NCBI GenBank assembly: GCA_012103255.1
Contig: WLXD01000001.1
Coordinates: 62,001 to 126,000, forward strand
DNA from: Acidobacteriota bacterium
GTDB lineage: Bacteria > Acidobacteriota > UBA890 > WLXD01
Reading direction: 5' to 3'
Length of the DNA: 64,000 nucleotides
In this document: piece by piece, positions 1 through 64,000 of the stretch
Layout of the letters: every line of letters begins with the position of its first letter
How positions within the stretch are numbered: the stretch's first letter is position 1
Translations under genes and position numbers: made by a program
Notes under the pieces: model-generated
The model's database searches: none
The model's input: the letters and a program-made list of their open reading frames with translations, nothing else
Told to the model about the DNA's origin: nothing

Positions 1-2296
1 CCACAACCGCGCCGGTCGACGTGGTCAGGGGTTCGTCGAGCGTCTCGGCGAGTGGTTCAGCGGGGTCGAGCGTCCCGGTGCTCGTTGGCACCTCGGCGTT
101 CGAAGCGCCCGAGAGTATGCGGACCACGCCGAAGTCCATGAGCCGCCAACGACCATCTTCCATCACGCCGATGTTCGAGGGCTTCACGTCGCGGTGCAGG
201 ATCCCGCTCTCATGCAGGCACTCGAGAGAGGCGGCAAGTGCGCGACCCATCGCGAGGGCATCGGCAGTCGACATCGGACCACGCTCGAGCTGGTCGGTAA
301 GGGTGCCGCCGTCGACGTACTCCATGATGAGCACCCAGCCCAATCGCCACGGCTCCAGCCCATAGATGGACGCCAGATTCGGGTGCGACACCGCGGCCAT
401 CGCTCGCGCCTCCCGGCGCATACGCAGCACCCGCGGGTGCGAGGCGCGAGGCAACGCCTTCAGGGCCACCCGGCGCCGCAGGTTCACGTCCACGGCCGAG
501 TAGACGACCCCCATGCCTCCAGCACCGACCCTGCGATCGACCCGGAACTTCCCGGCGAGAAAGTGCGGCACGCTGGCATCGCTCAAGTCCGAAGCGCACT
601 GCTCACAGCTCGCTGTGCCCGAAGCGAATACCCGCATGCACGTGGGGCACTCACGCGCCGGGTCAGGCTCCGAAACGCTCTTCGCAACGGGTTGGGGGCT
701 ATCGGGCTGCCGGGGCAAATGCTTCTCGATGACCAGTCCGGCAGGCGTAGCTATCGAGATGAGCAGGCGCTCGTCGCGCTCGGAAAACGGCATCTCCGAA
801 CGCTTGGCGCCGAGCCCCACCGCCCCCACCAGATCGCCGCTGCCGCCGAAGAGCGGCACCAGCATCTCGAACCCCGAGTTTTCGATCCAATCGCGTTCGG
901 CGTCGGGCAGTCGCGCGAACGGTGAAGCAGGATCGTCGGACTTCAGGCGCAACGGCGCACTGCTGCCCTGCAGCAATGAAGTGAGCGTCCAGTTGGCGGC
1001 GAGCGGTGCGGCCGTGCGGGTGGGCGATGCGTACTCGCTGCCGGTCTCGTCCAGAGTCAGGAGCGCGGCACGATCGAGGTGCATCGCCGCGTTGATGCGT
1101 TCGGGAATCGAGTCGGCCAGATCGACAACATCCGTGGCGCTGCGCGTGTGGTGGCCGAGCGTTGCCAGCACGGCACTGGCGTCGTAGCGCTCGCGGAAGA
1201 AGCGCCGGTCGACCACATCCAGCAACCGGGTCCGGGAGCGCAGGGCGACAGCGCCGACGATTCCCAGGGCGGCAAGGACGACGGTCTCCGGACCGGTGAG
1301 CAGGGCCACGATGGGCTGATCGCGATTCACACCGAGAAAGACGATCAGCAGCGCGAGCGGCGCCAGCGTGATGGTCAGTACGCTGCCGCGTGCCAGGCCG
1401 TAGCGCAGCGCCATCCCCAGCGCCACGCGCAGATCGAGCATCTGCTCCACGAGCACTGCATAGGCAGTGGTGAATGGAATCGAGAGGAAGGCCGGATAGA
1501 CCACCGCCTGAGCAACGAGGAAATTCGCGGGGTTGGCCATCCAATCGCCGACGGTCGACGACACCGCGCTCGCCACCACGGCCAGCGTCAGCGGTGCCAG
1601 GCCGGCGCCGATGCCGAGCAGGAACAACAGCGCGCGATGCCGTTCCTCGCGGATGGCGTAGCGGCCCCGCATCAGGCTCATCGGGATCGCCACCAGGGTG
1701 AGCCCGAAAACGACGAGCCAGAATCCGCCTTCGGGAGCGGTTCGGTGCCATGACGCAACACCGGCCGGCAACTGCACGCCGCGCGCGAGGGCGACCTCGA
1801 CCGCAACGTTCACGGCAACCAACGCTGTCGCAGCAACGGCCGACAACATTGACCCGGCTCGCACCACCATCTCCAGCCTCGGCGGCGTGGCCGCGCGCGG
1901 GAAGCAACGTACAAACTCGAACAGGAAGAAGGGCAGGAACGCCTCGACCCGGGTGAGCGACATCGCCGTAGCGACGGTCGTCGACAGCACGCCCTCGTCC
2001 GCCGCCGCGAGGTACAGCGCGGCGGCGAAGGAGGTGGACGCGATGAGGAAGAACCCACCGAGCGCCAGGGCTGCACGGTTGGTGCCCTCGCGGAGCAGCA
2101 CGGTCGCACCGCTCGCGAGGACGACGACGTGCAGCACCTGGATAGCGTGCGCGGTGAGCCAGCCGGACGGACCCGCGGCCGCACCCATGGCGGCCGCTGC
2201 GAGACCGCAGGCGACCTGAACCCAGGCCGCCACCAGCACCACGCGCACCCCTGCCCCGAGCGACGCGCCGAACTTTGCGCCGCGATCGTCAGTCAT
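1..2296 (-). CDS. Membrane sensor Ser/Thr kinase (multi-TM, GAF-like, zinc ribbon, kinase), 3' end outside window
   Basis: This gene enters from beyond base 1, so only the first 765 residues are visible. They begin with about eight hydrophobic segments (residues ~15-340), then a linker of the kind found before GAF domains in membrane sensor kinases (motif RRFFRERYD). A GAF-like domain follows (~375-535). A CX2C-X10-CX2C zinc ribbon uses Cys550, 553, 564 and 567. The Ser/Thr kinase starts near residue 583: glycine loop GAGGMG, catalytic Lys613 (VALK), HRD with Asp703, and DFG with Asp721. All the catalytic residues seen are intact. The input half resembles a two-component sensor, but the output is a Hanks-type kinase. 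The ATG at 2294-2296 starts the frame 39 bp downstream of the 2336-2722 gene, so the two may be co-transcribed. The ligand is unknown. The kinase assignment is firm and the sensing role is inferred. Confidence 0.9.
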   Translation of the reverse strand, partial: MTDDRGAKFGASLGAGVRVVLVAAWVQVACGLAAAAMGAAAGPSGWLTAHAIQVLHVVVLASGATVLLREGTNRAALALGGFFLIASTSFAAALYLAAADEGVLSTTVATAMSLTRVEAFLPFFLFEFVRCFPRAATPPRLEMVVRAGSMLSAVAATALVAVNVAVEVALARGVQLPAGVASWHRTAPEGGFWLVVFGLTLVAIPMSLMRGRYAIREERHRALLFLLGIGAGLAPLTLAVVASAVSSTVGDWMANPANFLVAQAVVYPAFLSIPFTTAYAVLVEQMLDLRVALGMALRYGLARGSVLTITLAPLALLIVFLGVNRDQPIVALLTGPETVVLAALGIVGAVALRSRTRLLDVVDRRFFRERYDASAVLATLGHHTRSATDVVDLADSIPERINAAMHLDRAALLTLDETGSEYASPTRTAAPLAANWTLTSLLQGSSAPLRLKSDDPASPFARLPDAERDWIENSGFEMLVPLFGGSGDLVGAVGLGAKRSEMPFSERDERLLISIATPAGLVIEKHLPRQPDSPQPVAKSVSEPDPARECPTCMRVFASGTASCEQCASDLSDASVPHFLAGKFRVDRRVGAGGMGVVYSAVDVNLRRRVALKALPRASHPRVLRMRREARAMAAVSHPNLASIYGLEPWRLGWVLIMEYVDGGTLTDQLERGPMSTADALAMGRALAASLECLHESGILHRDVKPSNIGVMEDGRWRLMDFGVVRILSGASNAEVPTSTGTLDPAEPLAETLDEPLTTSTGAVV

Positions 2297-2335
2297 GGGC
2301 CGCGCTGATGAGCTGCAGGTCGGGCGAACCGAGCG

Positions 2336-2722
2336 TTACTGGCAGAAGCGGCCAGCCGGTTGTATCGGGCTGTTGGCGAACGGCTCCTGGCAGCGCTTCT
2401 TCACCTCTTCGAACGCCTTCTGGAAATCCGCGGCGTTGAGCGGCTCACGGGCAGAATAGATCGTGCTAACGATGCCGACTTCACGCACGCGGGCGATCAC
2501 CCAGTACTTGTTCTCGTGCCACTCTTCTTCGGTGACCTTGTGCTTGCGCATCCCGCCCAGAATTCGATATTCGAGAGCCTTGCGAATCGCACGATGTTGT
2601 CCGTTGCCGAACTCGTGGTCATCCACACCGTACTTGTAGGCGCGCCAGACCTGGTTCTCGAGTTCCTGAACCCAGTCGTCGTGTTCGCCGGCGCCGTTGT
2701 CGTCAGCGTGGTCGTCGTTCAT
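2336..2722 (-). CDS. Small charged hypothetical protein
   Basis: The product is 128 residues, hydrophilic and helix-prone, with no signal peptide or membrane segment. The N-terminus is acidic (MNDDHADDNGAGEHDD), and an aromatic, charged core follows (VWRAYKYGVDDHEFGNGQHRAIRKALEYRILGG read in part). I do not recognise the family. The start is supported by a GGGAGGA ribosome-binding site 4 bases upstream of the ATG and by a perfect TATAAT further upstream. It precedes the membrane kinase gene on the same strand by 39 bp, so it may be co-expressed with it. It lacks cysteines apart from two near the C-terminus. The opposite-strand frame here is hydrophobic, low in complexity and without a ribosome-binding site, so I take the minus strand as coding. 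Confidence 0.7.
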   Translation of the reverse strand: MNDDHADDNGAGEHDDWVQELENQVWRAYKYGVDDHEFGNGQHRAIRKALEYRILGGMRKHKVTEEEWHENKYWVIARVREVGIVSTIYSAREPLNAADFQKAFEEVKKRCQEPFANSPIQPAGRFCQ

Positions 2723-2807
2723 CGCGTCCTCCCGAGTTAGTTCAACGCCGAACCGCGGCCGCAGTCAGCGGCCATTTGGGTGGGCCTCGCCCGGCGTGAA
2801 CAGGCGG

Positions 2808-2813
2808 ATTATA
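2808..2813 (-). promoter_or_regulatory. Putative -10 element of the 2722 gene
   Basis: A perfect TATAAT reads on the minus strand in an otherwise GC-rich gap, about 85 bases before the 2722 start codon. No good -35 box lies 16-18 bases upstream, so this is a suggestion only. Confidence 0.35.
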
Positions 2814-2860
2814 GGCGAGCCGCGGAGGAATCTCCCTGGCGAAGACGAGGGGGCGATGAA

Positions 2861-5543
2861 CTAACCCTCGGCCCTCAGCGCGATCGCTGCCTCAACCCGC
2901 GCGGCGCGGCGAGCCGGTAGCCACGTGGCCAGCGCCATGGCCGCGGCCACCAGGAAGCCGGCAGCGAGCAGGAGTCGCGGTTCGGTGGCCGAGACGCCGA
3001 AGAGGAACCCGTCCAGCAGTCCCCTGCCGATCACAGCGCCCGTGATACCCAGCACGATGCCAATAGCGGAGCAGCTCATCACCCGACCGAGCACCGATCC
3101 CGCGATGTGGCCGCGGGCCGCACCGAGCGCCTTGCGGACGCCGATCTCGTGCCTGCGTGATCGCACCGCATGGCTCATGACTCCGTAGATTCCGGCACCG
3201 GCCAACACGAGAGCGAGAGTGGTGAGTACGCCGACGAGCCAGAGGGCGAATCGGTCGGTGGCCACGTCGGCGCCGATGAGTTCGCGCATCGTGGTGATGC
3301 TGTGGACGGGCTGGGTCGGGTCGAGCTCGGCGACTTCGCTACGCACTGCGTTCTCGAGCGTCGCGTTCACCCGGTCGGCGCGCACCGCCACGTTCATGGT
3401 GACGTACGGAGATTGCGCGTGGGCCCGGTAGGCCTCGGGAGTCGGGCGGCGCTTCAGCCCATCGGAGCGCGAACCTGCCACCACGCCGATCACGCGCACC
3501 TGCATGATGCGGTCGCCACCGAATCCGATGAGAACGTTCTTGCCCACAGCGTCGCCATCCGACCAGAGCGATCGGGCGAACTGCTCGTTCACCACGATCA
3601 CCTGTTCGCCATCGAGGGTGTCGCCGCGGTCGAACAGGCGGCCGTCGAGCAGCGGAATCCGCAGGGCTTCGAAGTAGCCGATGGTGGCCATCGTGAGGAC
3701 GGCCTCGGGGCCTGCTTCGTCGAGCGGCTGGCCCGCAGCTCCGTAGCGCAGGCTCGGCGTGTTGTTGTACGCGTTGAGCGGCAGGCCGGAGCCTGCGCCG
3801 ACGGCGGTGACACCGGGGAGCGTGGCAAGGCGTTCGTGCAGCTCGTCGAAGTATGCGAGTCGCTTGGGCACGTCGTTGTAGACGGCCGGGTCGGGGAACA
3901 CGCGTGCCACGAGCACGTCGTCCGGGTCGAAGCCCGGATCGACCGCGAGCAGGCCCGCCAGGCTCGTGGCCAACACCAGAGCGAGTGCGGCGAGCGCGAA
4001 CGTTGAGGCGACCTGGCCGACGATGAGGCCGCTCTGCCAGCCGCTGCGCGCGCTACCGCGCAGTCGCACGGTGGCGGTGGTCGTTGCGTGGCGACCGGCT
4101 ACGAGAGCGACAGTGAGCAGGACGCCGATGGCGAGCGCGCGCCACCGCGAGATAGCCAAGGGCGGCAGCATCCAGCCCGATCTCATAGAGACGAGGCAGC
4201 GTTGGGGGCGCGACCAGGGCGACTCCGCGCAGCGCAACGGTGGCCAGTGCCCACGCCCAGAGTGCGGCAATCGCAGTGACGAAGGTCGCCTCAAAGGCCG
4301 ACTGCCGGGCCAATCGATACGCCGATGCACCCAGCGCTGCGCGCATGCCAAGTTCAGCTCGCCTGCCGAGTTCACGCCCGAGCACCAGGTGCGCAGCGTT
4401 GGTGAGGGCGATCAGGAGCACCAGAGACACCGCCCCGTAGAGCACTACGAGCGCCGGCCGAAGATCGCCGACGATGTCGTCGCGCAGCGGCACCGCGAGC
4501 GGTCGCCAACCCGCGTTCTCCGCGTATTGCTCCTCGAGACCAGCCGCGATCCCGTCGAGATGGTCCTGCGCGGCGGCCAGATCGACCCCATCGGCGAGAC
4601 GGGCAACGACAAAGAGGTAGCGATAGTCGCGTGGTACGTAGCCGAGCTGCGGCCAGCCGTTGGCGAAGTTCCACGGCACCCAGACGCCAATGTCGCGCTG
4701 TGGCACGGCGAAGCTGCCCGACATCACACCGGTCACGCGATGGTTCACCCCATCGAGTTCGATCGTCTGCCCGACGATGTCTTCGCTGCCACCGAACCGT
4801 TCGACCCAGAGCCAGTGACTGAGCACCACAACAGGTTCGTCGCTCAACACTTCGGCCGCACCGAAAGTCGCACCCACCACGGCCGGCTCACTCATGAGCC
4901 CGAAGAAGTCTTCCGTGACTTCCGCCACGGCGACTTTCACCGGGTCGCCGGCGCCGCGTAGCGTGCGCGGTTCATTGGCGTACCAAGCGGCCATCCCGCT
5001 GAAACTGCGGTTCTGCTCACGCCAGTCGAGCATGTTGGCTGGTGTCGGGCCGACGTGCTCCAGGCCCATCTCCGGATTGGTGTCCCAGATCGCCACAAGG
5101 CGCTCGGCCTCCGGATAGGGCAACGGGCGCAGGAGAACGTCGCGTAACAAGACCCAGCCGGCCAGTGATGCCCCGAGACCGAGCGCAAGCACCGCGATTA
5201 CCAGTGCGGACGTTGCTGGGCGCGCCGTCAGAGCGCGCGCCGCATAGCGGGCGTCATTGCCGCCACCGCGCAGGAAGCGATCGCCGAATTTCCGTTCCGC
5301 CAGCCCGGAGACCACCGCGTCGCGCAGCGTTCCGGCCCAGAGATAGAGCAAGCCACCGCGCCTGCTCGACGCGTCGCGATAGCGGTCGGCGAACAGCATG
5401 AGCATCTCGTCGCCGTGGCGTGCCCGGAACCGGGCCGGGGCGAAGCGCAATAGCCAGCGGTAGCAGGTCATGGCCCAGCGTGGGGGCTGCGGTAGTGCGC
5501 GATCCGGAACTGCGTCGCGGTTGGGAGTGGCGGAAACGGCCAT
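2861..5543 (-). pseudogene. ADOP-family ABC transporter permease, interrupted by a +1 frameshift
   Basis: This is an acidobacterial duplicated orphan permease: a cytoplasmic prefix, then two MacB_PCD-FtsX units in one chain. The upstream half (frame from the ATG at 5543) has a prefix with RFAPARFRARHGDEM, then TM1 and the first periplasmic domain (residues ~110-350) and the first FtsX core. It leaves frame near 4135-4150 after GYLAVA. The downstream half resumes one base over with RALAIGVLLTVALVAG and carries the second periplasmic domain and the final FtsX core, with GIYGVMSHAVRSRRHEIGVRKALG. Skipping one base joins the halves into 893 residues, normal for the family. The site is an alternating GC run. 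Either this is a real single-base insertion or a sequence error. The start overlaps the padR stop by one base (TGATG). No ATPase gene is nearby. Confidence 0.85.
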
Positions 5544-5896
5544 CAGGACCCACCGCCCGGCTGGAAGCGCGCGCGCGCCGCTGCCAGTTGACTCTCGAGG
5601 CGCTCGGCCTCGGCCGCCGCAACGTCGTGCCCTAGTTCAGTGATGCCGTAGAAGCGCCGTCGCTCATTGCCGCGGTCAGGGCTCGGCCTGGCCGCCAACT
5701 CCTCGATCAAGCCTTCGTCGACCAAGCGTCCGAGGGCGCGATAGAGAGTTCCAGGGTGCAACGTAATGCGCCCTTCGCTCCGCTCCTCCACCTCGCGCAT
5801 GATCGCGTAGCCGTGACGCTCACCCGGAGCGAGGGCCAGCAGGATCTCGAAAGCGACGGGGGTGAGAGGCAGCAGCTCGGCGGCAGACTGGGTCAT
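5543..5896 (-). CDS. PadR-family transcriptional regulator
   Basis: A 117-residue winged-helix repressor of the PadR family. The core contains HGYAIMREVEERSEGRI followed by the recognition-helix region HPGTLYRALGRLVDEGLIEE and a wing ending in RRRFYGITELG. The short C-terminal helix (AAAEAERLESQLAAARARF) is the dimerisation arm typical of the family. I chose the ATG at 5894-5896 (MTQSAAELL); an in-frame TTG 39 bases upstream gives an atypical N-terminus. The stop overlaps the ADOP start by one base, so the two are translationally coupled. It is most like the PadR at 41901, and the two ADOPs also share a prefix type. A GCGTATACGC palindrome upstream is the likely operator. Confidence 0.9.
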   Translation of the reverse strand: MTQSAAELLPLTPVAFEILLALAPGERHGYAIMREVEERSEGRITLHPGTLYRALGRLVDEGLIEELAARPSPDRGNERRRFYGITELGHDVAAAEAERLESQLAAARARFQPGGGS

Positions 5897-5947
5897 GGGG
5901 CGCGTCCAGGGGGAATCCAACAACTCAACCCACAATACTCGCTTTAG

Positions 5948-5973
5948 GCGTATACGCGCAAGGCGACTATAAT
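5948..5973. promoter_or_regulatory. Divergent promoter with palindromic operator
   Basis: A perfect 10-bp palindrome GCGTATACGC (5948-5957) sits beside two overlapping -10 boxes: TATAGT on the minus strand (5966-5971, towards padR) and TATAAT on the plus strand (5968-5973, towards the 6030 gene). A repressor bound at the palindrome would cover the expected padR start point and the spacer of the plus-strand promoter. Assigning it to this PadR is inference. Confidence 0.5.
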
Positions 5974-6029
5974 CGACCTGGTGATATCGGCGGGCCTGCT
6001 GCTAGATTCCAGCCCCGGAGGAACCCACC

Positions 6030-6578
6030 ATGCCCGAACTTCCAGACTTCCCGCTGCCAGACGAAGACGACGAACTCGATCAGCCGTACCTGAGCGATGA
6101 GATCAAGCGGCTGCGACTGGTGACGGTGGAGGAGCTTGAGGCCGCAGTGGGCGGCGAGCCGCTTGAAGGATCTGAGTTCGAGCCCGAGCTCGATGGCCCC
6201 GGAGAGATCGGCGAACTACCGCCAACCGGCCTCGAAGGCGGCACAGCGCCGTCCGCGCCGCGCAGACTATCGGTGTTGTCGCGCGGAGAATGGAGTCGGC
6301 CGGGTAGCTCGGAACTGCCGGGCTGCGGTGCGCTCTGGATGCTCGACTTCGGCGCGCTGCTGGACCAGGAATGCAGCGACGAACGCTGGCCGCAGCTATA
6401 CCGCGCCGCGCTGCTGCGGGCGATCGCCGAAGCCAATCGGCGCTGCGCGTCAGATCTACAAGGTTGCGAGCGCGCCAGGGTTTGGCTGCTCCATGCGAAG
6501 TGGGGCTGTGACTTCGGTCCGACCCGCAACGAAATGGGCTTCACGATCGTGCTCGCTGTCGCCTGCGTGGGGCGCTAG
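6030..6578 (+). CDS. Acidic hypothetical protein
   Basis: A 182-residue protein I do not recognise. The first 75 residues are very acidic and proline/glutamate-rich (PDEDDELDQPYLSDEI, then VEELEAAVGG), which suggests a disordered tail. The C-terminal half (~90-182) looks folded, with LWMLDFGALLDQE, an Arg-rich helix, and four cysteines (two in CASDLQGC). There is no signal peptide or membrane span. A strong GGAGG ribosome-binding site lies 7 bases before the ATG. It is divergent from the padR gene and shares its promoter region, so PadR may control it. It is convergent with the winged-helix/TolB gene; the two stops abut. Confidence 0.75.
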   Translation: MPELPDFPLPDEDDELDQPYLSDEIKRLRLVTVEELEAAVGGEPLEGSEFEPELDGPGEIGELPPTGLEGGTAPSAPRRLSVLSRGEWSRPGSSELPGCGALWMLDFGALLDQECSDERWPQLYRAALLRAIAEANRRCASDLQGCERARVWLLHAKWGCDFGPTRNEMGFTIVLAVACVGR

Positions 6579-8852
6579 CTACCAGATCCGCTCCACCATC
6601 AACACGTCCGTCTCGCGCCGATCGATCTGCGCGTAGATCAGGAACGTCTCGTCGTCCGAGACCGCCAGCGCGGGATGCTGACGCGGTGGCGCGCCGCCCA
6701 TCGGATGCAGGGGCACGACGTTGCCGGAGGACCACTCGAGCAGCGCGATCACGTTGGGGCCGCGCGCCACGAAGTAGATGCCCCGCGTGCCGATCGCCCA
6801 GCTACCCCAGTCGGTGGCCGGCCAGTCGTGTAACACGCTCACCTCCGCCTCCTCTGATGCGAGATCGATCGGGCGGCGCCAGATTCCGGGGCCCTTGGCC
6901 TTGCCGTAGTAGAGGTAACCATCGGGCCCTTCCTGGGCACCGTACCCGCCGGTCGTAGTCACCTGCGTCCACTCCCAATCCCCTCCCGCGGCGGGTATCT
7001 TCCAGATCTCCCAGTCGCCCGAGCGGTTCGAGGTGAAATAGATCCACCGACCGTCGCGCGAATAGCTCGGGGCGATCTCGTCGCCAGGGTCGGCGGTGAG
7101 CTGCGTCGGACCCGGTCGGCGCGCGTCCACGATCCAGAGATCCGCGTGTCCCTCGGGGCGAGCGTCGAACACGATCGTCGCGTCGTCGGGTGCGTAGCGC
7201 GGCGAGCCCACGAAGGAGCCTTCGAAGCGCGTGTGTTGCACAGGGTCGGCGCCGGTCGCCCCGGACGACCAGATCTCGAAGTAGCCCGAACGGTCTGATG
7301 CGAAAGTGACGCGCGAGTTGTCGCTCGCCAGATCAGGATGGGCCTCCCAGCGCGTGGAGCTGACGATCTGCACGGGTTCACCGGCGGGTGGCCAGTCGGC
7401 GCTTGCCCAGGAGCGCGTCTGCGGGTCGAAAGGCAGGGCTGTCTCCGGCGCGATGTGCGCGCCCCACATGTTGGTCTCGGTCACCGCGCTGTAGTAGGCA
7501 AGCCGCCCGGACTCGCGCGCCAGGCTGAGCGAGAGCATCTGATGGTTGCCGAGGCCGGCGGGCGTCGGCGTGCCGCCCGCCACGGGCATCTTCCACAGAC
7601 GGAACTGCCCGGTGCGGTACGAGGAAAAGAGGATCGTCTCGCCGTCGGCCATCCAGTCGTGCCCGCCGATGTCGCGATTGTCATGGGTGATGCGCCGCAC
7701 TTCCCCGTCCGACGCGCCGCCCTCGAGGGTGGTCACGTAGAGGTCCGACAGCCCGTCGCCACGAATGCGGTGGAAGGAGAGACGCGTTCCATCGGGGGAA
7801 AACTGCGGATAGAAGTCGCCGTTGTCGGTCGGCATCGGCTCGTCGACGACGGCGAAGTTGCCGTTCTCGAGCGAGCCCAGAAGAATCCGCGTCGGCTCGC
7901 CGCCCACGGTGGTTGCGCCCATCGCGAGCAAGGTGCCGTCAGGCGAGATCGCCATGTTCCCAATCGGTCGACCTGGGCAGTCCACGAGTCGCTGCGACGC
8001 GCCGCCCGTGGCAGGGATCCGGTACACGCCACAGTCGCCCGCTTCGTCGATGGTGATGTAGACCACGTACAGGCCATCGGGCGTCCATGCCGGGCTCGCA
8101 TCGCGACCGGGTGTGCCGACGAGCAGCGCTGGCGCCTCCGAGTCGATCAACTTCACATAGATGTCGTAGTGGTTCTGGCCCTCGGGCTGCCAGGCGAACG
8201 CCACATGATTCCCGTCGGGCGAGAGCACCGGGTGGATCTCGAGGCCCGGCGTCGACGTCACGGGCAGCGGCACGAGGATCGGCAATGTCGCCGGCGCCTC
8301 GACCACAGCCATGCCGGCGCGTGCTCCGGCGGCAAACAACGCGTAGCCCGCAGTGGCGAGCGCCAGTCCGACGGCTGCGAGTCCCCACCACGGAACGGTG
8401 CGCGAAGGCGCTGCGGTGCGCGATGCGGGCGCGGACGAGGGCTGACGGTCGCCGTAGTCACCCGGCGCCACCGGGACGGCGCCGTCGGCAGTCGCGGCCA
8501 CGGCGACTGCCTGCGCGTTGACCTCCGCGATCAGCCGATAGCCAGACTTGCTGATCGTCTCCACGTAGCGTGGCGCCCGCCAGTCGTCGTCGAGCGCCTT
8601 GCGGAGCGCGGCGATCGAGTAGGTGAGCACGTTGGGCGAGACCGCCATGCCTTCCCAGACCGCGTCGATCAGCTCCTGCTGACCCACGACATTGCCGGGG
8701 CGCGCAGCCAGGTAGACCAACACCCGCATGACCTTTGGCTCGACCTGCCGGATCTCCTCGCCGTCGCGCTGGATGCGATTGAGGCGCGGATACACCTCCC
8801 ACTCGTCGAGGCGGAAGGACTCGGTCTGCGGTGCGGTGGCTTCGTTACGCAT
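6579..8852 (-). CDS. Membrane-anchored winged-helix regulator with TolB/PD40 beta-propeller
   Basis: A 757-residue one-component regulator. Residues ~12-108 form an OmpR/ToxR-type DNA-binding winged helix (QVEPKVMRVLVYLAARPG, VWEGMAVSPNVLTYSIAALRKAL, then YVETISKSGYRLIA). A single TM helix follows at ~154-176 (WWGLAAVGLALATAGYALFA). The rest (~195-757) is a propeller of PD40/WD40-like repeats, with units such as VLSPDGNHVAFAW, QFSPDGTRLSFHR, YSRDGRWIYFTSNRSG. The layout is like CadC/ToxR: the DNA-binding domain inside and the propeller outside the membrane, so it could tie transcription to an envelope signal. This reading is by analogy with those families. The start ATG gives a complete winged helix. 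Its targets are unknown; the small TM gene just upstream on the same strand may be co-transcribed. Confidence 0.9.
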   Translation of the reverse strand: MRNEATAPQTESFRLDEWEVYPRLNRIQRDGEEIRQVEPKVMRVLVYLAARPGNVVGQQELIDAVWEGMAVSPNVLTYSIAALRKALDDDWRAPRYVETISKSGYRLIAEVNAQAVAVAATADGAVPVAPGDYGDRQPSSAPASRTAAPSRTVPWWGLAAVGLALATAGYALFAAGARAGMAVVEAPATLPILVPLPVTSTPGLEIHPVLSPDGNHVAFAWQPEGQNHYDIYVKLIDSEAPALLVGTPGRDASPAWTPDGLYVVYITIDEAGDCGVYRIPATGGASQRLVDCPGRPIGNMAISPDGTLLAMGATTVGGEPTRILLGSLENGNFAVVDEPMPTDNGDFYPQFSPDGTRLSFHRIRGDGLSDLYVTTLEGGASDGEVRRITHDNRDIGGHDWMADGETILFSSYRTGQFRLWKMPVAGGTPTPAGLGNHQMLSLSLARESGRLAYYSAVTETNMWGAHIAPETALPFDPQTRSWASADWPPAGEPVQIVSSTRWEAHPDLASDNSRVTFASDRSGYFEIWSSGATGADPVQHTRFEGSFVGSPRYAPDDATIVFDARPEGHADLWIVDARRPGPTQLTADPGDEIAPSYSRDGRWIYFTSNRSGDWEIWKIPAAGGDWEWTQVTTTGGYGAQEGPDGYLYYGKAKGPGIWRRPIDLASEEAEVSVLHDWPATDWGSWAIGTRGIYFVARGPNVIALLEWSSGNVVPLHPMGGAPPRQHPALAVSDDETFLIYAQIDRRETDVLMVERIW

Positions 8853-8891
8853 CGATCCACTCGAGCGGGAAAGGGCCTTCAGGGTAACCGG

Positions 8892-9098
8892 TCACGGCCG
8901 TCGTGGGGCCTCGGTTTGCGAGCCTTCGGTAGCGTCGAACGCACCGCCGACTGATGCCTGATCGCCGCGATAGCTCATCAGCGCGATGATCATCGAAAGC
9001 CCGATGAGAGTGGCGATGAGCGCGACACTGGTGCGAAAACTCATATCGCGCCGTGACGGCGGGCCTTCTGCGGGTCGAAGTTGTTCGGATTCAGCCAT
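8892..9098 (-). CDS. Small single-TM protein, function unknown
   Basis: A 68-residue open frame with one clear hydrophobic helix at residues ~24-43 (TSVALIATLIGLSMIIALMS) between a basic, hydrophilic N-terminus and a polar tail. The positive residues lie before the helix (PSRRDMSFR), which predicts the N-terminus inside. An upstream CCGGAG sits 8-13 bases before the ATG. It lies 39 bp before the winged-helix/TolB gene on the same strand. I do not recognise it. It is short, so coding status rests on the TM pattern and the ribosome-binding site. The remaining gap to the next promoter (9099-9256) holds nothing I can identify. Confidence 0.5.
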   Translation of the reverse strand: MAESEQLRPAEGPPSRRDMSFRTSVALIATLIGLSMIIALMSYRGDQASVGGAFDATEGSQTEAPRRP

Positions 9099-9256
9099 GA
9101 GCTGTGCTCCGGGGAGTCACGATGGAGAGCTACAGATGTCTACGTGCATCGTGGCGCCCGGGGTTCAACGGATGAGCGCGAAGTCGCCTTCCCGTGATTT
9201 CCTCAAGCGTGGCGGGCCCCTGTGATTTCCCGTAGGTTGAAACTCGTGTAGTTTGC

Positions 9257-9283
9257 CATATGTGTGCTATAAGCAAACATATG
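9257..9283 (+). promoter_or_regulatory. PadR operator overlapping an extended -10 and the padR start codon
   Basis: Left arm CATATGTGTGC (9257-9267), spacer TATAA, right arm GCAAACATATG (9273-9283): an 11-5-11 inverted repeat with one mismatch. An extended -10 (TGCTATAAG, hexamer 9268-9273) lies at its centre. The ATG at 9281 is the end of the right arm, 8 bases after the -10, which predicts a leaderless mRNA and tight autorepression. Confidence 0.6.
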
Positions 9284-9616
9284 AAACGCCGCGACTACCT
9301 GACCGACTTCGAACAACTCGTGATGCTGGCTGTTCTGCAGCTGGGCGACGAGGCCTACGGTGCCCCGATTCGCGCCGCCCTGGAAGAACAGGCCGGCCGC
9401 GTGGTGTCGATCGCAACGATCTACGTCGCCCTGAGTCGACTCGAGGAGCAGGACCTCGTGCGCAGCTGGTTTGCCGAGCCGACAGCGGTGCGTGGTGGAC
9501 GGAGCAAGCGGCTGTACGCCGTGACCGAACTCGGCGTGGAAGCTCTCGAACGGGCGCGCGACCACTTCGACCGCATGTGGGATGGCGCACGCGAAGCCAT
9601 GCGGCGGGAGTCCTGA
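9281..9616 (+). CDS. PadR-family transcriptional regulator
   Basis: A 111-residue PadR repressor. It has the N-terminal pattern LTDFEQLVMLAVLQLGDEAYG, then the core EEQAGRVVSIATIYVALSRLEEQDLV and a wing with RSKRLYAVTELG. It belongs with the PadRs at 26121 and 58369: all three carry an FE-(Q/K)-(L/M)-hydrophobic start and a GR-V-(S/A) core, and all three precede ADOPs with the same prefix type. I start it at the ATG at 9281 rather than the in-frame ATG at 9260: the earlier one lies inside the operator and would add seven unrelated residues. The TGA overlaps the ATG of the ADOP gene (TGATG), so translation is coupled. Confidence 0.9.
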   Translation: MKRRDYLTDFEQLVMLAVLQLGDEAYGAPIRAALEEQAGRVVSIATIYVALSRLEEQDLVRSWFAEPTAVRGGRSKRLYAVTELGVEALERARDHFDRMWDGAREAMRRES

Positions 9617-12294
9617 TGACTTCGCACCGACTTCCCGTTCTCGTGGCTCTGGTCGCTGCCGCGCTGGCGCCGCGGCCACTTCGTCAGGCACTGCTCGGTG
9701 ACCTTGCCGAGGAATTCGCTGCGATCGCCGGCACCGCCGGACGAGGGCCCGCACGCCGCTGGGCCTGGCAACAGTTGCGCTCGCCCGACTGGCTTCGCCT
9801 TCGCACCTACAACCGCACGCCGCGTCGTTGGTTCGGCGCGCGGTCACGACCCTCTCTCCCCCCGACTCATGGTTCCCCACTCGAGCCCGACCCCATGCAG
9901 AACCTGTTGTTCGACCTTCAAGGCGCGTTCCGCACAATACGGCGTCAGCCGCGCCTCGCTGCCACCGTCATCCTGACCGTCGCCATCGGCATCGTCGGTA
10001 GTGCCGCCACGCTGGGCGTCATCGACGCGGTGCTGCTGGAACCGCTCCCCTACGAAGCCTCGCGCGGACTGGTGACGTTGCGTTCCCAGAGCGACAACGG
10101 TCAGATCGTCGACGGACCGGTTTCGCTCGTGAACCTGCGCGAGTGGGGCGAGTTGCCGGTGTTCGACGGTGTGTTCGCCGTGCAGGGAGCCGCCATGACC
10201 TATCGCGGTGGCGACCACCCGGAGAACCTTTCGGCCGCGCGCGTATCACCAGGCACGCTCGATATTCTCGGAGTCGATCCGCAGCAGGGCCGCGGCTTCT
10301 CCGATGAGGAGGGCGTGCCGGGCAACCATCGGGTCGTCCTGATCAGCCATGGCATCTGGCAGACGCGTTTCGCGGGCGAGCCCGCCCTCGGCCGCGCGAT
10401 GATCCTCAACGACGTCGAGCACACCGTGATTGGGGTCCTGCCGCCGGAGTTCCGGATGCCCGGCGAACTGGCGAGCGGTTACACGCGCGACCTCCTGGTG
10501 CCGCTCGCTCCTGATCCGGAAAACTGGCCGCGGAACCGCCGGGCGGCATTCGCGTTTGCCCGACTCGCCGACGGAACTTCGATCGGTCGGGCGCAGGAGA
10601 CTCTAGACAGCACCTTCGCCAGCCAGGCCGAACTCCATCCAGGAGCCAACGACGGTTGGCAGATCACAACCAGGCGCATCACCGATGTGGTACTCGGGCC
10701 CTTCCGTACGGTGCTGCTGATCACCTTCGGCGCGGCGCTGATGCTGCTCACTCTCGCCACCGTCAATCTCATCAATCTGATGCTGGTGCAGGGTCTCAAT
10801 CGACAGGCTGAGTTGGCGATCCGCGCCTCGCTCGGAGCCGCGCGCCCGCGCCTGATCCGCGGGCTGCTGACCGAGGGTGTTGTGCTGGGCGTGCTCGGCG
10901 GAATCGTCGGTCTGTTTGGCTCGGGCTTCCTGCTCACTGCCCTCACGCAGCTCACGCCCGGCAACGTGCCGCGCCTCGAGAACTCGGCCGTCAGTGTCTC
11001 GGTGGTGGCCGCCACCCTGCTGGTTTCGGCGCTGGTGGGACTGTTCTTCGGTGGCATCCCCGCCTGGCTGGCAACGCGCCCCGGTCAACTCAGCTCGGCC
11101 TCGGCCGGCGACAGAGGCGCGACGTCGAGTCCATGGCAGAGGCGCGCCATCGATGCCGCTGCCACGCTGCAGATCGGTCTCGCGGTGACGTTGCTCGTGG
11201 GCGCCGGCCTGCTTGGCCGCAGTTTTGTCGGGCTCCTCGGCATCGACCCGGGGTTCGCATCAGACAACGTGCTCACCGTGCAGGTGGTCGCGCTAAGGCC
11301 CACCTACGAGAACATGGAGGCGCGAACCGCCTTCGTTGAGCAGGTGCAGCGCAGCTTCCGCGCCGTGCCCGGAGTGACGGCGGTGGGGGTTACCAACTTC
11401 ATGCCGTACACGGGCGCGAACACAGTCGATGGTTACGATCTGCGCGACATGCCCTTCGAGCGTCGTCCCGGCGCCGGGTATCGGGCCATCGACGCGCACT
11501 ACCTCGACATTCTCGAGATCGAAGTCGTCAAGGGTCGTGCCATCACGCCGGCAGACATTGAATCGCAGGCGCCGGTTGCCATGATCAACGAGAGTATGGC
11601 CGCCTCGGTTTTCAACGGAGTCGACCCGATCGGTCAAGGCATCAGCCGCGACGCCGAGGCAGAGGGCCACGTGTGGCTGGAGATCGTGGGCGTTGTCGCC
11701 GACATCAAACACACCGGGCCCGAGGCCGCAGCCGAGCCGGAGTGGTACGCGTCATTCAATCGCGACCCGTATGCCCTCAAGAGCTTCGTGCTCGCAACGT
11801 CGCTTGCGCCCGTGCGCGCGGCGCTGAGCGAAGTGGATCCAATGATGGCGCCGTTCGCGGTGCAGAGCATGAACGACTTCATCGACGAGCACGTGGCCGG
11901 GCCGCGCTTCAACGTGGCCACCATCGGTGCGTTCGCGCTCGTGGCAATCGCCCTCGCCGCCGTCGGGATGTTTGGCGTGATTGCCAACAGCGTGGCTCGA
12001 CGTCATCGCGAAACGGGGATCAGGCTGGCGCTCGGCGCGCTCGGCCCACAGGTGCGCAACCAACTTGTGACCGAGGGGATGCGTCTCGCCGCGTTGGGCA
12101 CGGTGCTCGGATTGGGTGCTTCGTTCCTCCTCACGCAGGTGCTCACAAGCATGCTGCGTGGAGTGAGCCCGCGGGATCCGGCGACGATGACCGCGGTCGC
12201 AGGACTGACGCTGCTGGTGGCTGCCACGGCCTGCTTCGTTCCCGCGCGTCGCGCGGCACGAGTCGACCCGGCCACAGCGCTCCGCGCCGACTAG
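9616..12294 (+). CDS. ADOP-family ABC transporter permease (prefix type 2)
   Basis: An intact 892-residue duplicated permease. The cytoplasmic prefix (~1-80) has APRPLRQALLGDLAEEF and ARRWAWQQ, the pattern annotated as permease prefix domain 2. TM1 lies at ~110-140 (AATVILTVAIGIVGSAATLG). The first MacB-like periplasmic domain spans ~140-345 and the first FtsX core ~360-500. TM5 starts near 512 (LQIGLAVTLLVGAGLLGRS). The second periplasmic domain (~540-745) and final FtsX core (~765-892) follow, ending RRAARVDPATALRAD as in the family. No nucleotide-binding partner is encoded nearby, so the energy source is unknown; family members are thought to act in efflux or mechanotransmission like MacB. 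The reading frame stays open upstream of 9616, but the ATG overlapping the padR stop is the natural start. Confidence 0.92.
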   Translation: MTSHRLPVLVALVAAALAPRPLRQALLGDLAEEFAAIAGTAGRGPARRWAWQQLRSPDWLRLRTYNRTPRRWFGARSRPSLPPTHGSPLEPDPMQNLLFDLQGAFRTIRRQPRLAATVILTVAIGIVGSAATLGVIDAVLLEPLPYEASRGLVTLRSQSDNGQIVDGPVSLVNLREWGELPVFDGVFAVQGAAMTYRGGDHPENLSAARVSPGTLDILGVDPQQGRGFSDEEGVPGNHRVVLISHGIWQTRFAGEPALGRAMILNDVEHTVIGVLPPEFRMPGELASGYTRDLLVPLAPDPENWPRNRRAAFAFARLADGTSIGRAQETLDSTFASQAELHPGANDGWQITTRRITDVVLGPFRTVLLITFGAALMLLTLATVNLINLMLVQGLNRQAELAIRASLGAARPRLIRGLLTEGVVLGVLGGIVGLFGSGFLLTALTQLTPGNVPRLENSAVSVSVVAATLLVSALVGLFFGGIPAWLATRPGQLSSASAGDRGATSSPWQRRAIDAAATLQIGLAVTLLVGAGLLGRSFVGLLGIDPGFASDNVLTVQVVALRPTYENMEARTAFVEQVQRSFRAVPGVTAVGVTNFMPYTGANTVDGYDLRDMPFERRPGAGYRAIDAHYLDILEIEVVKGRAITPADIESQAPVAMINESMAASVFNGVDPIGQGISRDAEAEGHVWLEIVGVVADIKHTGPEAAAEPEWYASFNRDPYALKSFVLATSLAPVRAALSEVDPMMAPFAVQSMNDFIDEHVAGPRFNVATIGAFALVAIALAAVGMFGVIANSVARRHRETGIRLALGALGPQVRNQLVTEGMRLAALGTVLGLGASFLLTQVLTSMLRGVSPRDPATMTAVAGLTLLVAATACFVPARRAARVDPATALRAD

Positions 12295-13379
12295 TTCGAG
12301 GCCGCTTCTCCGAGATTGAACTCGAACGCTTCCACCATCAGGCCCGGGCCGAACCCGAGAGCAACGCCCGGGCCCTGGTGATCCCCATCACGGAGCTGCC
12401 GCAGGATGAAGCCGATCGTTGCCGAGGACATGTTGCCGTAGTCGGACAGCACGCTCCGCGACACGGCGAGTGCGTCGGCGTCGAGCTCCATGCACCGTTG
12501 CACCGCGTCGAGAATCCGCGGGCCGCCGGGATGCACGGCCCAGTTGATCTCGCTCGCGCTGAGCGCGCGTTCCGCCAGCCATGGTTCAAGCCAGCCGGCG
12601 AGACGGCTGCCAATGAGGTCGGGAAGTTCGGCGGCGAGAGTCATCTCGAATCCGTGGTCGCCGACACGCCAGCTCATGGCGTCGCGCGAGTCCTCGATGA
12701 GCCGCGACCCGAAGGAGCGGATCGCAAGCGGGCCATCGTCGCCGCTTCCGCAGACGAACGCTGCGGCGCCATCCGCGAACAGCGCGTTCGCCACCTGTTT
12801 GTCCGACTCCCAGGTATGCGAGAAGTGCAGGGTGCAGAGTTCGATCGAGCACACGAGCACGCGCGCAGCGGGGTCGGCACGCACGATCGTGTCGGCGAGG
12901 CGGAGTCCATTGAAGGCACCGTGGCACCCCATGAAGCCAACCGCGAAACGCCCGACCTCCGGCGAGAGTCCGAGTTGCTCGATGAGCGCGACTTCCGGCC
13001 CGGGTGCATGGAAGCCGGTGCACGAGATCGTCACGAGGTGCGTAATCGCCGCCGCCTCGATGCCCGAATCGTCGAGAGCCGCCACCGCCGCGCGCACCGC
13101 CAATGGGCCGGCGTCCTGCTCGTACCTCTGCATCCGTTCGCCAGTGCCCGGACGACACTGGCCGGCCTCGGTCGGAGGGGCAAAGAATGTCTGGCGAGCC
13201 TCGGGCGATCCTTCCTCCAGGAGAGTCGAGTGACGCCTCGCCACGCCAGACCGCCGATATAGCCCTTTCACCAATCGAGCCTGACGTTCGTCGCCGCCGA
13301 GGATGTCGCGCGCGATGCGAGCCGCGTCAGCCTGTTCGACGACCTCCGGCACGGCGGTCCCTAACCCGAGGACCTTCAT
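12291..13379 (-). CDS. Type III polyketide synthase (chalcone/stilbene synthase family)
   Basis: A 362-residue thiolase-fold synthase that would condense an acyl-CoA starter with malonyl units. The triad is intact: Cys152 in GFMGCHGAFNG, His283 in NWAVHPGGPRI and Asn316 in LSDYGNMSSATIGF. The C-terminal GFGPG loop that shapes the active site is present. The length matches bacterial homologues (~360). It is the last gene of a three-gene operon: methyltransferase, FAD reductase, synthase, with gaps of 1 base or less. By family analogy (srs-type phenolic-lipid loci) the product could be a methylated, oxidised alkyl-resorcinol, pyrone or quinone-like lipid. The product is inference. Its stop overlaps that of the convergent ADOP gene by four bases. 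Confidence 0.93.
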   Translation of the reverse strand: MKVLGLGTAVPEVVEQADAARIARDILGGDERQARLVKGLYRRSGVARRHSTLLEEGSPEARQTFFAPPTEAGQCRPGTGERMQRYEQDAGPLAVRAAVAALDDSGIEAAAITHLVTISCTGFHAPGPEVALIEQLGLSPEVGRFAVGFMGCHGAFNGLRLADTIVRADPAARVLVCSIELCTLHFSHTWESDKQVANALFADGAAAFVCGSGDDGPLAIRSFGSRLIEDSRDAMSWRVGDHGFEMTLAAELPDLIGSRLAGWLEPWLAERALSASEINWAVHPGGPRILDAVQRCMELDADALAVSRSVLSDYGNMSSATIGFILRQLRDGDHQGPGVALGFGPGLMVEAFEFNLGEAASN

Positions 13380-13380
13380 C

Positions 13381-14469
13381 TCAGGCGCCCCTCAGCACGA
13401 GCCAACGGCCCGCTGCCGGGGCGTGGTTGAGCAGTCCGAGCGCCCAGCGTGCGAGTCGCGGGCGATCGGTGAGGGCGGCCACGCGTCGACTCTTGGTCTG
13501 CGCTGCGCGGAGCCACGCATGGTGCTCGCGCATCCAGCCCTCCGCGACGCCGTCGCTCCAGTCGTCGATCAGTGCACCCGCCGTGTTGGCCAGGCGAACG
13601 CCCGCCGCAACACCCCAGCCGATTCCTTCGCCGGTGAACGGTTCCCAGAAGCCGGATGCATCGCCGCATGCGAGCACGTGCCGACGGTTGCGTTGTTCGG
13701 GTTCGGTGCGGAGCGGCGGCGTTCCCGTCCAGCGCTCCCACCCGAGTGCATCGAGACCGGCCGCCTCGAGAATCTGATCCACGACTGCGCCGGGTGCGTG
13801 CGTGGCAATCGCCGTGGCCGCCACGGAACAGGCCACGTTGAGGCGACCGTCGGCATAGCGAGTCATGCCCACGTAGTTGCCCTGATCGGCTGCCATCCAC
13901 ACCTCACCGGCGGGTGGGCCGGCACCGGTGTCTCGGGTCGCACCCAGGCCCACGCGTGCCGCGCCATCACCGGCCTCGGCGCGGCGGAGTCCCGTGGCCA
14001 CGATCGCCAGTTTCGCCTCGACCCCGGTGCAACCGTCCGCTGATTCCAGGTGAACGGTTCGTCCGCTCTCGGACCTCGCGGCCAGTCGCGCACGCACGCC
14101 GTGACGCACGTCTACTCCCTGCTCCACCGCGAAGTCCACGAAGTGTGCGTCCAGTTCCGCCCGATCCACGGCTAGACCCGCAGGCAAATCGAGACTCGCC
14201 TGAGCACCGCCGGTGGCGACCCGGGTTCGCGACAACGGCGCAGCGGTGGCTAGCCGCGTCGGGTCGAAACCCAGTTCTTCGAAGGCACCTAGCGCAAGCG
14301 GTCCGAGACAGCCGCCGCACACCTTGGGCCGCGGGAACGTCCGACGTTCGACGAGGAGCACGTCCCTGCCCGCCTGTGCGAACCCGATGGCCGACGCAAC
14401 GCCGGCGGGGCCGCCGCCCAGGACGAGCACCTCGATTTCGCGCGAAGCCGCCATCAACGCGCGCGCCAT
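13381..14469 (-). CDS. FAD-dependent oxidoreductase, geranylgeranyl-reductase-like
   Basis: A 362-residue flavoprotein. The N-terminal Rossmann motif LVLGGGPAGVASAIGFAQAG binds FAD. A CGGC segment follows at the position where this family has its PCGG-like motif. Near residue ~275 comes CGDASGFWEPFTGEG, the second FAD-binding GD motif. The fold is that of geranylgeranyl reductases and aromatic hydroxylases. The ATG overlaps the methyltransferase stop (ATGA), and the stop lies one base before the synthase start, so the three gene products are made together. It could hydroxylate or reduce the polyketide made by the synthase; which one is not visible. An alternative start is the Met at residue 6. 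Confidence 0.88.
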   Translation of the reverse strand: MARALMAASREIEVLVLGGGPAGVASAIGFAQAGRDVLLVERRTFPRPKVCGGCLGPLALGAFEELGFDPTRLATAAPLSRTRVATGGAQASLDLPAGLAVDRAELDAHFVDFAVEQGVDVRHGVRARLAARSESGRTVHLESADGCTGVEAKLAIVATGLRRAEAGDGAARVGLGATRDTGAGPPAGEVWMAADQGNYVGMTRYADGRLNVACSVAATAIATHAPGAVVDQILEAAGLDALGWERWTGTPPLRTEPEQRNRRHVLACGDASGFWEPFTGEGIGWGVAAGVRLANTAGALIDDWSDGVAEGWMREHHAWLRAAQTKSRRVAALTDRPRLARWALGLLNHAPAAGRWLVLRGA

Positions 14470-15188
14470 CAGGCCGCGCCTCGCGCCATCATCAGAAACC
14501 GTGCCGGCCAGTGCCGCGACAGCGTGATGTCTTCGAGCCCGGCCTCGCGCGCCAACCCGAGCACCTCGGTGGGCGAGAACGCAGCCCGGACCGAACGCAG
14601 CGCGTCGGTATGAACCACATCCGAGCGCGTGAGCAACCGCGACCCGACTGCCGCCAGTACGTAGCCCACGCGATCACGGATCAGGTCGTCTACCACCACG
14701 AGATCGCTCGCAAGCGCGCGCATGTTGCCCATCAGAGTGACGGCGTCTCGGGGATCGAGGTGATGCATGAAAAGCGACGTCATCACGATATGCGGGCGCA
14801 CTTCGAGTGTGCGCAGCGCTGCAAGGTCGAGTGCATCACAGGTGACAAACCGGGCCTCGACTCGCGAGGGCGTCTCGGTCGAGGTCGCGATGTCCGTCGC
14901 CACGTCACTCAGATCGCATCCAGTGAGCTCGACGAACAGAGCCTCTTCCGCAGCATGAGTCGCCGCGGCGAGACTCACGTCGCCGCTCCCGCAACCCAGG
15001 TCGAGGATACGCAGCGGTTCGTGTGCGCCCAAACGACTCCGCACCCCGCGCCAGATGGCGCGGGCGGGCGCGGCGAGCCGATTGAGGCGGGCGAGCCCCG
15101 CCAGAGCAGCCTCGTGCCGCGCGCGGTCGAGGCCCGGGTCGTCCATGACCTCGGGCACGCGGTGCCGCTGCGCGAGACTGCTCGACAT
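14469..15188 (-). CDS. Class I SAM-dependent methyltransferase of the polyketide operon
   Basis: A 239-residue methyltransferase. The SAM-binding motif LRILDLGCGSGDVSLA sits at ~65-80, with an acidic motif at ~103 (LTGCDLSD) and CDALDL further on. The N-terminal segment VPEVMDDPGLDRARHEAAL and the HHLDPRDAV motif are, from memory, typical of methyltransferases placed beside bacterial type III synthases. The frame is open further upstream, but I start at 15188 (MSSSLAQRH), just downstream of the lipoprotein gene, because the extension is low-complexity and antisense-like. It is first in the three-gene operon. A likely role is O- or C-methylation of the polyketide; the substrate is inferred. 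Confidence 0.87.
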   Translation of the reverse strand: MSSSLAQRHRVPEVMDDPGLDRARHEAALAGLARLNRLAAPARAIWRGVRSRLGAHEPLRILDLGCGSGDVSLAAATHAAEEALFVELTGCDLSDVATDIATSTETPSRVEARFVTCDALDLAALRTLEVRPHIVMTSLFMHHLDPRDAVTLMGNMRALASDLVVVDDLIRDRVGYVLAAVGSRLLTRSDVVHTDALRSVRAAFSPTEVLGLAREAGLEDITLSRHWPARFLMMARGAA

Positions 15189-15204
15189 GTGCGCTCCGGG
15201 CCGG

Positions 15205-15465
15205 CTACGGCAGGTTGCCGGCGCTTGGCACGTCGCGATACGGAGTGGGAATCGGGCGACTTGGCGGACGGCCAATCGGATATCCAGGACGGAAGCCGGG
15301 CGGATAGCCCCAGCCGCCACCGTAACCGTAGTAGCCGCCGTAGCCGACCCCGACTCCGACATGGAGCGACGTGGAGGTGCCACTGGAGGCGCAACTAGCC
15401 AGGCCGATCAGAGCCACTGTCATGAGAACCAGGAGCCGAACCGCGCGGAGTTGAAGCCACTTCAT
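15205..15465 (-). CDS. Small Gly/Tyr-rich lipoprotein
   Basis: An 86-residue secreted protein. A basic start (MKWLQLRAVR) and hydrophobic core lead to the lipobox LASC, so Cys25 would be lipidated and the protein anchored in a membrane. The mature chain is rich in Gly, Tyr and Pro (GVGYGGYYGYGGGWGYPPGF), probably disordered or forming loops. I do not recognise a family beyond this composition. The ATG overlaps the stop of the VOC gene, so the two are likely co-translated, and the methyltransferase gene follows 16 bp later on the same strand. It may belong to the same transcript as the polyketide operon. Confidence 0.7.
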   Translation of the reverse strand: MKWLQLRAVRLLVLMTVALIGLASCASSGTSTSLHVGVGVGYGGYYGYGGGWGYPPGFRPGYPIGRPPSRPIPTPYRDVPSAGNLP

Positions 15466-16280
15466 TCCATTTCCTCCTCGAGTTCGATAACCAGGAATCC
15501 GACGCCGGTCGGATCGCGCAGGATGGCCACCCGGCCGCCGTATACGTCCGCCCCGGGAGCCAGCAACACTTCGGCGCCCAGTTCCTCGGCGCGCTGCACG
15601 GTTGCCTTCACATCGGTTACGCCGATGTAGGGCGCCCAGCCCGGATCCACGCGTTCGCCGGTGATCGGAACCAGGCCGGCGCGTAGATCACCTTCGTAGG
15701 TGAAGGAACGGTAGGTGCCGTCGGGGTGTTCAACTTCCTCGAGATCCCAGCCGATCACCGAGCCGTAGAAGTCGGCTGCCGAGTCGGGATCGGTTGTCCA
15801 GAGTTCGGCCCAGGCCCAGCGGCCGGGTGCGGGTTCGCCCTCGATCCGGAGGTCGCCGGAGTAGACGAGCACCTCGGCACCCTGGCCATCAGCCACGACT
15901 GCCCACTCACCTCCATCCGAGGTCCGCGTCTGATCACGAATCACCGTGCCGCCGCTGGCGCGGGTCGCCACCACTGCGTCGCGCACGTCGGGCACGGTGA
16001 CGCCGAGCAGCCACGTGGTGTGGTCCTCGCCGTCGCGGTTCTGGATCTGTGTGATGCCGCCCACGAGTTCGCCGTCCAGGCGGAGTCGATACTTGCCATC
16101 GCTGTGCCCTTCAATGGCCCAGCCGAACAACTCGGCGTAGAACTGGGCAGCAGCGCGCGAGTCGTTGGTCAGCAACTCGACCCATCCGAGCCGAGGCCCG
16201 GCCTCCTGCGCCACCGCAGCGCCGGGCAATAGCCCCAAAGCAAGCGCGAGCAGCGCCATGCGTCCTGTCAGCGATCTCAA
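15462..16280 (-). CDS. Exported protein with two VOC (glyoxalase/bleomycin-resistance) domains
   Basis: A 272-residue protein with a signal peptide ending near AVAQEA (~25). Two VOC domains follow. The first (~30-140) opens GWVELLTNDSRAAAQFYAELFGW; the second (~150-268) opens WAWAELWTTDPDSAADFYGSVIGW and ends RDPTGVGFLVIE. This layout matches secreted double-VOC proteins of unknown substrate. The metal-ligand positions are mixed, so enzymatic activity is uncertain. It is upstream of, and overlaps by four bases, the small lipoprotein gene. Confidence 0.85.
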   Translation of the reverse strand: MRSLTGRMALLALALGLLPGAAVAQEAGPRLGWVELLTNDSRAAAQFYAELFGWAIEGHSDGKYRLRLDGELVGGITQIQNRDGEDHTTWLLGVTVPDVRDAVVATRASGGTVIRDQTRTSDGGEWAVVADGQGAEVLVYSGDLRIEGEPAPGRWAWAELWTTDPDSAADFYGSVIGWDLEEVEHPDGTYRSFTYEGDLRAGLVPITGERVDPGWAPYIGVTDVKATVQRAEELGAEVLLAPGADVYGGRVAILRDPTGVGFLVIELEEEME

Positions 16281-16433
16281 GTGAGTCCTCCATCGGGATC
16301 AATCGGGGTCAGGGAACCGGCATCAGAGTAGCAGGCGGAGGCCGGATTCCGGCGCGGCGCGAGCGCCGCTGTTGTAGCCTTCGCGCGCCGGCGCACGGCC
16401 GATCCGGCGCGCCGCCCGACAACGGAGATCACC

Positions 16434-17384
16434 ATGAAGCGACGTGACTTTCTCACGCGAACTCCCGTGGCCGCCGCCGCGCTCACCGGCGTCATCAGCG
16501 CCAAGCCTGTGGCCGCCAACGCTACCCCGCGCAACGCCGCACTTCCGGGCAACCCGATTGGCGTGTCCACCTACTCGCTGATGACTTACGAGGGCGAACG
16601 CACCACCGTGCTGGAATGCATCGACATCGCCGCCGAACTCGGCTTCGACGGCGTGGAGATCCTGCACAACCAGATGGAAGACGAGTCCCCAGCGATGCTG
16701 CAGCGCCTCAAGGCGCGGGCGCACTCGCTCGGCATGACACTGATGGGTTTTTCGACTCATCAGGGATTCCTCTACGCCGACGTCACCGAGCGCCAGGCGA
16801 ACATCGATCGCACCATCCGGCAGGTCGAACTCGCGTCGGCGATGGGCATCCCCACGATGCGCATCAACACCGGCCGCTGGGGCACTTCGGAGTCGTTCAC
16901 CGCATTGATGGACAACAAGGGCATCGAACCGGTGCCCGACGGGCTGTCCGAAGAACAGGGATTCGAATGGGTCATCGACTCCATCGAGCAGATCCTGCCG
17001 GCCGCCGAACAGCACGGCGTTGTGCTCGGACTCGAGAACCACTGGGGACTCGGACGCACGGCGGACGGCGTGCTGCGCATCGTGGATGCCATCGACTCGC
17101 CGTGGCTACAGATCACCCTCGACACTGGCAACTTCTTCGAGAACCGATTCGAGCAACTGCAGACGATGGCTGCCAGCGACGTCCCGATCACCCTGGTGCA
17201 GGCCAAGACCTACTACGGTGGCGGCCGCTGGTACACACTCGATATCGACTACGGTCGGATCGCAGCCATGCTGCAGCAAGCCGAATATCGCGGCTGGATC
17301 TCGTTGGAATTCGAAGGACGCGAAGACCCGTCGATGGGTGTCCCGAAGAGCCTCGAGATGCTCCGTGAGCACTTCTCGGCCTGA
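16434..17384 (+). CDS. Tat-exported sugar phosphate isomerase/epimerase family protein
   Basis: A 316-residue TIM-barrel protein of the AP-endonuclease-2 / xylose-isomerase-like superfamily. The N-terminus MKRRDFLTRTPVAAAAL is a twin-arginine signal, so it should be exported already folded. Barrel motifs include FDGVEILHNQ, LGLENHWGLG with a metal-ligand Glu, LDTGNFFEN with an Asp, and a C-terminal SLEFEGRED Glu, the usual metal site. GGAGATCACC before the ATG is the ribosome-binding site. The substrate is unknown; exported members occur in Acidobacteriota and Planctomycetes in sugar or inositol metabolism. It stands alone, divergent from the VOC gene and convergent with the PAP2 gene. Confidence 0.88.
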   Translation: MKRRDFLTRTPVAAAALTGVISAKPVAANATPRNAALPGNPIGVSTYSLMTYEGERTTVLECIDIAAELGFDGVEILHNQMEDESPAMLQRLKARAHSLGMTLMGFSTHQGFLYADVTERQANIDRTIRQVELASAMGIPTMRINTGRWGTSESFTALMDNKGIEPVPDGLSEEQGFEWVIDSIEQILPAAEQHGVVLGLENHWGLGRTADGVLRIVDAIDSPWLQITLDTGNFFENRFEQLQTMAASDVPITLVQAKTYYGGGRWYTLDIDYGRIAAMLQQAEYRGWISLEFEGREDPSMGVPKSLEMLREHFSA

Positions 17385-17392
17385 ACGCCTGG

Positions 17393-18289
17393 CTAGAAAA
17401 CGACGTGCAGTCCGATTCCTGAGCCGCCGGCAGGGCCGACGATCGGGATCACGTTGAACTGCGGGCCGTCATCCATGGTCAGCGAGTTCTGTCGCGTCAC
17501 CGTGCGGCCCACGATGATCCCGATGACGGCGCCGGCAACGATGTCGCTCGTGTAGTGGCTCCCGCGATCGTTGCGAGAGAGCCCGATCAGCGTGGCCAGG
17601 GTGCACATCGGAATTCCGATGCCGGGCCCATAGTGTCGATCGATCACTGTGGCCCACGCAAACACGTTCGAGGTGTGACCTGAGGGAAACGAGTGGTCGT
17701 TGCTGCCGTCGGGGCGCGTCCGCGTGACCGTCCTCTTCAGCGTTTCCGTGTAGAGCAGGTTCACGCCGGTGGCGAGGAAGAGGTCGTAGGTCCAATCGCG
17801 CACGGGCTGCGCATCTGCAATGCGGCCCGCAACGAGAAGGCCCACCGCAACGCCGCCAACGAAAGCCGGCTCGCCGAAGAAGTGGCCGATCTCGCCGAAT
17901 TCGCCGCCCTCGAAACCAGGTGGTTTCGGATTGCCGTCGGACGCGAACGCGAGGCCCGTCGCTGCCGAGCCCCAGACCAGCGTCGGCAGATTATCGAGCG
18001 AGAACACGCCCACCACGCCGCGCGCGAAGTTCTGCGGCAGCTTGCCGATCGTACGGCGCAAGTCGTACGGCGGCGGCAAAACGTCCTCGCAAGCAGTGCC
18101 GCGGCGGTGCCAGGCAGGGCCAGAGCAGTCGAGGGCTTCCTGTTCGGACTGCGCAGCCTCCTGCTGTACCGGATCGGCGCCACCAATCGCCTGCGCCGAG
18201 GCCGAATCGGGCACCCATACGGCGAGCGCATAGAGCGCGCCGCACAGGGCGGCCCGCGCGATTCGATGTGCGGGAAACGGCGAAATCAT
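17393..18289 (-). CDS. Secreted or membrane PAP2-family phosphatase
   Basis: A 298-residue PAP2 (type 2 phosphatidic acid phosphatase) protein with a signal peptide ending near SASAQA (~33). The three phosphatase motifs are present: KRTVTRTRP (~184-192), PSGHT (~201-205) with the catalytic His, and SRNDRGSHYTSD (~237-248). Hydrophobic stretches between them fit membrane helices. It would dephosphorylate a lipid phosphate or a related phosphomonoester at the outer face of the membrane. It has an N-terminal insert (~35-110) including a possible disulfide pair (CSGPAWHRRGTAC). It is monocistronic, 8 bp from the convergent isomerase gene. Confidence 0.88.
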   Translation of the reverse strand: MISPFPAHRIARAALCGALYALAVWVPDSASAQAIGGADPVQQEAAQSEQEALDCSGPAWHRRGTACEDVLPPPYDLRRTIGKLPQNFARGVVGVFSLDNLPTLVWGSAATGLAFASDGNPKPPGFEGGEFGEIGHFFGEPAFVGGVAVGLLVAGRIADAQPVRDWTYDLFLATGVNLLYTETLKRTVTRTRPDGSNDHSFPSGHTSNVFAWATVIDRHYGPGIGIPMCTLATLIGLSRNDRGSHYTSDIVAGAVIGIIVGRTVTRQNSLTMDDGPQFNVIPIVGPAGGSGIGLHVVF

Positions 18290-18347
18290 CGGGCGACCCT
18301 AACAGACGTGCGCCGCGGTTCCGAACCCGCGCGCCGCGCCGAAACAG

Positions 18348-20789
18348 CTACCGAGACTCCAGAACGCGCGCCGGATCAATTCGGGCCGCGCGGCGGGCTG
18401 GAAGCCAGCACGCAGACAGCGCGACTGCGGCAACCGCGATGGACGTCCCCGCGTAGGTCGTCAAGTGAAAAGGAGGCACCTCATATAGCAGGCCTCCGAG
18501 TGCTCTACTCGCTGCAGCTGCCGCACAAAGCCCGCCGACAATGCCCACGATGGCGCCCAACATGCCCTGGCGCACAACCAGAGCGATGATGTCGCGCGGC
18601 GCGGCGCCAAGCGCCTTCCTGACGCTCAACTCCCGGAGTCGCGTCTGGACTGCACCCGAGACGACACCGTAGAGGCCGGCAACGGCGAGAATCCAAGCAA
18701 CGGCGGCGAAGACCGAGAAGATGGTGAGCGCGAAGCGCCGCTGCGCCTCCGATCGCATGAGCAGATCTTCGAGCAGCTGGGTGCGAACGATGGGCTGATC
18801 CGGATTCACCGACCACACCGCCTGGTGAATGTCCGCCACTCGAATACTCGGCCCGTCTCCCGGGGTGGCGACAAGCCAGAGTGCATTGTCCGCGAAGTAC
18901 CACTGCTCAGGCGTGATGTAGATGGCGCCGGCCGGTGCGGCGTCGAGCGACGTCTGCTTCACGTCGCGCACAATTCCAACGACCTCGAAGGGCGGTAGAT
19001 CCGTGCGGCCAAAATGCAGAAGCTGGCCAAGAGGCGGCTGGTCGGGGAAAAGCCCAGTCGCAACGGCTTCGCTGATCACGGCTACGCGGCGGGCCTCGGC
19101 CGCGTCTTGCGGCTCCAGAGCCCGGCCGCGCAGCAACTCGATGCCCATGGTCGCGAGATATCCAGGCGTAACCACATAGCGATACGCGGCACCACCCTGG
19201 GCTTCGGAGCCTTCGGCCAGCCTCACTCCGTACATGTCCACATCGCCGCTAAGCGGCAACTGACTGGTCAGGGCAACCTCACCGACCCCCGGCACCGCGC
19301 GAGCCGCCGCGAGAGCTTCATCGAAGAACTGCCGCACCGCTTGCCTTTCGCGGAATTCGGGGCCGGCCACCTGCAACTGCATCACCGTGGTGCCAGCCGT
19401 CTCGAATCCCGGAGCAACAGCGAACAGACGCTGCAGACTACTCGTCAGGAGCGCAGCGCCGATCAGAAGGACCAACGACAGACCGACTTCCGCGGCGACC
19501 AACGCCTGACGCAGCGTCGCCCGTCCATCCGTGGTGCGCGTCGAACCACCTTCCATTCCAGCGCGCAGGCCCCCAGCCCGCAAGGACAGAACTGGCACGA
19601 GTCCAACCAGGAGTCCGGTACCCGTCGTGACGGCGGCGGCGAAGAGAAGGACGACGCCATCCATGCCGAACTGGACATCGCCAGGAAGGGCAGATCGGGC
19701 CGCGATCTGGAGGCCCTCAACACCGAGCGCAGCGAGGCCAACACCCAGAACACCTCCGACGACCGAGAGCGTCAGGCTCTCAGTGAGGAACTGTCGTGCC
19801 ACCCGGCCGCGACTCGCTCCGAGCGCAGTGCGGAGAGCCACCTCGCCGCGACGCTTCGCGTTGCGACCGAGCACGAGATTCGCAACGTTGGCGCACGCGA
19901 TCAGCAGCAGCAGAGCCACAGCGCCGAGGAGTGTGAGCAGCAAGGGCCTCGTGGCGGCTGTGGTCGCCTCTTTCAGAGGCCGCACGTCCAGTCCGTTTTC
20001 CATGTTTGCCCACGTCGGGCGAGCGAACTCCGACACCGGCGCTTGACCGATCTCCAGGAGTTCGTGCTGCGCGGCCTCCGCTTCGACCCCCGGCTTCAGG
20101 CGGGCCAGCGTTCCGAGGTGACGCCCCCACTCCCGGCTATCGTGACCTGGGAGCGTGGCGTCGTACTGCAGCAGCGTCCAGGCGGCACTCGGCGGCAAGG
20201 GGGTGTTCGTGAAGTCGGGCGGCATCACCCCCACCACGCGATACGGCCAACCATCCAGACGGACGTTGTGGCCAACGATGTCAGGATCCGCCTCGAACTG
20301 CTGCCGCCACAGTGCGTCGCTGAGCACAACAACACCGTCGCCACCCGGCCGGTCGTCCTCAGCCGCGAACCCCGCGCCGAGCCGGGGCGCCACGCCGAGA
20401 GCGGCGAAGTAGTCCGCGCTCACCCGCAACCCGTCCAGTCGCGACGGAGTGCCGGCGCCGCTCAGGGTTGGTTGCCATGGGCGGTAAGCCGCCACCTTGT
20501 CGACGCTCTGCGCCCGCGTCGCCACCTCGCGATAGGTTCCGAAGGCCATCGAGGAAATACCGGAGTCCGGTTCGCTCACGATCACCAGCTGATCCGCGTC
20601 CGGGTACGGAAGCGGCTCGAAAAGAACCGGGTAGGCCACGCTGAATATCGCTGTGGCCGCACCCACACCGAGCGCCAGGGCTCCCACAGCCACGGTGGCG
20701 AACAAGGAGTCCTTGCGAAGGCTGCGGAGGGCGAAGCGCGCATCGGAGAAACCGTCTTCGATCCATCGGGTAGGTCGACCGTCGCGCAC
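18348..20789 (-). CDS. ADOP-family ABC transporter permease (body; prefix out of frame)
   Basis: The transporter body is intact over 813 residues from a GTG at 20787-20789. It begins PTRWIEDGFSDARFALRSLRK, the usual segment just before TM1. TM1 (~30-60) contains GALALGVGAATAIFSVAYPV. The first periplasmic domain and FtsX core (with ANVANLVLGRNAKRRGEVALR) are followed by TM5 (~430) and the second unit, ending PARRAARIDPARVLESR. The gene's prefix domain lies directly upstream in another frame, so a single extra base near 20790-20802 separates the two. Skipping it restores an 871-residue protein. Without repair, expression would need the internal GTG, which has no clear ribosome-binding site. 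No ATPase is encoded nearby. Confidence 0.85.
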   Translation of the reverse strand: MRDGRPTRWIEDGFSDARFALRSLRKDSLFATVAVGALALGVGAATAIFSVAYPVLFEPLPYPDADQLVIVSEPDSGISSMAFGTYREVATRAQSVDKVAAYRPWQPTLSGAGTPSRLDGLRVSADYFAALGVAPRLGAGFAAEDDRPGGDGVVVLSDALWRQQFEADPDIVGHNVRLDGWPYRVVGVMPPDFTNTPLPPSAAWTLLQYDATLPGHDSREWGRHLGTLARLKPGVEAEAAQHELLEIGQAPVSEFARPTWANMENGLDVRPLKEATTAATRPLLLTLLGAVALLLLIACANVANLVLGRNAKRRGEVALRTALGASRGRVARQFLTESLTLSVVGGVLGVGLAALGVEGLQIAARSALPGDVQFGMDGVVLLFAAAVTTGTGLLVGLVPVLSLRAGGLRAGMEGGSTRTTDGRATLRQALVAAEVGLSLVLLIGAALLTSSLQRLFAVAPGFETAGTTVMQLQVAGPEFRERQAVRQFFDEALAAARAVPGVGEVALTSQLPLSGDVDMYGVRLAEGSEAQGGAAYRYVVTPGYLATMGIELLRGRALEPQDAAEARRVAVISEAVATGLFPDQPPLGQLLHFGRTDLPPFEVVGIVRDVKQTSLDAAPAGAIYITPEQWYFADNALWLVATPGDGPSIRVADIHQAVWSVNPDQPIVRTQLLEDLLMRSEAQRRFALTIFSVFAAVAWILAVAGLYGVVSGAVQTRLRELSVRKALGAAPRDIIALVVRQGMLGAIVGIVGGLCAAAAASRALGGLLYEVPPFHLTTYAGTSIAVAAVALSACWLPARRAARIDPARVLESR

Positions 20790-20964
20790 GCCTCTTGACC
20801 TGCTCCACTCCCCCGATCCCGTGCCTGGCCTGCCGACGTGCCTCTGAGCGCGACACGCCGCGGGACATCAATTCGCGGACGTGTTCGTCGAAGTGGAACC
20901 TCAACTCGGAATCGAGTCGTCGCTCCCACTCGCGTCGTCGCAGTGTCCTCAACCATCGGAGCAT
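20790..20964 (-). pseudogene. Frameshifted prefix domain of the downstream ADOP (prefix type 1)
   Basis: From the ATG at 20962-20964 the frame encodes the cytoplasmic prefix of an ADOP: RREWERRLDSELRFHFDEHV, RSEARRQARHGIGGVEQVK. This is the pattern annotated as permease prefix domain 1. The frame then leaves the protein at KRRARRST while the continuation (VRDGRPTRWIED) is one base over. It starts 16 bases after the padR stop with a weak GAGG before it. Confidence 0.75.
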
Positions 20965-20980
20965 CGATTAGGCCTCGGTG

Positions 20981-21319
20981 TCAGGCGTTGTTGAGCACGA
21001 GTGAAACGGTGCTGGCGAGTTCTTCCCAACCGGAGATCTCGTCCTTTAGCTTCCGCCGCCCCTTCGCGTTGATGGCGTAGACCTTGGCCTCGCGCCCCCG
21101 GATGGTCGTCCACGTGGCATCCACCAGCGCACGCTGCTCGATCCGGTGGAGCGCCGGGTAGAGCGACCCCTGCGGAATCTCGAGGCGTCCGGCCGAAACC
21201 TCGCCGAGCCGCTTGCCGATTGCGTAGCCGTGTAGCGGGGTTTCCGCGAGCACGCGCAGGATCAGCATGTCGAGCGTGCCCTGCAGAAGTTCCGTGCGAT
21301 TTCCCTGGCTTTTCTTCAT
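20981..21319 (-). CDS. PadR-family transcriptional regulator (classical acidobacterial type)
   Basis: A 112-residue PadR. It matches the classical acidobacterial PadR pattern: LLQGTLDMLILRVLAETPLHGYAIGKRL, then IPQGSLYPALHRIEQRALV and the wing REAKVYAINAKGRRKL. The C-terminal segment (EISGWEELASTVSLVL) is the dimerisation helix. The start codon at 21317-21319 lies inside one arm of a 44-bp palindrome and 8 bases after a predicted -10, so the mRNA is probably leaderless and self-repressed. The ADOP prefix follows 16 bases after the stop. This is the only cassette with a gap rather than an overlap or near-overlap. Confidence 0.92.
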   Translation of the reverse strand: MKKSQGNRTELLQGTLDMLILRVLAETPLHGYAIGKRLGEVSAGRLEIPQGSLYPALHRIEQRALVDATWTTIRGREAKVYAINAKGRRKLKDEISGWEELASTVSLVLNNA

Positions 21320-21361
21320 GCCTAGACACTCTACCTATCAATAGGAAGCATGTCTAGGCAT
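21318..21361 (-). promoter_or_regulatory. Nested 44-bp palindromic operator and promoter of padR
   Basis: Perfect 11-bp outer arms ATGCCTAGACA (21318-21328) and TGTCTAGGCAT (21351-21361) share their centre with a perfect inner palindrome CCTAT-CA-ATAGG (21334-21345). On the minus strand TAGACA (21351-21356) and TAGAGT (21328-21333) are separated by exactly 17 bases, a good -35/-10 pair. The start codon follows 8 bases after the -10. PadR binding would occlude the whole promoter. Confidence 0.7.
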
Positions 21362-21398
21362 TACGTTCAGAGCTACTCGCTGGCGGCTCTTGGAACCT

Positions 21399-22946
21399 CT
21401 AGCGCTGGCGCAGCAGCCCGTCGAACGGGGTCTTGTCGATGAAGGGCTGCAGAGTGCCCTCCTGTCGAGCCAACTCCTCGATCTCGGCGATCTCGATCGG
21501 GATCGTGCGGCTGAGCCATTCGAACCCGTCCTCGGTCACGAGCACGTCGTCCTCGAACGCCACCCGCGGGCCGTTGGGCGGCATCACGCCCTGCTCAATC
21601 GAGAGCATCATCCCGGGGGCCAGCGGCCGCAGGTAGTCGCCCTCGTCATGCACCTCCATGCCGATGAAGTGCCCGATACCGTAGGTGTAGTGCTCGTCGT
21701 AGCCGCCGGCGTCGCGCAGCATCTGCACCGCCAGTTCGTGCAACTCCCACCAGGTCACACCCGGCCGCACCGCCTCGATCACCGTTGTCTGCACGTCGAG
21801 GGCGATCTCGTAGAGTTCCCGCTGCGCGTCGGTGAACGTGCCGTTGATGGGGATGACCCGCTGGACATCGGCCGAGTAGTGATTGAACGCTGCGCCGGTG
21901 TCGGTGTGCAGCAGGTCGCCATCCTCGAAGACGGCACCACCGGAACGCGGGACGAACTCGATCCAGCCCTCGGGCACCTCGCGGGTCACCGCCTCGCCGC
22001 CGAAGAACTGGCGGCGCACGGAAGTCGGGAAGCCAAGGTAGGCGCCGCGATATCGGTAGACGAAGTCCATGGCCTCCATCACCTGCATCTCGGTGAGGCC
22101 GGTGCGGGCGATGCGGAGCGCCTCGATCACGCCTTCTGACGTGATGTCGATGGCCCGGCGCAGGTTCGCCAGCGACCAGGAGTCGTGGTACATCCGCACG
22201 ATGTCGAGGATGTCGGCCGAGTCGCGCAGGGCGATCTCCGGGGAGAACCGCTCGATCTGCGCGAACGTTTCCAGGCGGGCCGGCTCCGGCATCCCGAGGC
22301 GAAAGAACCGTGGGTAGTTGAGGTAGAGAACCTTGTTGTCCGGACCCCAGCGCTTCGACAGTGCCGCCGCGAGCGGCCAGCGCCGCACCTGCGTGACCCG
22401 CCAGTCGCGATAATCGGTCATGGCAACCGACAGGTCCTTCTCGAGTTCGTCAAACGCCCGTACGTCGTCGATACCGGTGCGCGAGGCGATCGTCTCCGGG
22501 TGCCCGGACGTGTAGAGCACCGTCCAGGGCACATTCGGCACTTCCTGCTCGGACACCTGCTCGCCTGGCGGCGGCACGAGCACGAGTGCCGAGTCGAGCG
22601 AGTCGAGGCCTTCGAGTCCCGTGAGGTAGATGAAGTCGTGGTTGTCGGAGTGCGGCACCTGGAATTCGAGTCGGCGCTCCTGAGCGCGTTCCACCGAGAA
22701 GATGATCATCGCGCCATCCGGCATCGCATCGAGCACACGCGCGCGTCGCTTGGCGAAGATCTCGCGCAGCTGATCCGGGTCGGGGTTGTCTACGTCGATC
22801 CCGGTAGCGATGGCCTCCTCGGCGACGTAGTCGTACTCGAACGGCAGCGAGCCATCTTGCGCGGAGAGGGCCGCAGGCGTCGAGGCGACAGTCAACAGAA
22901 CCGTCAGAACGAGCAGCGGGACAAGGGCGCGGGGAATCGATCGCAT
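21399..22946 (-). CDS. Secreted M24 (aminopeptidase P-like) metallopeptidase
   Basis: A 515-residue exported Xaa-Pro aminopeptidase-type enzyme. A signal peptide ends near ALSAQDG (~30). The N-terminal creatinase-like domain (~45-260) includes VPHSDNHDFIYLTGLEG. The pita-bread domain carries the metal ligands: Asp in LLHTDTGA, Asp in YSADVQRV, His in GIGHFIGMEVHD, Glu in SIEQGV and Glu in AFEDDVLV. All five are present, so it should be active with two divalent metals and release N-terminal residues before proline. It is downstream of the kinase-hydrolase fusion gene on the same strand with a 51-bp gap, so possibly co-transcribed. The chain ends in a short polar tail. Confidence 0.92.
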   Translation of the reverse strand: MRSIPRALVPLLVLTVLLTVASTPAALSAQDGSLPFEYDYVAEEAIATGIDVDNPDPDQLREIFAKRRARVLDAMPDGAMIIFSVERAQERRLEFQVPHSDNHDFIYLTGLEGLDSLDSALVLVPPPGEQVSEQEVPNVPWTVLYTSGHPETIASRTGIDDVRAFDELEKDLSVAMTDYRDWRVTQVRRWPLAAALSKRWGPDNKVLYLNYPRFFRLGMPEPARLETFAQIERFSPEIALRDSADILDIVRMYHDSWSLANLRRAIDITSEGVIEALRIARTGLTEMQVMEAMDFVYRYRGAYLGFPTSVRRQFFGGEAVTREVPEGWIEFVPRSGGAVFEDGDLLHTDTGAAFNHYSADVQRVIPINGTFTDAQRELYEIALDVQTTVIEAVRPGVTWWELHELAVQMLRDAGGYDEHYTYGIGHFIGMEVHDEGDYLRPLAPGMMLSIEQGVMPPNGPRVAFEDDVLVTEDGFEWLSRTIPIEIAEIEELARQEGTLQPFIDKTPFDGLLRQR

Positions 22947-22997
22947 CGTGAACTCCGTTCGGCAGGACGAGACGGCGTCACCCTACCGCAAGGCGAC

Positions 22998-25934
22998 CTA
23001 TTGAACGGGACCAAGTGTCAGGTCGAGCCAACCGCGAATCTCGGCCACAACCTCTCTGGGGAACGAGGCGGCGACCACGTGCCCGGCGTTGTAGGTAACA
23101 TGCCGCTTCTGGTCGACGGGCGTGCCGAGATGTTCAAAGAACGGAATCTGCGATGTCTCGACCGGGAAGATGTAGTCGTGCGTGCCGTTCAGCATCAACA
23201 CGGGAACGTTCACACGAGGCGCGAACACGGATTCGTCGACCTCCGGGAGAACGGGAACGAGCAGCGCACCGGCATCGCTGAGCACCGCCGTTGCGAAACG
23301 TGGCTCGATCGCGAGCACGATCGGACCGTGTTCGGCGCCCCAACTCAGGCCGTAGTAGGCAATGCGCTCCATGTCGATGTCGTCGCGACTCGCCAGGTAG
23401 TCCACGGAACGAAGTGCATCCTGGATCCAATACCGTTTGCGGTCGCTGTACTCGCGAGTCGCCGATCGAGCGTTGTGCGAAACCCCTAGATTGCGCTCGT
23501 ACGTCTCGCGATAGATGGGATAGAGCACCGCGCGTCCACTCTCGATCAGTGCGGCCAGCAGCGCCTCACCCTGGAGTCGGTCACTGGGGATCGGCCGCAT
23601 CACGTCCACGCCGGGGTAGTAGACGATCGTCTGCAATTGTCCCCCGGCGTTCAGCGGCAGGTAGAGATGCGCCTGCATCGTTTCCCCATACCCGGTCGAA
23701 AACTCGACCTTCTCGCGGGTCCAGTGCTGCCCTCGCTCGACAGCCACGGTGGTCGCGTCCAGAGGCGTCGGATCGTAGTCGTAGTGTCGCTTGAGAACGT
23801 CAAAGACCTCGTCGCTGACGTCCGTACCCCAGGAGTAGCGCACCGGCTCCACGTCGACCGGCTGAAGCAACGGTTCGAGTTCCGAAGCTGTCGCGTCGAG
23901 GTAGTACGCGAGGCGCATCCCGTTCGTCGGAGAGCGATCGAGCGGAGGTAGCAGGTCGCCCTGACTCGAGGCGTAGTAGGGATCGTTGTACGCGCCGCCG
24001 AGGATGTAGCGCGAATCGCCGACCGCGTTCCACGCCCATTCGCGCACGTTGCCCGCCATTTCCCGCAGACCGTGAGTGCCGAACGGTGTGCTTCCTGCGG
24101 CGACCGTCCCCGCCTGGCCGAAGTTGCTGGTCGACGTCAGCTGTACGGCGAGGGCACGGTCGCGAGCGCTGGTCCAGTGGTAGATCGTCGGCAAAGCCGC
24201 GCCCGAAAACTCAGCGAAAGCGGCGGCTTCGTACCAGCTGATGCCCGCGACGGGGTGACCAGCCAGACCTTCGGGGTAGGTACCGGCTTCCCAGGTCGAT
24301 GGTCCCGGCCGGCCGCTTCGATCGCGGAACCGTGTCGTGGCCGCCTCGAAAGACAACTCGCGGCCATTGTCGGTCATCGCGTGTATCCAGTACGCGGTAT
24401 CTGAGTAGCCGCCGGCCTCGACGAACCTCTGATACTCGGCATTCGTCACCTCGGTCGTGCCGAGCAGGTAGGCCGGGTAGCGATCGACTTCCGGGGTCGG
24501 GTCAAATCCGTCTAGATTGAATACGGATGCCCGTAGCTTCCGCGGAGTGATGTAGGTCAACCCTGGAGGCACGGCGCCCAAAGGAATGAGCGGAACCTCC
24601 GCCTCGACGTGAGGCTCCGAATCGGGGTCGATCCACACGATTTCCTCGAGATCCCGGTAGCCCTCGAGTTCCAGGCGCAGGCGATAGGCGCCCAGCGGCA
24701 GGCGCTCGACGTGCTGCGGTGACTGTCCGCGGTGCGTCCACTCGATCGACGCGTCGGTATAGGCGCCAGCCCACTGTGGAGTGCGCACCTCGCTCAGTTG
24801 AATGTCGGCTCCCCGGGGGACCGTCGTGAGCGTCGCCGAACGCGAAATCTGCGACCAGCGCGAAGCCATCTCCTCCGGCGCGAGGCTCTCGCTCGCCTCG
24901 CTCGCCACGGCCACGGCTGCGGAGTACTGACCTGCGGCGGTGAGGCGATCGATCTCCGGCAGTAGCACCTCGCGCGCTCGGGTAGTCGCGGATTGATTGC
25001 GATAGGCCCACAGCGCTGCGCTCGAGACGGCGACAAGAAGCACCGCTGCGACGAGGGCCAAGGCGACACCACGTGGCGTGCGGCGCGCCACAATCGCCTC
25101 CCGCAGCGACTCGCCAATCGCCGCCATGGAACTGAGACGAGAGTCACGATCCTTGATCAGGCAACCCTCGATCGTGTTCCGCAGCGGCCGTGGTAGATCG
25201 GGAGGCAACTGGCTCCAGTCGGGTTCGGCCTCCAGGATCGCCGCCATCGTGTCCGCAGTCGACTCTCGGACGAACGGCCCTTTGCCGACGGCGAGCTCGA
25301 AGAGGAGACATCCGAACGACCAGATATCCGTGCGCTCATCGAGTGTCGCGCCGCGCACCTGCTCGGGACTCATGAACGGGATCGTGCCCAGCAGCGCGCC
25401 CGCGGCGGTGAGTTGCTGGTCCGTGGGCATGTCGCCCGTGGTGGCGTCCGGGTCAGACGATGCCACCGGTCTCGCGATCCCGAAGTCGAGGACTTTCACG
25501 CGACCATGATGGTCACGCATGACATTCGACGGCTTCAGGTCGCGATGAATGATCTGCTGTTCGTGAGCCGCGGCGAGGGCGCCCGCTACTTCCGTGGCGA
25601 TCGTCATGATCTCTGAAGGCGGCAACGGACTCTCCGCGAGCGAAGTGGACAGAGGCTCACCGTCCACCAGCTCCAGCGCGAGAAAGACCGCCCCGTCGAC
25701 GTCGTGCACTGAGTAGATCGCGGCGATCCCCGGATGAGTGAAGCCGGCCAATACGGTGGCCTCGCGCCGGAAGCGCTGCAACGCCTCGGCGTTGTCGATG
25801 AACTCGGCCGGCAGCAACTTCAACGCCACGTCGCGCTGGAGTCTCAGGTCGCGGGCGCGGTAGACCGATCCCATCCCGCCGCTACCGAGGTGCGCGAGGA
25901 TCTCGAAGTGTTCGAGGCGTGTTCCGACTTCCAT
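22998..25934 (-). CDS. Ser/Thr kinase - PEGA - FGE-like - alpha/beta hydrolase fusion protein
   Basis: A 978-residue protein joining four modules. The kinase (1-~275) has GSGGMG, Lys39, HRD with Asp132 and DFG with Asp150, all intact. One TM helix follows (~290-313). A PEGA-like beta domain (~370-445) has [14 protein letters not shown] and [15 protein letters not shown]. An FGE/sulfatase-modifying-like domain (~470-700) has [31 protein letters not shown] and EMAGNVREW, but lacks the C-terminal cysteine pair needed for formylglycine synthesis, so it is probably a binding domain. The C-terminal hydrolase (~735-978) has an intact triad Ser864 (GLSWG), Asp920 and His952. The kinase should face the cytoplasm and the rest the periplasm. 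I start at the ATG at 25934; an upstream in-frame GTG adds four residues. Confidence 0.92.
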
Positions 25935-26041
25935 GGTCCCGTGCACGTCCGCGGGTGACTTGTGCGGCGCTCATGTCTCCTGTCGGAACCGTAGCAGACA
26001 GGCCTGGCCACCTGTCGAAGCGTCTCGAAGACCTGAAGTCC

Positions 26042-26095
26042 TTGACGCGCTGCGCTTTCAAACTACAGTGTAGTTTCATCAAACTACACTGTAGT
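26042..26095 (+). promoter_or_regulatory. padR promoter with two tandem palindromic operators
   Basis: Operator 1 is AAACTACA-G-TGTAGTTT (26060-26076), perfect. Operator 2 is ACTACA-C-TGTAGT (26083-26095), perfect. A TTGACG -35 (26042-26047) and TACAGT -10 (26064-26069) are 16 bases apart, so the first operator covers the -10. It lies 26-79 bases before the padR ATG at 26121. Confidence 0.65.
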
Positions 26096-26120
26096 CGAAG
26101 CACCCCTGAGGCCATCCGAA

Positions 26121-26477
26121 ATGACCAAGCACCTGGGCGAGTTCGAGAAGCTCCTTCTCTTCGCACTCCTGGCAACCGACGACGACTGCGACGGCGCCGC
26201 GCTGCGACAGAACATCGAGGAGCGCACCGGCCGGGTGGTTTCACCGGGTGCCGTGTACACGGCAATGGATCGCCTCCAGGGGCGCGGCTACGTGGCCTCC
26301 GACGTGGTGAAAGCTCCGCCAGAACTAGGCGGCCGACGCCAGAAACGCTACCGCCTGCGGCCTCAAGGAGCCATCGAACTCAACCGGGCAGTCCGCGAGC
26401 TGGAAGCGATGGCCGATGGACTCGACGACGCGCTCCACGCCGCGGTCGCAGCCGCAGACGGGGGGCAAGACCGATGA
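26121..26477 (+). CDS. PadR-family transcriptional regulator
   Basis: A 118-residue PadR of the same subtype as those at 9281 and 58369. It begins [21 protein letters not shown], then [26 protein letters not shown], and the wing [12 protein letters not shown]. The C-terminal helix ([20 protein letters not shown]) is the dimer arm. It ends in the sequence overlapping the ADOP ATG (ATGA), so the two proteins are coupled. Two tandem palindromes upstream, different from those of every other padR here, are its likely binding sites. Confidence 0.92.
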
Positions 26478-29077
26478 CGAGCCCGAAACCGGCAGGCTGG
26501 GCCCAGGCAATCGCACGGCGACTCGTTCGTGGCCCGAACTCGGAGTTCGTTCTGGCCGACCTCGCGGATGACTTCTCGGCACAGGGGAGCCACGTTCGGT
26601 ACCTGCGCCTTGCCGCCGCCTCACGACGCGCCATGCGCGGCGCCGGTGGGACGCCGATGCAGTTGCTGGGAGCTGTGGCCTCCGACACCCGGTTCGCAGC
26701 ACGCGGCCTTCGCAAGAACCCGGGGTTTGCGGTCGTCGCAGTGCTGACGCTGGCCCTTGGCATCGGCGCCAACGCCGCGATCTTTACCGTCGTGCACGGC
26801 GTTCTGCTCGCGCCGTTGCCCTACGACCAGCCCGAACGCGTGGTCAATGTCTGGCAGGTATTCCGCGACTGGCAGAACTCCGAGATCCAGATGTTCCGGG
26901 ATATGGCCGACCGCTTCTCCATCTCGTGGCCGGTGTATCTCGAATGGACCGAGCGCAGCCAGACGTTCGACGCGATCACGGTCTACTCCTCGTTCCCAAC
27001 GATCGTGGACGGGCCGGAGTTGGCGGAGTGGGTGAGCGTCGTGCAGACCACGCACAGCTTCGTGGACGTGGTCGGAGTGCAGCCCGCGATGGGGCGGTGG
27101 TTCACCGCCGAGGAAGGCGATACCGCCACACGCGTGGTGGTGGTGAGCCACAACTACTGGCAAACCCGGCTCGGCGGCGCTCCGGATGCGGTGGGCAGAT
27201 CCGTGCGCCTGCACGGCAGCGCCTACTCGATCATCGGCGTGATGCCCGATGGCTTCTACTTCCCGCGCCGGGGCTTCGACATGTGGTACCCGGTGGCGGA
27301 AGGCCGGCGCAACAACCGCTTCACAAACCAGTCCCTGTCTTCGATCGGACGACTGGGTGATGGCATGACGATCGAGGATGCCCAGCTCGAAATGGACGCG
27401 GTGGCCGACCAGATCATCGCGGACATCCCCGACTCCATCGATGCCGGCGTGCGCCTGGTGAGCCGGGTCGAGGAAGTGGCCGGGTCGACGGCTGGCACTC
27501 TGCGCCTCCTCGCCGGCGCGGTTGGACTCGTTCTCCTGGTGGCGGCAGCGAACGTGGCGGGCCTCCTGCTCGTCCGCAATACGACACGACAGCAGGAACT
27601 CGCCGTGCGCACAGCTCTCGGAGCACGCAGGTCGCGTCTCGCCGGCCAGCTCATGGTCGAAGGCGCGGTGCTCGCAGCGGCCGGCGGCTTGCTGGCGCTC
27701 GTAGCGGTGGCGGGCACGCTGGGCTGGATCCGAGCGCTCCTGCCGACGAATACGCCGCGCGTGGACGACATCGTGGTGTCGGCACCGGTGGTCGGATACG
27801 TCGCGGCGACCTCTGCGCTCGTGGCCGTGCTGTTCGCCATCATTGCGGTGTTGCAGCTGCGGCGGTCGGAGCCGGCGGACGGCCTGCGCGAGACATCGCG
27901 AGTCCTGGCCGGCTCCCGCGGCCGCTCCTTGCTGGTGGTCGGTGAGATCGCTGTCAGCGTGATCCTTCTGACCGGCGCCCTCCTGCTCACCACGAGCTAC
28001 CTGCGCCTCGCCGCAGTCGAGAGCGGCGTCGAGACGCAAGGGCTCCTCAGCATGTACGTCGCGGCGCCGATCGATATCTGGCACGACGCGCCTGAAGAGC
28101 TGCGTGCGTTCTACACAGAGGCCGACCAGAACCTGGAAACCCTGGCCGGCATCGACGCGTTCGCGGCCGTGGCCAACCTGCCATTCGCCGGCTCGCGTTC
28201 GTCCGGGAGTTTCGGGCTGATCGCAGAGGCCGCGACGCCTGAAGACAGCGGCTGGAGTCTGGAGCAGGACGTATCGCCGTCGTACTTCGACGTCATGGGC
28301 ATCCCGATCGTGCAAGGGCGCACCCTTTCGAGCGACGAGGCCGGCCCGCAAGAAATGGTGGTTAGCACGGAGTTCGCCGAACAGTACTTCCCCGACGGCA
28401 GCCCGCTGGGCGAGACGATCTGGGAACAGAACACCGGAGCTCACGTGATCGTCGGCGTTGCCGCCGACGTGCGCCACTCCAACCTGACCGAGAAAATCGA
28501 AGCCAAGCGCTACCGACTCTTCGAGCGTGCTCCCGACGCCGCTGCCTCGTACGTGATCCGTGTGAACGGAGATTCCGGCGCGGTCGCCGAACGCGCGCGC
28601 GCAGCGATTCTCGAGATCGGGCCCGGCGTGACCGTCCGTAACGTCGCGACGATGACCGACCTCGTACGTCGCACCACCGCCCTACCCCGATTCCGGACAC
28701 TGTTGCTCGCCATGCTCGCAGGCATCGCGATCCTGCTCTCCGGGCTCGGCCTCTACGGCGTGGTCGCCTATGCAGTGGCCGCCCGTCGACGCGAGTTCGG
28801 TCTCCGGATGACACTCGGCGCTGGAGGTCCGCAGGTTGCCCGCCTCGTGCTGCGCGACGGACTCCGCCTCACCCTGCCCGGCATCATGCTTGGAATCGCC
28901 GGCGCCCTCATGACGACTTCCTGGCTCGCCTCCTATCTCTACAAGGTGAACGGCCGCGACCCGATGCTGCTCGGCCTTACGGCGCTTGCAGTCGCCGGGC
29001 TGGCCATCGCAGCCATGGCGCTCCCGGCATGGCGCGCCCTGCGCGTGGACCCGATGGTGGCGCTCCGAACCGATTGA
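26474..29077 (+). CDS. ADOP-family ABC transporter permease (prefix type 2)
   Basis: An intact 867-residue duplicated permease. The prefix (~1-58) has [19 protein letters not shown], the type-2 pattern in shortened form. TM1 (~84-107) reads [20 protein letters not shown]. The first periplasmic domain (~115-335) is followed by the first FtsX core (~341-465), TM5 (~482-505) and a second periplasmic domain. The final FtsX core (~740-867) contains [26 protein letters not shown]. The natural start is the ATG overlapping the padR stop; the reading frame is open upstream of it but runs through padR and its operators. No ATPase is encoded nearby. The substrate is unknown. Confidence 0.92.
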
Positions 29078-29088
29078 TCTCGCGCGTG

Positions 29089-29117
29089 TTGGGAAGGTAG
29101 CGCCGGCAGAGTAGAGT
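29089..29117 (+). promoter_or_regulatory. Putative promoter of the 29145 kinase gene
   Basis: TTGGGA (29089-29094) and TAGAGT (29112-29117) are exactly 17 bases apart and 28 bases before the ATG. The same TAGAGT -10 with a 17-base spacer occurs before the kinase gene at 36702 and the padR at 21319. Confidence 0.45.
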
Positions 29118-29144
29118 CTGGCCTCCACGTCCCGCGGAGCACGC

Positions 29145-31841
29145 ATGATCGGGAAGACCCTCGGCCCCTACACGCTCACCGACCGGCTCGGCGCCGGCGG
29201 GATGGGCGAGGTGTACCGAGCGCACGACGGTCGACTCGACCGCGAAGTCGCGATCAAGGTCCTGCCTGCCGGAATGGCGACGGACGCCGACGCCATGTCC
29301 CGCTTCGAGACCGAGGCACGCGCGGTCGCGGCACTGTCGCACCCGAACATCATCGCGGTTTTCGATGTCGGTCAGGGAGATGGCACGGCCTACGTCGTGA
29401 CCGAGCTTCTCGAGGGCGCTGCATTGAGTGACCTTCTGCTCGAGGGTCCGCTCCCCTATCGCAAGGCCGCCGACTACGCGCGCGACATCGCGCTGGGCCT
29501 GGCGGCAGCACACGACCGCGACATCGTTCACCGCGACGTGAAGCCCGCCAACGTTTTCATCACTTCGGATGGCCGCGTGAAGCTCCTGGACTTCGGCCTC
29601 GCGAAAGACTCGTCTCTGATGTCGAGTACCAACAGCGACTCGATTCAGGCAACCGTCGTGGGCACCGAGCCCGGCACGATTCTCGGAACCGTGGGATACA
29701 TGGCCCCGGAGCAGGTGCGCGGCGAGTCCGCCGATGCACGTAGCGACATTTTCGCGCTGGGCTCCGTGCTCTTCGAGATGCTCGATGGCCGCGCTGCCTT
29801 CAAGCGCGACACAAGCGCCGAGACCATGACCGCGATCCTCCGTGAGGAGCCGCCGGCCTCTTCGAGCAACAACCTGCCACGGTCGCTGGAACGCGTGGTA
29901 CGGCATTGCATGGAGAAGCGACCCGACGACCGCTTCCAGACAGCGCGAGATCTCGCCTTCGCTATCGATAACGCCTCGGTGGCCTCCGGCAGCGATATCC
30001 AGGCGCCGGCGGCGGCGCCAACGGCCGGCGCGCCCGCGCCGCGGGCGTCATGGATGCCGGCGATCGGGCTTGCGACGCTCGCGGCAGTCGCGGGTCTAGC
30101 TGCCGGTCTACTGCTCGACAGCGCGCCGCCCGCCACGCAACCGGCCCGTCTGCGGCAGGTCACTTTCTCGGGTCTCGACTATCAGCCCTCGGCGTCGCGT
30201 GATGGCCGCCTCATCGCCTTCCGCTCGTTGCGCGGTGGCACGGCGGGCATCTGGGTAAAGCAGCTCAGCACGGGCGGAGAACGACGGCTCACGAGCGGCG
30301 AGGACGCCACGCCCCGCTTCCATCCGTCCGGCGACAGCGTGCTCTTCTCGCGCTTGTCCGACACCCAGGTCGACCTCCACCGGATCGGCCTTCTTGGCGA
30401 GCAGCCGCGCAGGCTGGTCTCGGACGCGTTTCATGGAGACTGGTCGCCCGACGGCAACCAGATCGCGTTCGTCCGCCTGATCGTGCCCGATGCCCTCGTG
30501 GCGATCTATGATCTCGAAACCGGCACCGAGCGTGAACTGTTCCGTGTCGAGGGGTTCGCGCTCGAGCACCCACGCTACTCGCCCGATGGCAGAACCGTCT
30601 CGGTTACACGGTTGCCAACGACAAACGCTGCGGGTGGACAGGCTCAAATCCTGATCGATGTCGCGACGGGCGAGGCCAGCGCGCTTCCCAGTCCGACGGG
30701 ACCAGCGGCGATGACAGGCGCCGCCTGGACCGCCAGCGGCGACGCCCTCATCTTCGGGCTCGCGCCCAACACAACCGGTGACCGCACCGGGTTACCGGGC
30801 CGGGTCGTGCGTCAGGAGATCGCAACGGGCGAGGTCACGACATTGTTCTGGGCCTCCGGTCTCTTCCCGCAGCGAGGCGACGGTGCCGGTTTCGGCGTCG
30901 TCGAGCGCGTCGGCAATGATCGCGTAGCAGTTGGGCTGGCACGCGTGACCACTCAACTAAGCGAGGTTGAGATCGGCGGGGACCAGCGCGGTCGCCCGCT
31001 CACCGTCGGCGATGCTCAGGATCGGCAGCCCGTCTACTCGCCCGATGGCAGCCGGGTGCTGTTCTCGTCGAATCGATCGGGGAACCTCGACCTCTGGACG
31101 GTGAGCCCGGAGACTCTCGAACTGACCCAGGTCACCGACGACAGCGCGCAGGACTGGGATCCGGCCTATACGCCGGACGGCCGGAACATCATCTGGAGTT
31201 CGGACCGGTCGGGAGAACTGCAGATCTGGATGGCTGACGCCGACGGCAACGGGCCGCGTCAGATCACCAACATTGCCAACGACGCGCAGAACCCAACCAT
31301 GACCGCGGACGGCGAATGGATCGTCTACGCAAGCGCTGATCCGGTGCACCTCGGACTCCGCCGGGTACGCCCCGACGGGAGCGAGGACACAGGCATCTCC
31401 TCCGAGGTCATCGGCATCCCGCAGGTGGGCCCCGCCGACAACTGGGTTGCCTACGGCAATTCGGGCCGCAGTCGGGGCACGGACGTCCGGATCATCGACG
31501 CCGTGAGCGGCGAATTCATGCACGCGGAGACACCGATCTATATCCCGCCCCTCGGCATCTCGGGCGGGCCGATGAGCGCCATGACCCTCGGGCGACCTCG
31601 CTGGATCGACGAGGAAACGCTGGCATTCGTGGCCCAGTTCGGGGACGTCCCCGGTATCTGGGCAATGGACCTGGTGTCCGAAGGTGACGTAGCGACGGCT
31701 GGTCGGGTGCTCGTCGAAGCGAACGCCCAGGAGCTCACCGAGTCTTTCGGCCTGTCGCCGGACGGACGCTTCATCACGGTCGCCCTCCAGCGAGCATCGT
31801 TCTCGCTCGCAATCGCGGATCAGGTCGAGGGACTCGAGTAG
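29145..31841 (+). CDS. Transmembrane Ser/Thr kinase with TolB/PD40 beta-propeller
   Basis: An 898-residue receptor-type kinase. The kinase domain (~8-280) has GAGGMG, Lys38 (VAIK), HRD with Asp131 and DFG with Asp149, all intact, and a GTVGYMAPEQVRG activation-loop end. One TM helix lies at ~303-325 (IGLATLAAVAGLAAGLLL). The periplasmic part is a propeller of PD40-type repeats (YQPSASRDGRLIAFRS, YSPDGSRVLFSSNRSGNLD, YTPDGRNIIWSSDRSGEL). Family members are thought to sense envelope ligands through the propeller; no ligand is visible here. It follows an ADOP gene by 67 bp with its own promoter and is convergent with the amine oxidase gene. Confidence 0.93.
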   Translation: MIGKTLGPYTLTDRLGAGGMGEVYRAHDGRLDREVAIKVLPAGMATDADAMSRFETEARAVAALSHPNIIAVFDVGQGDGTAYVVTELLEGAALSDLLLEGPLPYRKAADYARDIALGLAAAHDRDIVHRDVKPANVFITSDGRVKLLDFGLAKDSSLMSSTNSDSIQATVVGTEPGTILGTVGYMAPEQVRGESADARSDIFALGSVLFEMLDGRAAFKRDTSAETMTAILREEPPASSSNNLPRSLERVVRHCMEKRPDDRFQTARDLAFAIDNASVASGSDIQAPAAAPTAGAPAPRASWMPAIGLATLAAVAGLAAGLLLDSAPPATQPARLRQVTFSGLDYQPSASRDGRLIAFRSLRGGTAGIWVKQLSTGGERRLTSGEDATPRFHPSGDSVLFSRLSDTQVDLHRIGLLGEQPRRLVSDAFHGDWSPDGNQIAFVRLIVPDALVAIYDLETGTERELFRVEGFALEHPRYSPDGRTVSVTRLPTTNAAGGQAQILIDVATGEASALPSPTGPAAMTGAAWTASGDALIFGLAPNTTGDRTGLPGRVVRQEIATGEVTTLFWASGLFPQRGDGAGFGVVERVGNDRVAVGLARVTTQLSEVEIGGDQRGRPLTVGDAQDRQPVYSPDGSRVLFSSNRSGNLDLWTVSPETLELTQVTDDSAQDWDPAYTPDGRNIIWSSDRSGELQIWMADADGNGPRQITNIANDAQNPTMTADGEWIVYASADPVHLGLRRVRPDGSEDTGISSEVIGIPQVGPADNWVAYGNSGRSRGTDVRIIDAVSGEFMHAETPIYIPPLGISGGPMSAMTLGRPRWIDEETLAFVAQFGDVPGIWAMDLVSEGDVATAGRVLVEANAQELTESFGLSPDGRFITVALQRASFSLAIADQVEGLE

Positions 31842-31847
31842 GCCACG

Positions 31848-33425
31848 CTAGGCCGCCATCATTCGCACCAGGCTCTCGCTGGCGAGACGGCCCGTCTGTG
31901 CAGCGCCGTTCATGTAGCCGTAGTACTCGTCGCTCAGGTGTTCGCCGATGAAGAAGAGGCCGTCGAAGACCACCTCCTGGCGGCGACGCGGTTTGGCCGC
32001 TTCGATCCAGAAATAGTCGGCGAAGCGTGTGAGCTGTCCCGGGCGATAGCTCGCGTATGAGCCGCCGGACTCCTTCTCCCGGTGCCAGCGGGTCCGGGTG
32101 AACTTGCCAACGGCCCAGACGAATGCCGGGATGGCTACCGTGAGTTGTCTCAGGAACCTTGAACCGACGCTCTGGGAGGACCCCTTCACGGCCTTGTCCG
32201 CTTGAGCACCACCCGTGAAGAAGGTGAGTGCGGCGTCCTCGCGTTCCGGCTGCCGCATGCTGCCGTCCCACACGACGGTGAATTCCTGGTCGTCCCAGGA
32301 CTCGCCCACGAATCCCATCGGAGTGCGCCAGGTGCGCTGAAACGAACGGCCGATCAGCTTCTCGTTCCGCCCGAGCTCGGACTCGCTGACAAACGCCGTG
32401 AATTCTTCGGGCAGGTCGGCGTCGACGGCCACGCGACGAAACGGCGGAAACGGCATCGCGACGATCACGTAGTCGGCCTCGGTCCGCGTCACCTTGCCGC
32501 TGCGCGACCGGAACTTGAGACGGTAGGTGCCTGCATCCGTATGTTGGATACGTTGTAGCGATCGGTTGACCATCACCTGGCCTTCGAGCTCTGCCGCAAG
32601 CGCGTCCGTCACCTGTGCCGAGCCGCCGGCGACCGAGAACTGCTCATCGTTGAGACCCGTGGTCCCCACCTGTTTGCCGCGCACTCTCGGAAGGTTGTAG
32701 ATCAACTGAATGGCGGAGGATTCCTCGGGTTCGACCCCGTACTCGGACCGAATCCCGCCCTCGAGAAGAGCGCGCACCTCGGTGGTCGGGATCTTGTCGG
32801 CGTGCAGGTCGAGGTAGTCCGTCACCGACAGCGCATCGAGCTCCGGCGCCACGGCGTCCCAGTCTTCGTCCAGCCGGTCGTAGTCGTCGCCGATCTGATC
32901 GGCGATCGGCCGCAACAGGTCGGCGAGCTCACGCTCCGGGATCATCCGGTCACCGAGGTAGTACCCCGTCGCGGGCACACCCTCGACCTCATCGATAGCG
33001 CTCTTCTCGTCGACGAGTTCCAGGCCGAGCTCATCAACAAGATCGATCATGTCGGTGTGATCGCTGTTCACGAAGTGACCGCCCAACTCGAACACGAGCC
33101 CGTCGCGGGTTTCCGAGCGCATCCGCCCACCAACCGCATCGCGCGCTTCGTAAACCTGCGCCGTGAGTCCCTGTTTCTTGAGCTGATACGCCGCGTTCAG
33201 ACCCGCCACGCCCGCACCGATGATCGCAATCCGGGGCGCCGCGGAGCCCTGCCACGCGGCGACCGCTGCAGGGAACGCTGCGCTGGCGGTACCGGCAACG
33301 GCCGCGGACCGAACGAACCGGCGTCGGGACCAGCCGTCGAGCCGCAGGCTGTGATCGCGTTGGCCGGGCTCGCGAGCGATGTGGACCATGCGCGACAGCG
33401 CTCGGAAGAATGGTGAGTGCGGCAT
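31848..33425 (-). CDS. Tat-exported flavin amine oxidase family protein
   Basis: A 525-residue FAD enzyme. Residues ~32-58 form a twin-arginine signal (SRRRFVRSAAVAGTASAAF), so it is exported folded. The FAD motif follows: RIAIIGAGVAGLNAAYQLKKQG, then YEARDAVGGRM and LGGHFVNSDH. The C-terminal FAD motif is FFIGEHLSDEYYGYMNGAAQTG. This is the monoamine-oxidase fold: it would oxidise an amine or amino acid to imine and H2O2 in the periplasm. The ATG overlaps the stop of the upstream kinase gene by one base (TGATG), so the two are translationally coupled. The start is unusually long before the signal; internal Met13 is an alternative. Confidence 0.88.
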   Translation of the reverse strand: MPHSPFFRALSRMVHIAREPGQRDHSLRLDGWSRRRFVRSAAVAGTASAAFPAAVAAWQGSAAPRIAIIGAGVAGLNAAYQLKKQGLTAQVYEARDAVGGRMRSETRDGLVFELGGHFVNSDHTDMIDLVDELGLELVDEKSAIDEVEGVPATGYYLGDRMIPERELADLLRPIADQIGDDYDRLDEDWDAVAPELDALSVTDYLDLHADKIPTTEVRALLEGGIRSEYGVEPEESSAIQLIYNLPRVRGKQVGTTGLNDEQFSVAGGSAQVTDALAAELEGQVMVNRSLQRIQHTDAGTYRLKFRSRSGKVTRTEADYVIVAMPFPPFRRVAVDADLPEEFTAFVSESELGRNEKLIGRSFQRTWRTPMGFVGESWDDQEFTVVWDGSMRQPEREDAALTFFTGGAQADKAVKGSSQSVGSRFLRQLTVAIPAFVWAVGKFTRTRWHREKESGGSYASYRPGQLTRFADYFWIEAAKPRRRQEVVFDGLFFIGEHLSDEYYGYMNGAAQTGRLASESLVRMMAA

Positions 33426-36016
33426 CAGCGCGCGTCGAGAGCTGCGGCCAAGTCGACCGACCAGTTCTGAATCCAGCGCCAGGCGCCAGAGCCTTCGCCG
33501 ACCCGAACCATCAGGAAGCGCCCATCCGCCGCAACGTCATACAGCGGATTGCCGAATTGATCCTCTTCGTAGGCACTCCCGGAGAAAAGCCGTCGCGGGG
33601 TGCCGATCTGGACGCCGTCGTCGAGGTTGATCGAGACCTCCATCATCGCGTTGCCCTGCAGGAAGAAGACGTGCCTGCCGTCGTCCGACCAACTCGCAGC
33701 ACTCCCGTTCGCTTCGGAAATGGGCCAGACCTGACTCTCGATGTTGGGATACTGCCGCAGGAGAACACGATCTTCTCCGAGCTCGTCGGATACGTAGACG
33801 AACGCCCGGCCGCTGGGAGACATCACGGGGCCGCGCTCGTTCGCTTCGGTTTCAAGCAGTGGCTCCGCGGATCCGTCCATGTGGAATCGCCAGAGATCAC
33901 GACCTCTGTTCGGCGTGATGACGTAGCCCAGGGCAGCGTCGCCTCCCGGCAGGAAACTGGTGGGAACTGACTGCTCGGCCGTCGTGAACATGCGCGGCGG
34001 TTCGCCGCCGGTCGGGTGCCACTTGATGTAGGCGGTGGTGGGTCCCGGCTTGGGGAGCAACCGGCGCTGGGTGATGTCGTCGAGAGAAACCACGGTGGGC
34101 TCCGTCCCGATCCACGCGATCTTCGACTCGTCTGGGCTCAGTGATACGCCGATCGCCCCATTGGCACCCAACGTCTGCTGGTTGCCGAAATCCATGGTGA
34201 CGCCGGTCGGAGTCTCGACGCCGTCGCGATCGACCCACACCACGTGGCGCTCCGTGGGGACTTCCATGGGGAAGAAGGCAAGCCCCGACGCATAGAGAGA
34301 AGCGACGAGCTGGGCGCCAACAGAGCTTGTGCTCGTAATGAGTTCGACGCCGGGCGGAGCGATGCTGCGCTCGGAACCGGTGAGACGGAGCGCGATCGGA
34401 TCGAACGGCGCGGCCACCAGAGCCCCGCGCTGGAAGAACACGAGCGTCGACGGCGCCACAAAGTGCGGCGAGTTGCCGGCCACGATTTCGGTGAACTCCC
34501 CCGTGTCGAGGTCCACCGCACCGACGGTCGGAATTCCTTGCTGCTCGATGCTCGCCGACACGAGCAACGTGCGCGATCCGGGCAGCCGGACCGGATGCGA
34601 GAGCCATGTGTCATCGGCCAGGCCTTTGACGTCGAGCGGTTGGGCCACGCCTCCGGTCACCGGTACTGTCAGGAGTTCGCGTCCTCCCAGGGGAGCGATG
34701 ATCAGAGTGTCGTCATCCATCCAGACCATGCGTTCGGTCCCGCCAGGGATGGTTGCGACCTGGCTCGGCTGACCGCCGAGTAGGCGCACGATCTTGAGGG
34801 TGCCCGTTGCCGCGAAGACCACCGATTCACCATCGGGAGAGAACGTCGGTGACGAGGCGAACCTGGTTCCAGGCACTGAGCGGGTGATGCCGTCGTCGAG
34901 CCGCCGGAGGTACATGAGACGCTCGCTGTCGGCGTCGCGCCCGACATAGACGATCGTCTGGCCGTCCGGGCCCAGCACCGGTGCCTCGCTTGCAAGCGGC
35001 GGCGGGTCGAACACGAGTTCGCTATAGGTGGTTGTCAACGGTTCTGGAGGCGCGCTGCCCCAGTAGCCGGAAGCCACCGCACCTACGACCAGTCCGGTCA
35101 CAAGAGTCGCCGCGATTGCGAACCAGCCGAGCCCGCTCGCTGCCGCCGCAGCCTGATCGACTTCTTCATCCACGTCGTGGTCGGCCTCGACAATGGCGAT
35201 CCGCGCGACGCCCATATGCGGCAAACGCATGGAGACATCACGGCGCAAGCAGCGTTCGATCAGATCGCGTAGCCAGTGCGGCGCATCGGCAGGGAGGCGC
35301 GACAGGTCCGGCTCGCGGCTGATCACGGCGGCGAGCACCTCGGTCACGTCGTCGCCCTCGAAGAGGCGTTGCCCGGCCAGCATCTCGAACATCACGGCGC
35401 CGTAGGCCCAGACGTCGGCCCGGCGATCCACCTCGGCACCCTTGGCCTGCTCGGGCGCCATGTAGGGCGCGGTGCCCATGATCATTCCGGGCTGCGCCGC
35501 GGTCATCATGATGGTGGGCGACTCGGCCACTCCCTCGCGGGGCTCGTGCTCGACTGACTTGGCCAGGCCGAAGTCGAGGACCTTGGCGGTCCCGTCCGGC
35601 GTGATCTTGATGTTGGCCGGCTTCAGATCGCGATGCACGATGCCCTGGTCGTGTGCGGCCTCGAGCGCAGCCGCCACCTGCTCGGCGATCCTCAAGATGT
35701 CGGCGCGGTCGAGGGTGGCCTCGGCGATGCAGTCGGCCAGCGTGTCCCCCGGAATCAGTTCGAGTACCAGCGCAACGCGCCCTTCGCTCTCCTCGATTCC
35801 GTGGATCGCACCGATGTTCGGATGGCTCAGCGTGGCCAGAGAACGCGCTTCGCGACGGAAGCGTTCCAGCGTTTCCGGATCCTCGGTCAGCGCCTCGGGA
35901 AGGAACTTGAGGGCGACTTCGCGACGGAGCTTGGTGTCCGTCGCCTGATACACCTCGCCCATACCGCCTTCGCCAAGCTTGGCGCCGATCTGGTAGTGCG
36001 CGATGGAGTCGGACAT
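33425..36016 (-). CDS. Transmembrane Ser/Thr kinase with C-terminal propeller-like domain
   Basis: An 863-residue kinase. The kinase domain (~8-275) has GEGGMG, Lys37 (VALK), HRD with Asp130 and DFG with Asp148, all intact, and GTAPYMAPEQAKG. A TM helix lies at ~295-318 (WFAIAATLVTGLVVGAVASG). The extracytoplasmic portion (~330-863) has repeats such as VLGPDGQTIVYVGRDADS, TFSPDGESVVFAA and VMSPSGRAFVYVS. The ATG is at 36014-36016. Its stop overlaps the amine oxidase start by one base, an operon link between a sensor kinase and an exported oxidase. Ligand and substrates are unknown. Confidence 0.93.
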   Translation of the reverse strand: MSDSIAHYQIGAKLGEGGMGEVYQATDTKLRREVALKFLPEALTEDPETLERFRREARSLATLSHPNIGAIHGIEESEGRVALVLELIPGDTLADCIAEATLDRADILRIAEQVAAALEAAHDQGIVHRDLKPANIKITPDGTAKVLDFGLAKSVEHEPREGVAESPTIMMTAAQPGMIMGTAPYMAPEQAKGAEVDRRADVWAYGAVMFEMLAGQRLFEGDDVTEVLAAVISREPDLSRLPADAPHWLRDLIERCLRRDVSMRLPHMGVARIAIVEADHDVDEEVDQAAAAASGLGWFAIAATLVTGLVVGAVASGYWGSAPPEPLTTTYSELVFDPPPLASEAPVLGPDGQTIVYVGRDADSERLMYLRRLDDGITRSVPGTRFASSPTFSPDGESVVFAATGTLKIVRLLGGQPSQVATIPGGTERMVWMDDDTLIIAPLGGRELLTVPVTGGVAQPLDVKGLADDTWLSHPVRLPGSRTLLVSASIEQQGIPTVGAVDLDTGEFTEIVAGNSPHFVAPSTLVFFQRGALVAAPFDPIALRLTGSERSIAPPGVELITSTSSVGAQLVASLYASGLAFFPMEVPTERHVVWVDRDGVETPTGVTMDFGNQQTLGANGAIGVSLSPDESKIAWIGTEPTVVSLDDITQRRLLPKPGPTTAYIKWHPTGGEPPRMFTTAEQSVPTSFLPGGDAALGYVITPNRGRDLWRFHMDGSAEPLLETEANERGPVMSPSGRAFVYVSDELGEDRVLLRQYPNIESQVWPISEANGSAASWSDDGRHVFFLQGNAMMEVSINLDDGVQIGTPRRLFSGSAYEEDQFGNPLYDVAADGRFLMVRVGEGSGAWRWIQNWSVDLAAALDAR

Positions 36017-36100
36017 GGGTCCCGGGGAAGCAGAGGCAACAGCGCAGGATTATGCGCTACCGACACCCGCGACACCATCGTAAGAAACGGCCGACGGTGC

Positions 36101-36496
36101 TCAGACGAAGCGGCCCGCCTGCTCCAGCACTTCGATCGGATGTCCATCGGGGTCGGACACGAAGAAATAGCGTCCGAGGAGTTCTCCGTCGTAGTCCATC
36201 TGCTTGAGCGGTCCCGGCCGCAGGCCTTCGGACTCCAGGCGGGTGCGCTCCGATTCGGCGTGCGGAACGCTCACCGCGAGATGGCCGTGTCCGGCGCTCA
36301 TTTCATGAGGGTCGGTGCCACCGCGATTCCACATGAGTTCGATCTCGAAATCGGATTCCGCGTTGCGCAGATACACCAGTGCGAAGCTGTCGAATTCGAC
36401 GCGGTCTACGACCTCGAGATCAAAGGCCTGTTTGTAGAACTCGACCGATGCTTCCAGGTTCGCCACCCGGATCATGCTGTGAACCAGCTTCGCCAT
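36101..36496 (-). CDS. Glyoxalase I-like VOC protein (lactoylglutathione lyase family)
   Basis: A 131-residue single-domain VOC protein close in layout to bacterial GloA. The four expected metal ligands are present: His in LVHSMIRV, Glu in FEIELMWNRGG, His in GHGHLAVSV and Glu in GHPIEVLEQ. The start MAKLVHSMIRV aligns with the GloA N-terminus and has GGAGACGAG before the ATG at 36494-36496. Such enzymes isomerise the methylglyoxal-glutathione adduct. Whether this host uses glutathione is unknown, so another thiol or substrate is possible. It lies between two kinase genes, on the same strand as the 33425 kinase gene. Confidence 0.88.
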   Translation of the reverse strand: MAKLVHSMIRVANLEASVEFYKQAFDLEVVDRVEFDSFALVYLRNAESDFEIELMWNRGGTDPHEMSAGHGHLAVSVPHAESERTRLESEGLRPGPLKQMDYDGELLGRYFFVSDPDGHPIEVLEQAGRFV

Positions 36497-36610
36497 GACT
36501 CGTCTCCGTAGATCCAAACCCAGGCAGGGGTGACTCCACAGTGCACGCTGGCTCCTGGCGTGCCAACTACGGCCGCAGGGTCGGTGGACGGCACCGGACG
36601 CTATTAGCCG

Positions 36611-36639
36611 TTGTCGCGCGACGCTATCAAGACTAGAGT
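36611..36639 (+). promoter_or_regulatory. Putative promoter of the 36702 kinase gene
   Basis: TTGTCG (36611-36616) and TAGAGT (36634-36639) are 17 bases apart. The -10 is identical to those at 29112 and 21328. The start codon is 63 bases downstream. Confidence 0.4.
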
Positions 36640-36701
36640 TGCGACCTGTCGCTGAGATTGACCGTTCGGCCGGCCGTGCCGGCCCTGGGTAAAGAGGGGT
36701 C

Positions 36702-39398
36702 GTGGAAGGCAAAGTCCTCGGTAGCTACGAGATCCTCGAACGTCTGGGCGCGGGCGGCCAGGGGCACGTCTATCGCGCACGCGATACAACGCTCGACCGC
36801 GAGATCGCGGTAAAGGTCCTTCCTCCGGCGTTCATCGCCGATCCGTCGCGGCTCAAGCAGTTCCAGCAGGAAGCCAAGATGCTGGCGGCGGCCAGCCACC
36901 CGAATATCGCAGCGGTCTATGCGATCGAAGAGTTCGAGGAGATCCGCTTCTTCACGCAGGAACTCGTTCCCGGGATGACGCTTGCGGACAAGATCAAGAG
37001 CGGCCCCCTCGACCTGCTCGATACGCTCGAGATCGCGCGTCAGGTAGCGGCAGCTCTGGAGACCGCGCACGAGAAACGACTGATCCACCGCGATCTCAAA
37101 CCGGCCAACGTGATGGTGCAGCCGGACGGGCGCGTGAAGGTTCTCGACTTCGGCCTCGCTCTCCCGGTGGATCGTGAGGACGGTGACGAGGAATACGGCC
37201 TGAGCGACTCCGCCGCCACGATTAGCCGCACCGCCGACAGCATCATCGTGGGCACGGCTCCCTACATGAGTCCGGATCAGGCACGCGGCAAGCTTGTGGA
37301 CCGGCGCACCGACGTCTGGTCCTTCGGCTGCATCCTGTTCGAGTGCCTCAGCGGCGAACGTCCCTTCGAGGGCGACACGCTTCTCGACACGCTATCGGCG
37401 ATTGTGCGATCGGAGCCCAACTGGGACGTGCTCCCCGCCACCGTCCCGCGCCGGCTGCGCCATCTGATTCAACGCTGTCTGCGTAAGCGCGTCAGCGACC
37501 GCATCCAGCACGTCGGTGACGCCCGCATCGTTCTCGAAGAACTGATCGCGGACCCGACAGCAGGCCAGGATATCTTCGGAGAACCCGGCGGCGAGAGCGC
37601 GGCCCCCGCGGCGATCCCACCAAGCGGCAGCGCGCGTAACTTCGCCGCAGCAGCTCTGATCGGCGGCCTGGCGCTGGGCGCAGCGGCGATGTGGGCTCTG
37701 CAACCGGCGGCGCCCGCCCAGAAAACGCTCAGGATGTCGAAGTCGCTCGAACCTGCACGGCTCGACTTCGAGAACTCTTCCGCAATCGCCATCTCGCCGG
37801 ACGGCGAACGAATCGCCTATTCAGCACGACACGAGGGAGAACTGACGCTCTTCGTGAGCGCCCTGGGCGCCTTCGACGCGGTGCCCATCGACGGAACCGC
37901 TGGCGCGATGAACCCGTTCTTCTCGCCCGATGGTTCGTGGGTCGGGTTCTTCTCGGAAAACTTCCAGCTCGCCAAGGTTCCCGTAGATGGTGGCGTGGTC
38001 GTCCCGATCTGCGACGTTCCCGTCGGCAACATCGGAGCCACGTGGCTGGAAGACGACTCGATCGTCTTCGCGACCTTCTCCACAGGCGCCGGACTGCAGC
38101 GCGTGGCGGCCAGCGGTGGCGAACCGTCGTTCGTCACCGAACTGAATCTCGAAGCTGGCGAAACCAATCACGGCTGGCCGCATGCCGTTGCCGGACGAAA
38201 CGCCGTGCTGTTTGCCGTCAGTCGCGTGGACGGAAACCACATCTCGGTGCTCGATCTGGCTACCGGCGAGCACCGCCTGGTGATGGAAGGCGGCGACCAG
38301 GCGCGCTACACGAACTCAGGGCACCTCCTCGTGAGCCAGCAGGGTGCGCTCCTCGCGATGCCGTTCGATGTCGCCGCGTTCAAGGTCACGGGCACGCCGG
38401 CTGTGGTTGTGGAGGATATGTTCGGCACAGATCGCAACGCCACGGGCTTCGACGCAAGCCCGAACGGAACGCTGGTGTATGCGCCGGGGGCGAAGCAGGA
38501 CCTCGACCGGTTCGTCTGGGTTGACCGCGGCGGAGCCGTTGAGCCCCTGCCGCTGGAGCCTGGCAGCTACGGGCACCCGCGGATCGCGCCGAATGGCACG
38601 CAACTCGTGTTCGATTCACCACATGACGGTGGCCAGGACATCTGGGTGTACGACACGACCCGCAACATCGCGACTCGCCTCACCACAGCCGGTGACAATG
38701 TGTTGCCTGTGTGGTCCCCGGACGGACGGCAGATCTTGTTCGCATCCAGCGGACGGGGCCAGACCGGCCTGTATTGGCACCGCAGCGACGGCTCGGGAGA
38801 GTCGCACCTGATGGCGGAGGCCGAAGGCTCACTATGGCCGTTGTCCTGGCAGGAGCAGCAGATCGCCTACTACGCGCTCAATGCCGACACGGGGCGGGAC
38901 ATCTGGATCTACGAGGCAGGCAGCGACGGTGACGGCGGGGGCGGGGCTGCTGCCAGGCCGTTCCAGGCCACCAGCTTCAACGAACGCTCCCCGATGATCT
39001 CACCGGATGGCAGATGGGTGGCCTACGTGTCGAACGACTCCGGTCGGGACGAGGTCTACGTCAAGGGACTGGGCGGCGAGGAGACGAAGTACACGATCTC
39101 GAACGGCGGCGGGGTTGAACCGGTCTGGGGGCCCGATGGTAGCGAGCTTTTCTATCGCTCCGGACGCTCGCTGATGGTCGTGCCCGTCATCGCTGGACGC
39201 ACCTTGCAGATCGGATCGCCACTCTCGCTCTTCGAAGGAGACTTCAAGCAGGAACCCGTGGCCGGCAACCAGTACTACGACATCAGCCCGGACGGTCAGC
39301 GCTTCCTGATGATCCTCGAGGACGAGACCCAGCGCGGCCCCGACAAGCTGCACGTGATCGTCGGCCTCGGCGCGGAACTGACCGACCCCAGTTCCTAG
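36702..39398 (+). CDS. Transmembrane Ser/Thr kinase with TolB/PD40 beta-propeller
   Basis: An 898-residue kinase starting at GTG with AGAGGGG upstream. The kinase domain (~8-285) has GAGGQG, Lys38 (IAVK), HRD with Asp131 and DFG with Asp149, all intact. An acidic insert (DREDGDEEYG) lies in the activation-loop region before GTAPYMSPDQARG. TM ~313-335 (NFAAAALIGGLALGAAAMWAL). The extracytoplasmic propeller includes AISPDGERIAYSARHEGEL, PVWSPDGRQILFASSGRG and MISPDGRWVAYVSNDSG, and ends DISPDGQRFLMI. Its closest sister in the window is the kinase at 33425. Confidence 0.93.
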   Translation: MEGKVLGSYEILERLGAGGQGHVYRARDTTLDREIAVKVLPPAFIADPSRLKQFQQEAKMLAAASHPNIAAVYAIEEFEEIRFFTQELVPGMTLADKIKSGPLDLLDTLEIARQVAAALETAHEKRLIHRDLKPANVMVQPDGRVKVLDFGLALPVDREDGDEEYGLSDSAATISRTADSIIVGTAPYMSPDQARGKLVDRRTDVWSFGCILFECLSGERPFEGDTLLDTLSAIVRSEPNWDVLPATVPRRLRHLIQRCLRKRVSDRIQHVGDARIVLEELIADPTAGQDIFGEPGGESAAPAAIPPSGSARNFAAAALIGGLALGAAAMWALQPAAPAQKTLRMSKSLEPARLDFENSSAIAISPDGERIAYSARHEGELTLFVSALGAFDAVPIDGTAGAMNPFFSPDGSWVGFFSENFQLAKVPVDGGVVVPICDVPVGNIGATWLEDDSIVFATFSTGAGLQRVAASGGEPSFVTELNLEAGETNHGWPHAVAGRNAVLFAVSRVDGNHISVLDLATGEHRLVMEGGDQARYTNSGHLLVSQQGALLAMPFDVAAFKVTGTPAVVVEDMFGTDRNATGFDASPNGTLVYAPGAKQDLDRFVWVDRGGAVEPLPLEPGSYGHPRIAPNGTQLVFDSPHDGGQDIWVYDTTRNIATRLTTAGDNVLPVWSPDGRQILFASSGRGQTGLYWHRSDGSGESHLMAEAEGSLWPLSWQEQQIAYYALNADTGRDIWIYEAGSDGDGGGGAAARPFQATSFNERSPMISPDGRWVAYVSNDSGRDEVYVKGLGGEETKYTISNGGGVEPVWGPDGSELFYRSGRSLMVVPVIAGRTLQIGSPLSLFEGDFKQEPVAGNQYYDISPDGQRFLMILEDETQRGPDKLHVIVGLGAELTDPSS

Positions 39399-39424
39399 CC
39401 CGTCGCCAGGGGCGGGAGCAGCGG

Positions 39425-39889
39425 CTAGGTGCGATGGTACTCGCCTTCCATGAATGGCTTCCACGTCTCGCCGTCGTCAGACATGAGCATGGCCGTCCGG
39501 AAGCTGTTGTCATCCGGAACTTCATAGCGAAGCTGCACTTTCGTGCTCGAGGTCATATCCGCCATGACGAGCGTGTTGCCGTCGAAGTTGCCCTCGAACA
39601 CCTGGGGCGGAGTGCCGGTCGACTCGAACCAGTGCATCCGGTAGACCTCTGCGTCGGGGTCGTAGCCCCACACGCCGTGCCCGCGGTGGGTGACCACGCC
39701 GTCGCGCTCCTGCTCCACGTTGCCGATCAGGAAGAAACTGCCGAGATCGACCTTCCAATCCTGCCGACCGACCGCCATCGCGCCGTCGGGCAGCCACTTG
39801 GACGGGTGCATCTTCTCTTGCCCTTCCCAGTTGCCCTCGAGGCGTCCGAGTTCGCGGTGGGCGTCTGTAACGTCCGGCATCCCGTGCAT
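39425..39889 (-). CDS. DUF1579-family protein
   Basis: A 154-residue cytoplasmic protein. The pattern LGRLEGNWEGQEKMHPSKW near the N-terminus, then VWGYDPDAEVYRMHWFESTG and VFEGNFDGNTLVM, fits the DUF1579 beta-barrel family, which has a lipocalin-like fold of unknown function. There is no signal peptide. I used the ATG at 39889; a second Met three residues on is equally good. It is convergent with the 36702 kinase gene and downstream of the M56 peptidase gene on the same strand, with an 84-bp gap. Confidence 0.8.
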   Translation of the reverse strand: MHGMPDVTDAHRELGRLEGNWEGQEKMHPSKWLPDGAMAVGRQDWKVDLGSFFLIGNVEQERDGVVTHRGHGVWGYDPDAEVYRMHWFESTGTPPQVFEGNFDGNTLVMADMTSSTKVQLRYEVPDDNSFRTAMLMSDDGETWKPFMEGEYHRT

Positions 39890-39973
39890 CGCTTCAGTCT
39901 CTCCCTCGTGTCTCGCTGCAGGCCTGAGCCGCGAGTATGCACCGGAGGACGGCTGCGAGGGAGAGGTTGGCGG

Positions 39974-41341
39974 CTATTCCGCCGCGATCTGCTGAGCCTC
40001 GGCGAGACGGCGCTTCGCGTGAGCGGTCGCGGCGGGCACGAGGTCGTCACAGCAGAAGAGAATGATCTGACCATCGACCACCCGGAAGTAGTCGGGGTTC
40101 ACCTGGCCGCCGGTGAGGGGACACAGATGGGCGTTGCGCACGCCATAGCGGCCGGGGTCCGTCTGGAACCGGTCGCGTGATGTAGCGTCCGCAAAGACGT
40201 ATCGATAGCCGCTGAACTCAACGGCCAGTCTCGGATCCCCGGGAACCCGTTCGCCACCGACCAGGCGCACCGGATCGAGTCCGCCGAGAACCGTCGGGGC
40301 CGACGAAGCATCGACCGCCGCCACCGCGGCGCCGGCAACGAACGCGCACAGCGCAAGCAGGACTACGGCGTGCACGGGCCGGCGGGCTCGTGCGAATGCG
40401 GGGTCCACCAAGCGGGTCACACGACAAAGCACGCTCCCGTCGCCCATGCCGAGTGCGGGCACCCCGACTCGCCAGGCTTCCAGACCCGCGAGCCCGCGAG
40501 CGTAGCCGGCAACACCGCAAAACCGAGCGGCGAGATCGTCGCAGCAAGCTTCACGCTCAGCGGCCACGCGGCGGGCGATCCAGTGGGCGCCGGGATGAAA
40601 GAACAGTAGGCGCAGCGCGGCCGTCTGAAGGATGTTCATCGGGTAGTCGCGTCGGCGCACGTGGGCGACTTCGTGCGCCAGCACCGCATCGACCACGCCA
40701 GCCGACAAGACGGAGGTAGCGCGGGGCATCAGGATCGTCGGTGCGAACCACCCGATCAGTGCCGGCGACTGCAACTCCGCGGTTGTCCGCAGCGCGATGT
40801 GCCGGCTCACTCCGAGCCGCGTACGCGTTTCGTCCAGCCGCGCCGTCAGCTCCGGCAAGGCCGCAGCCGAGCGACGCACCAAGCCGCGACACCGGATCCA
40901 ACCAATTCCGAGGTGCATCAGCCCGATCACAACGCCGGCGATCCACCCGACGGTGAGCCAGCTCACCGCGCGGTCCAGTGGCACGGCGATGCGGTCGGAC
41001 CAACTGGCCGCCTGCTCCACCGGCGCCGGGGATTCCGTGCCGGGATTGGTCCAGATATGCGCGGCGTCGATCGTGAGTCGGCCGTCCTCACCTTGATGCG
41101 GCATCACAGGCGGCGCGGTTGCTGCGACGAGCTGGAGGCCGGTCAAGGCGGGAACCGCAATGGCTGCAACGAGGGCGGCGACTGCGATCGCATGCCGGAT
41201 CCGAGCGGCGCGCCGCGGCAGCAGCCACAGAAGCGCGAGCAGCGCGAGCGCCAGCAGCGCAACCTGCCAGGCCGAGTGCACCAGAGTCCAGCCAACCGGC
41301 CGAACCAGATGCAGCGGCAAGAGGTGATGCCAGTGAGCCAT
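39974..41341 (-). CDS. M56 (BlaR1/MecR1-type) membrane metallopeptidase with YHS-like C-terminal tail
   Basis: A 455-residue integral membrane protease. TM helices lie at ~20-42, ~50-75, ~128-148 and ~325-343. The zinc motif is HEVAH (His223, Glu224, His227), with Glu262 in AEREACCD as a likely third ligand. In place of the penicillin-binding domain of BlaR1, the tail (~358-445) holds two YHS-like half-motifs: LDPVRL...GYRYVFADATSRDRFQTDP, and CPLTGGQVNPDYF...DGQIILFCC, with Cys407, 430 and 431. YHS domains are often tied to heavy metals, so a metal or redox signal is more likely than a beta-lactam. It starts two bases after the BlaI-like repressor gene, its expected cleavage target. Confidence 0.9.
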   Translation of the reverse strand: MAHWHHLLPLHLVRPVGWTLVHSAWQVALLALALLALLWLLPRRAARIRHAIAVAALVAAIAVPALTGLQLVAATAPPVMPHQGEDGRLTIDAAHIWTNPGTESPAPVEQAASWSDRIAVPLDRAVSWLTVGWIAGVVIGLMHLGIGWIRCRGLVRRSAAALPELTARLDETRTRLGVSRHIALRTTAELQSPALIGWFAPTILMPRATSVLSAGVVDAVLAHEVAHVRRRDYPMNILQTAALRLLFFHPGAHWIARRVAAEREACCDDLAARFCGVAGYARGLAGLEAWRVGVPALGMGDGSVLCRVTRLVDPAFARARRPVHAVVLLALCAFVAGAAVAAVDASSAPTVLGGLDPVRLVGGERVPGDPRLAVEFSGYRYVFADATSRDRFQTDPGRYGVRNAHLCPLTGGQVNPDYFRVVDGQIILFCCDDLVPAATAHAKRRLAEAQQIAAE

Positions 41342-41343
41342 GG

Positions 41344-41721
41344 CTAGTCGGACTCCAGCTGGTCCAGGAGCTTGCGAATGCGTTCCAGCTCCTCGGGGCT
41401 GCTGCGCCGCGACTCGAGCGCCCGCATAACCAGCGTTTCCGCTGAACCACTGAAGGCCCGATCGACAAGATCGCCCACCAACCCGCGCTGGGTATCGTCG
41501 CGCGATCCCGCCGCCGAGTAGACGTGCGCGCGAGCCGACTCGTCACGCTCCACGAGACCCTTGTCGTGCATGATCTGCATCAGCTTCAGCACGGTCGTGT
41601 AGCCGCTCACCGACTCGCCGCCCAGGCCGTCTTGAACTTCGCGCACGGTACACGGACCGCTGGCCCAGAGAACCTGGAGAATCCCCAGCTCGGCATCGGT
41701 TGGTCGTGCGGCAGGCGACAT
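41344..41721 (-). CDS. BlaI/MecI-family repressor
   Basis: A 125-residue winged-helix repressor of the BlaI/MecI/CopY family. The DNA-binding part (~5-75) has PTDAELGILQVLWASGPCTV, then GYTTVLKLMQIMHDKGLV and RAHVYSAAGSRDDTQ. The C-terminal dimerisation helices follow (GLVGDLVDRAFSGSAETLV). I start at the ATG at 41719-41721; an upstream in-frame TTG adds three residues. It is paired with the M56 peptidase gene, which is expected to cleave and inactivate it. A perfect palindrome lies 37-50 bases upstream of the start codon. The divergent padR at 41901 shares the intergenic region. Confidence 0.9.
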   Translation of the reverse strand: MSPAARPTDAELGILQVLWASGPCTVREVQDGLGGESVSGYTTVLKLMQIMHDKGLVERDESARAHVYSAAGSRDDTQRGLVGDLVDRAFSGSAETLVMRALESRRSSPEELERIRKLLDQLESD

Positions 41722-41757
41722 CGGCTGCAAGTATCCAGCGCGGCGGGGACCGGAAGA

Positions 41758-41771
41758 ACGAAGGTCTTCGT
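41758..41771 (-). promoter_or_regulatory. Palindrome upstream of the blaI-like gene
   Basis: ACGAAG-GT-CTTCGT is a perfect 14-bp palindrome. It is 37 bases upstream of the repressor start and is a candidate operator for the BlaI-like protein. It does not match the usual TACA-N-TGTA box, so assignment is tentative. Confidence 0.45.
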
Positions 41772-41819
41772 ACTGTGCCAGACCCCTGTGGTCTCGTGCA
41801 ACTTCGCCGCCCGGACTTG

Positions 41820-41876
41820 ATATTCACATTTCGTGAATATAGGTTGTGGAAGTCAATATTCACAGAATGTGACTAT
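41820..41876 (+). promoter_or_regulatory. Two tandem padR operators
   Basis: Operator 1 is ATATTCAC-ATTTC-GTGAATAT (41820-41840), perfect 8-bp arms. Operator 2 is ATATTCAC-AGAAT-GTGACTAT (41856-41876), 7 of 8 matching. Centres are 36 bp apart. They lie 25-81 bases before the padR ATG at 41901 and within the divergent blaI/padR spacer, the most AT-rich stretch nearby. Confidence 0.65.
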
Positions 41877-41900
41877 CTGGAAACCACGAGCCTCACCGCG

Positions 41901-42239
41901 ATGAAATCCACGGAAGAACATCTGCCTCTGAAGCCGCGCATCTTCGAGATACTGCTCGCTCTACTGCGGGGCGACGACCACGGCTACGCCATCATTCAGG
42001 AGCTAAACCGGAGTTCGCGCACCCGGATTCTGCCCGGCTCGTTCTACCGCGACCTGGAGTCGATTGAAGCGGCCGAGATGATCGAGGAAGTGGACTCGCC
42101 CCCGGGGACGGCGGGTCGCAAACGCTGCTTCCGAATCACGTCATTCGGTCGCACGGTGGTGCGAGCCGAAGCGCGTCGAATGGAACAGCTCGCTCAGGTC
42201 GGAACCGAGCTACTCCAACAGTCGCGCGGCGAAAGTTGA
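41901..42239 (+). CDS. PadR-family transcriptional regulator
   Basis: A 112-residue PadR with LPLKPRIFEILLALLRGDDHGYAIIQELNR, then ILPGSFYRDLESIEAAEMIEE and the wing GRKRCFRITSFG. It is closest to the PadR at 5543, sharing FEILLAL and HGYAI, and both genes drive ADOPs with the same prefix type. The frame is open further upstream, but the ATG at 41901 removes a non-homologous extension that would run through the operators. The TGA overlaps the TTG start of the ADOP gene. Confidence 0.9.
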   Translation: MKSTEEHLPLKPRIFEILLALLRGDDHGYAIIQELNRSSRTRILPGSFYRDLESIEAAEMIEEVDSPPGTAGRKRCFRITSFGRTVVRAEARRMEQLAQVGTELLQQSRGES

Positions 42240-44923
42240 AGCTCCTGCGCTGGCTCTACTGCTGCGCCTTGCGCGCGTACCCGGCGAGCTTTCGGCGGCG
42301 GTTCGCCGACGATCTCGTGGCCGCGTTCGACGACGGCATGTCGAATCCCGAATGGGCGGCACACGAAGAATCGCGCTGGCTGTTCGCCTTGCGGTCGATT
42401 CTCGACGCGCTCAACCACGGCCTGAGGCGTCGGCTACGCCGAGCCCCGGCCACCACTTCTCCGAGCCCCATCCTCTCTTTGCCAGTTCTCCGCCGCGCCA
42501 ATCCCCTGGACACGACGATGCGAGACATTCTCTGGGGGCTACGCGCCCTGCAACAAAGACCCTCAATGGCGCTTGCCGTCATCCTCACGCTGACCATCGG
42601 GATCGGCGCCACGACGGCGATGTTCTCGCTCATGGACGCGGTGCTCTTTCGCGAACTCCCCTACCCAGCGTCGGACCGGCTGGTCGCGGTCCAGCAACGC
42701 GACACCCGGACCGAGCAGGTCGCGGCGCCGATATCGCCGGCGAACTACCTGGACCTGCGCGAGGCATCGGAGACCTTCGAAGACGTCGCTGGAACGCTCT
42801 TTCGACCTTTCGGGCCGACCGTTCGCATCGACGATGAACCCGCCTTCTCGGCGCAGGTCTTCACGGTTACGTACAACCTTTTCGAGGTCCTGCGCACGGA
42901 GCCAGCGCTGGGACGCGGCTTCAGCAGCGCTGAAGCGGATCCGGAGGGACCCAAGACCGCGATCCTCAGCCACGACTTCTGGATGCGGACGTTTGGTGGC
43001 GCGCCGACGACTCTTGGCCGGACGCTGAGCGTGGGCGGCATCCAGCGCGAAATCATCGGAGTGATGCCCGAGGGCTTCTATGTCGAGGTCCCCGTCGACA
43101 TGTGGATCCCGATGGACTACGACGCGCGGGTGCATTTCGCACTGGCCGCAGAAATCCGTCACATCGGGATGCTCAACCTGATCGGGCGACTCGCCGACAG
43201 GCGCACTCCGGCGGAAGCGTCGGCTGAGATGACCGGGCTGCTCGCCTCGCTGGTGCGGGAGTACCCGGAGGACAACGAGGGGATCGCCGCGGTGGTGCGC
43301 ACCGCCAAGGAACGGCAGGTGAGCGCCCACACCGAAACCCTCTGGTACATGGGAGCCGCAGTCGCGGGCATGCTCGTGATCGCTGCGCTCAACATGGCCG
43401 TCCTGCTCGTGGCCGCTGCGGCGTCCCGCCAGTCCGAGATCTCCACGCGACTAGCGCTGGGATCGAGTCGACGCCGGCTCGTGCAACAGGGGCTCGCCGA
43501 GAGCCTGATTCTCAGCCTTGCGGGCGCCGTCGGTGGTGGGTTTCTGGCCGTCGCGCTGATCCGCAGTCTGCTCGGAGCACTGCCCGCGAACCTGCCCCGC
43601 CAGAGCGAGATCGTCGTGGACGCCCGTGCATGGGGATTCGGGCTGGGTGTGGCCGTGGTGGCCGGCGTCGTGTTCGGCCTGATGCCGTTGTGGCTCCACA
43701 TGCGCACGGAACCGATCGAGGCTCTACGGAGTCGCTCCGGCAAGAACACCGGCTCCGCCAGGCTTCGGCGCGCCTTGATCGTGGCCGAAGTCGCCCTCGC
43801 CTTCGTTCTGCTGATCGGTTCCGGGGTCCTGCTTCGCAGCCTCGACAAGGCGTTGCGGGTCGACCCGGGCTTCACGATCGCCGGTGTGATGACTACGGGC
43901 ACCGCGGTGCCTGCAGCCACGGCCGAGTCCGCCGAAGGGCGCATAGCCCACTTCACGAATCTCCGCGATGAGCTTCTTGCGATTCCGGGCGTTGTCGAGG
44001 TCGGCTACTCGTCGCGGACACCGCTCCGAGGCAACAGCGTCGAAACCGAGATCACGATCGAGGGGCGCCCTGCCACGCCGAATTCGCCGATGATGGTCGA
44101 GTTTCGCCGAGCGAGCGCGGAGTTCTTCCCCGCACTGCAGATCCCGCTGGTGAACGGCCGCCTGTTCGATCCACAGGATCGACCGGACACGATGCCGGTG
44201 GCGATCATCAACGCGTCGGCCGAGCGACAGCACTTCGCCGGAGACGCAGTGGGACGCCAATTCAGCTGGAACAACTCGGGAACCCTGTTCACCGTGGTTG
44301 GTGTTGTGGGCGACATCCGTCACTTCGGACTCGACTCCCCCGCAACACCGGAGATGTACATCTCCACCACACAATTCCCGAACGACTCGTCGGCGATCTT
44401 CGTGCGCACCTCGGGGGATGCATCCGCGCTTGCAACGCCCATTCGGCAGCGCGTCCAACAAGCCAACCCCGCCGACCCGGTGCCGACGATGCAGACCATG
44501 GACGGGCTCGTTGCCGACTCGCTCACCCCACGTCGCTTCCCCGCCATTCTCGTGTCGGGGTTCGGACTCTTCGCACTCTTGTTGTCGGCGATGGGTCTCT
44601 ACGGAGTGCTGGTCTATCTCGTGGAGGAGCGCTCGCATGAGATTGGCGTCCGCATGGCGCTCGGGGCGGGACCGAGCACGATGGCGCGCAGCGTGGTCGC
44701 CGACGGCCTCCGCACCACCGCCGTCGGTCTGGTGATCGGCGTCCCAATCGCCTTGCTCGCGACGCGCTCGTTGGGCGCGCTGCTCTTCGACGTGAGTCCC
44801 ACCGACCCGCTCACCTACATCGCCATCGCCGCGCTCCTGCTCGGTGTTGCCGCCACGGCAAGTCTGGTAGCGGGCCGTCGCGCGACACGCGTGGATCCCG
44901 CGGCGGTTCTAACCCGGAGCTGA
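42236..44923 (+). CDS. ADOP-family ABC transporter permease (prefix with FRRRFADDL)
   Basis: An intact 895-residue duplicated permease starting at a TTG inside the padR stop region (TTGA). The prefix (~1-70) has LRAYPASFRRRFADDLVAAFDDG, the same type as the frameshifted ADOP at 2861. TM1 is at ~110-140 (AVILTLTIGIGATTAMFSLM). Periplasmic domain 1 and FtsX core 1 (~370-500) follow, then TM5 (~515-540), domain 2, and the final core (~765-895) with GLYGVLVYLVEERSHEIGVRMALGAG. It ends GRRATRVDPAAVL. It is convergent with the VWFA gene at a 14-bp gap. Confidence 0.92.
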   Translation: MKLLRWLYCCALRAYPASFRRRFADDLVAAFDDGMSNPEWAAHEESRWLFALRSILDALNHGLRRRLRRAPATTSPSPILSLPVLRRANPLDTTMRDILWGLRALQQRPSMALAVILTLTIGIGATTAMFSLMDAVLFRELPYPASDRLVAVQQRDTRTEQVAAPISPANYLDLREASETFEDVAGTLFRPFGPTVRIDDEPAFSAQVFTVTYNLFEVLRTEPALGRGFSSAEADPEGPKTAILSHDFWMRTFGGAPTTLGRTLSVGGIQREIIGVMPEGFYVEVPVDMWIPMDYDARVHFALAAEIRHIGMLNLIGRLADRRTPAEASAEMTGLLASLVREYPEDNEGIAAVVRTAKERQVSAHTETLWYMGAAVAGMLVIAALNMAVLLVAAAASRQSEISTRLALGSSRRRLVQQGLAESLILSLAGAVGGGFLAVALIRSLLGALPANLPRQSEIVVDARAWGFGLGVAVVAGVVFGLMPLWLHMRTEPIEALRSRSGKNTGSARLRRALIVAEVALAFVLLIGSGVLLRSLDKALRVDPGFTIAGVMTTGTAVPAATAESAEGRIAHFTNLRDELLAIPGVVEVGYSSRTPLRGNSVETEITIEGRPATPNSPMMVEFRRASAEFFPALQIPLVNGRLFDPQDRPDTMPVAIINASAERQHFAGDAVGRQFSWNNSGTLFTVVGVVGDIRHFGLDSPATPEMYISTTQFPNDSSAIFVRTSGDASALATPIRQRVQQANPADPVPTMQTMDGLVADSLTPRRFPAILVSGFGLFALLLSAMGLYGVLVYLVEERSHEIGVRMALGAGPSTMARSVVADGLRTTAVGLVIGVPIALLATRSLGALLFDVSPTDPLTYIAIAALLLGVAATASLVAGRRATRVDPAAVLTRS

Positions 44924-44937
44924 TGCGGAAGCTTCGA

Positions 44938-47073
44938 CTACTCCTCGATCACGGTCACCAGCGTCTGCACCTGGCGTCGATTCCGGGCAACGTGGTCGCG
45001 GACGTCGATAGCGAGCGTGTACTCGCCGGAGGACAGATCGGCCGGAAGCTGATAGTGAAACAAGAACCGCATGCTCCGGCCGGACGCTTCCAGCTCAGTC
45101 GCCACGACCTCTCCCTGCGCCAGGTTGCGTGGCGTGCCTTCCGGGGTCAGCAGCAATATCGATGAGCTGACCTGCGGCGTACCCGTGGCGGGGTCTGTCC
45201 CGAGATCCTCGGCTCGCAAGTACAGCCACCCGTTTTCGCCCGGACGAACAACCTCGGGGTTAACAGGCACGAGTTCGCGTCCTGCCACGACAAATGGGTA
45301 GGTCAGATCGTGGGCCGCGCGATGCGGCGGAGGCTCGGTCAATTGGAGTGCACGTGTGAGCGGGGCGCGACTCGGTGGCACCACGAACAACGCCCGAGAC
45401 AGGCGCAGATCCCCTGCATCACGCGAGGGGGTGTCGAACGTGACCGTCCGCGACGTCATGAGACCGGTATGCGCCTCGCGAATGAGCACCTTCACGAAAT
45501 AGCGCCCCGCAGGCACCTGCAGTTGGTTGTAGTAGCGCAGGGGCTCATCGAAGTCGGCGGCGTCAAGCGCGCCGGGGTCGACCACCAGCCGTGTCCGGAA
45601 GTAGTCGGACACCGTGCTCCAGGGGGTGAGAGCGAAGCCCAGAATGTCCAGATCGAGGCCGCCGTCACCGCGCGCCTCGACGAGCTTTCGCATGTGCTTC
45701 CCCGACACGCTGGCGACGACGCCGAGTCGCCGCTGCCCCTCGGGCGCGTCCACTGCAGCTGCCAACAAGTTCATCTCAACGTCGTTGATCTCCGTGCCGA
45801 TTTGCAGTGCCTCGGCAACGCGATACTGCCGTTGAGCAGCGGTCCAGCCTGCGGCGCGCGACGGGAACTTGATGAACGTGGGAGCCCAGGCAACCGCCAC
45901 CGTGGCTCGACGCGAAGAGACCTCGAGCGTTGCCTCATCCGGATCGCCAGGCAGGATGGGAAACCCCAGCACGTAGTACTTCCGCGTCCTTTCTTCGACC
46001 TCTTCGAGGCCGTTGTTTACGGCGTGACGAAAGAACCAACTAGTGCCGCCGGTCTCGGCCGACAACCAGAGAAGAGCCTGACGACTGACGAACGTCGTCG
46101 CGCGCGCGCGACTCTCCGGACGAAAGGTCGGCGTCATCTCGCGCACGTCATGAACGTTGCTAACCGGCAAGTTGCTCGGCTGGAAGGTATGGATCGCCAC
46201 CCCCGCCAGAGCCGCGGTTCTTGTCGATTCCATGAGCGTCTGACGCCCGCCATGGTCCTCCACAAGCCTGTCGCTGTACCCACGCGAGAAGTAGAGCAGA
46301 TGCTTGCGGCCCTCAATCGCGCCCAACGTCCCTGCAATCTCGCGAAGTGAGTCGAGTGAGTTCTCGGACTGCATCTCGACGCGCGTCTGCTCCATCTCGC
46401 GGAGGAACTCTTCTGCGTCGGTCACGTCGTTGTCGAGCAGGTCCACCAATTCGTCGAGCGGAATGTCCTGGTTGAGATCGGCGATGCGCTCCGAGGCCCG
46501 GGCCGTTGTGATCGCCCCGAGTGCTTGCAGACTCAGCGAGTGGTCCGCCGTGAACGGCACGTGGTAGCTCAGGCCACGTCGTGGGCTGTAGGTGGCAAGC
46601 CCGACCATATCGGCAGGCGCCACGCGTTCCTCGAGAAACCGGATCGCCGAATTGCGTGCGTTGCGTAGATCTGAGCGGCTCATCCGTGTCAGGTCGAGAT
46701 AGACCAGAAAGTGTCGCCGAGCCACAGGTGGCCGCGTGCTCTCCAAGTCCGCCACGCCCATACCCGACACCGGAGTGTTGGCGCTGGACATTGCGGGTGC
46801 GGCGTCTGCCCGCGCGTCCACAGAGTAGGCCGCCACAAGATCGCGTGGCACACCGTTCACGAGCAGCCTGAAATCGTCGGTCGAGAGGCCGTCGGCAAAG
46901 TTGCCGTCGTCGTCCTCCACGGCGACTTCGATCCTCGCAATGTCGACCGCGGCACCGAATTGGGGCGCAACCGTTTCCTGCTGCGCGAGCGCGGGCGCAA
47001 TCGCCGCGAAGGTGACTAGGGCAAACACGAAGTGGCCGGGTTGGCGACTTCTGGGTCGCGGGCGTCGCATCAT
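44938..47073 (-). CDS. Exported VWFA-related protein (acidobacterial type)
   Basis: A 711-residue secreted protein. A signal peptide ends near APALAQQE (~32). The next segment (VDIARIEVAVEDDDGNFADGLSTDDFRLLVNG) is the domain that opens acidobacterial VWFA-related proteins. The VWA domain (~118-360) has FLVYLDLTRMSRSDL as the metal-ion site region and later KHLLYFSRGYSD. The C-terminal part (~400-711) has beta-rich repeats of unknown role. Such proteins probably bind other envelope proteins. The start MMRRPRPRS puts the basic n-region in front of the hydrophobic core. Confidence 0.88.
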   Translation of the reverse strand: MMRRPRPRSRQPGHFVFALVTFAAIAPALAQQETVAPQFGAAVDIARIEVAVEDDDGNFADGLSTDDFRLLVNGVPRDLVAAYSVDARADAAPAMSSANTPVSGMGVADLESTRPPVARRHFLVYLDLTRMSRSDLRNARNSAIRFLEERVAPADMVGLATYSPRRGLSYHVPFTADHSLSLQALGAITTARASERIADLNQDIPLDELVDLLDNDVTDAEEFLREMEQTRVEMQSENSLDSLREIAGTLGAIEGRKHLLYFSRGYSDRLVEDHGGRQTLMESTRTAALAGVAIHTFQPSNLPVSNVHDVREMTPTFRPESRARATTFVSRQALLWLSAETGGTSWFFRHAVNNGLEEVEERTRKYYVLGFPILPGDPDEATLEVSSRRATVAVAWAPTFIKFPSRAAGWTAAQRQYRVAEALQIGTEINDVEMNLLAAAVDAPEGQRRLGVVASVSGKHMRKLVEARGDGGLDLDILGFALTPWSTVSDYFRTRLVVDPGALDAADFDEPLRYYNQLQVPAGRYFVKVLIREAHTGLMTSRTVTFDTPSRDAGDLRLSRALFVVPPSRAPLTRALQLTEPPPHRAAHDLTYPFVVAGRELVPVNPEVVRPGENGWLYLRAEDLGTDPATGTPQVSSSILLLTPEGTPRNLAQGEVVATELEASGRSMRFLFHYQLPADLSSGEYTLAIDVRDHVARNRRQVQTLVTVIEE

Positions 47074-47265
47074 CGTGGAGCGATCCTGGCCAGGGGAAGG
47101 CGGGCCAAACGGCGCATCCGGCGCTTCGTGGCCGCCACCAATGTAACCGCCCCAAGTCGACGTCGCCAGGGCTGCACTGATGTTGCGCGGTGGAGGGATT
47201 GCGCGGGGCGCACTACGCTTTCGCGATCAACGCGCACTCAAATCGATTTTCGTTCAGGAGCTGTG

Positions 47266-50200
47266 ATGAAGCTACGTGCCAGTTCTGCCCTGCTCACCCT
47301 CATTGCCGTGATCAGCCTAACGGCGCTCCCGCCGTCGGCGAGTGGCAACGCCGCCATCGCTCCTGATCCCGACGACACGCGGATGCTTGCAGCGCCGGCG
47401 ATCTCGGCGACCCATGTCGCGTTCATCTATGCGGGCGACCTCTGGAGCGCGCGGCTGGACGGCAGCGATGTGCGCCGCCTGACGACCCATGTGGGGCAGG
47501 AGTCCTGGCCGGTGTTCTCTCCCGACGGGGACTGGATTGCGTTCAGCGCGCAGTACGACGGCAACCTCGATGTCTACATCGTTCCGACGCGCGGCGGAGA
47601 GCCGCGCCGGCTGACATGGCATCCGGGCCCGGACCTGACGCGCGACTGGACGCCCGACGGATCGGCGGTGCTTTTCGCCTCGCAGCGCGCCGTTCATACG
47701 AACCGACATCTGAAGCTCCACACCGTGAGCGTCGACGGCGGCATGCCTGAAGAGCTGCCGATTCCGTACGCCTTCTGGGCCAGCTACTCGGGTGACGGGT
47801 CGCACATCGCGTACACGCACTACGGCGACCGTCACCTGCAGTGGAAGAACTATCGTGGCGGCACGCAGGCGCGCATCTGGATCTACGACACGGCCGATCA
47901 TGGCGTGGCCGACGTGATGAAGCCGGCTGGTGGAAGCAACGACACCGAGCCGATGTGGCTCGGTGACCGGATGTACTTCCTCTCCGACCGAGCGGGCGAG
48001 TTCAACCTGTTCTCTTCAGACATGGCGGGTGGCATCGTTACCCAGCACACGTTCCACGACGACTTCCCCGTGCTGCACGCGAAGGCGGGCGGCGGACAGA
48101 TCGTCTACGAGCAGGGTGGCTATCTCTTCACCTGGGCGCCGGGCAGCTCCAGTCGCACCGGCGAGCGTCTACGCATCGGCGTGGCTGCCGACCTGATCGA
48201 ACGCCGGTCGCGCTGGATCGATGGAGCGGAATGGATCCGCGGCGGCAGCGTGTCGCCGTCCGGCGCACGTGTGGCACTCGAGTATCGCGGCGACATCGTC
48301 ACGGTTCCGGCCGACAAGGGCGACGTGCGCAACCTCACGGCGTCGAGCAGTGCACACGACCGGTCGCCCGCATGGTCTCCCGACGGTCAGACGATCGCCT
48401 GGTTCTCGGACGCCGGAGACGCCTATCGCCTGCACGTCGGCGACCCCATGGGGCGCGATGAGCCGCGTGTGATCGACGTTGAAGGCGCGGGCTACTACGA
48501 AGCGATCGACTGGGCGCCCGACGGCACGAAGCTCACATACACCGACAACGCGATGGCGCTATGGCTGCTTGACCTCGAAACGGAGCAAACCACGCAGATC
48601 GCCAAAGAGCCGTACTACGGCCCGTTCAAGACGATCTCGGGAAGCTGGTCGCCCGACTCGGCATGGATCGCCTACACGGTCCCAACCGAGGCGGACTTCC
48701 GCCAGGTGTGGCTCTTCAACGTGGCCGACGGATCTCGTCACCCGATTACCGACGGACTCTCCGACGCCTTCTTCCCGGTGTTCGACGGCTCGGGCAAGTA
48801 TCTCTACTTCCTGGCGTCGACCGAGGCCGGCCCGGTGCGTGGCTGGTTTGCCATGTCGAATGCGGACATGTCGGCCAGCAGCGCCATTTACCTCGCGGTT
48901 CTCGAGGCGGGAGCGGCATCGCCGCTGAAGCGTCAGAGCGACGAGGAGCCTGTGGCCAGCGACTCCGACGCGAGTGACGACGAGGATGCCGCTGAAGACA
49001 CTGGCGTCGAGTTCGATCTCGAAAACGTGCACCAGCGGATCGTCGCGCTGCCGGTTGGCGAGGCCGACTACTCGTACCTGGAAGCCGGGCAGCCCGGGAA
49101 GCTGTTCTACCTCCACCGCCAGCCGGGTCAGGGTTATGGCGAGTTCGGCGGGCCCGGCACGATCAAGATGTTCGATCTCGGATCGCGCGAAGAAACCAGC
49201 ATCGGCGGACCCGCCTTCAACTACACACTCTCAGGGGATGGCAGCAAGCTGATGGCCGTGATGCCCGGAGGGCAGTTCGTGATGGGCGCTGCCGATGCGC
49301 CGCTCAACCCGGCCGAGGGCGCTCTTCCGGTGGACCGCATCCGCGTCCGCATCGACCCGGTCGAGGAATGGGCGCAGATCTATCGCGAGGTGTGGCGCAT
49401 CAACCGCGACTGGTTCTACGACCCCGGCATGCACGGGTCGAACTGGGACGCGATGGGCGAAAAGTACTCCGACTTCCTCGGAGCACTCACCTCGCGCGCC
49501 GACCTGAACCGGCTCCTCCGCTGGCTCCAGTCGGAGCTCGCGGTGGGCCACTCCAACACCGGCGGCGGCGACTTTCCGTTCGATGTCGACAACGTGCAGG
49601 GCGGCCTGCTCGGCGCCGACTTCGTGGTCGACAGCGGTCGATACCAGGTGGAGAAAATCTACGGCGGCCTCAACTGGAATCCGAACCTGCGCTCACCGCT
49701 CACCGAACCGGGTGTCGATGTGAAGGAAGGTGAGTACGTCATCGCCGTGGACGGCGAAGACGTGGCGCCGCCGACGAATCTCTACTCGTTCTTCGAGAAC
49801 ACAGCGAACACATCGGTGGAACTCACCGTCAGCGCCACCGCCGACGGCGCGGATGCTCGGACCGTTTCGGTGGTTCCGGTTAACAGCGACTACGCACTGC
49901 GCAACCGCGATTGGGTGGAGGGCAATATCGCCAAGGTCGACGCTGCGACCGACGGCCGCGTCGCCTACGTGTACGTGCCCAACACCACGGGCCAGGGGCA
50001 CGAGTACTTCAAGCGGTACTTCTTCCCGCAGGCGCACAAAGACGCGATCATCGTCGATGAGCGCTACAACGGCGGCGGGCAGGTCGCCGACTACTACATC
50101 GACATCCTGCGGCGGCCGTACATCTCGCACTGGGCAACCCGCTACGGCGGCGACTACAAGACGCCGTTCTACTCGATCCAGGGCCCGAAGGTGATGATCA

Positions 50201-50562
50201 TCGACGAGACCGCCGGATCGGGCGGTGACCTCCTGCCGTGGATGTTCAACAAGCTCGAACTCGGGCCTCTGGTGGGCAAGCGCACATGGGGCGGTCTGGT
50301 TGGCATGCTCGGCTTCCCGGTGCTGCTCGATGGCGGCGGCATCACGTCGCCCAACCTGGGCATCTGGACCGAGGAAGGGTTCATCGTCGAGAACGTTGGC
50401 GTGCCGCCCGACTACGAGGTGGAGCAAACGCCAGCCGACGTGATCGCCGGTCACGATCCGCAGCTGGAGAAGGCGATCGAGCTGGCGCTCGAAGAACTCG
50501 CGGCCAACCCGCCCAAGGAGTACAAGCGCCCGCCGTTCCCGACCCGAGTGCGACAGCAGTAG
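47266..50562 (+). CDS. Exported tricorn-like S41 protease
   Basis: A 1098-residue homologue of tricorn protease with a signal peptide (MKLRASSALLTLIAVISL, to ~27). Residues ~45-650 form propeller repeats (PVFSPDGDWIAFSAQYDGNLD, AWSPDGQTIAWFSDAGD). An acidic linker (DEEPVASDSDASDDEDAAE) precedes a C1/PDZ-like and S41 core. His762 (GHSN) and Ser985 (TAGSGGD) sit where tricorn has its catalytic residues, and RYNGGGQ and RTWGGLVG flank them. It would trim peptides in the periplasm. The frame is open upstream, but the ATG at 47266 follows CAGGAG and restores the signal peptide. It is divergent from the VWFA gene; the 192-bp gap holds no clear palindrome. Confidence 0.92.
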   Translation: MKLRASSALLTLIAVISLTALPPSASGNAAIAPDPDDTRMLAAPAISATHVAFIYAGDLWSARLDGSDVRRLTTHVGQESWPVFSPDGDWIAFSAQYDGNLDVYIVPTRGGEPRRLTWHPGPDLTRDWTPDGSAVLFASQRAVHTNRHLKLHTVSVDGGMPEELPIPYAFWASYSGDGSHIAYTHYGDRHLQWKNYRGGTQARIWIYDTADHGVADVMKPAGGSNDTEPMWLGDRMYFLSDRAGEFNLFSSDMAGGIVTQHTFHDDFPVLHAKAGGGQIVYEQGGYLFTWAPGSSSRTGERLRIGVAADLIERRSRWIDGAEWIRGGSVSPSGARVALEYRGDIVTVPADKGDVRNLTASSSAHDRSPAWSPDGQTIAWFSDAGDAYRLHVGDPMGRDEPRVIDVEGAGYYEAIDWAPDGTKLTYTDNAMALWLLDLETEQTTQIAKEPYYGPFKTISGSWSPDSAWIAYTVPTEADFRQVWLFNVADGSRHPITDGLSDAFFPVFDGSGKYLYFLASTEAGPVRGWFAMSNADMSASSAIYLAVLEAGAASPLKRQSDEEPVASDSDASDDEDAAEDTGVEFDLENVHQRIVALPVGEADYSYLEAGQPGKLFYLHRQPGQGYGEFGGPGTIKMFDLGSREETSIGGPAFNYTLSGDGSKLMAVMPGGQFVMGAADAPLNPAEGALPVDRIRVRIDPVEEWAQIYREVWRINRDWFYDPGMHGSNWDAMGEKYSDFLGALTSRADLNRLLRWLQSELAVGHSNTGGGDFPFDVDNVQGGLLGADFVVDSGRYQVEKIYGGLNWNPNLRSPLTEPGVDVKEGEYVIAVDGEDVAPPTNLYSFFENTANTSVELTVSATADGADARTVSVVPVNSDYALRNRDWVEGNIAKVDAATDGRVAYVYVPNTTGQGHEYFKRYFFPQAHKDAIIVDERYNGGGQVADYYIDILRRPYISHWATRYGGDYKTPFYSIQGPKVMIIDETAGSGGDLLPWMFNKLELGPLVGKRTWGGLVGMLGFPVLLDGGGITSPNLGIWTEEGFIVENVGVPPDYEVEQTPADVIAGHDPQLEKAIELALEELAANPPKEYKRPPFPTRVRQQ

Positions 50563-50598
50563 CCGGAGTCTCCGCAAAAGCACCGCCTCTCCGGTTTT
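50563..50598 (+). terminator. Possible terminator after the tricorn-like gene
   Basis: CCGGAG (50563-50568) pairs with CTCCGG (50589-50594), followed by TTTT. The loop is long (20 bases) and a second hairpin (CCGGTT / AACCGG, 50591-50622) competes, so it may be weak or an attenuator before the Vps62-like gene. Confidence 0.35.
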
Positions 50599-50630
50599 CC
50601 TGATGAGAACTCAGAGAACCGGGGAGTGCG

Positions 50631-51821
50631 ATGCGGCTCGACAAGAACCCGACGCCAGAACAGCAACTCGAGCTGGTGCGAAGACACGCGCCCGTGCTGT
50701 GGCTGCATCCCGGCGAGGCGTTTCATCCGGTGCGGGCCGAGCGGATGCTCGACCATTCGGTGCTCTACCGGAAACACGGCGATGGCTACCGCCGCGTGCC
50801 CAATCGGCCGACCACCCTCGCCGAGCTCGCCCAGGTTGGCAACTCGAAAAACTGCCACCTGAAAATGCGCGAGCTCGAGATGGGCGAGTTGCATGTGGGT
50901 GGTGACTTCCCGTCCGATTGGGGACCCGACGCACTCGCCCGGCACGCGCGAACTCTCTATGGCCGCGAGTTGACCCTCGGCGTTCCCGGGCCAGCGACGC
51001 AGGATGGCCCGCACTATTACGCGCGGGTTTCAGGCAACGTGTCGATCCGCCGCGGGCAACCGGATGATCCGCACCTCGACTACCCCACCCTCGACGGCCA
51101 CCCGTCCGACGGGAACTACATCCGCGTCGAGTATCACTACTTCTTCGTCTACAACGACTCCTGGAACCAGCATCAGGGCGACTGGGACAGCACGGTGGTG
51201 CTGTATCTCCGGAAGTCCGACGACGGCGAAATCAACGGCGATGGCTACCTGATGGTGCATATGCATCACGAACGGTGGGCCTGCGTGCTGCCGACGAGCA
51301 ACGGATCGATCTGCAGCTGGGTCGGCCGGTGGCAGCGCGGCTTCGATAGGCGACTGGGAACCGCGTACGTACTCGACGGGCATCCTTACATCTTCATCGC
51401 GCGTGGCGCCCATGGCGGCTACCCGACGCCTGGGCACACCCTCTTCGGATTCAATCCTCCGATCATCGGCGAGGTGCTCTTCAACGCTGACGAGCGTCGG
51501 TTCGGCCGCGTGTGCATCGCGCCGCCGGACCTCTCCTCGGCCGCGATACGGGCGAACGTGCAGAGTGCCGGCGTAGACGACGCCGCGCTGCGCATCGGGC
51601 GGTGGTCTGAACCCACACTGATTACGTCCGCGCCCGACTGGTTTGACTTCAAGGGACTCTGGGGCCAGCCATCCAGCATCGAGGGCTGGTCGGGGCCCGC
51701 GGCCGGCCGACTCAGGTCGGGCACGTCGCGAAGAGACCTCAAGAACACGATGGCGAAGGGCTACGCGGCCGGACTCATTCTCGACCCGCAGTGGCACGGC
51801 ATCCAGGAGTGCAGCGGATGA
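50631..51821 (+). CDS. Vps62-like domain protein
   Basis: A 396-residue cytoplasmic protein. The core motif YHYFFVYNDSWNQHQGDWDS, with HHERW and RGAHGGYPTPGH later, fits the Vps62 / DUF946-like family, known from fungi, plants and scattered bacteria and of unknown function. No signal peptide or TM is visible. His- and Asp-rich motifs (HQGDWD, HMHHERW) could bind metal. GGGGAG lies before the ATG. The stop overlaps the ATG of the M19 dipeptidase gene (ATGA), so the two are coupled and may act in one process. Confidence 0.78.
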   Translation: MRLDKNPTPEQQLELVRRHAPVLWLHPGEAFHPVRAERMLDHSVLYRKHGDGYRRVPNRPTTLAELAQVGNSKNCHLKMRELEMGELHVGGDFPSDWGPDALARHARTLYGRELTLGVPGPATQDGPHYYARVSGNVSIRRGQPDDPHLDYPTLDGHPSDGNYIRVEYHYFFVYNDSWNQHQGDWDSTVVLYLRKSDDGEINGDGYLMVHMHHERWACVLPTSNGSICSWVGRWQRGFDRRLGTAYVLDGHPYIFIARGAHGGYPTPGHTLFGFNPPIIGEVLFNADERRFGRVCIAPPDLSSAAIRANVQSAGVDDAALRIGRWSEPTLITSAPDWFDFKGLWGQPSSIEGWSGPAAGRLRSGTSRRDLKNTMAKGYAAGLILDPQWHGIQECSG

Positions 51822-53080
51822 ACGACGGGCCCGCAACGGCAGCCGAGGCTGGCGAAGGCGTGCAGGAGTTGATCGACCGGTTGCATCGCGAAGCGCCTCT
51901 CACCGACGTGCATGCCCACCCGTCGATGAAGTCATACCTGTTCGGTCGCGACCTCTGGACGCACGTGCGTGGTGGCCGAAACACCGATCCGGAAGCCTCG
52001 CGATCAGACTTCGAGGTGCTTCAGCGCGGCGGAGTCCGAGTAGTTTGGACCGCCCACTACGTGGTCGAAGATCAACTCGTGGACGACGCCCACGAGAACG
52101 CGCTCCTGCGGACGTTCGCGCGTTGCTACTTCCAGCGGTACGGCGTCGACATCTTCGTGAAGCTCCGCGTCGGCAAACCGTTCGACCGACTCCTGGAGAT
52201 CATGAGCAAGCTCGAAGCGGAGGTGACGCGCGGGCCGCAGGAGCCTCACCAACGTCCGATCGAGTTCGCCAGGAACCCCGCTCACCTGCGGCAGATCCTC
52301 GGGGAGACTGACAACCGCGTCGCCTTCGTGCACACGGTCGAGGGGGCTCACGCACTGACCCGCGACGGCGGCGATGAGCTCCAGAACCTGGAGGCCCTGG
52401 CGGCACGGGGAGTGGCGATGCTGACGCTGAACCACTTCTACTGGAACGGCTACGCCGAGCAGGACGACGCGATGCCGAGCAGCATGCCTTGCCGGTCGGC
52501 CTTCAACACGGATGATGCTGAAGCTGTACTCACGGATCGTGGGCGCGCGCTCCTGCACAAAGCGCGTGAACTCGGGATCCTGCTCGACCTTGCTCATTGC
52601 ACGGAATCCGCGCGCGACGCGATCTACGCGGAGATGGGCACCGCGGGGCCCCTGGTCATCAGTCACACCGGGGTACGCGCTCTCCGCAACAAGACGTACA
52701 ACCTCCGTGATGAGGATATCGATGCGATCGCGGCGACCAACGGCGCGATCGGAGTCATTCTCATGTCGTACTGGCTCGGTGAAGACCACGACATGACCGA
52801 GCTACGAGGCGCTGAAGCTGTGTGGCGGGTGATGCGACACATCCACGAACGCACGCAGTCGTGGGATCACATCATGATCGGAACTGACTTCGACGGGTTC
52901 ACCGATCCGCCCGACGATCTGCCGGATGCTTCATTCCTCGATCGGATCACCTTGCGCATGATCTGGGGTATGAAGAACGAGCTCGCCATGCCAGGCCCCG
53001 ACATCGAAGTGGCTGCGCGGAAAGTGCTTGGTGGCAACGCGATGCGCGTGCTCGAGACGGGCTGGACCGGCACCGACTGA
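51818..53080 (+). CDS. M19 membrane dipeptidase family protein
   Basis: A 420-residue amidohydrolase-fold peptidase of the M19 (renal dipeptidase) family. Metal-site motifs are TDVHAHPS (His32, His34), HTVEGAH with the bridging Glu, DLAHC, and SHTGVRAL; GTDFDG follows near the end. Canonical renal dipeptidase has HxD at the first site; here it is HxH, which I believe occurs in a bacterial subfamily. It lacks a signal peptide, so it acts in the cytoplasm, possibly on dipeptides. It is translationally coupled to the Vps62-like gene upstream and follows the tricorn-like protease in the same direction, a plausible peptide-use cluster. Confidence 0.9.
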   Translation: MNDGPATAAEAGEGVQELIDRLHREAPLTDVHAHPSMKSYLFGRDLWTHVRGGRNTDPEASRSDFEVLQRGGVRVVWTAHYVVEDQLVDDAHENALLRTFARCYFQRYGVDIFVKLRVGKPFDRLLEIMSKLEAEVTRGPQEPHQRPIEFARNPAHLRQILGETDNRVAFVHTVEGAHALTRDGGDELQNLEALAARGVAMLTLNHFYWNGYAEQDDAMPSSMPCRSAFNTDDAEAVLTDRGRALLHKARELGILLDLAHCTESARDAIYAEMGTAGPLVISHTGVRALRNKTYNLRDEDIDAIAATNGAIGVILMSYWLGEDHDMTELRGAEAVWRVMRHIHERTQSWDHIMIGTDFDGFTDPPDDLPDASFLDRITLRMIWGMKNELAMPGPDIEVAARKVLGGNAMRVLETGWTGTD

Positions 53081-53088
53081 TCGGGGGC

Positions 53089-53143
53089 TTGACAGATTCA
53101 CCCCTATGTAGTGAACTACGGACTACCCTGTGTAGTTGACTAC
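53089..53143 (+). promoter_or_regulatory. padR promoter region with two tandem operators
   Basis: Perfect palindromes GTAGT-GA-ACTAC (53108-53119) and GTAGT-TG-ACTAC (53132-53143) have centres 24 bp apart. A TTGACA -35 box (53089-53094) lies upstream; the -10 is not clear. The padR GTG at 53158 follows a GGAGG. The half-site resembles ACTACA of the 26060 operators but with a different arm spacing. Confidence 0.6.
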
Positions 53144-53157
53144 CAACGGAGGCCACC

Positions 53158-53481
53158 GTGGCCCGAATCACCTTCTCGACAGCGATCGTGCTGCAAGCGA
53201 TTGCGGCGGGCTATCGATACGGATTCGACATCATGGAAGCAACAGGCTTGCCGAGCGGAACCGTCTACCCCGCGCTGCGCCGGCTAGACCGCGACGGCTT
53301 CCTGAGCTCGGACTGGGAAGACCGGGCCGAAGCGCTCACGCAGCAACGGCCGCCGCGCCGCTACTACGAGGTGTCGGAGCACGGGCAGCTCGCACTCTCG
53401 GATGCGCGGTCACGCTTCCATGGTCTCGAGCGCGCCGTTCCCGATGCTGCCAACGCGACTCCGCCCGAAGGCAACGCCTAG
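53158..53481 (+). CDS. PadR-family transcriptional regulator (divergent, short)
   Basis: A 107-residue PadR starting at GTG with GGAGG 9 bases upstream. It is the most divergent of the seven: ITFSTAIVLQAIAAGYRYGFDIMEATGLPSG, then TVYPALRRLDRDGFLSSDWED and the wing RRYYEVSEHG. The recognition-helix region (SGTVYPALRRL) is conserved. The tail is short, giving a small dimer arm. Its ADOP prefix begins immediately after the stop. Confidence 0.88.
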   Translation: MARITFSTAIVLQAIAAGYRYGFDIMEATGLPSGTVYPALRRLDRDGFLSSDWEDRAEALTQQRPPRRYYEVSEHGQLALSDARSRFHGLERAVPDAANATPPEGNA

Positions 53482-53617
53482 ATGAACATCCGTCCCTTGC
53501 CTCGACTCGCCCGGACGCTCGTGCGTCTGGCCGCGCGAATGGTACCCCGCACGATCCGCTACGAGTGGGTGTGCGAGTGGGACGCGGAGTTGCACTACCT
53601 ACAACAGAGCCGCCCGC
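53482..53617 (+). pseudogene. Frameshifted prefix domain of the downstream ADOP
   Basis: The ATG at 53482 opens MNIRPLPRLARTLVRLAARM and RTIRYEWVCEWDAELHYLQQ, an ADOP prefix of a type not seen elsewhere in the window. The frame then leaves the family (GHRAPLPRVCDRRR), while the expected continuation NLVTVRRSLGCVTDAVWLR lies one base over. A single extra base around 53605-53640 separates it from the transporter body. Confidence 0.75.
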
Positions 53618-56110
53618 ATGCAATCAGGGCGGTCGAACCTGGTCACCGTGCGCCGCTCCCTCGGGTGTGTGACCGACGCCGTCTGGCTACGCACCCACGA
53701 ATGGAGTCCCGACATGCTGCTACAAGACATTCGTTTCGCGGTTCGCACCCACCTGAAGCGACCCGGCTTCGCCGCGGTGGCGATCCTCACTCTCGCTCTT
53801 GGAATTGGCGCCAACACTGCGCTGTTCAGCGTCGTGAATGGGTTGCTATTGGAGCCGCTGCCCTACGAAGAGCCCGAGCGACTGGTGCGCTTGTACGGCA
53901 CGAACTCGACCCGCGGGCTGACGCACTCGAATCTGAACCCGAACGACATGCTCGACATCGGGGCACAGGCCGAGTCGGTTCTGGGCGCGTCGTACTACTC
54001 CGGGTTCTCCGCAACGATGCAAACGGACACGGAGCCGACCCGTCTGATCGGCGGGTCGGTGCACTCGACCTTCTTCCAGGTGCTCGGGGTTGATCCTCAT
54101 CAGGGACGCTTCTTCTCCGCCGAGGAGAACGTCGATGGCAACCACCGCGTGCTCGTTCTCGGCTACGACACCTGGCAGGTGCTCTTCGGCGCCGACCCGC
54201 AGATCGTCGGACGATCCGTCGACCTGGGGGACATCTACACGATCATCGGAATCGCGCCTCCCGGCTTCGTCGACCCCTTCGGCGGCCGGCAGATGTGGAC
54301 CCCGTGGGCGATCGATTCGGAAAACCGTGGCGGGCACTTCATGCGTGCCGTCGGCCGACTCGCCCCGGGCGTCAGTCTCGAGCAGGCGCAGCAAGACATC
54401 GACGGCGCCTATGTGGCGATCGGCGAGGAGTACGGCAAGCAACATCGAGGCATCCGCGCCGAGGGTCTACAAACCGCGATGGTGGCGGACTCGCGACCAC
54501 TCGTGCTGCTGCTGTTCGGAGCCGTCGGCTTCCTCCTGCTCATCGTGTGCGCCAACATCGCCAGCCTGATGCTCGCCAGAGCCGTGAACCGTCGCCAGGA
54601 AATCGCAGTGCGCATGGCGCTCGGGGCCGGCCGCGGCCGGCTCGTGCGACAGATGGTTACCGAGAGCTGGATGCTGGCGGCGGCGGGCGGAATTGCCGGA
54701 GTAGCCCTCGCGAGCTGGCTCATCAAGATGGTGGGCGGCGCCGCCGCGACGGCGATTCCGGGCGGACTATTCGACATTTCGTTGGATGCCCGCGTGCTCG
54801 CGTTCTCACTCGTGGTGACGCTAGGCGCGGGCGTCCTGTTCGGCCTGGCCCCCGCCCTCCAGGGCACCCGCGCTGAACTCGCCGACAGTCTGCGCGAGCG
54901 CGGCGCGGATCGCTCGAGTTCCGGCCGCCGTCGCCTACGCTCAGGCCTGGTCGTGGCCGAGGTTGCCATCTCGCTCATGCTGCTCATCGGAGCGGGCTTG
55001 ATGCTCCGCAGTATGGGCAACCTGATGGCTGTCGATCCAGGGTTTGAGCCGACCGGCGTGCTGAGCTTCCGCATCGTGGTGCCGGAAAGCGACTACCCGG
55101 AATACCCACAGATCCCGGCGTTCTACGAGACCTTCATGGCCAACCTGGAAGCACTGCCGGGCGTCGAGTCGGTTGGGGCCGTGAACCGCTTGCCGTTCAG
55201 TGGGAGCTACTCCTGCGATTGGTTCATGCTCGAAGGTTGGCCGATGCCGGAACGAGGTCAAGGTGAATGCGCCGAGGAACGCGTGATCGCGGGCGACTAC
55301 TTCCAGACCATGGGAATCCAGATCGTCGGCGGCCGCGGTCTCGAGTCCACCGACACCGCGGACAACCAGCGCGTGATTCTGGTGAGCCAGACGATGGCCG
55401 ACCGCTTCATCGCAGGCGAAGATCCGCTTGGTCGCGGCTTCACCTGGGGCCCGGTCGAAGAGGACACGAACTTCCGCCGCGTGGTCGGAGTCGTTGCAGA
55501 CGTGAAACACCTGGACCTCACAAGCGACGCTATGACCGAGGTGTACATGCCCCACGAGCAGTACCCCTACTACCGGCGCATGACGTTGGTCGTGCGCGCC
55601 CAGGATCCGCTGGCCCTGCTACCGGCGGCCAAAGCGGCTCTCAGCGATCAAGACGCGAACATCGCAATGTACGAGGTCAGCACGCTCGACGGCCTGGTCG
55701 CCGACAGCGTCGCCCCGACCCGGACGAGCGCGCAGATCTTGGGCGCCTTCGCGGTGCTCGCCCTCGTGCTCGCCTGCGTGGGTCTGTACGGCGTGCTGGC
55801 CTACACCGTGTCGCAACGCACGCATGAGTTCGGCGTTCGCATGGCTCTGGGCGCCCAACGCGGCAGCGTGGTCAGCATGGTGCTGCGCCAGGCGATGACC
55901 CTGGTCGCGATCGGAGTCGTGCTGGGTCTCTTCGGCGCGTGGGCGCTATCCGGCTCGCTGGCGGGAGTGCTGTTTGGCGTGACGCCCGACGATCCGGCGA
56001 CCTATCTGCTGATCTCGGGCGTCCTCGTGGCGGTCGCCGCCATGGCCGCGTTCATGCCGGCCTCGCGCGCAACCCGCGTCGACCCGGTGCGTGCCCTGCG
56101 CGACGAGTAG
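53618..56110 (+). CDS. ADOP-family ABC transporter permease (body; prefix out of frame)
   Basis: An 830-residue transporter body whose first codons (MQSGRSNLVTVRRSLG) are the end of the prefix. TM1 (~50-75) reads [20 protein letters not shown]. The first periplasmic domain, first FtsX core (ANIASLMLARAVNRRQEIAVR), TM5 and second unit follow, ending ASRATRVDPVRALRDE. Removing one base rejoins it to the prefix at 53482 for an 875-residue protein, within the 867-907 range of the intact ADOPs. As it stands, the ATG at 53618 could start a prefix-less protein, but there is no ribosome-binding site. Confidence 0.87.
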   Translation: MQSGRSNLVTVRRSLGCVTDAVWLRTHEWSPDMLLQDIRFAVRTHLKRPGFAAVAILTLALGIGANTALFSVVNGLLLEPLPYEEPERLVRLYGTNSTRGLTHSNLNPNDMLDIGAQAESVLGASYYSGFSATMQTDTEPTRLIGGSVHSTFFQVLGVDPHQGRFFSAEENVDGNHRVLVLGYDTWQVLFGADPQIVGRSVDLGDIYTIIGIAPPGFVDPFGGRQMWTPWAIDSENRGGHFMRAVGRLAPGVSLEQAQQDIDGAYVAIGEEYGKQHRGIRAEGLQTAMVADSRPLVLLLFGAVGFLLLIVCANIASLMLARAVNRRQEIAVRMALGAGRGRLVRQMVTESWMLAAAGGIAGVALASWLIKMVGGAAATAIPGGLFDISLDARVLAFSLVVTLGAGVLFGLAPALQGTRAELADSLRERGADRSSSGRRRLRSGLVVAEVAISLMLLIGAGLMLRSMGNLMAVDPGFEPTGVLSFRIVVPESDYPEYPQIPAFYETFMANLEALPGVESVGAVNRLPFSGSYSCDWFMLEGWPMPERGQGECAEERVIAGDYFQTMGIQIVGGRGLESTDTADNQRVILVSQTMADRFIAGEDPLGRGFTWGPVEEDTNFRRVVGVVADVKHLDLTSDAMTEVYMPHEQYPYYRRMTLVVRAQDPLALLPAAKAALSDQDANIAMYEVSTLDGLVADSVAPTRTSAQILGAFAVLALVLACVGLYGVLAYTVSQRTHEFGVRMALGAQRGSVVSMVLRQAMTLVAIGVVLGLFGAWALSGSLAGVLFGVTPDDPATYLLISGVLVAVAAMAAFMPASRATRVDPVRALRDE

Positions 56111-56118
56111 TAGGCGAA

Positions 56119-56147
56119 TGGCGCCGGAGCGAATTGCCCCGGCGCCA
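56119..56147. terminator. Hairpin between convergent genes
   Basis: TGGCGCCGG (56119-56127) pairs perfectly with CCGGCGCCA (56139-56147) over an 11-base loop. It lies just after the ADOP stop (56110) and before the end of the opposing gene remnant (56167). There is no U tract, but the position fits a bidirectional terminator. Confidence 0.5.
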
Positions 56148-56166
56148 GATCCTCGTGAAGTGAGCG

Positions 56167-56358
56167 CTATTCGACGACCGCCGTCGTGCTCAGAGTCACA
56201 GATGTCGTGTGCTCGCTGGGCACGTTGACCTTGCCCTTCGCGGTCAACGTGCATTCGACGATGGCGTCGGCATCGAACTTGGTCAGATCGACGCCGCTCG
56301 TGACGATCGACGTATAGCCCTGGAGGTCGACGCTGCCTCGGTACACATCGTAGGAGTG
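56167..56358 (-). pseudogene. C-terminal remnant of an unidentified beta-rich protein
   Basis: About 63 residues to the TAG at 56167 read like a real protein tail: SYDVYRGSVDLQGYTSIV, VDLTKFDADAIVECTLT, HTTSVTLSTTAVVE, alternating hydrophobic strands. Upstream on the minus strand, beyond about 56360, the frame runs antisense to ADOP sequence. The 5' part of the gene is therefore missing, apparently removed at the same junction that truncates the ADOP. I do not recognise the parent family. Confidence 0.45.
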
Positions 56359-56384
56359 CTGGCCGATGCCGCCGCCGGCACGCC

Positions 56385-58224
56385 ACGATCCGCCGAACTG
56401 TGGGCGCCAATCAACCTCGACGGCGACTTCCAGGTGCCACGCGGCGCGCATTGGTGGCGCGTGATTGGCCGACTCAAGCCCGGCGTTGAAGTCGAACAGG
56501 CGGCAGAAGAGATCGCAGCCATCGCGGACCGGCTGCCTCTGGGAGCCGAGGGGTGGTCCGGAACCGCGGTGAGCATGCACATGGAACTCACCGAGCGGGC
56601 CGAGGCGACGCTCAAGACTCTCTTCGGTGCCGTCGCGCTGGTGCTGATCATCGCGTGCGCAAACGTGGCAAACCTGCTGCTCGCGCGGTCGTCGAGCCGC
56701 ACGCAGGAAATGTCGCTGCGCAGCGCCGTGGGCGCGTCGTCGGGCCGACTATTTCGACAGGTTCTCGTCGAGAGTGTCCTGTTGTCATCGGCCGGTGCTC
56801 TGGCCGGGATCGGCATCGCGGTGGCTGGTCTGCGCGTTGTGCGTGCCGCCGCGGGCACCGCACTTCCGCGCATGAACGAGGTAACGATCAGCGGAGAGGT
56901 GCTCGGGTTTACTGTCGCCGTGGCCGTCCTCACCGGGCTGGTATTCGGCATTCTGCCTGCCTATCGGAGCCGCAGAGTCAGCCCGGCGGAAGCCCTGAAG
57001 GAGAGCGCCGCTGGCGCCGGCCAGAGCCGCCAACGCACGCGCGTGCGGTCGGCGCTGGTCGTTGTCGAGGTGGCGCTGGCGGTCGCCGTCATCGCGGCAG
57101 CCGGCCTGCTCACCCGAAGCCTTGTCGGGTTGCAATCGGTTGACCCCGGCTTCGAGACCGAACAGCGTGTCGCCGCGCGCGTGTCGTTGCCGGAAGCCAG
57201 CTACCCGGATCGCCCAACGCGCATCGCGTTCTTCGACGAAGTCGTCGACACGATCCGGGCGCATCCAACCGTCCTGTCCGCTGACGTGGCGATGAGCGTT
57301 CCGCTCACCGACGACTTCAGCGTGAGCTTCGACATCGTCGGACAGGAGACACCCGAAGGCGAGCCGCAGCCCTCCGCTCAGATACGCGTCGTGGGCCCCG
57401 ACTATTTCCGCAGCGTATCGATCCCGGTGCTCCAGGGTCGGGTTTTCGATCGCACCGATCAGGCCGACGCCGAACACGTCGTGATCGTCAACGAGGCACT
57501 CGTGGAGAGGTTCTTCCCTGATCGGGATCCGCTCGGCGCGACTCTCGATATCGGGTTTGGTGTTGGCGAAGAGGATGATCCGAGCGTCCGCCGTATCGTC
57601 GGCGTGGTCGGCAACACGAAGACGTTCGAGTTGGACGAGGTCGACATGCCGATGTACTACCTGACACGACATCAGATGGCGCAGGATCGGCTATCACTGA
57701 TAGTTCACGCCGAAACGGATGCGGAACGCACGCTCGCGCTGGTTCGCGACACCATCCATGCGGCCGATCCCAACCTTCCGATCTACGATGCCGTGACGCT
57801 CGACGAGGTGGTGCGTGACACCACTGCCACCGAACGACTCCGACTCGGCCTGATTTCGAGCTTTGCGCTGCTGGCTGTTTTCCTTTCCGGAATCGGTATC
57901 TACGGGATGCAGTCGTTCGGAGTGGCGCAACGGCGGCGGGAGATCGGCCTCCGCTTGGCAATCGGGGCCGCGCCACGTGACGTGCTTGGAATGGTCCTCC
58001 GCGGCGGTGTCGGACTAGCCCTCCTCGGCGTGGCACTGGGCACCGTAGGGGCGCTGTTTCTGGGACGGTCTCTGGCCCACCAACTGTTCGGTATCTCGCC
58101 CTACGATCCGGTCACGCTAGCCGCTGTCAGCATGTCGGTGCTCGCGATCGCAGCGATGGCTTGCTGGGTGCCCGCGCGGCGCGCCACGCGCGTTGATCCG
58201 GCGAGCACTCTGCGCGCTGACTAG
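56385..58224 (+). pseudogene. ADOP remnant missing prefix, TM1 and most of the first periplasmic domain
   Basis: ADOP homology begins abruptly at ELWAPINLDGDFQ, normally about residue 260 of these proteins. The first FtsX core (ANVANLLLARSSSRTQEMSLR), TM5, the second periplasmic domain and the final core (GIYGMQSFGVAQRRREIGLRLAIGA) follow, ending ARRATRVDPASTLRAD. The reading frame is open upstream to 56209, but those residues are antisense to the neighbouring remnant, not ADOP. No padR or operator precedes it. It is most simply read as a deletion that fused the 3' ends of two convergent genes; an assembly join is the alternative. The retained part has no stops or shifts, so the event would be recent. 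Confidence 0.7.
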
Positions 58225-58313
58225 TGGGCCAGTAGGGCCGCCGCGAGGGATTTTCGAAACGATTGGGAACCTTCCCGCTTCGCCTGCCGTACTTGAGATT
58301 CAGACAGTCCACA

Positions 58314-58335
58314 TTGCAGACTATGCGGTCTGCAA
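58314..58335 (+). promoter_or_regulatory. padR operator
   Basis: TTGCAGAC (58314-58321), spacer TATGCG, GTCTGCAA (58328-58335): perfect 8-bp arms. It is 33 bases before the padR ATG at 58369. A TTGAGA (58293-58298) could be a -35, but no good -10 is seen. Confidence 0.6.
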
Positions 58336-58368
58336 AGTAGACCCATTTCCTGAATCGAGAGAACGCGC

Positions 58369-58701
58369 ATGGCACCAAAGAATTTCCTCGGCGAATTCGA
58401 GCAGATGTTGCTGCTCGCGATCATGCGCAAGGGCGATGGCGCGTTCGCGGTTGAGGTACGGCGTGAACTGGCCGAGCGCACAGGGCGGACGGTTGCGCGT
58501 GGCGCCTTCTACACGACGCTCGACCGCCTCCACGCCAAGGGCTATCTGGAATGGACGACGCGGCCCGTCGATGACTGGCGCGGCGGCCGACCCCAGCGCC
58601 ACTTCCGCGTGACACCGGAAGGACTCGAGCAGCTACATCGGTCCCATGCTGCCCTCACCAGTCTCTGGCAGGGCCTCGAAGATTTCGAGAAGCGCACGTG
58701 A
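58369..58701 (+). CDS. PadR-family transcriptional regulator
   Basis: A 110-residue PadR of the subtype seen at 9281 and 26121: LGEFEQMLLLAIMRKGDGAFA, then ERTGRTVARGAFYTTLDRLHAKGYLE and the wing RPQRHFRVTPEG. The C-terminal dimer helix is LHRSHAALTSLWQGL. The TGA overlaps the GTG of the ADOP (GTGA), so translation is coupled. A private palindrome lies 33-55 bases upstream. Confidence 0.92.
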   Translation: MAPKNFLGEFEQMLLLAIMRKGDGAFAVEVRRELAERTGRTVARGAFYTTLDRLHAKGYLEWTTRPVDDWRGGRPQRHFRVTPEGLEQLHRSHAALTSLWQGLEDFEKRT

Positions 58702-61421
58702 ACTCGCAAGCGCTCCATCCCCCTCCGCGCGCCGAGCGCCTGCTGACAGCAGCGCTGCCGGCTGGACTGGTGGGGAACACGATCATCGGCGACCTCCACC
58801 AGGAGTTCGCTGAGATCGCAGGACGGCGAGGCCAATGGGCCGCGCGCGCCTGGTACTGGCTCCACGCCATCGAACTTTCAACGCGCTACGCCTGGCGCAG
58901 CCTGCGCGGAATCGAGACTCCCTACCAACGACTGCTGACTCCTCACTCGACCGTGCCGCGGTCGGAAGGTCGAGAAGAAATCATGGCCACATTGCTCGGC
59001 GATCTGCGTTACGGCGCACGCCTACTGTTCAAGAACCCGACCCTCTCGCTTGTGTCCATTTTCACGATGGCGCTCGGCACCGGATTGACGATTTTCACGT
59101 TCAGCATGGTGTACGGCACCGTGATGCGTGGCGTCCCTGTGCCAAACGATGACCGTCTTGTCTCGATCCAGATGGACAATCCCGAAAGGGACATCCGCCA
59201 GACGTCCACCTCCTACGCTGATCTGCTCGACTACCGGGAACAGTCGTCGGCGTTCGAGTTTCTCGGCGCCGTCAACTGGGCAACGGTCAACCTGGCCACC
59301 CAGGAAGATCCACCGGCGCGATACCAGGGCGCGACGGTCACAGACGATGTGCTGGCGAACCTGGGCATCGCGCCGATCCTTGGCCGGGTGTTCGTGGAGG
59401 GCGAAGACGACGTCGATGCACCGCCCCTGATGGTTCTGTCGCACCACGTCTGGCAACAACGCTTCGATTCCGATCCGGACATCGTTGGCCGTTTGGTGCG
59501 AAGCAACGGCATCCAGACTGAAGTCATTGGCGTGATGCCCGACGGGTTCCGCTTTCCGTTCGACCACGACATGTGGCTGAACCTGCGCCTCGACCCCGAC
59601 CTGCGCCCGCGCCGGTCGCAATTCATCGAACCCGTGGGGCGTCTGCGGCCGGACGCTTCGATGGAATCGGTAACCGCCGAACTGCGTGCGATCACCGCAC
59701 AGGCGGAAACCACCGAACCCGACGAACCAGGAGGCTACCGGCCTACGGTGCAGCTATTCGAGCACCGTTACATGCCCCCGGAGATCACCGCGATCATGTG
59801 GGTGATGCTTGCAGCGGTGTTCGGTGTACTTCTGATCGCTTGCGCCAACGTCGCCAATCTACTGCTCGCCCGCGCCGCGCTCCGTGGCCGCGAGGTCGCG
59901 GTACGCACGGCGCTCGGAGCCAGCCGCTTCCGCGTCGTCCGGCAACTGCTTTCGGAGACCGCCATCCTCGCCTTCGCAGGGGGCACGCTGGGCCTGGTGA
60001 CCGCGAAATTCAGTCTCGACGCCTGGTCGGGGAGAGTCGCCGATATCCAGAAGCCCTATTGGATCGACTTCTCGATGGACGGCACGTCGATCCTGTTTAC
60101 GATCGGCATTGTCGTGGCAACAGCCCTGTTGTCGGGAACGATCCCCGCGCTGAAGTCGACCGGCCGTGGCATGGGTGCGGTTCTGCAGGACGAGAGCCGT
60201 GGAGGCACCAGCTTCCGTCTCGGTCGGCTCAGCAGCACTCTGGTAATTGGCGAGGTCGCGATCTCCTGCGCGCTGCTGATCGCTGCCGGCCTGATGATCA
60301 AGAGCATCCTGGCTGTGAGCACCGTGGAGCTCGGCTACCGCAGCGACGGAATCGTCAGCGGGCGCGTGGGCCTATTCGAATCCGACTATCCCGAGCGCGA
60401 GGACCGGGAACAGTTCTTCGCCGACCTGGTGGATCGCCTGCGCGCCGAGCCCGGTTTCTCCAACGCCGCGTTGATGAGCGCGTTGCCTGGCATCGAAGCC
60501 GCCACATGGACGATGGGAATCGAGGGCGACACATACGAGTCCGACACCGACTACCCGCGCGTGACCGGAACAATCATTGGCACCGAGTTCTTCTCGATGT
60601 TCGACGTGAACGTGCTCCGGGGACGCGAGTTCAATGTGAGCGAGATGGGGGCCTCGGCGGATCCAGTTGCGGTGATCAACGAGAGCTTCCGTCGACGCCA
60701 TTTCGGCGACCGCCCCGCAGTCGGAGCCCGTATTCGACTCGGCCGTAGCAACAGTACCAACCCCTGGATGCAGGTCGTCGGGGTCGTGCCGGATCTGCAC
60801 GTCACGGGTGGCGTTGGCGGCATCGGTTCGGACTCCCTGCCACGCGAACAGATCTACGTGTCACAGGGCATCTTCGACGTGCGCTTCCTCACTCTCGCGG
60901 TGCAGACCAACCTGCCGCTGGAGGATTCGGTAAAACGCATGCGGGATGTCGTCGCAGCGCTCGACCCGAACCTCCCGGTTTACGAGGTTCGCACGGTGCC
61001 GCAGGCGCTCGATGAACACACCTGGGCCTTCAAGATGTTCGGCGAGCTCTTCGCGACGCTCGGATTTGCCGCACTGTTCCTGGCCGCGGTTGGACTCTAC
61101 GGAGTCATGGCGTTCTCTGTAACGAGCCGGCGGCGCGAAATGGGCGTCCGCATGGCGCTGGGTGCCGGGGGACGCGACGTGCTCTCGCTGGTTCTCAAGA
61201 AGGGCGCGATTCAGTTGGGTATTGGCCTGACGCTCGGCCTCGCGATCGGTGCGGTGCTGGCTCGGCCCATGCGCTTCGTGACCTACGGCGTCGAAGCCAC
61301 GGACCCAACCGTGTACGCGGCGATCGTTGTGACGCTCGTTGTCACGGGGCTGATCGCCACGCTGGTGCCGGCGCGGCGCGCGGCGCGTGTCGATCCGGCC
61401 ACTGCCCTGCGCAACGACTGA
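58698..61421 (+). CDS. ADOP-family ABC transporter permease (prefix type 2)
   Basis: An intact 907-residue duplicated permease, the longest here, starting at GTG. The prefix (~1-80) has LVGNTIIGDLHQEFAEIAG and RAWYWLHAIELSTRYAW, the full type-2 pattern. TM1 is at ~115-140 (SIFTMALGTGLTIFTFSMVY). Periplasmic domain 1 leads to FtsX core 1 (~365-500; ANVANLLLARAALRGREVAVR), TM5 (~514-535), domain 2, and the final core (~785-907; GLYGVMAFSVTSRRREMGVRMALGAGG). It ends ARRAARVDPATALRND. No ATPase gene lies nearby. Confidence 0.92.
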   Translation: MNSQALHPPPRAERLLTAALPAGLVGNTIIGDLHQEFAEIAGRRGQWAARAWYWLHAIELSTRYAWRSLRGIETPYQRLLTPHSTVPRSEGREEIMATLLGDLRYGARLLFKNPTLSLVSIFTMALGTGLTIFTFSMVYGTVMRGVPVPNDDRLVSIQMDNPERDIRQTSTSYADLLDYREQSSAFEFLGAVNWATVNLATQEDPPARYQGATVTDDVLANLGIAPILGRVFVEGEDDVDAPPLMVLSHHVWQQRFDSDPDIVGRLVRSNGIQTEVIGVMPDGFRFPFDHDMWLNLRLDPDLRPRRSQFIEPVGRLRPDASMESVTAELRAITAQAETTEPDEPGGYRPTVQLFEHRYMPPEITAIMWVMLAAVFGVLLIACANVANLLLARAALRGREVAVRTALGASRFRVVRQLLSETAILAFAGGTLGLVTAKFSLDAWSGRVADIQKPYWIDFSMDGTSILFTIGIVVATALLSGTIPALKSTGRGMGAVLQDESRGGTSFRLGRLSSTLVIGEVAISCALLIAAGLMIKSILAVSTVELGYRSDGIVSGRVGLFESDYPEREDREQFFADLVDRLRAEPGFSNAALMSALPGIEAATWTMGIEGDTYESDTDYPRVTGTIIGTEFFSMFDVNVLRGREFNVSEMGASADPVAVINESFRRRHFGDRPAVGARIRLGRSNSTNPWMQVVGVVPDLHVTGGVGGIGSDSLPREQIYVSQGIFDVRFLTLAVQTNLPLEDSVKRMRDVVAALDPNLPVYEVRTVPQALDEHTWAFKMFGELFATLGFAALFLAAVGLYGVMAFSVTSRRREMGVRMALGAGGRDVLSLVLKKGAIQLGIGLTLGLAIGAVLARPMRFVTYGVEATDPTVYAAIVVTLVVTGLIATLVPARRAARVDPATALRND

Positions 61422-61445
61422 GGTTCCGACCGCTAGACTCGGGAG

Positions 61446-62111
61446 ATGCAGCCCTACGAGCTACTCGACAGTTTCACCACGCCCGACGGCAACGAGATGA
61501 CCCTGTACAAACAGGGCAATGAGTTGTTCGTCAACTATGACGGGCGTGAGCTGATGTCCACACGGACGCATCGCACCGAGTGCACGCTGGCGCGGGTGGC
61601 ATGCGAGGAGCTCGCTGGGGTTGCGGCCCCGAAGATCCTCATCGGAGGGCTCGGGCTCGGCTACACCGTCCGAGCGGCACTCGACACGTTGCCCGAGGAT
61701 GCCACCATCGTTACGGCAGAGGTGTACGCGAAGATCGTCCACTGGAACCGCGAACACTCCGAACGCCTAGGCGCCAACGCTGACGATCCCCGCGTCGAGA
61801 TCCGTCTGCAAGATGTCTACGAGGTCGTGGGCGAGCGCCGCGCGTTCGACGCGATTCTTCTGGATGTCGACAACGGACCGATCGCCGAGACGTTGGAGTC
61901 GAACTCGCGACTCTACGAGCACGCCGGGCTACTTCGTCTGAAGCGCGCATTGCGTCGCGATGGCCTATTAGCGGTGTGGTCGGCCCACCCGGATCCGGCC
62001 TTCGAGCGACGTATGGCCGCGGCCGGCTTCCTTGAAGTGCAGGCCCCGGTGGCGCGCACCGGAAAGAGCAAGGGCGCGCGGCACGTGATCTTCCTCGGTC
62101 GAGCCGACTGA
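61446..62111 (+). CDS. Spermidine-synthase-like Rossmann protein
   Basis: A 221-residue class I SAM/decarboxylated-SAM-binding fold. The glycine motif ILIGGLGLGYTVRAAL (~64-79), the acidic VTAEVYAKIV and AILLDVDNGP match the spermidine synthase-like superfamily. The canonical D-S-D-P catalytic motif is replaced by DVDNGP, so it may be a methyltransferase or an aminopropyl transferase relative. GGGAG lies just before the ATG. It is 24 bp after the ADOP stop. Confidence 0.85.
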   Translation: MQPYELLDSFTTPDGNEMTLYKQGNELFVNYDGRELMSTRTHRTECTLARVACEELAGVAAPKILIGGLGLGYTVRAALDTLPEDATIVTAEVYAKIVHWNREHSERLGANADDPRVEIRLQDVYEVVGERRAFDAILLDVDNGPIAETLESNSRLYEHAGLLRLKRALRRDGLLAVWSAHPDPAFERRMAAAGFLEVQAPVARTGKSKGARHVIFLGRAD

Positions 62112-62189
62112 CCACTGGTCCGGACAGAATCGCGACGGCCCACCATCACGACGCGCTTTCACGCCCGTGCAGCGCCTATCCTTGAGCTT

Positions 62190-62771
62190 ATGCATAGCCA
62201 CCATCTGGACACGTGGGAACTTCCCGCCTGGGCGCTCGAAGTCGTCGAGGAATGGGACGATGCGGAAGCGGACGACGAGGCGCGCATGCAGCTCGCTATC
62301 GACCTTGCGAGCTGCAACATCGCCGAGGGCACCGGTGGGCCTTTCGGGGCGGCGGTTTTCGATCGTGTGTCGGGCCGACTCGTGTCGATTGGTGTGAACG
62401 CCGTCGTGCCGAGCAACTGCTCTCATGCCCACGCCGAGATGATGGCGCTCGCACGCGCGCAGCGTGACCTCGGAACCTACGATCTCGGGACAGCAGGTAT
62501 GGAGCATGAACTCGTGACATCGTGCGAGCCGTGCGCGATGTGCCTTGGTGCGGTGCCGTGGTCGGGAGTCCGTCGCGTCGTCTGCGGGGCCACGGACGAC
62601 GATGCTCGCGCCATCGGCTTCGATGAGGGCGACCGCGCTCCCGACTGGCAAGAGTCGCTGCAATCTCGCGGCATCGAGGTTGTGACGAGCGTTTGCCGAG
62701 CTGCAGCCCGGGACGTATTTCAGCAGTACGTCGACGCCGACGGCTCGATCTACAACTCGCGCGAATCGTGA
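62190..62771 (+). CDS. Guanine deaminase-like nucleoside/base deaminase
   Basis: A 193-residue cytidine-deaminase-fold enzyme. Zinc and proton-shuttle residues are in HAEMMAL (His, catalytic Glu) and TSCEPCAMCLGAVPWSG (two Cys ligands). GGPFGAAVFDR matches the substrate loop of guanine deaminases. The first ~28 residues (MHSHHLDTWELPAWALEVVEE) are an extension. The stop overlaps the GTG of the allantoinase gene (GTGA), which supports a purine-degradation role: guanine to xanthine, with allantoinase later in the same pathway. No ribosome-binding site is clear. Confidence 0.88.
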   Translation: MHSHHLDTWELPAWALEVVEEWDDAEADDEARMQLAIDLASCNIAEGTGGPFGAAVFDRVSGRLVSIGVNAVVPSNCSHAHAEMMALARAQRDLGTYDLGTAGMEHELVTSCEPCAMCLGAVPWSGVRRVVCGATDDDARAIGFDEGDRAPDWQESLQSRGIEVVTSVCRAAARDVFQQYVDADGSIYNSRES

Positions 62772-64000
62772 CGCAAGGCGCCGAAGTCAACGCGCCACTC
62801 GACGAGCTTTTCACCAGCAACCGGGTGGTGCTGCCCGAGGGCGAAGTGCAGGCGGCGGTCGGGATTCGTGACGGACTGATCGCGTGGGTGGGTGACGCCA
62901 CTGAGGCACCCGCGTCCACGCGAGTCACCGAACTTGGCGATCTTGCGCTCTTGCCCGGCGCGGTGGACACCCACGTGCATATCAATGATCCCGGGACCGA
63001 CTGGGAGGGCTTCACGACCGCGGGACGCGCGGCCGTGGCAGGCGGTGTGACCACGCTTGTGGACATGCCGCTCAACAGCCTCCCCGTGACCACCACTCCG
63101 GCGGCACTCGACGCCAAGCGGATTGCGGCCCGTGATGGGTGCGCGGCGGACCACGGCTTCTGGGGCGGAGTCGTGCCAGGGAACCTCGACCAGATCGACC
63201 CTCTTGCCGACGCCGGCGTCCTCGGATTCAAGTGTTTCCTGTCGCCGTCGGGACTCGATGAGTTCGCGGCCGTCAGCCGAGACGACCTCGCAGAGGCGAT
63301 GCCGGCAATTGCCGCCACCGGGCTGCCGCTACTCGTGCACGCCGAGTCTCCTGACCTACTGACCGATCTCCCCGTTGGATGCGCAATCTACGCGGACCAC
63401 GTCGCGTCGCGGCCACCCGCCGCCGAGGTCGCCGCAATCGAGATGATGGCCGAGCTCTCGATCGCCGCTGGGTGCGCGGTGCACATTGTTCACGTTGCGT
63501 CGGCAGAAGCCGTCGGCGCCGTGCGCGCGGCACGGGCCGCGGGAGCTTCGATGACCGCGGAGACGTGTCCGCACTATCTGACCTTTGCCGCCGAGGAGAT
63601 CCCGCACCTGGCGTGCGCATACAAGTGCGCTCCGCCCATCCGGCACGCTGCCCACCGTGACGCCTTGTGGCGCGGTCTTGAAGAGGGCGCGCTCACACTC
63701 GTCGCTACCGATCACTCTCCCTGCCCTCCCGATCTCAAGCACCTCGACACCGGCGATCTCTGTCGGGCATGGGGTGGTATCGCGTCGCTCCAGGTCGGAC
63801 TCCGCGCGACTTGGACGGGTCTGGTGGCGCGCGGAGGCGGACTTGCGACGCTGATGCAATGGATGGCGCATGCGCCCGCCCAGCTGGCTGGGCTCGACAG
63901 CCGCAAGGGGTCCATCGCGCGAGGATTCGACGCCGATCTGGTGATCTTCGATCCCGACCGGGTCGAACGAGTGGAGGGGGCAACTCTGCAGCATCGTCAT
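62768..64000 (+). CDS. allB: Allantoinase, 3' end outside window
   Basis: The first 411 residues of a cyclic amidohydrolase, from a GTG overlapping the deaminase stop. Motifs: DTHVHINDPGTDWEGF (His-x-His metal pair, and the WEGF signature of allantoinase), GFKCFLSPSG with the bridging Lys, LLVHAES, VHIVHVASAEA, and TDHSPCP with the metal-ligand Asp. The NMPLNSLPVTTTP-like segment (DMPLNSLPVTTTP) is also diagnostic. It hydrolyses allantoin to allantoate in purine catabolism. The remaining ~40 residues lie beyond base 64000. More purine-pathway genes may follow. Confidence 0.93.
   Translation, partial: MTQGAEVNAPLDELFTSNRVVLPEGEVQAAVGIRDGLIAWVGDATEAPASTRVTELGDLALLPGAVDTHVHINDPGTDWEGFTTAGRAAVAGGVTTLVDMPLNSLPVTTTPAALDAKRIAARDGCAADHGFWGGVVPGNLDQIDPLADAGVLGFKCFLSPSGLDEFAAVSRDDLAEAMPAIAATGLPLLVHAESPDLLTDLPVGCAIYADHVASRPPAAEVAAIEMMAELSIAAGCAVHIVHVASAEAVGAVRAARAAGASMTAETCPHYLTFAAEEIPHLACAYKCAPPIRHAAHRDALWRGLEEGALTLVATDHSPCPPDLKHLDTGDLCRAWGGIASLQVGLRATWTGLVARGGGLATLMQWMAHAPAQLAGLDSRKGSIARGFDADLVIFDPDRVERVEGATLQHRH

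Follow-up and report, generated by a model that had tools for sequence, protein, structure and literature searches.

What are the palindromes that precede the padR genes of an acidobacterial gene cluster, and why do they differ from one padR to the next? The question is raised by a window of 64,000 nucleotides (bases 62001-126000 of contig C1), the whole stretch of DNA analysed here, which belongs to a 4.8 Mb genome of Acidobacteriota in nine contigs (G000), the close relatives of which are Acidobacteriota MAGs. The window contains seven padR genes (P1 to P7), each with an ADOP permease gene behind it. The initial annotation assigned to every padR a palindrome of its own and read the differences as operator diversification that insulates paralogous repressors. 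We consider it likely, with a probability of about 0.8, that the palindromes are autoregulatory operators of the adjacent PadRs.

The padR-ADOP cassettes

The padR complement of G000 amounts to about 170 genes in 4.8 Mb, and an ADOP-like gene follows at least 157 of them; in two genomes of the same genus, 93 matches each to the PadR winged-helix domain (PF03551) are listed. P1 to P6 lie above the curated cut-off of this domain (27 bits) among the matches listed, and P7 is matched by other PadR models and by homologous PadRs. The cassettes are like the acidobacterial pairs described by the NCBIfam families TIGR03433 (padR_acidobact) and TIGR03434 (ADOP) in that padR stands beside a duplicated permease and the pair is expanded as paralogues. 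They differ from them in that P3 alone clears the TIGR03433 cut-off (109.8 bits against 101.8, the remaining six padRs scoring 24.9-54.3 bits), and the families are silent on operators. The ADOP partners of P2 to P7 pass the TIGR03434 cut-off of 622.3 bits.

Palindromes in the window

All seven palindromes listed in the initial annotation are present exactly where it placed them. We scored the window dyads against 60 dinucleotide shuffles of the region -120..+30 around padR start codons picked by a simple rule, with a minimum attainable p of 0.016; the dyads of P2 to P7 are clear by this measure, and only that of P1 is marginal (z 2.2, p 0.049). P1 occupies 5543-5896 on the minus strand, its start being taken as the ATG at 5896. 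The operator here is probably a larger inverted repeat on the same strand (5935-5970), in which outer TCGC/GCGA arms surround GCGTATACGC (5948-5957).

The candidate operator of P2 (padR at 9281-9616, plus strand) is CATATGTGTGC-TATAA-GCAAACATATG at 9257-9283 on the plus strand (z 3.9), which extends into the chosen start codon. That of P3 (20981-21319, minus strand; ADOP partner at 18348-20789, minus strand, 772.6 bits with TIGR03434) is ATGCCTAGACA...TGTCTAGGCAT at 21318-21361 on the minus strand, with inner CCTAT/ATAGG; it overlaps the start codon and reaches z 4.0. The highest z of the seven belongs to P4 (26121-26477, plus strand; z 9.5), where two candidate operators, AAACTACAGTGTAGTTT (26060-26076) and AAACTACACTGTAGT (26081-26095), together span 26060-26095 on the plus strand.

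Two copies also precede P5 (41901-42239, plus strand, start taken as the ATG at 41901; ADOP partner at 42236-44923, plus strand, 779.4 bits): GATATTCACATTTCGTGAATAT (41819-41840) and ATATTCACAGAATGTGACTATC (41856-41877), within 41819-41877 on the plus strand, with z 3.0 and p 0.033. Upstream of P6 (53158-53481, plus strand; ADOP partner at 53618-56110, plus strand, 898.8 bits) the candidate operators at 53103-53143 on the plus strand comprise CCTATGTAG (53103-53111), GTAGTGAACTAC (53108-53119) and GTAGTTGACTAC (53132-53143), with z 5.1. For P7 (58369-58701, plus strand; ADOP partner at 58698-61421, plus strand, 736.1 bits) the candidate operator covers 58307-58342 on the plus strand (z 4.1), with GTCCACATTGC...GTAGAC as its outer part and TTGCAGAC-N6-GTCTGCAA as its inner part (58314-58335). 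The inner arms are those originally quoted and are present as such, but the conserved site is larger, having the outer form GTC(C/T)ACATTGC...GTAGAC, and in the G003 orthologue (72% identical) the inner arms are only partly kept.

Specificity for padR starts

Inverted repeats of at least 8 nt occur 505 times across the whole window, so that single short ones mean little and a test at the level of the class is needed. For 170 padR matches genome-wide, the best dyad in -120..+30 was therefore compared with 60 dinucleotide shuffles. A significant dyad (p<=0.05) is found at 57% of the padR upstreams of G000, with a mean z of 2.99, against 7% in a far upstream control (-350..-200), 5% inside the gene (+60..+210) and 7% at the starts of 67 further genes in the same loci; about 40% of the padRs have no significant dyad by the shuffle test. 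Genomes of further members of the genus, family and order show an excess as well (18-45%, with fewer shuffles). As a class the palindromes are thus genuine, and they are specific to the starts of padR genes. The sheer number of inverted repeats in the window is what would favour regarding them as products of chance or composition, yet their confinement to padR starts, their conservation in orthologues and their link to the PadR recognition helix make such an origin highly improbable.

Conservation in orthologues

Orthologues were defined as reciprocal best hits among G000, two genomes of the same genus (G001 and G002) and a further one from the family (G003), which yielded 173 orthologue pairs. 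Over 60 pairs of orthologues the dyad arms are 80-81% identical, as against 53-56% for the rest of the upstream region, and the arms are more conserved than their flanks in 56 of the 60. The G000 dyad alone, ranked against 100 other dyads, identifies the correct orthologous upstream in 59 of 70 cases.

The initial annotation had suggested looking for each palindrome upstream of orthologous padR genes, and for P2, P4, P5 and P7 it is found there. The P2 site is kept in G002, the first P5 copy in G001 and G002, and both P4 palindromes in all four genomes, where the flanks are hardly alignable. The outcome for the other three is partial. P1 has no orthologue in its own family, and a related TCGCC...GGCGTATA site occurs only in a 62%-identical homologue from another family; P3 and P6 are without a close orthologue among the compared genomes, their homologues being only 45-55% identical, some of them with related cores (CTAG/CTTAG types, CTACATAGG). 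A search for P4 orthologues across other genomes returned three matches corresponding to G001-G003 and a partial match in a Gemmatimonadetes MAG (L405, ~1440-1520). The PadR encoded there has a recognition helix nearly the same as that of P4, and upstream of its gene lies AACTGCACCGTAGTATT, which loosely resembles the P4 operator.

Promoter overlap

TTGACA/TATAAT-like promoters are present in 48 of 171 padR upstreams, where shuffles lead to an expectation of 5.6, and in 1 of 170 far upstream regions. A promoter of this kind is combined with a dyad at 28 padRs, and every one of these dyads is centred between -30 and +20 relative to the middle of the -10 element; in the window a -10-like TACAGT lies inside the first P4 palindrome. 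This position of the dyads over the promoter, together with the hexamer at P4, fits repression by covering the promoter.

Inverted repeats near a start codon could also be RNA hairpins of the padR leader that serve as attenuators or terminators. We regard this as very unlikely: the dyads sit on the promoter and not after it, and in orthologues the changes affecting both arms that keep pairing (15) barely outnumber those that abolish it (10), and a further 111 changes are one-sided. Terminator-like signals sought near P4 and P5 were not found.

A predicted mode of action

The conservation of the palindromes, their overlap with promoters, their specificity for padR starts and their association with the recognition helix bear out the initial proposal that they are candidate cassette-specific operators of the adjacent PadRs. 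They have the sequence features predicted for PadR autoregulatory operators, being dyads placed over the promoter of their own padR and conserved in orthologues, with P3 and P6 standing without a close orthologue. By extension from what is known of the PadR family (LftR, PMC6457526), a PadR dimer would bind the palindrome next to its own gene, the bound protein would cover the core promoter and thereby repress its own padR-ADOP operon, and a ligand would free PadR from the operator.

The Listeria regulator LftR, of the PadR-2 subfamily, binds the promoter of its own gene at a partial palindrome and is thought to control that gene (PMC6457526). The PadRs considered here are like it in being small (about 110 aa), in having a partly palindromic site upstream of their own gene and in carrying a signature Tyr in the recognition helix. 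The difference is one of scale and of approach: for LftR, binding was measured for one regulator and one site (PMC6457526), whereas here about 170 paralogues are associated with mostly different sites and binding is predicted. A search of the open-licence literature for PadR operators in Acidobacteria returned nothing.

Correlation with the recognition helix

The similarity of operators correlates weakly with that of recognition helices (Mantel r 0.13), and the correlation persists once similarity over the remainder of the protein is taken into account (partial Mantel 0.084, p 0.0005). When all alignment columns are scanned, the one most closely associated with operator similarity is the residue directly after the signature Tyr (z 3.9). 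Weak as they are, these correlations played no part in finding the dyads. The runner-up column (alignment column 41, z 2.5) corresponds to residue 12 of P1 and lies near the PadR N-terminus, that is, at the same end of the protein as Lys9 of LftR, a DNA-binding residue at its N-terminal end (PMC6457526).

Diversification and possible insulation of the operators

The seven palindromes were initially described as all different, with no sequence shared between cassettes. This nearly holds within the window, but genome-wide the cores of P4, P3, P6 and P7 are common to other padR upstreams. CTACA-N-TGTAG has six sites in the genome, five of which lie upstream of three related padRs of the P4 kind (two at P4, one at C5:30988 before the padR at C5:30893, and two at C6:153569/153589 before that at C6:153535), CTACA-N-TG is present both at P4 and at the P7 orthologue, and the CCTAGACA of P3 recurs at another PadR of the GSLYPALYRM type. 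The sixth CTACA-N-TGTAG site (C4:622699, L399 position 1501) is flanked by two divergent ORFs, neither of them a padR; chance alone would be expected to produce about one site of this sort.

Whole-upstream alignment scores were used to contrast orthologues with paralogues and were then replaced by dyad-only scores, because whole upstreams mix the operator with general conservation. At 50-65% protein identity, an operator is common to 22 of 48 orthologue pairs and to 9 of 246 same-genome paralogue pairs, a comparison qualified by the non-independence of the pairs and by the possibility that pairs of equal identity differ in age. A case in point is provided by P1 and its neighbour C1:60806, which are 54% identical and 7 kb apart and have unrelated palindromes, that of the neighbour (CTATGTGCT...AGCACATAG) being kept in G001 and G002. 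The diversification claimed for the operators therefore survives scrutiny: unrelated candidate operators occur in close paralogues, including a pair separated by only 7 kb, and are retained by the orthologues of these genes. As far as sequence can tell, the operators have diversified, though not to the point of strict privacy, and insulation of paralogous repressors is plausible. The operators would have diverged along with their regulators, orthologues keeping the same one and paralogues mostly having another, with subfamily cores still visible among PadRs that have similar recognition helices; they would serve as largely, though not strictly, private addresses, their orthogonality being a prediction.

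Diversification does not by itself establish insulation, since the neutral co-divergence of regulators and their sites would account for much of what is seen. Under it, a PadR and the few sites private to it would have drifted together without any selection against cross-binding, a course of events to which we give somewhat less than an even chance. It agrees with the smooth fall of operator similarity with helix and protein identity, and with the fact that 42 paralogue pairs reach a dyad similarity of at least 10 where arm-permuted dyads give 14.7; paralogue dyads are thus more alike than arm-permuted ones, not less, and active repulsion between operators is unsupported. What it accommodates less readily is the far more frequent sharing of operators between orthologues than between paralogues, non-independent as the pairs are. 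That same contrast, along with the unrelated operators of P1 and its 54%-identical neighbour, speaks for selection having driven the operators of duplicated PadRs apart because cross-repression is harmful; against this stand the similarity of paralogue operators in excess of random dyads and the occurrence of the P4 core at two other padRs. We hold such selection to be possible but not favoured, and overall the two accounts appear about equally likely.

Binding-site similarity limits the number of independent regulators according to the theory of global crosstalk (Friedlander et al., PMC4976215) and of duplication and specialisation (PMC5548793). These treatments are theoretical, and G000 would be a natural data set for them. 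The number of paralogous repressors that a single cell can hold distinct, and the joint change of site and protein once a gene has been duplicated, are questions addressed so far chiefly by theoretical work (PMC4976215, PMC5548793); with its 170 or so paralogous PadRs, a candidate operator near many of them and orthologues for calibration, G000 makes both measurable. Mirror-image sites that are kept between species and differ between copies constitute a natural set on which to test how duplicated regulators avoid interference, and the G000 set supplies ready-made repressor-operator parts and opens a way towards a recognition code for PadRs. We tentatively suggest, as a proposition that we would not expect to hold in full, that on the order of at least 100 PadR-operator pairs might be mutually near-orthogonal in one genome, with selection against crosstalk having concentrated operator changes in the time after duplication, and that the set might spell out a PadR recognition code, residing mainly in the residue that follows the signature Tyr, along with a limit on the number of coexisting paralogous repressors.

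Other features of the window

A truncated ADOP gene without a padR (56209-58224, plus strand) matches only positions 167-803 of TIGR03434, so that the first 166 profile positions are missing, and nevertheless passes the cut-off with 667.3 bits. It was said to have no palindrome of the operator kind, and indeed no AT-rich one is present, but the gap that separates the gene from the P6 ADOP contains a G+C-rich inverted repeat, GGCGCCGG...CCGGCGCC, at about 56120-56146. Given the gap of only 99 bp behind the P6 ADOP, the truncated gene may simply be part of the P6 operon. The ADOP partner of P1 (2861-5543, minus strand) is divided between two reading frames (4053-5543 and 2861-4375), which match TIGR03434 positions 3-373 and 406-803; the split represents a frameshift either in the gene or in the assembly. 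Among the cassettes there are also three genes for PknB-type Ser/Thr kinases, at 22998-25946 (minus strand), 29145-31841 (plus strand) and 36702-39398 (plus strand), two of which include TolB-like propeller domains.
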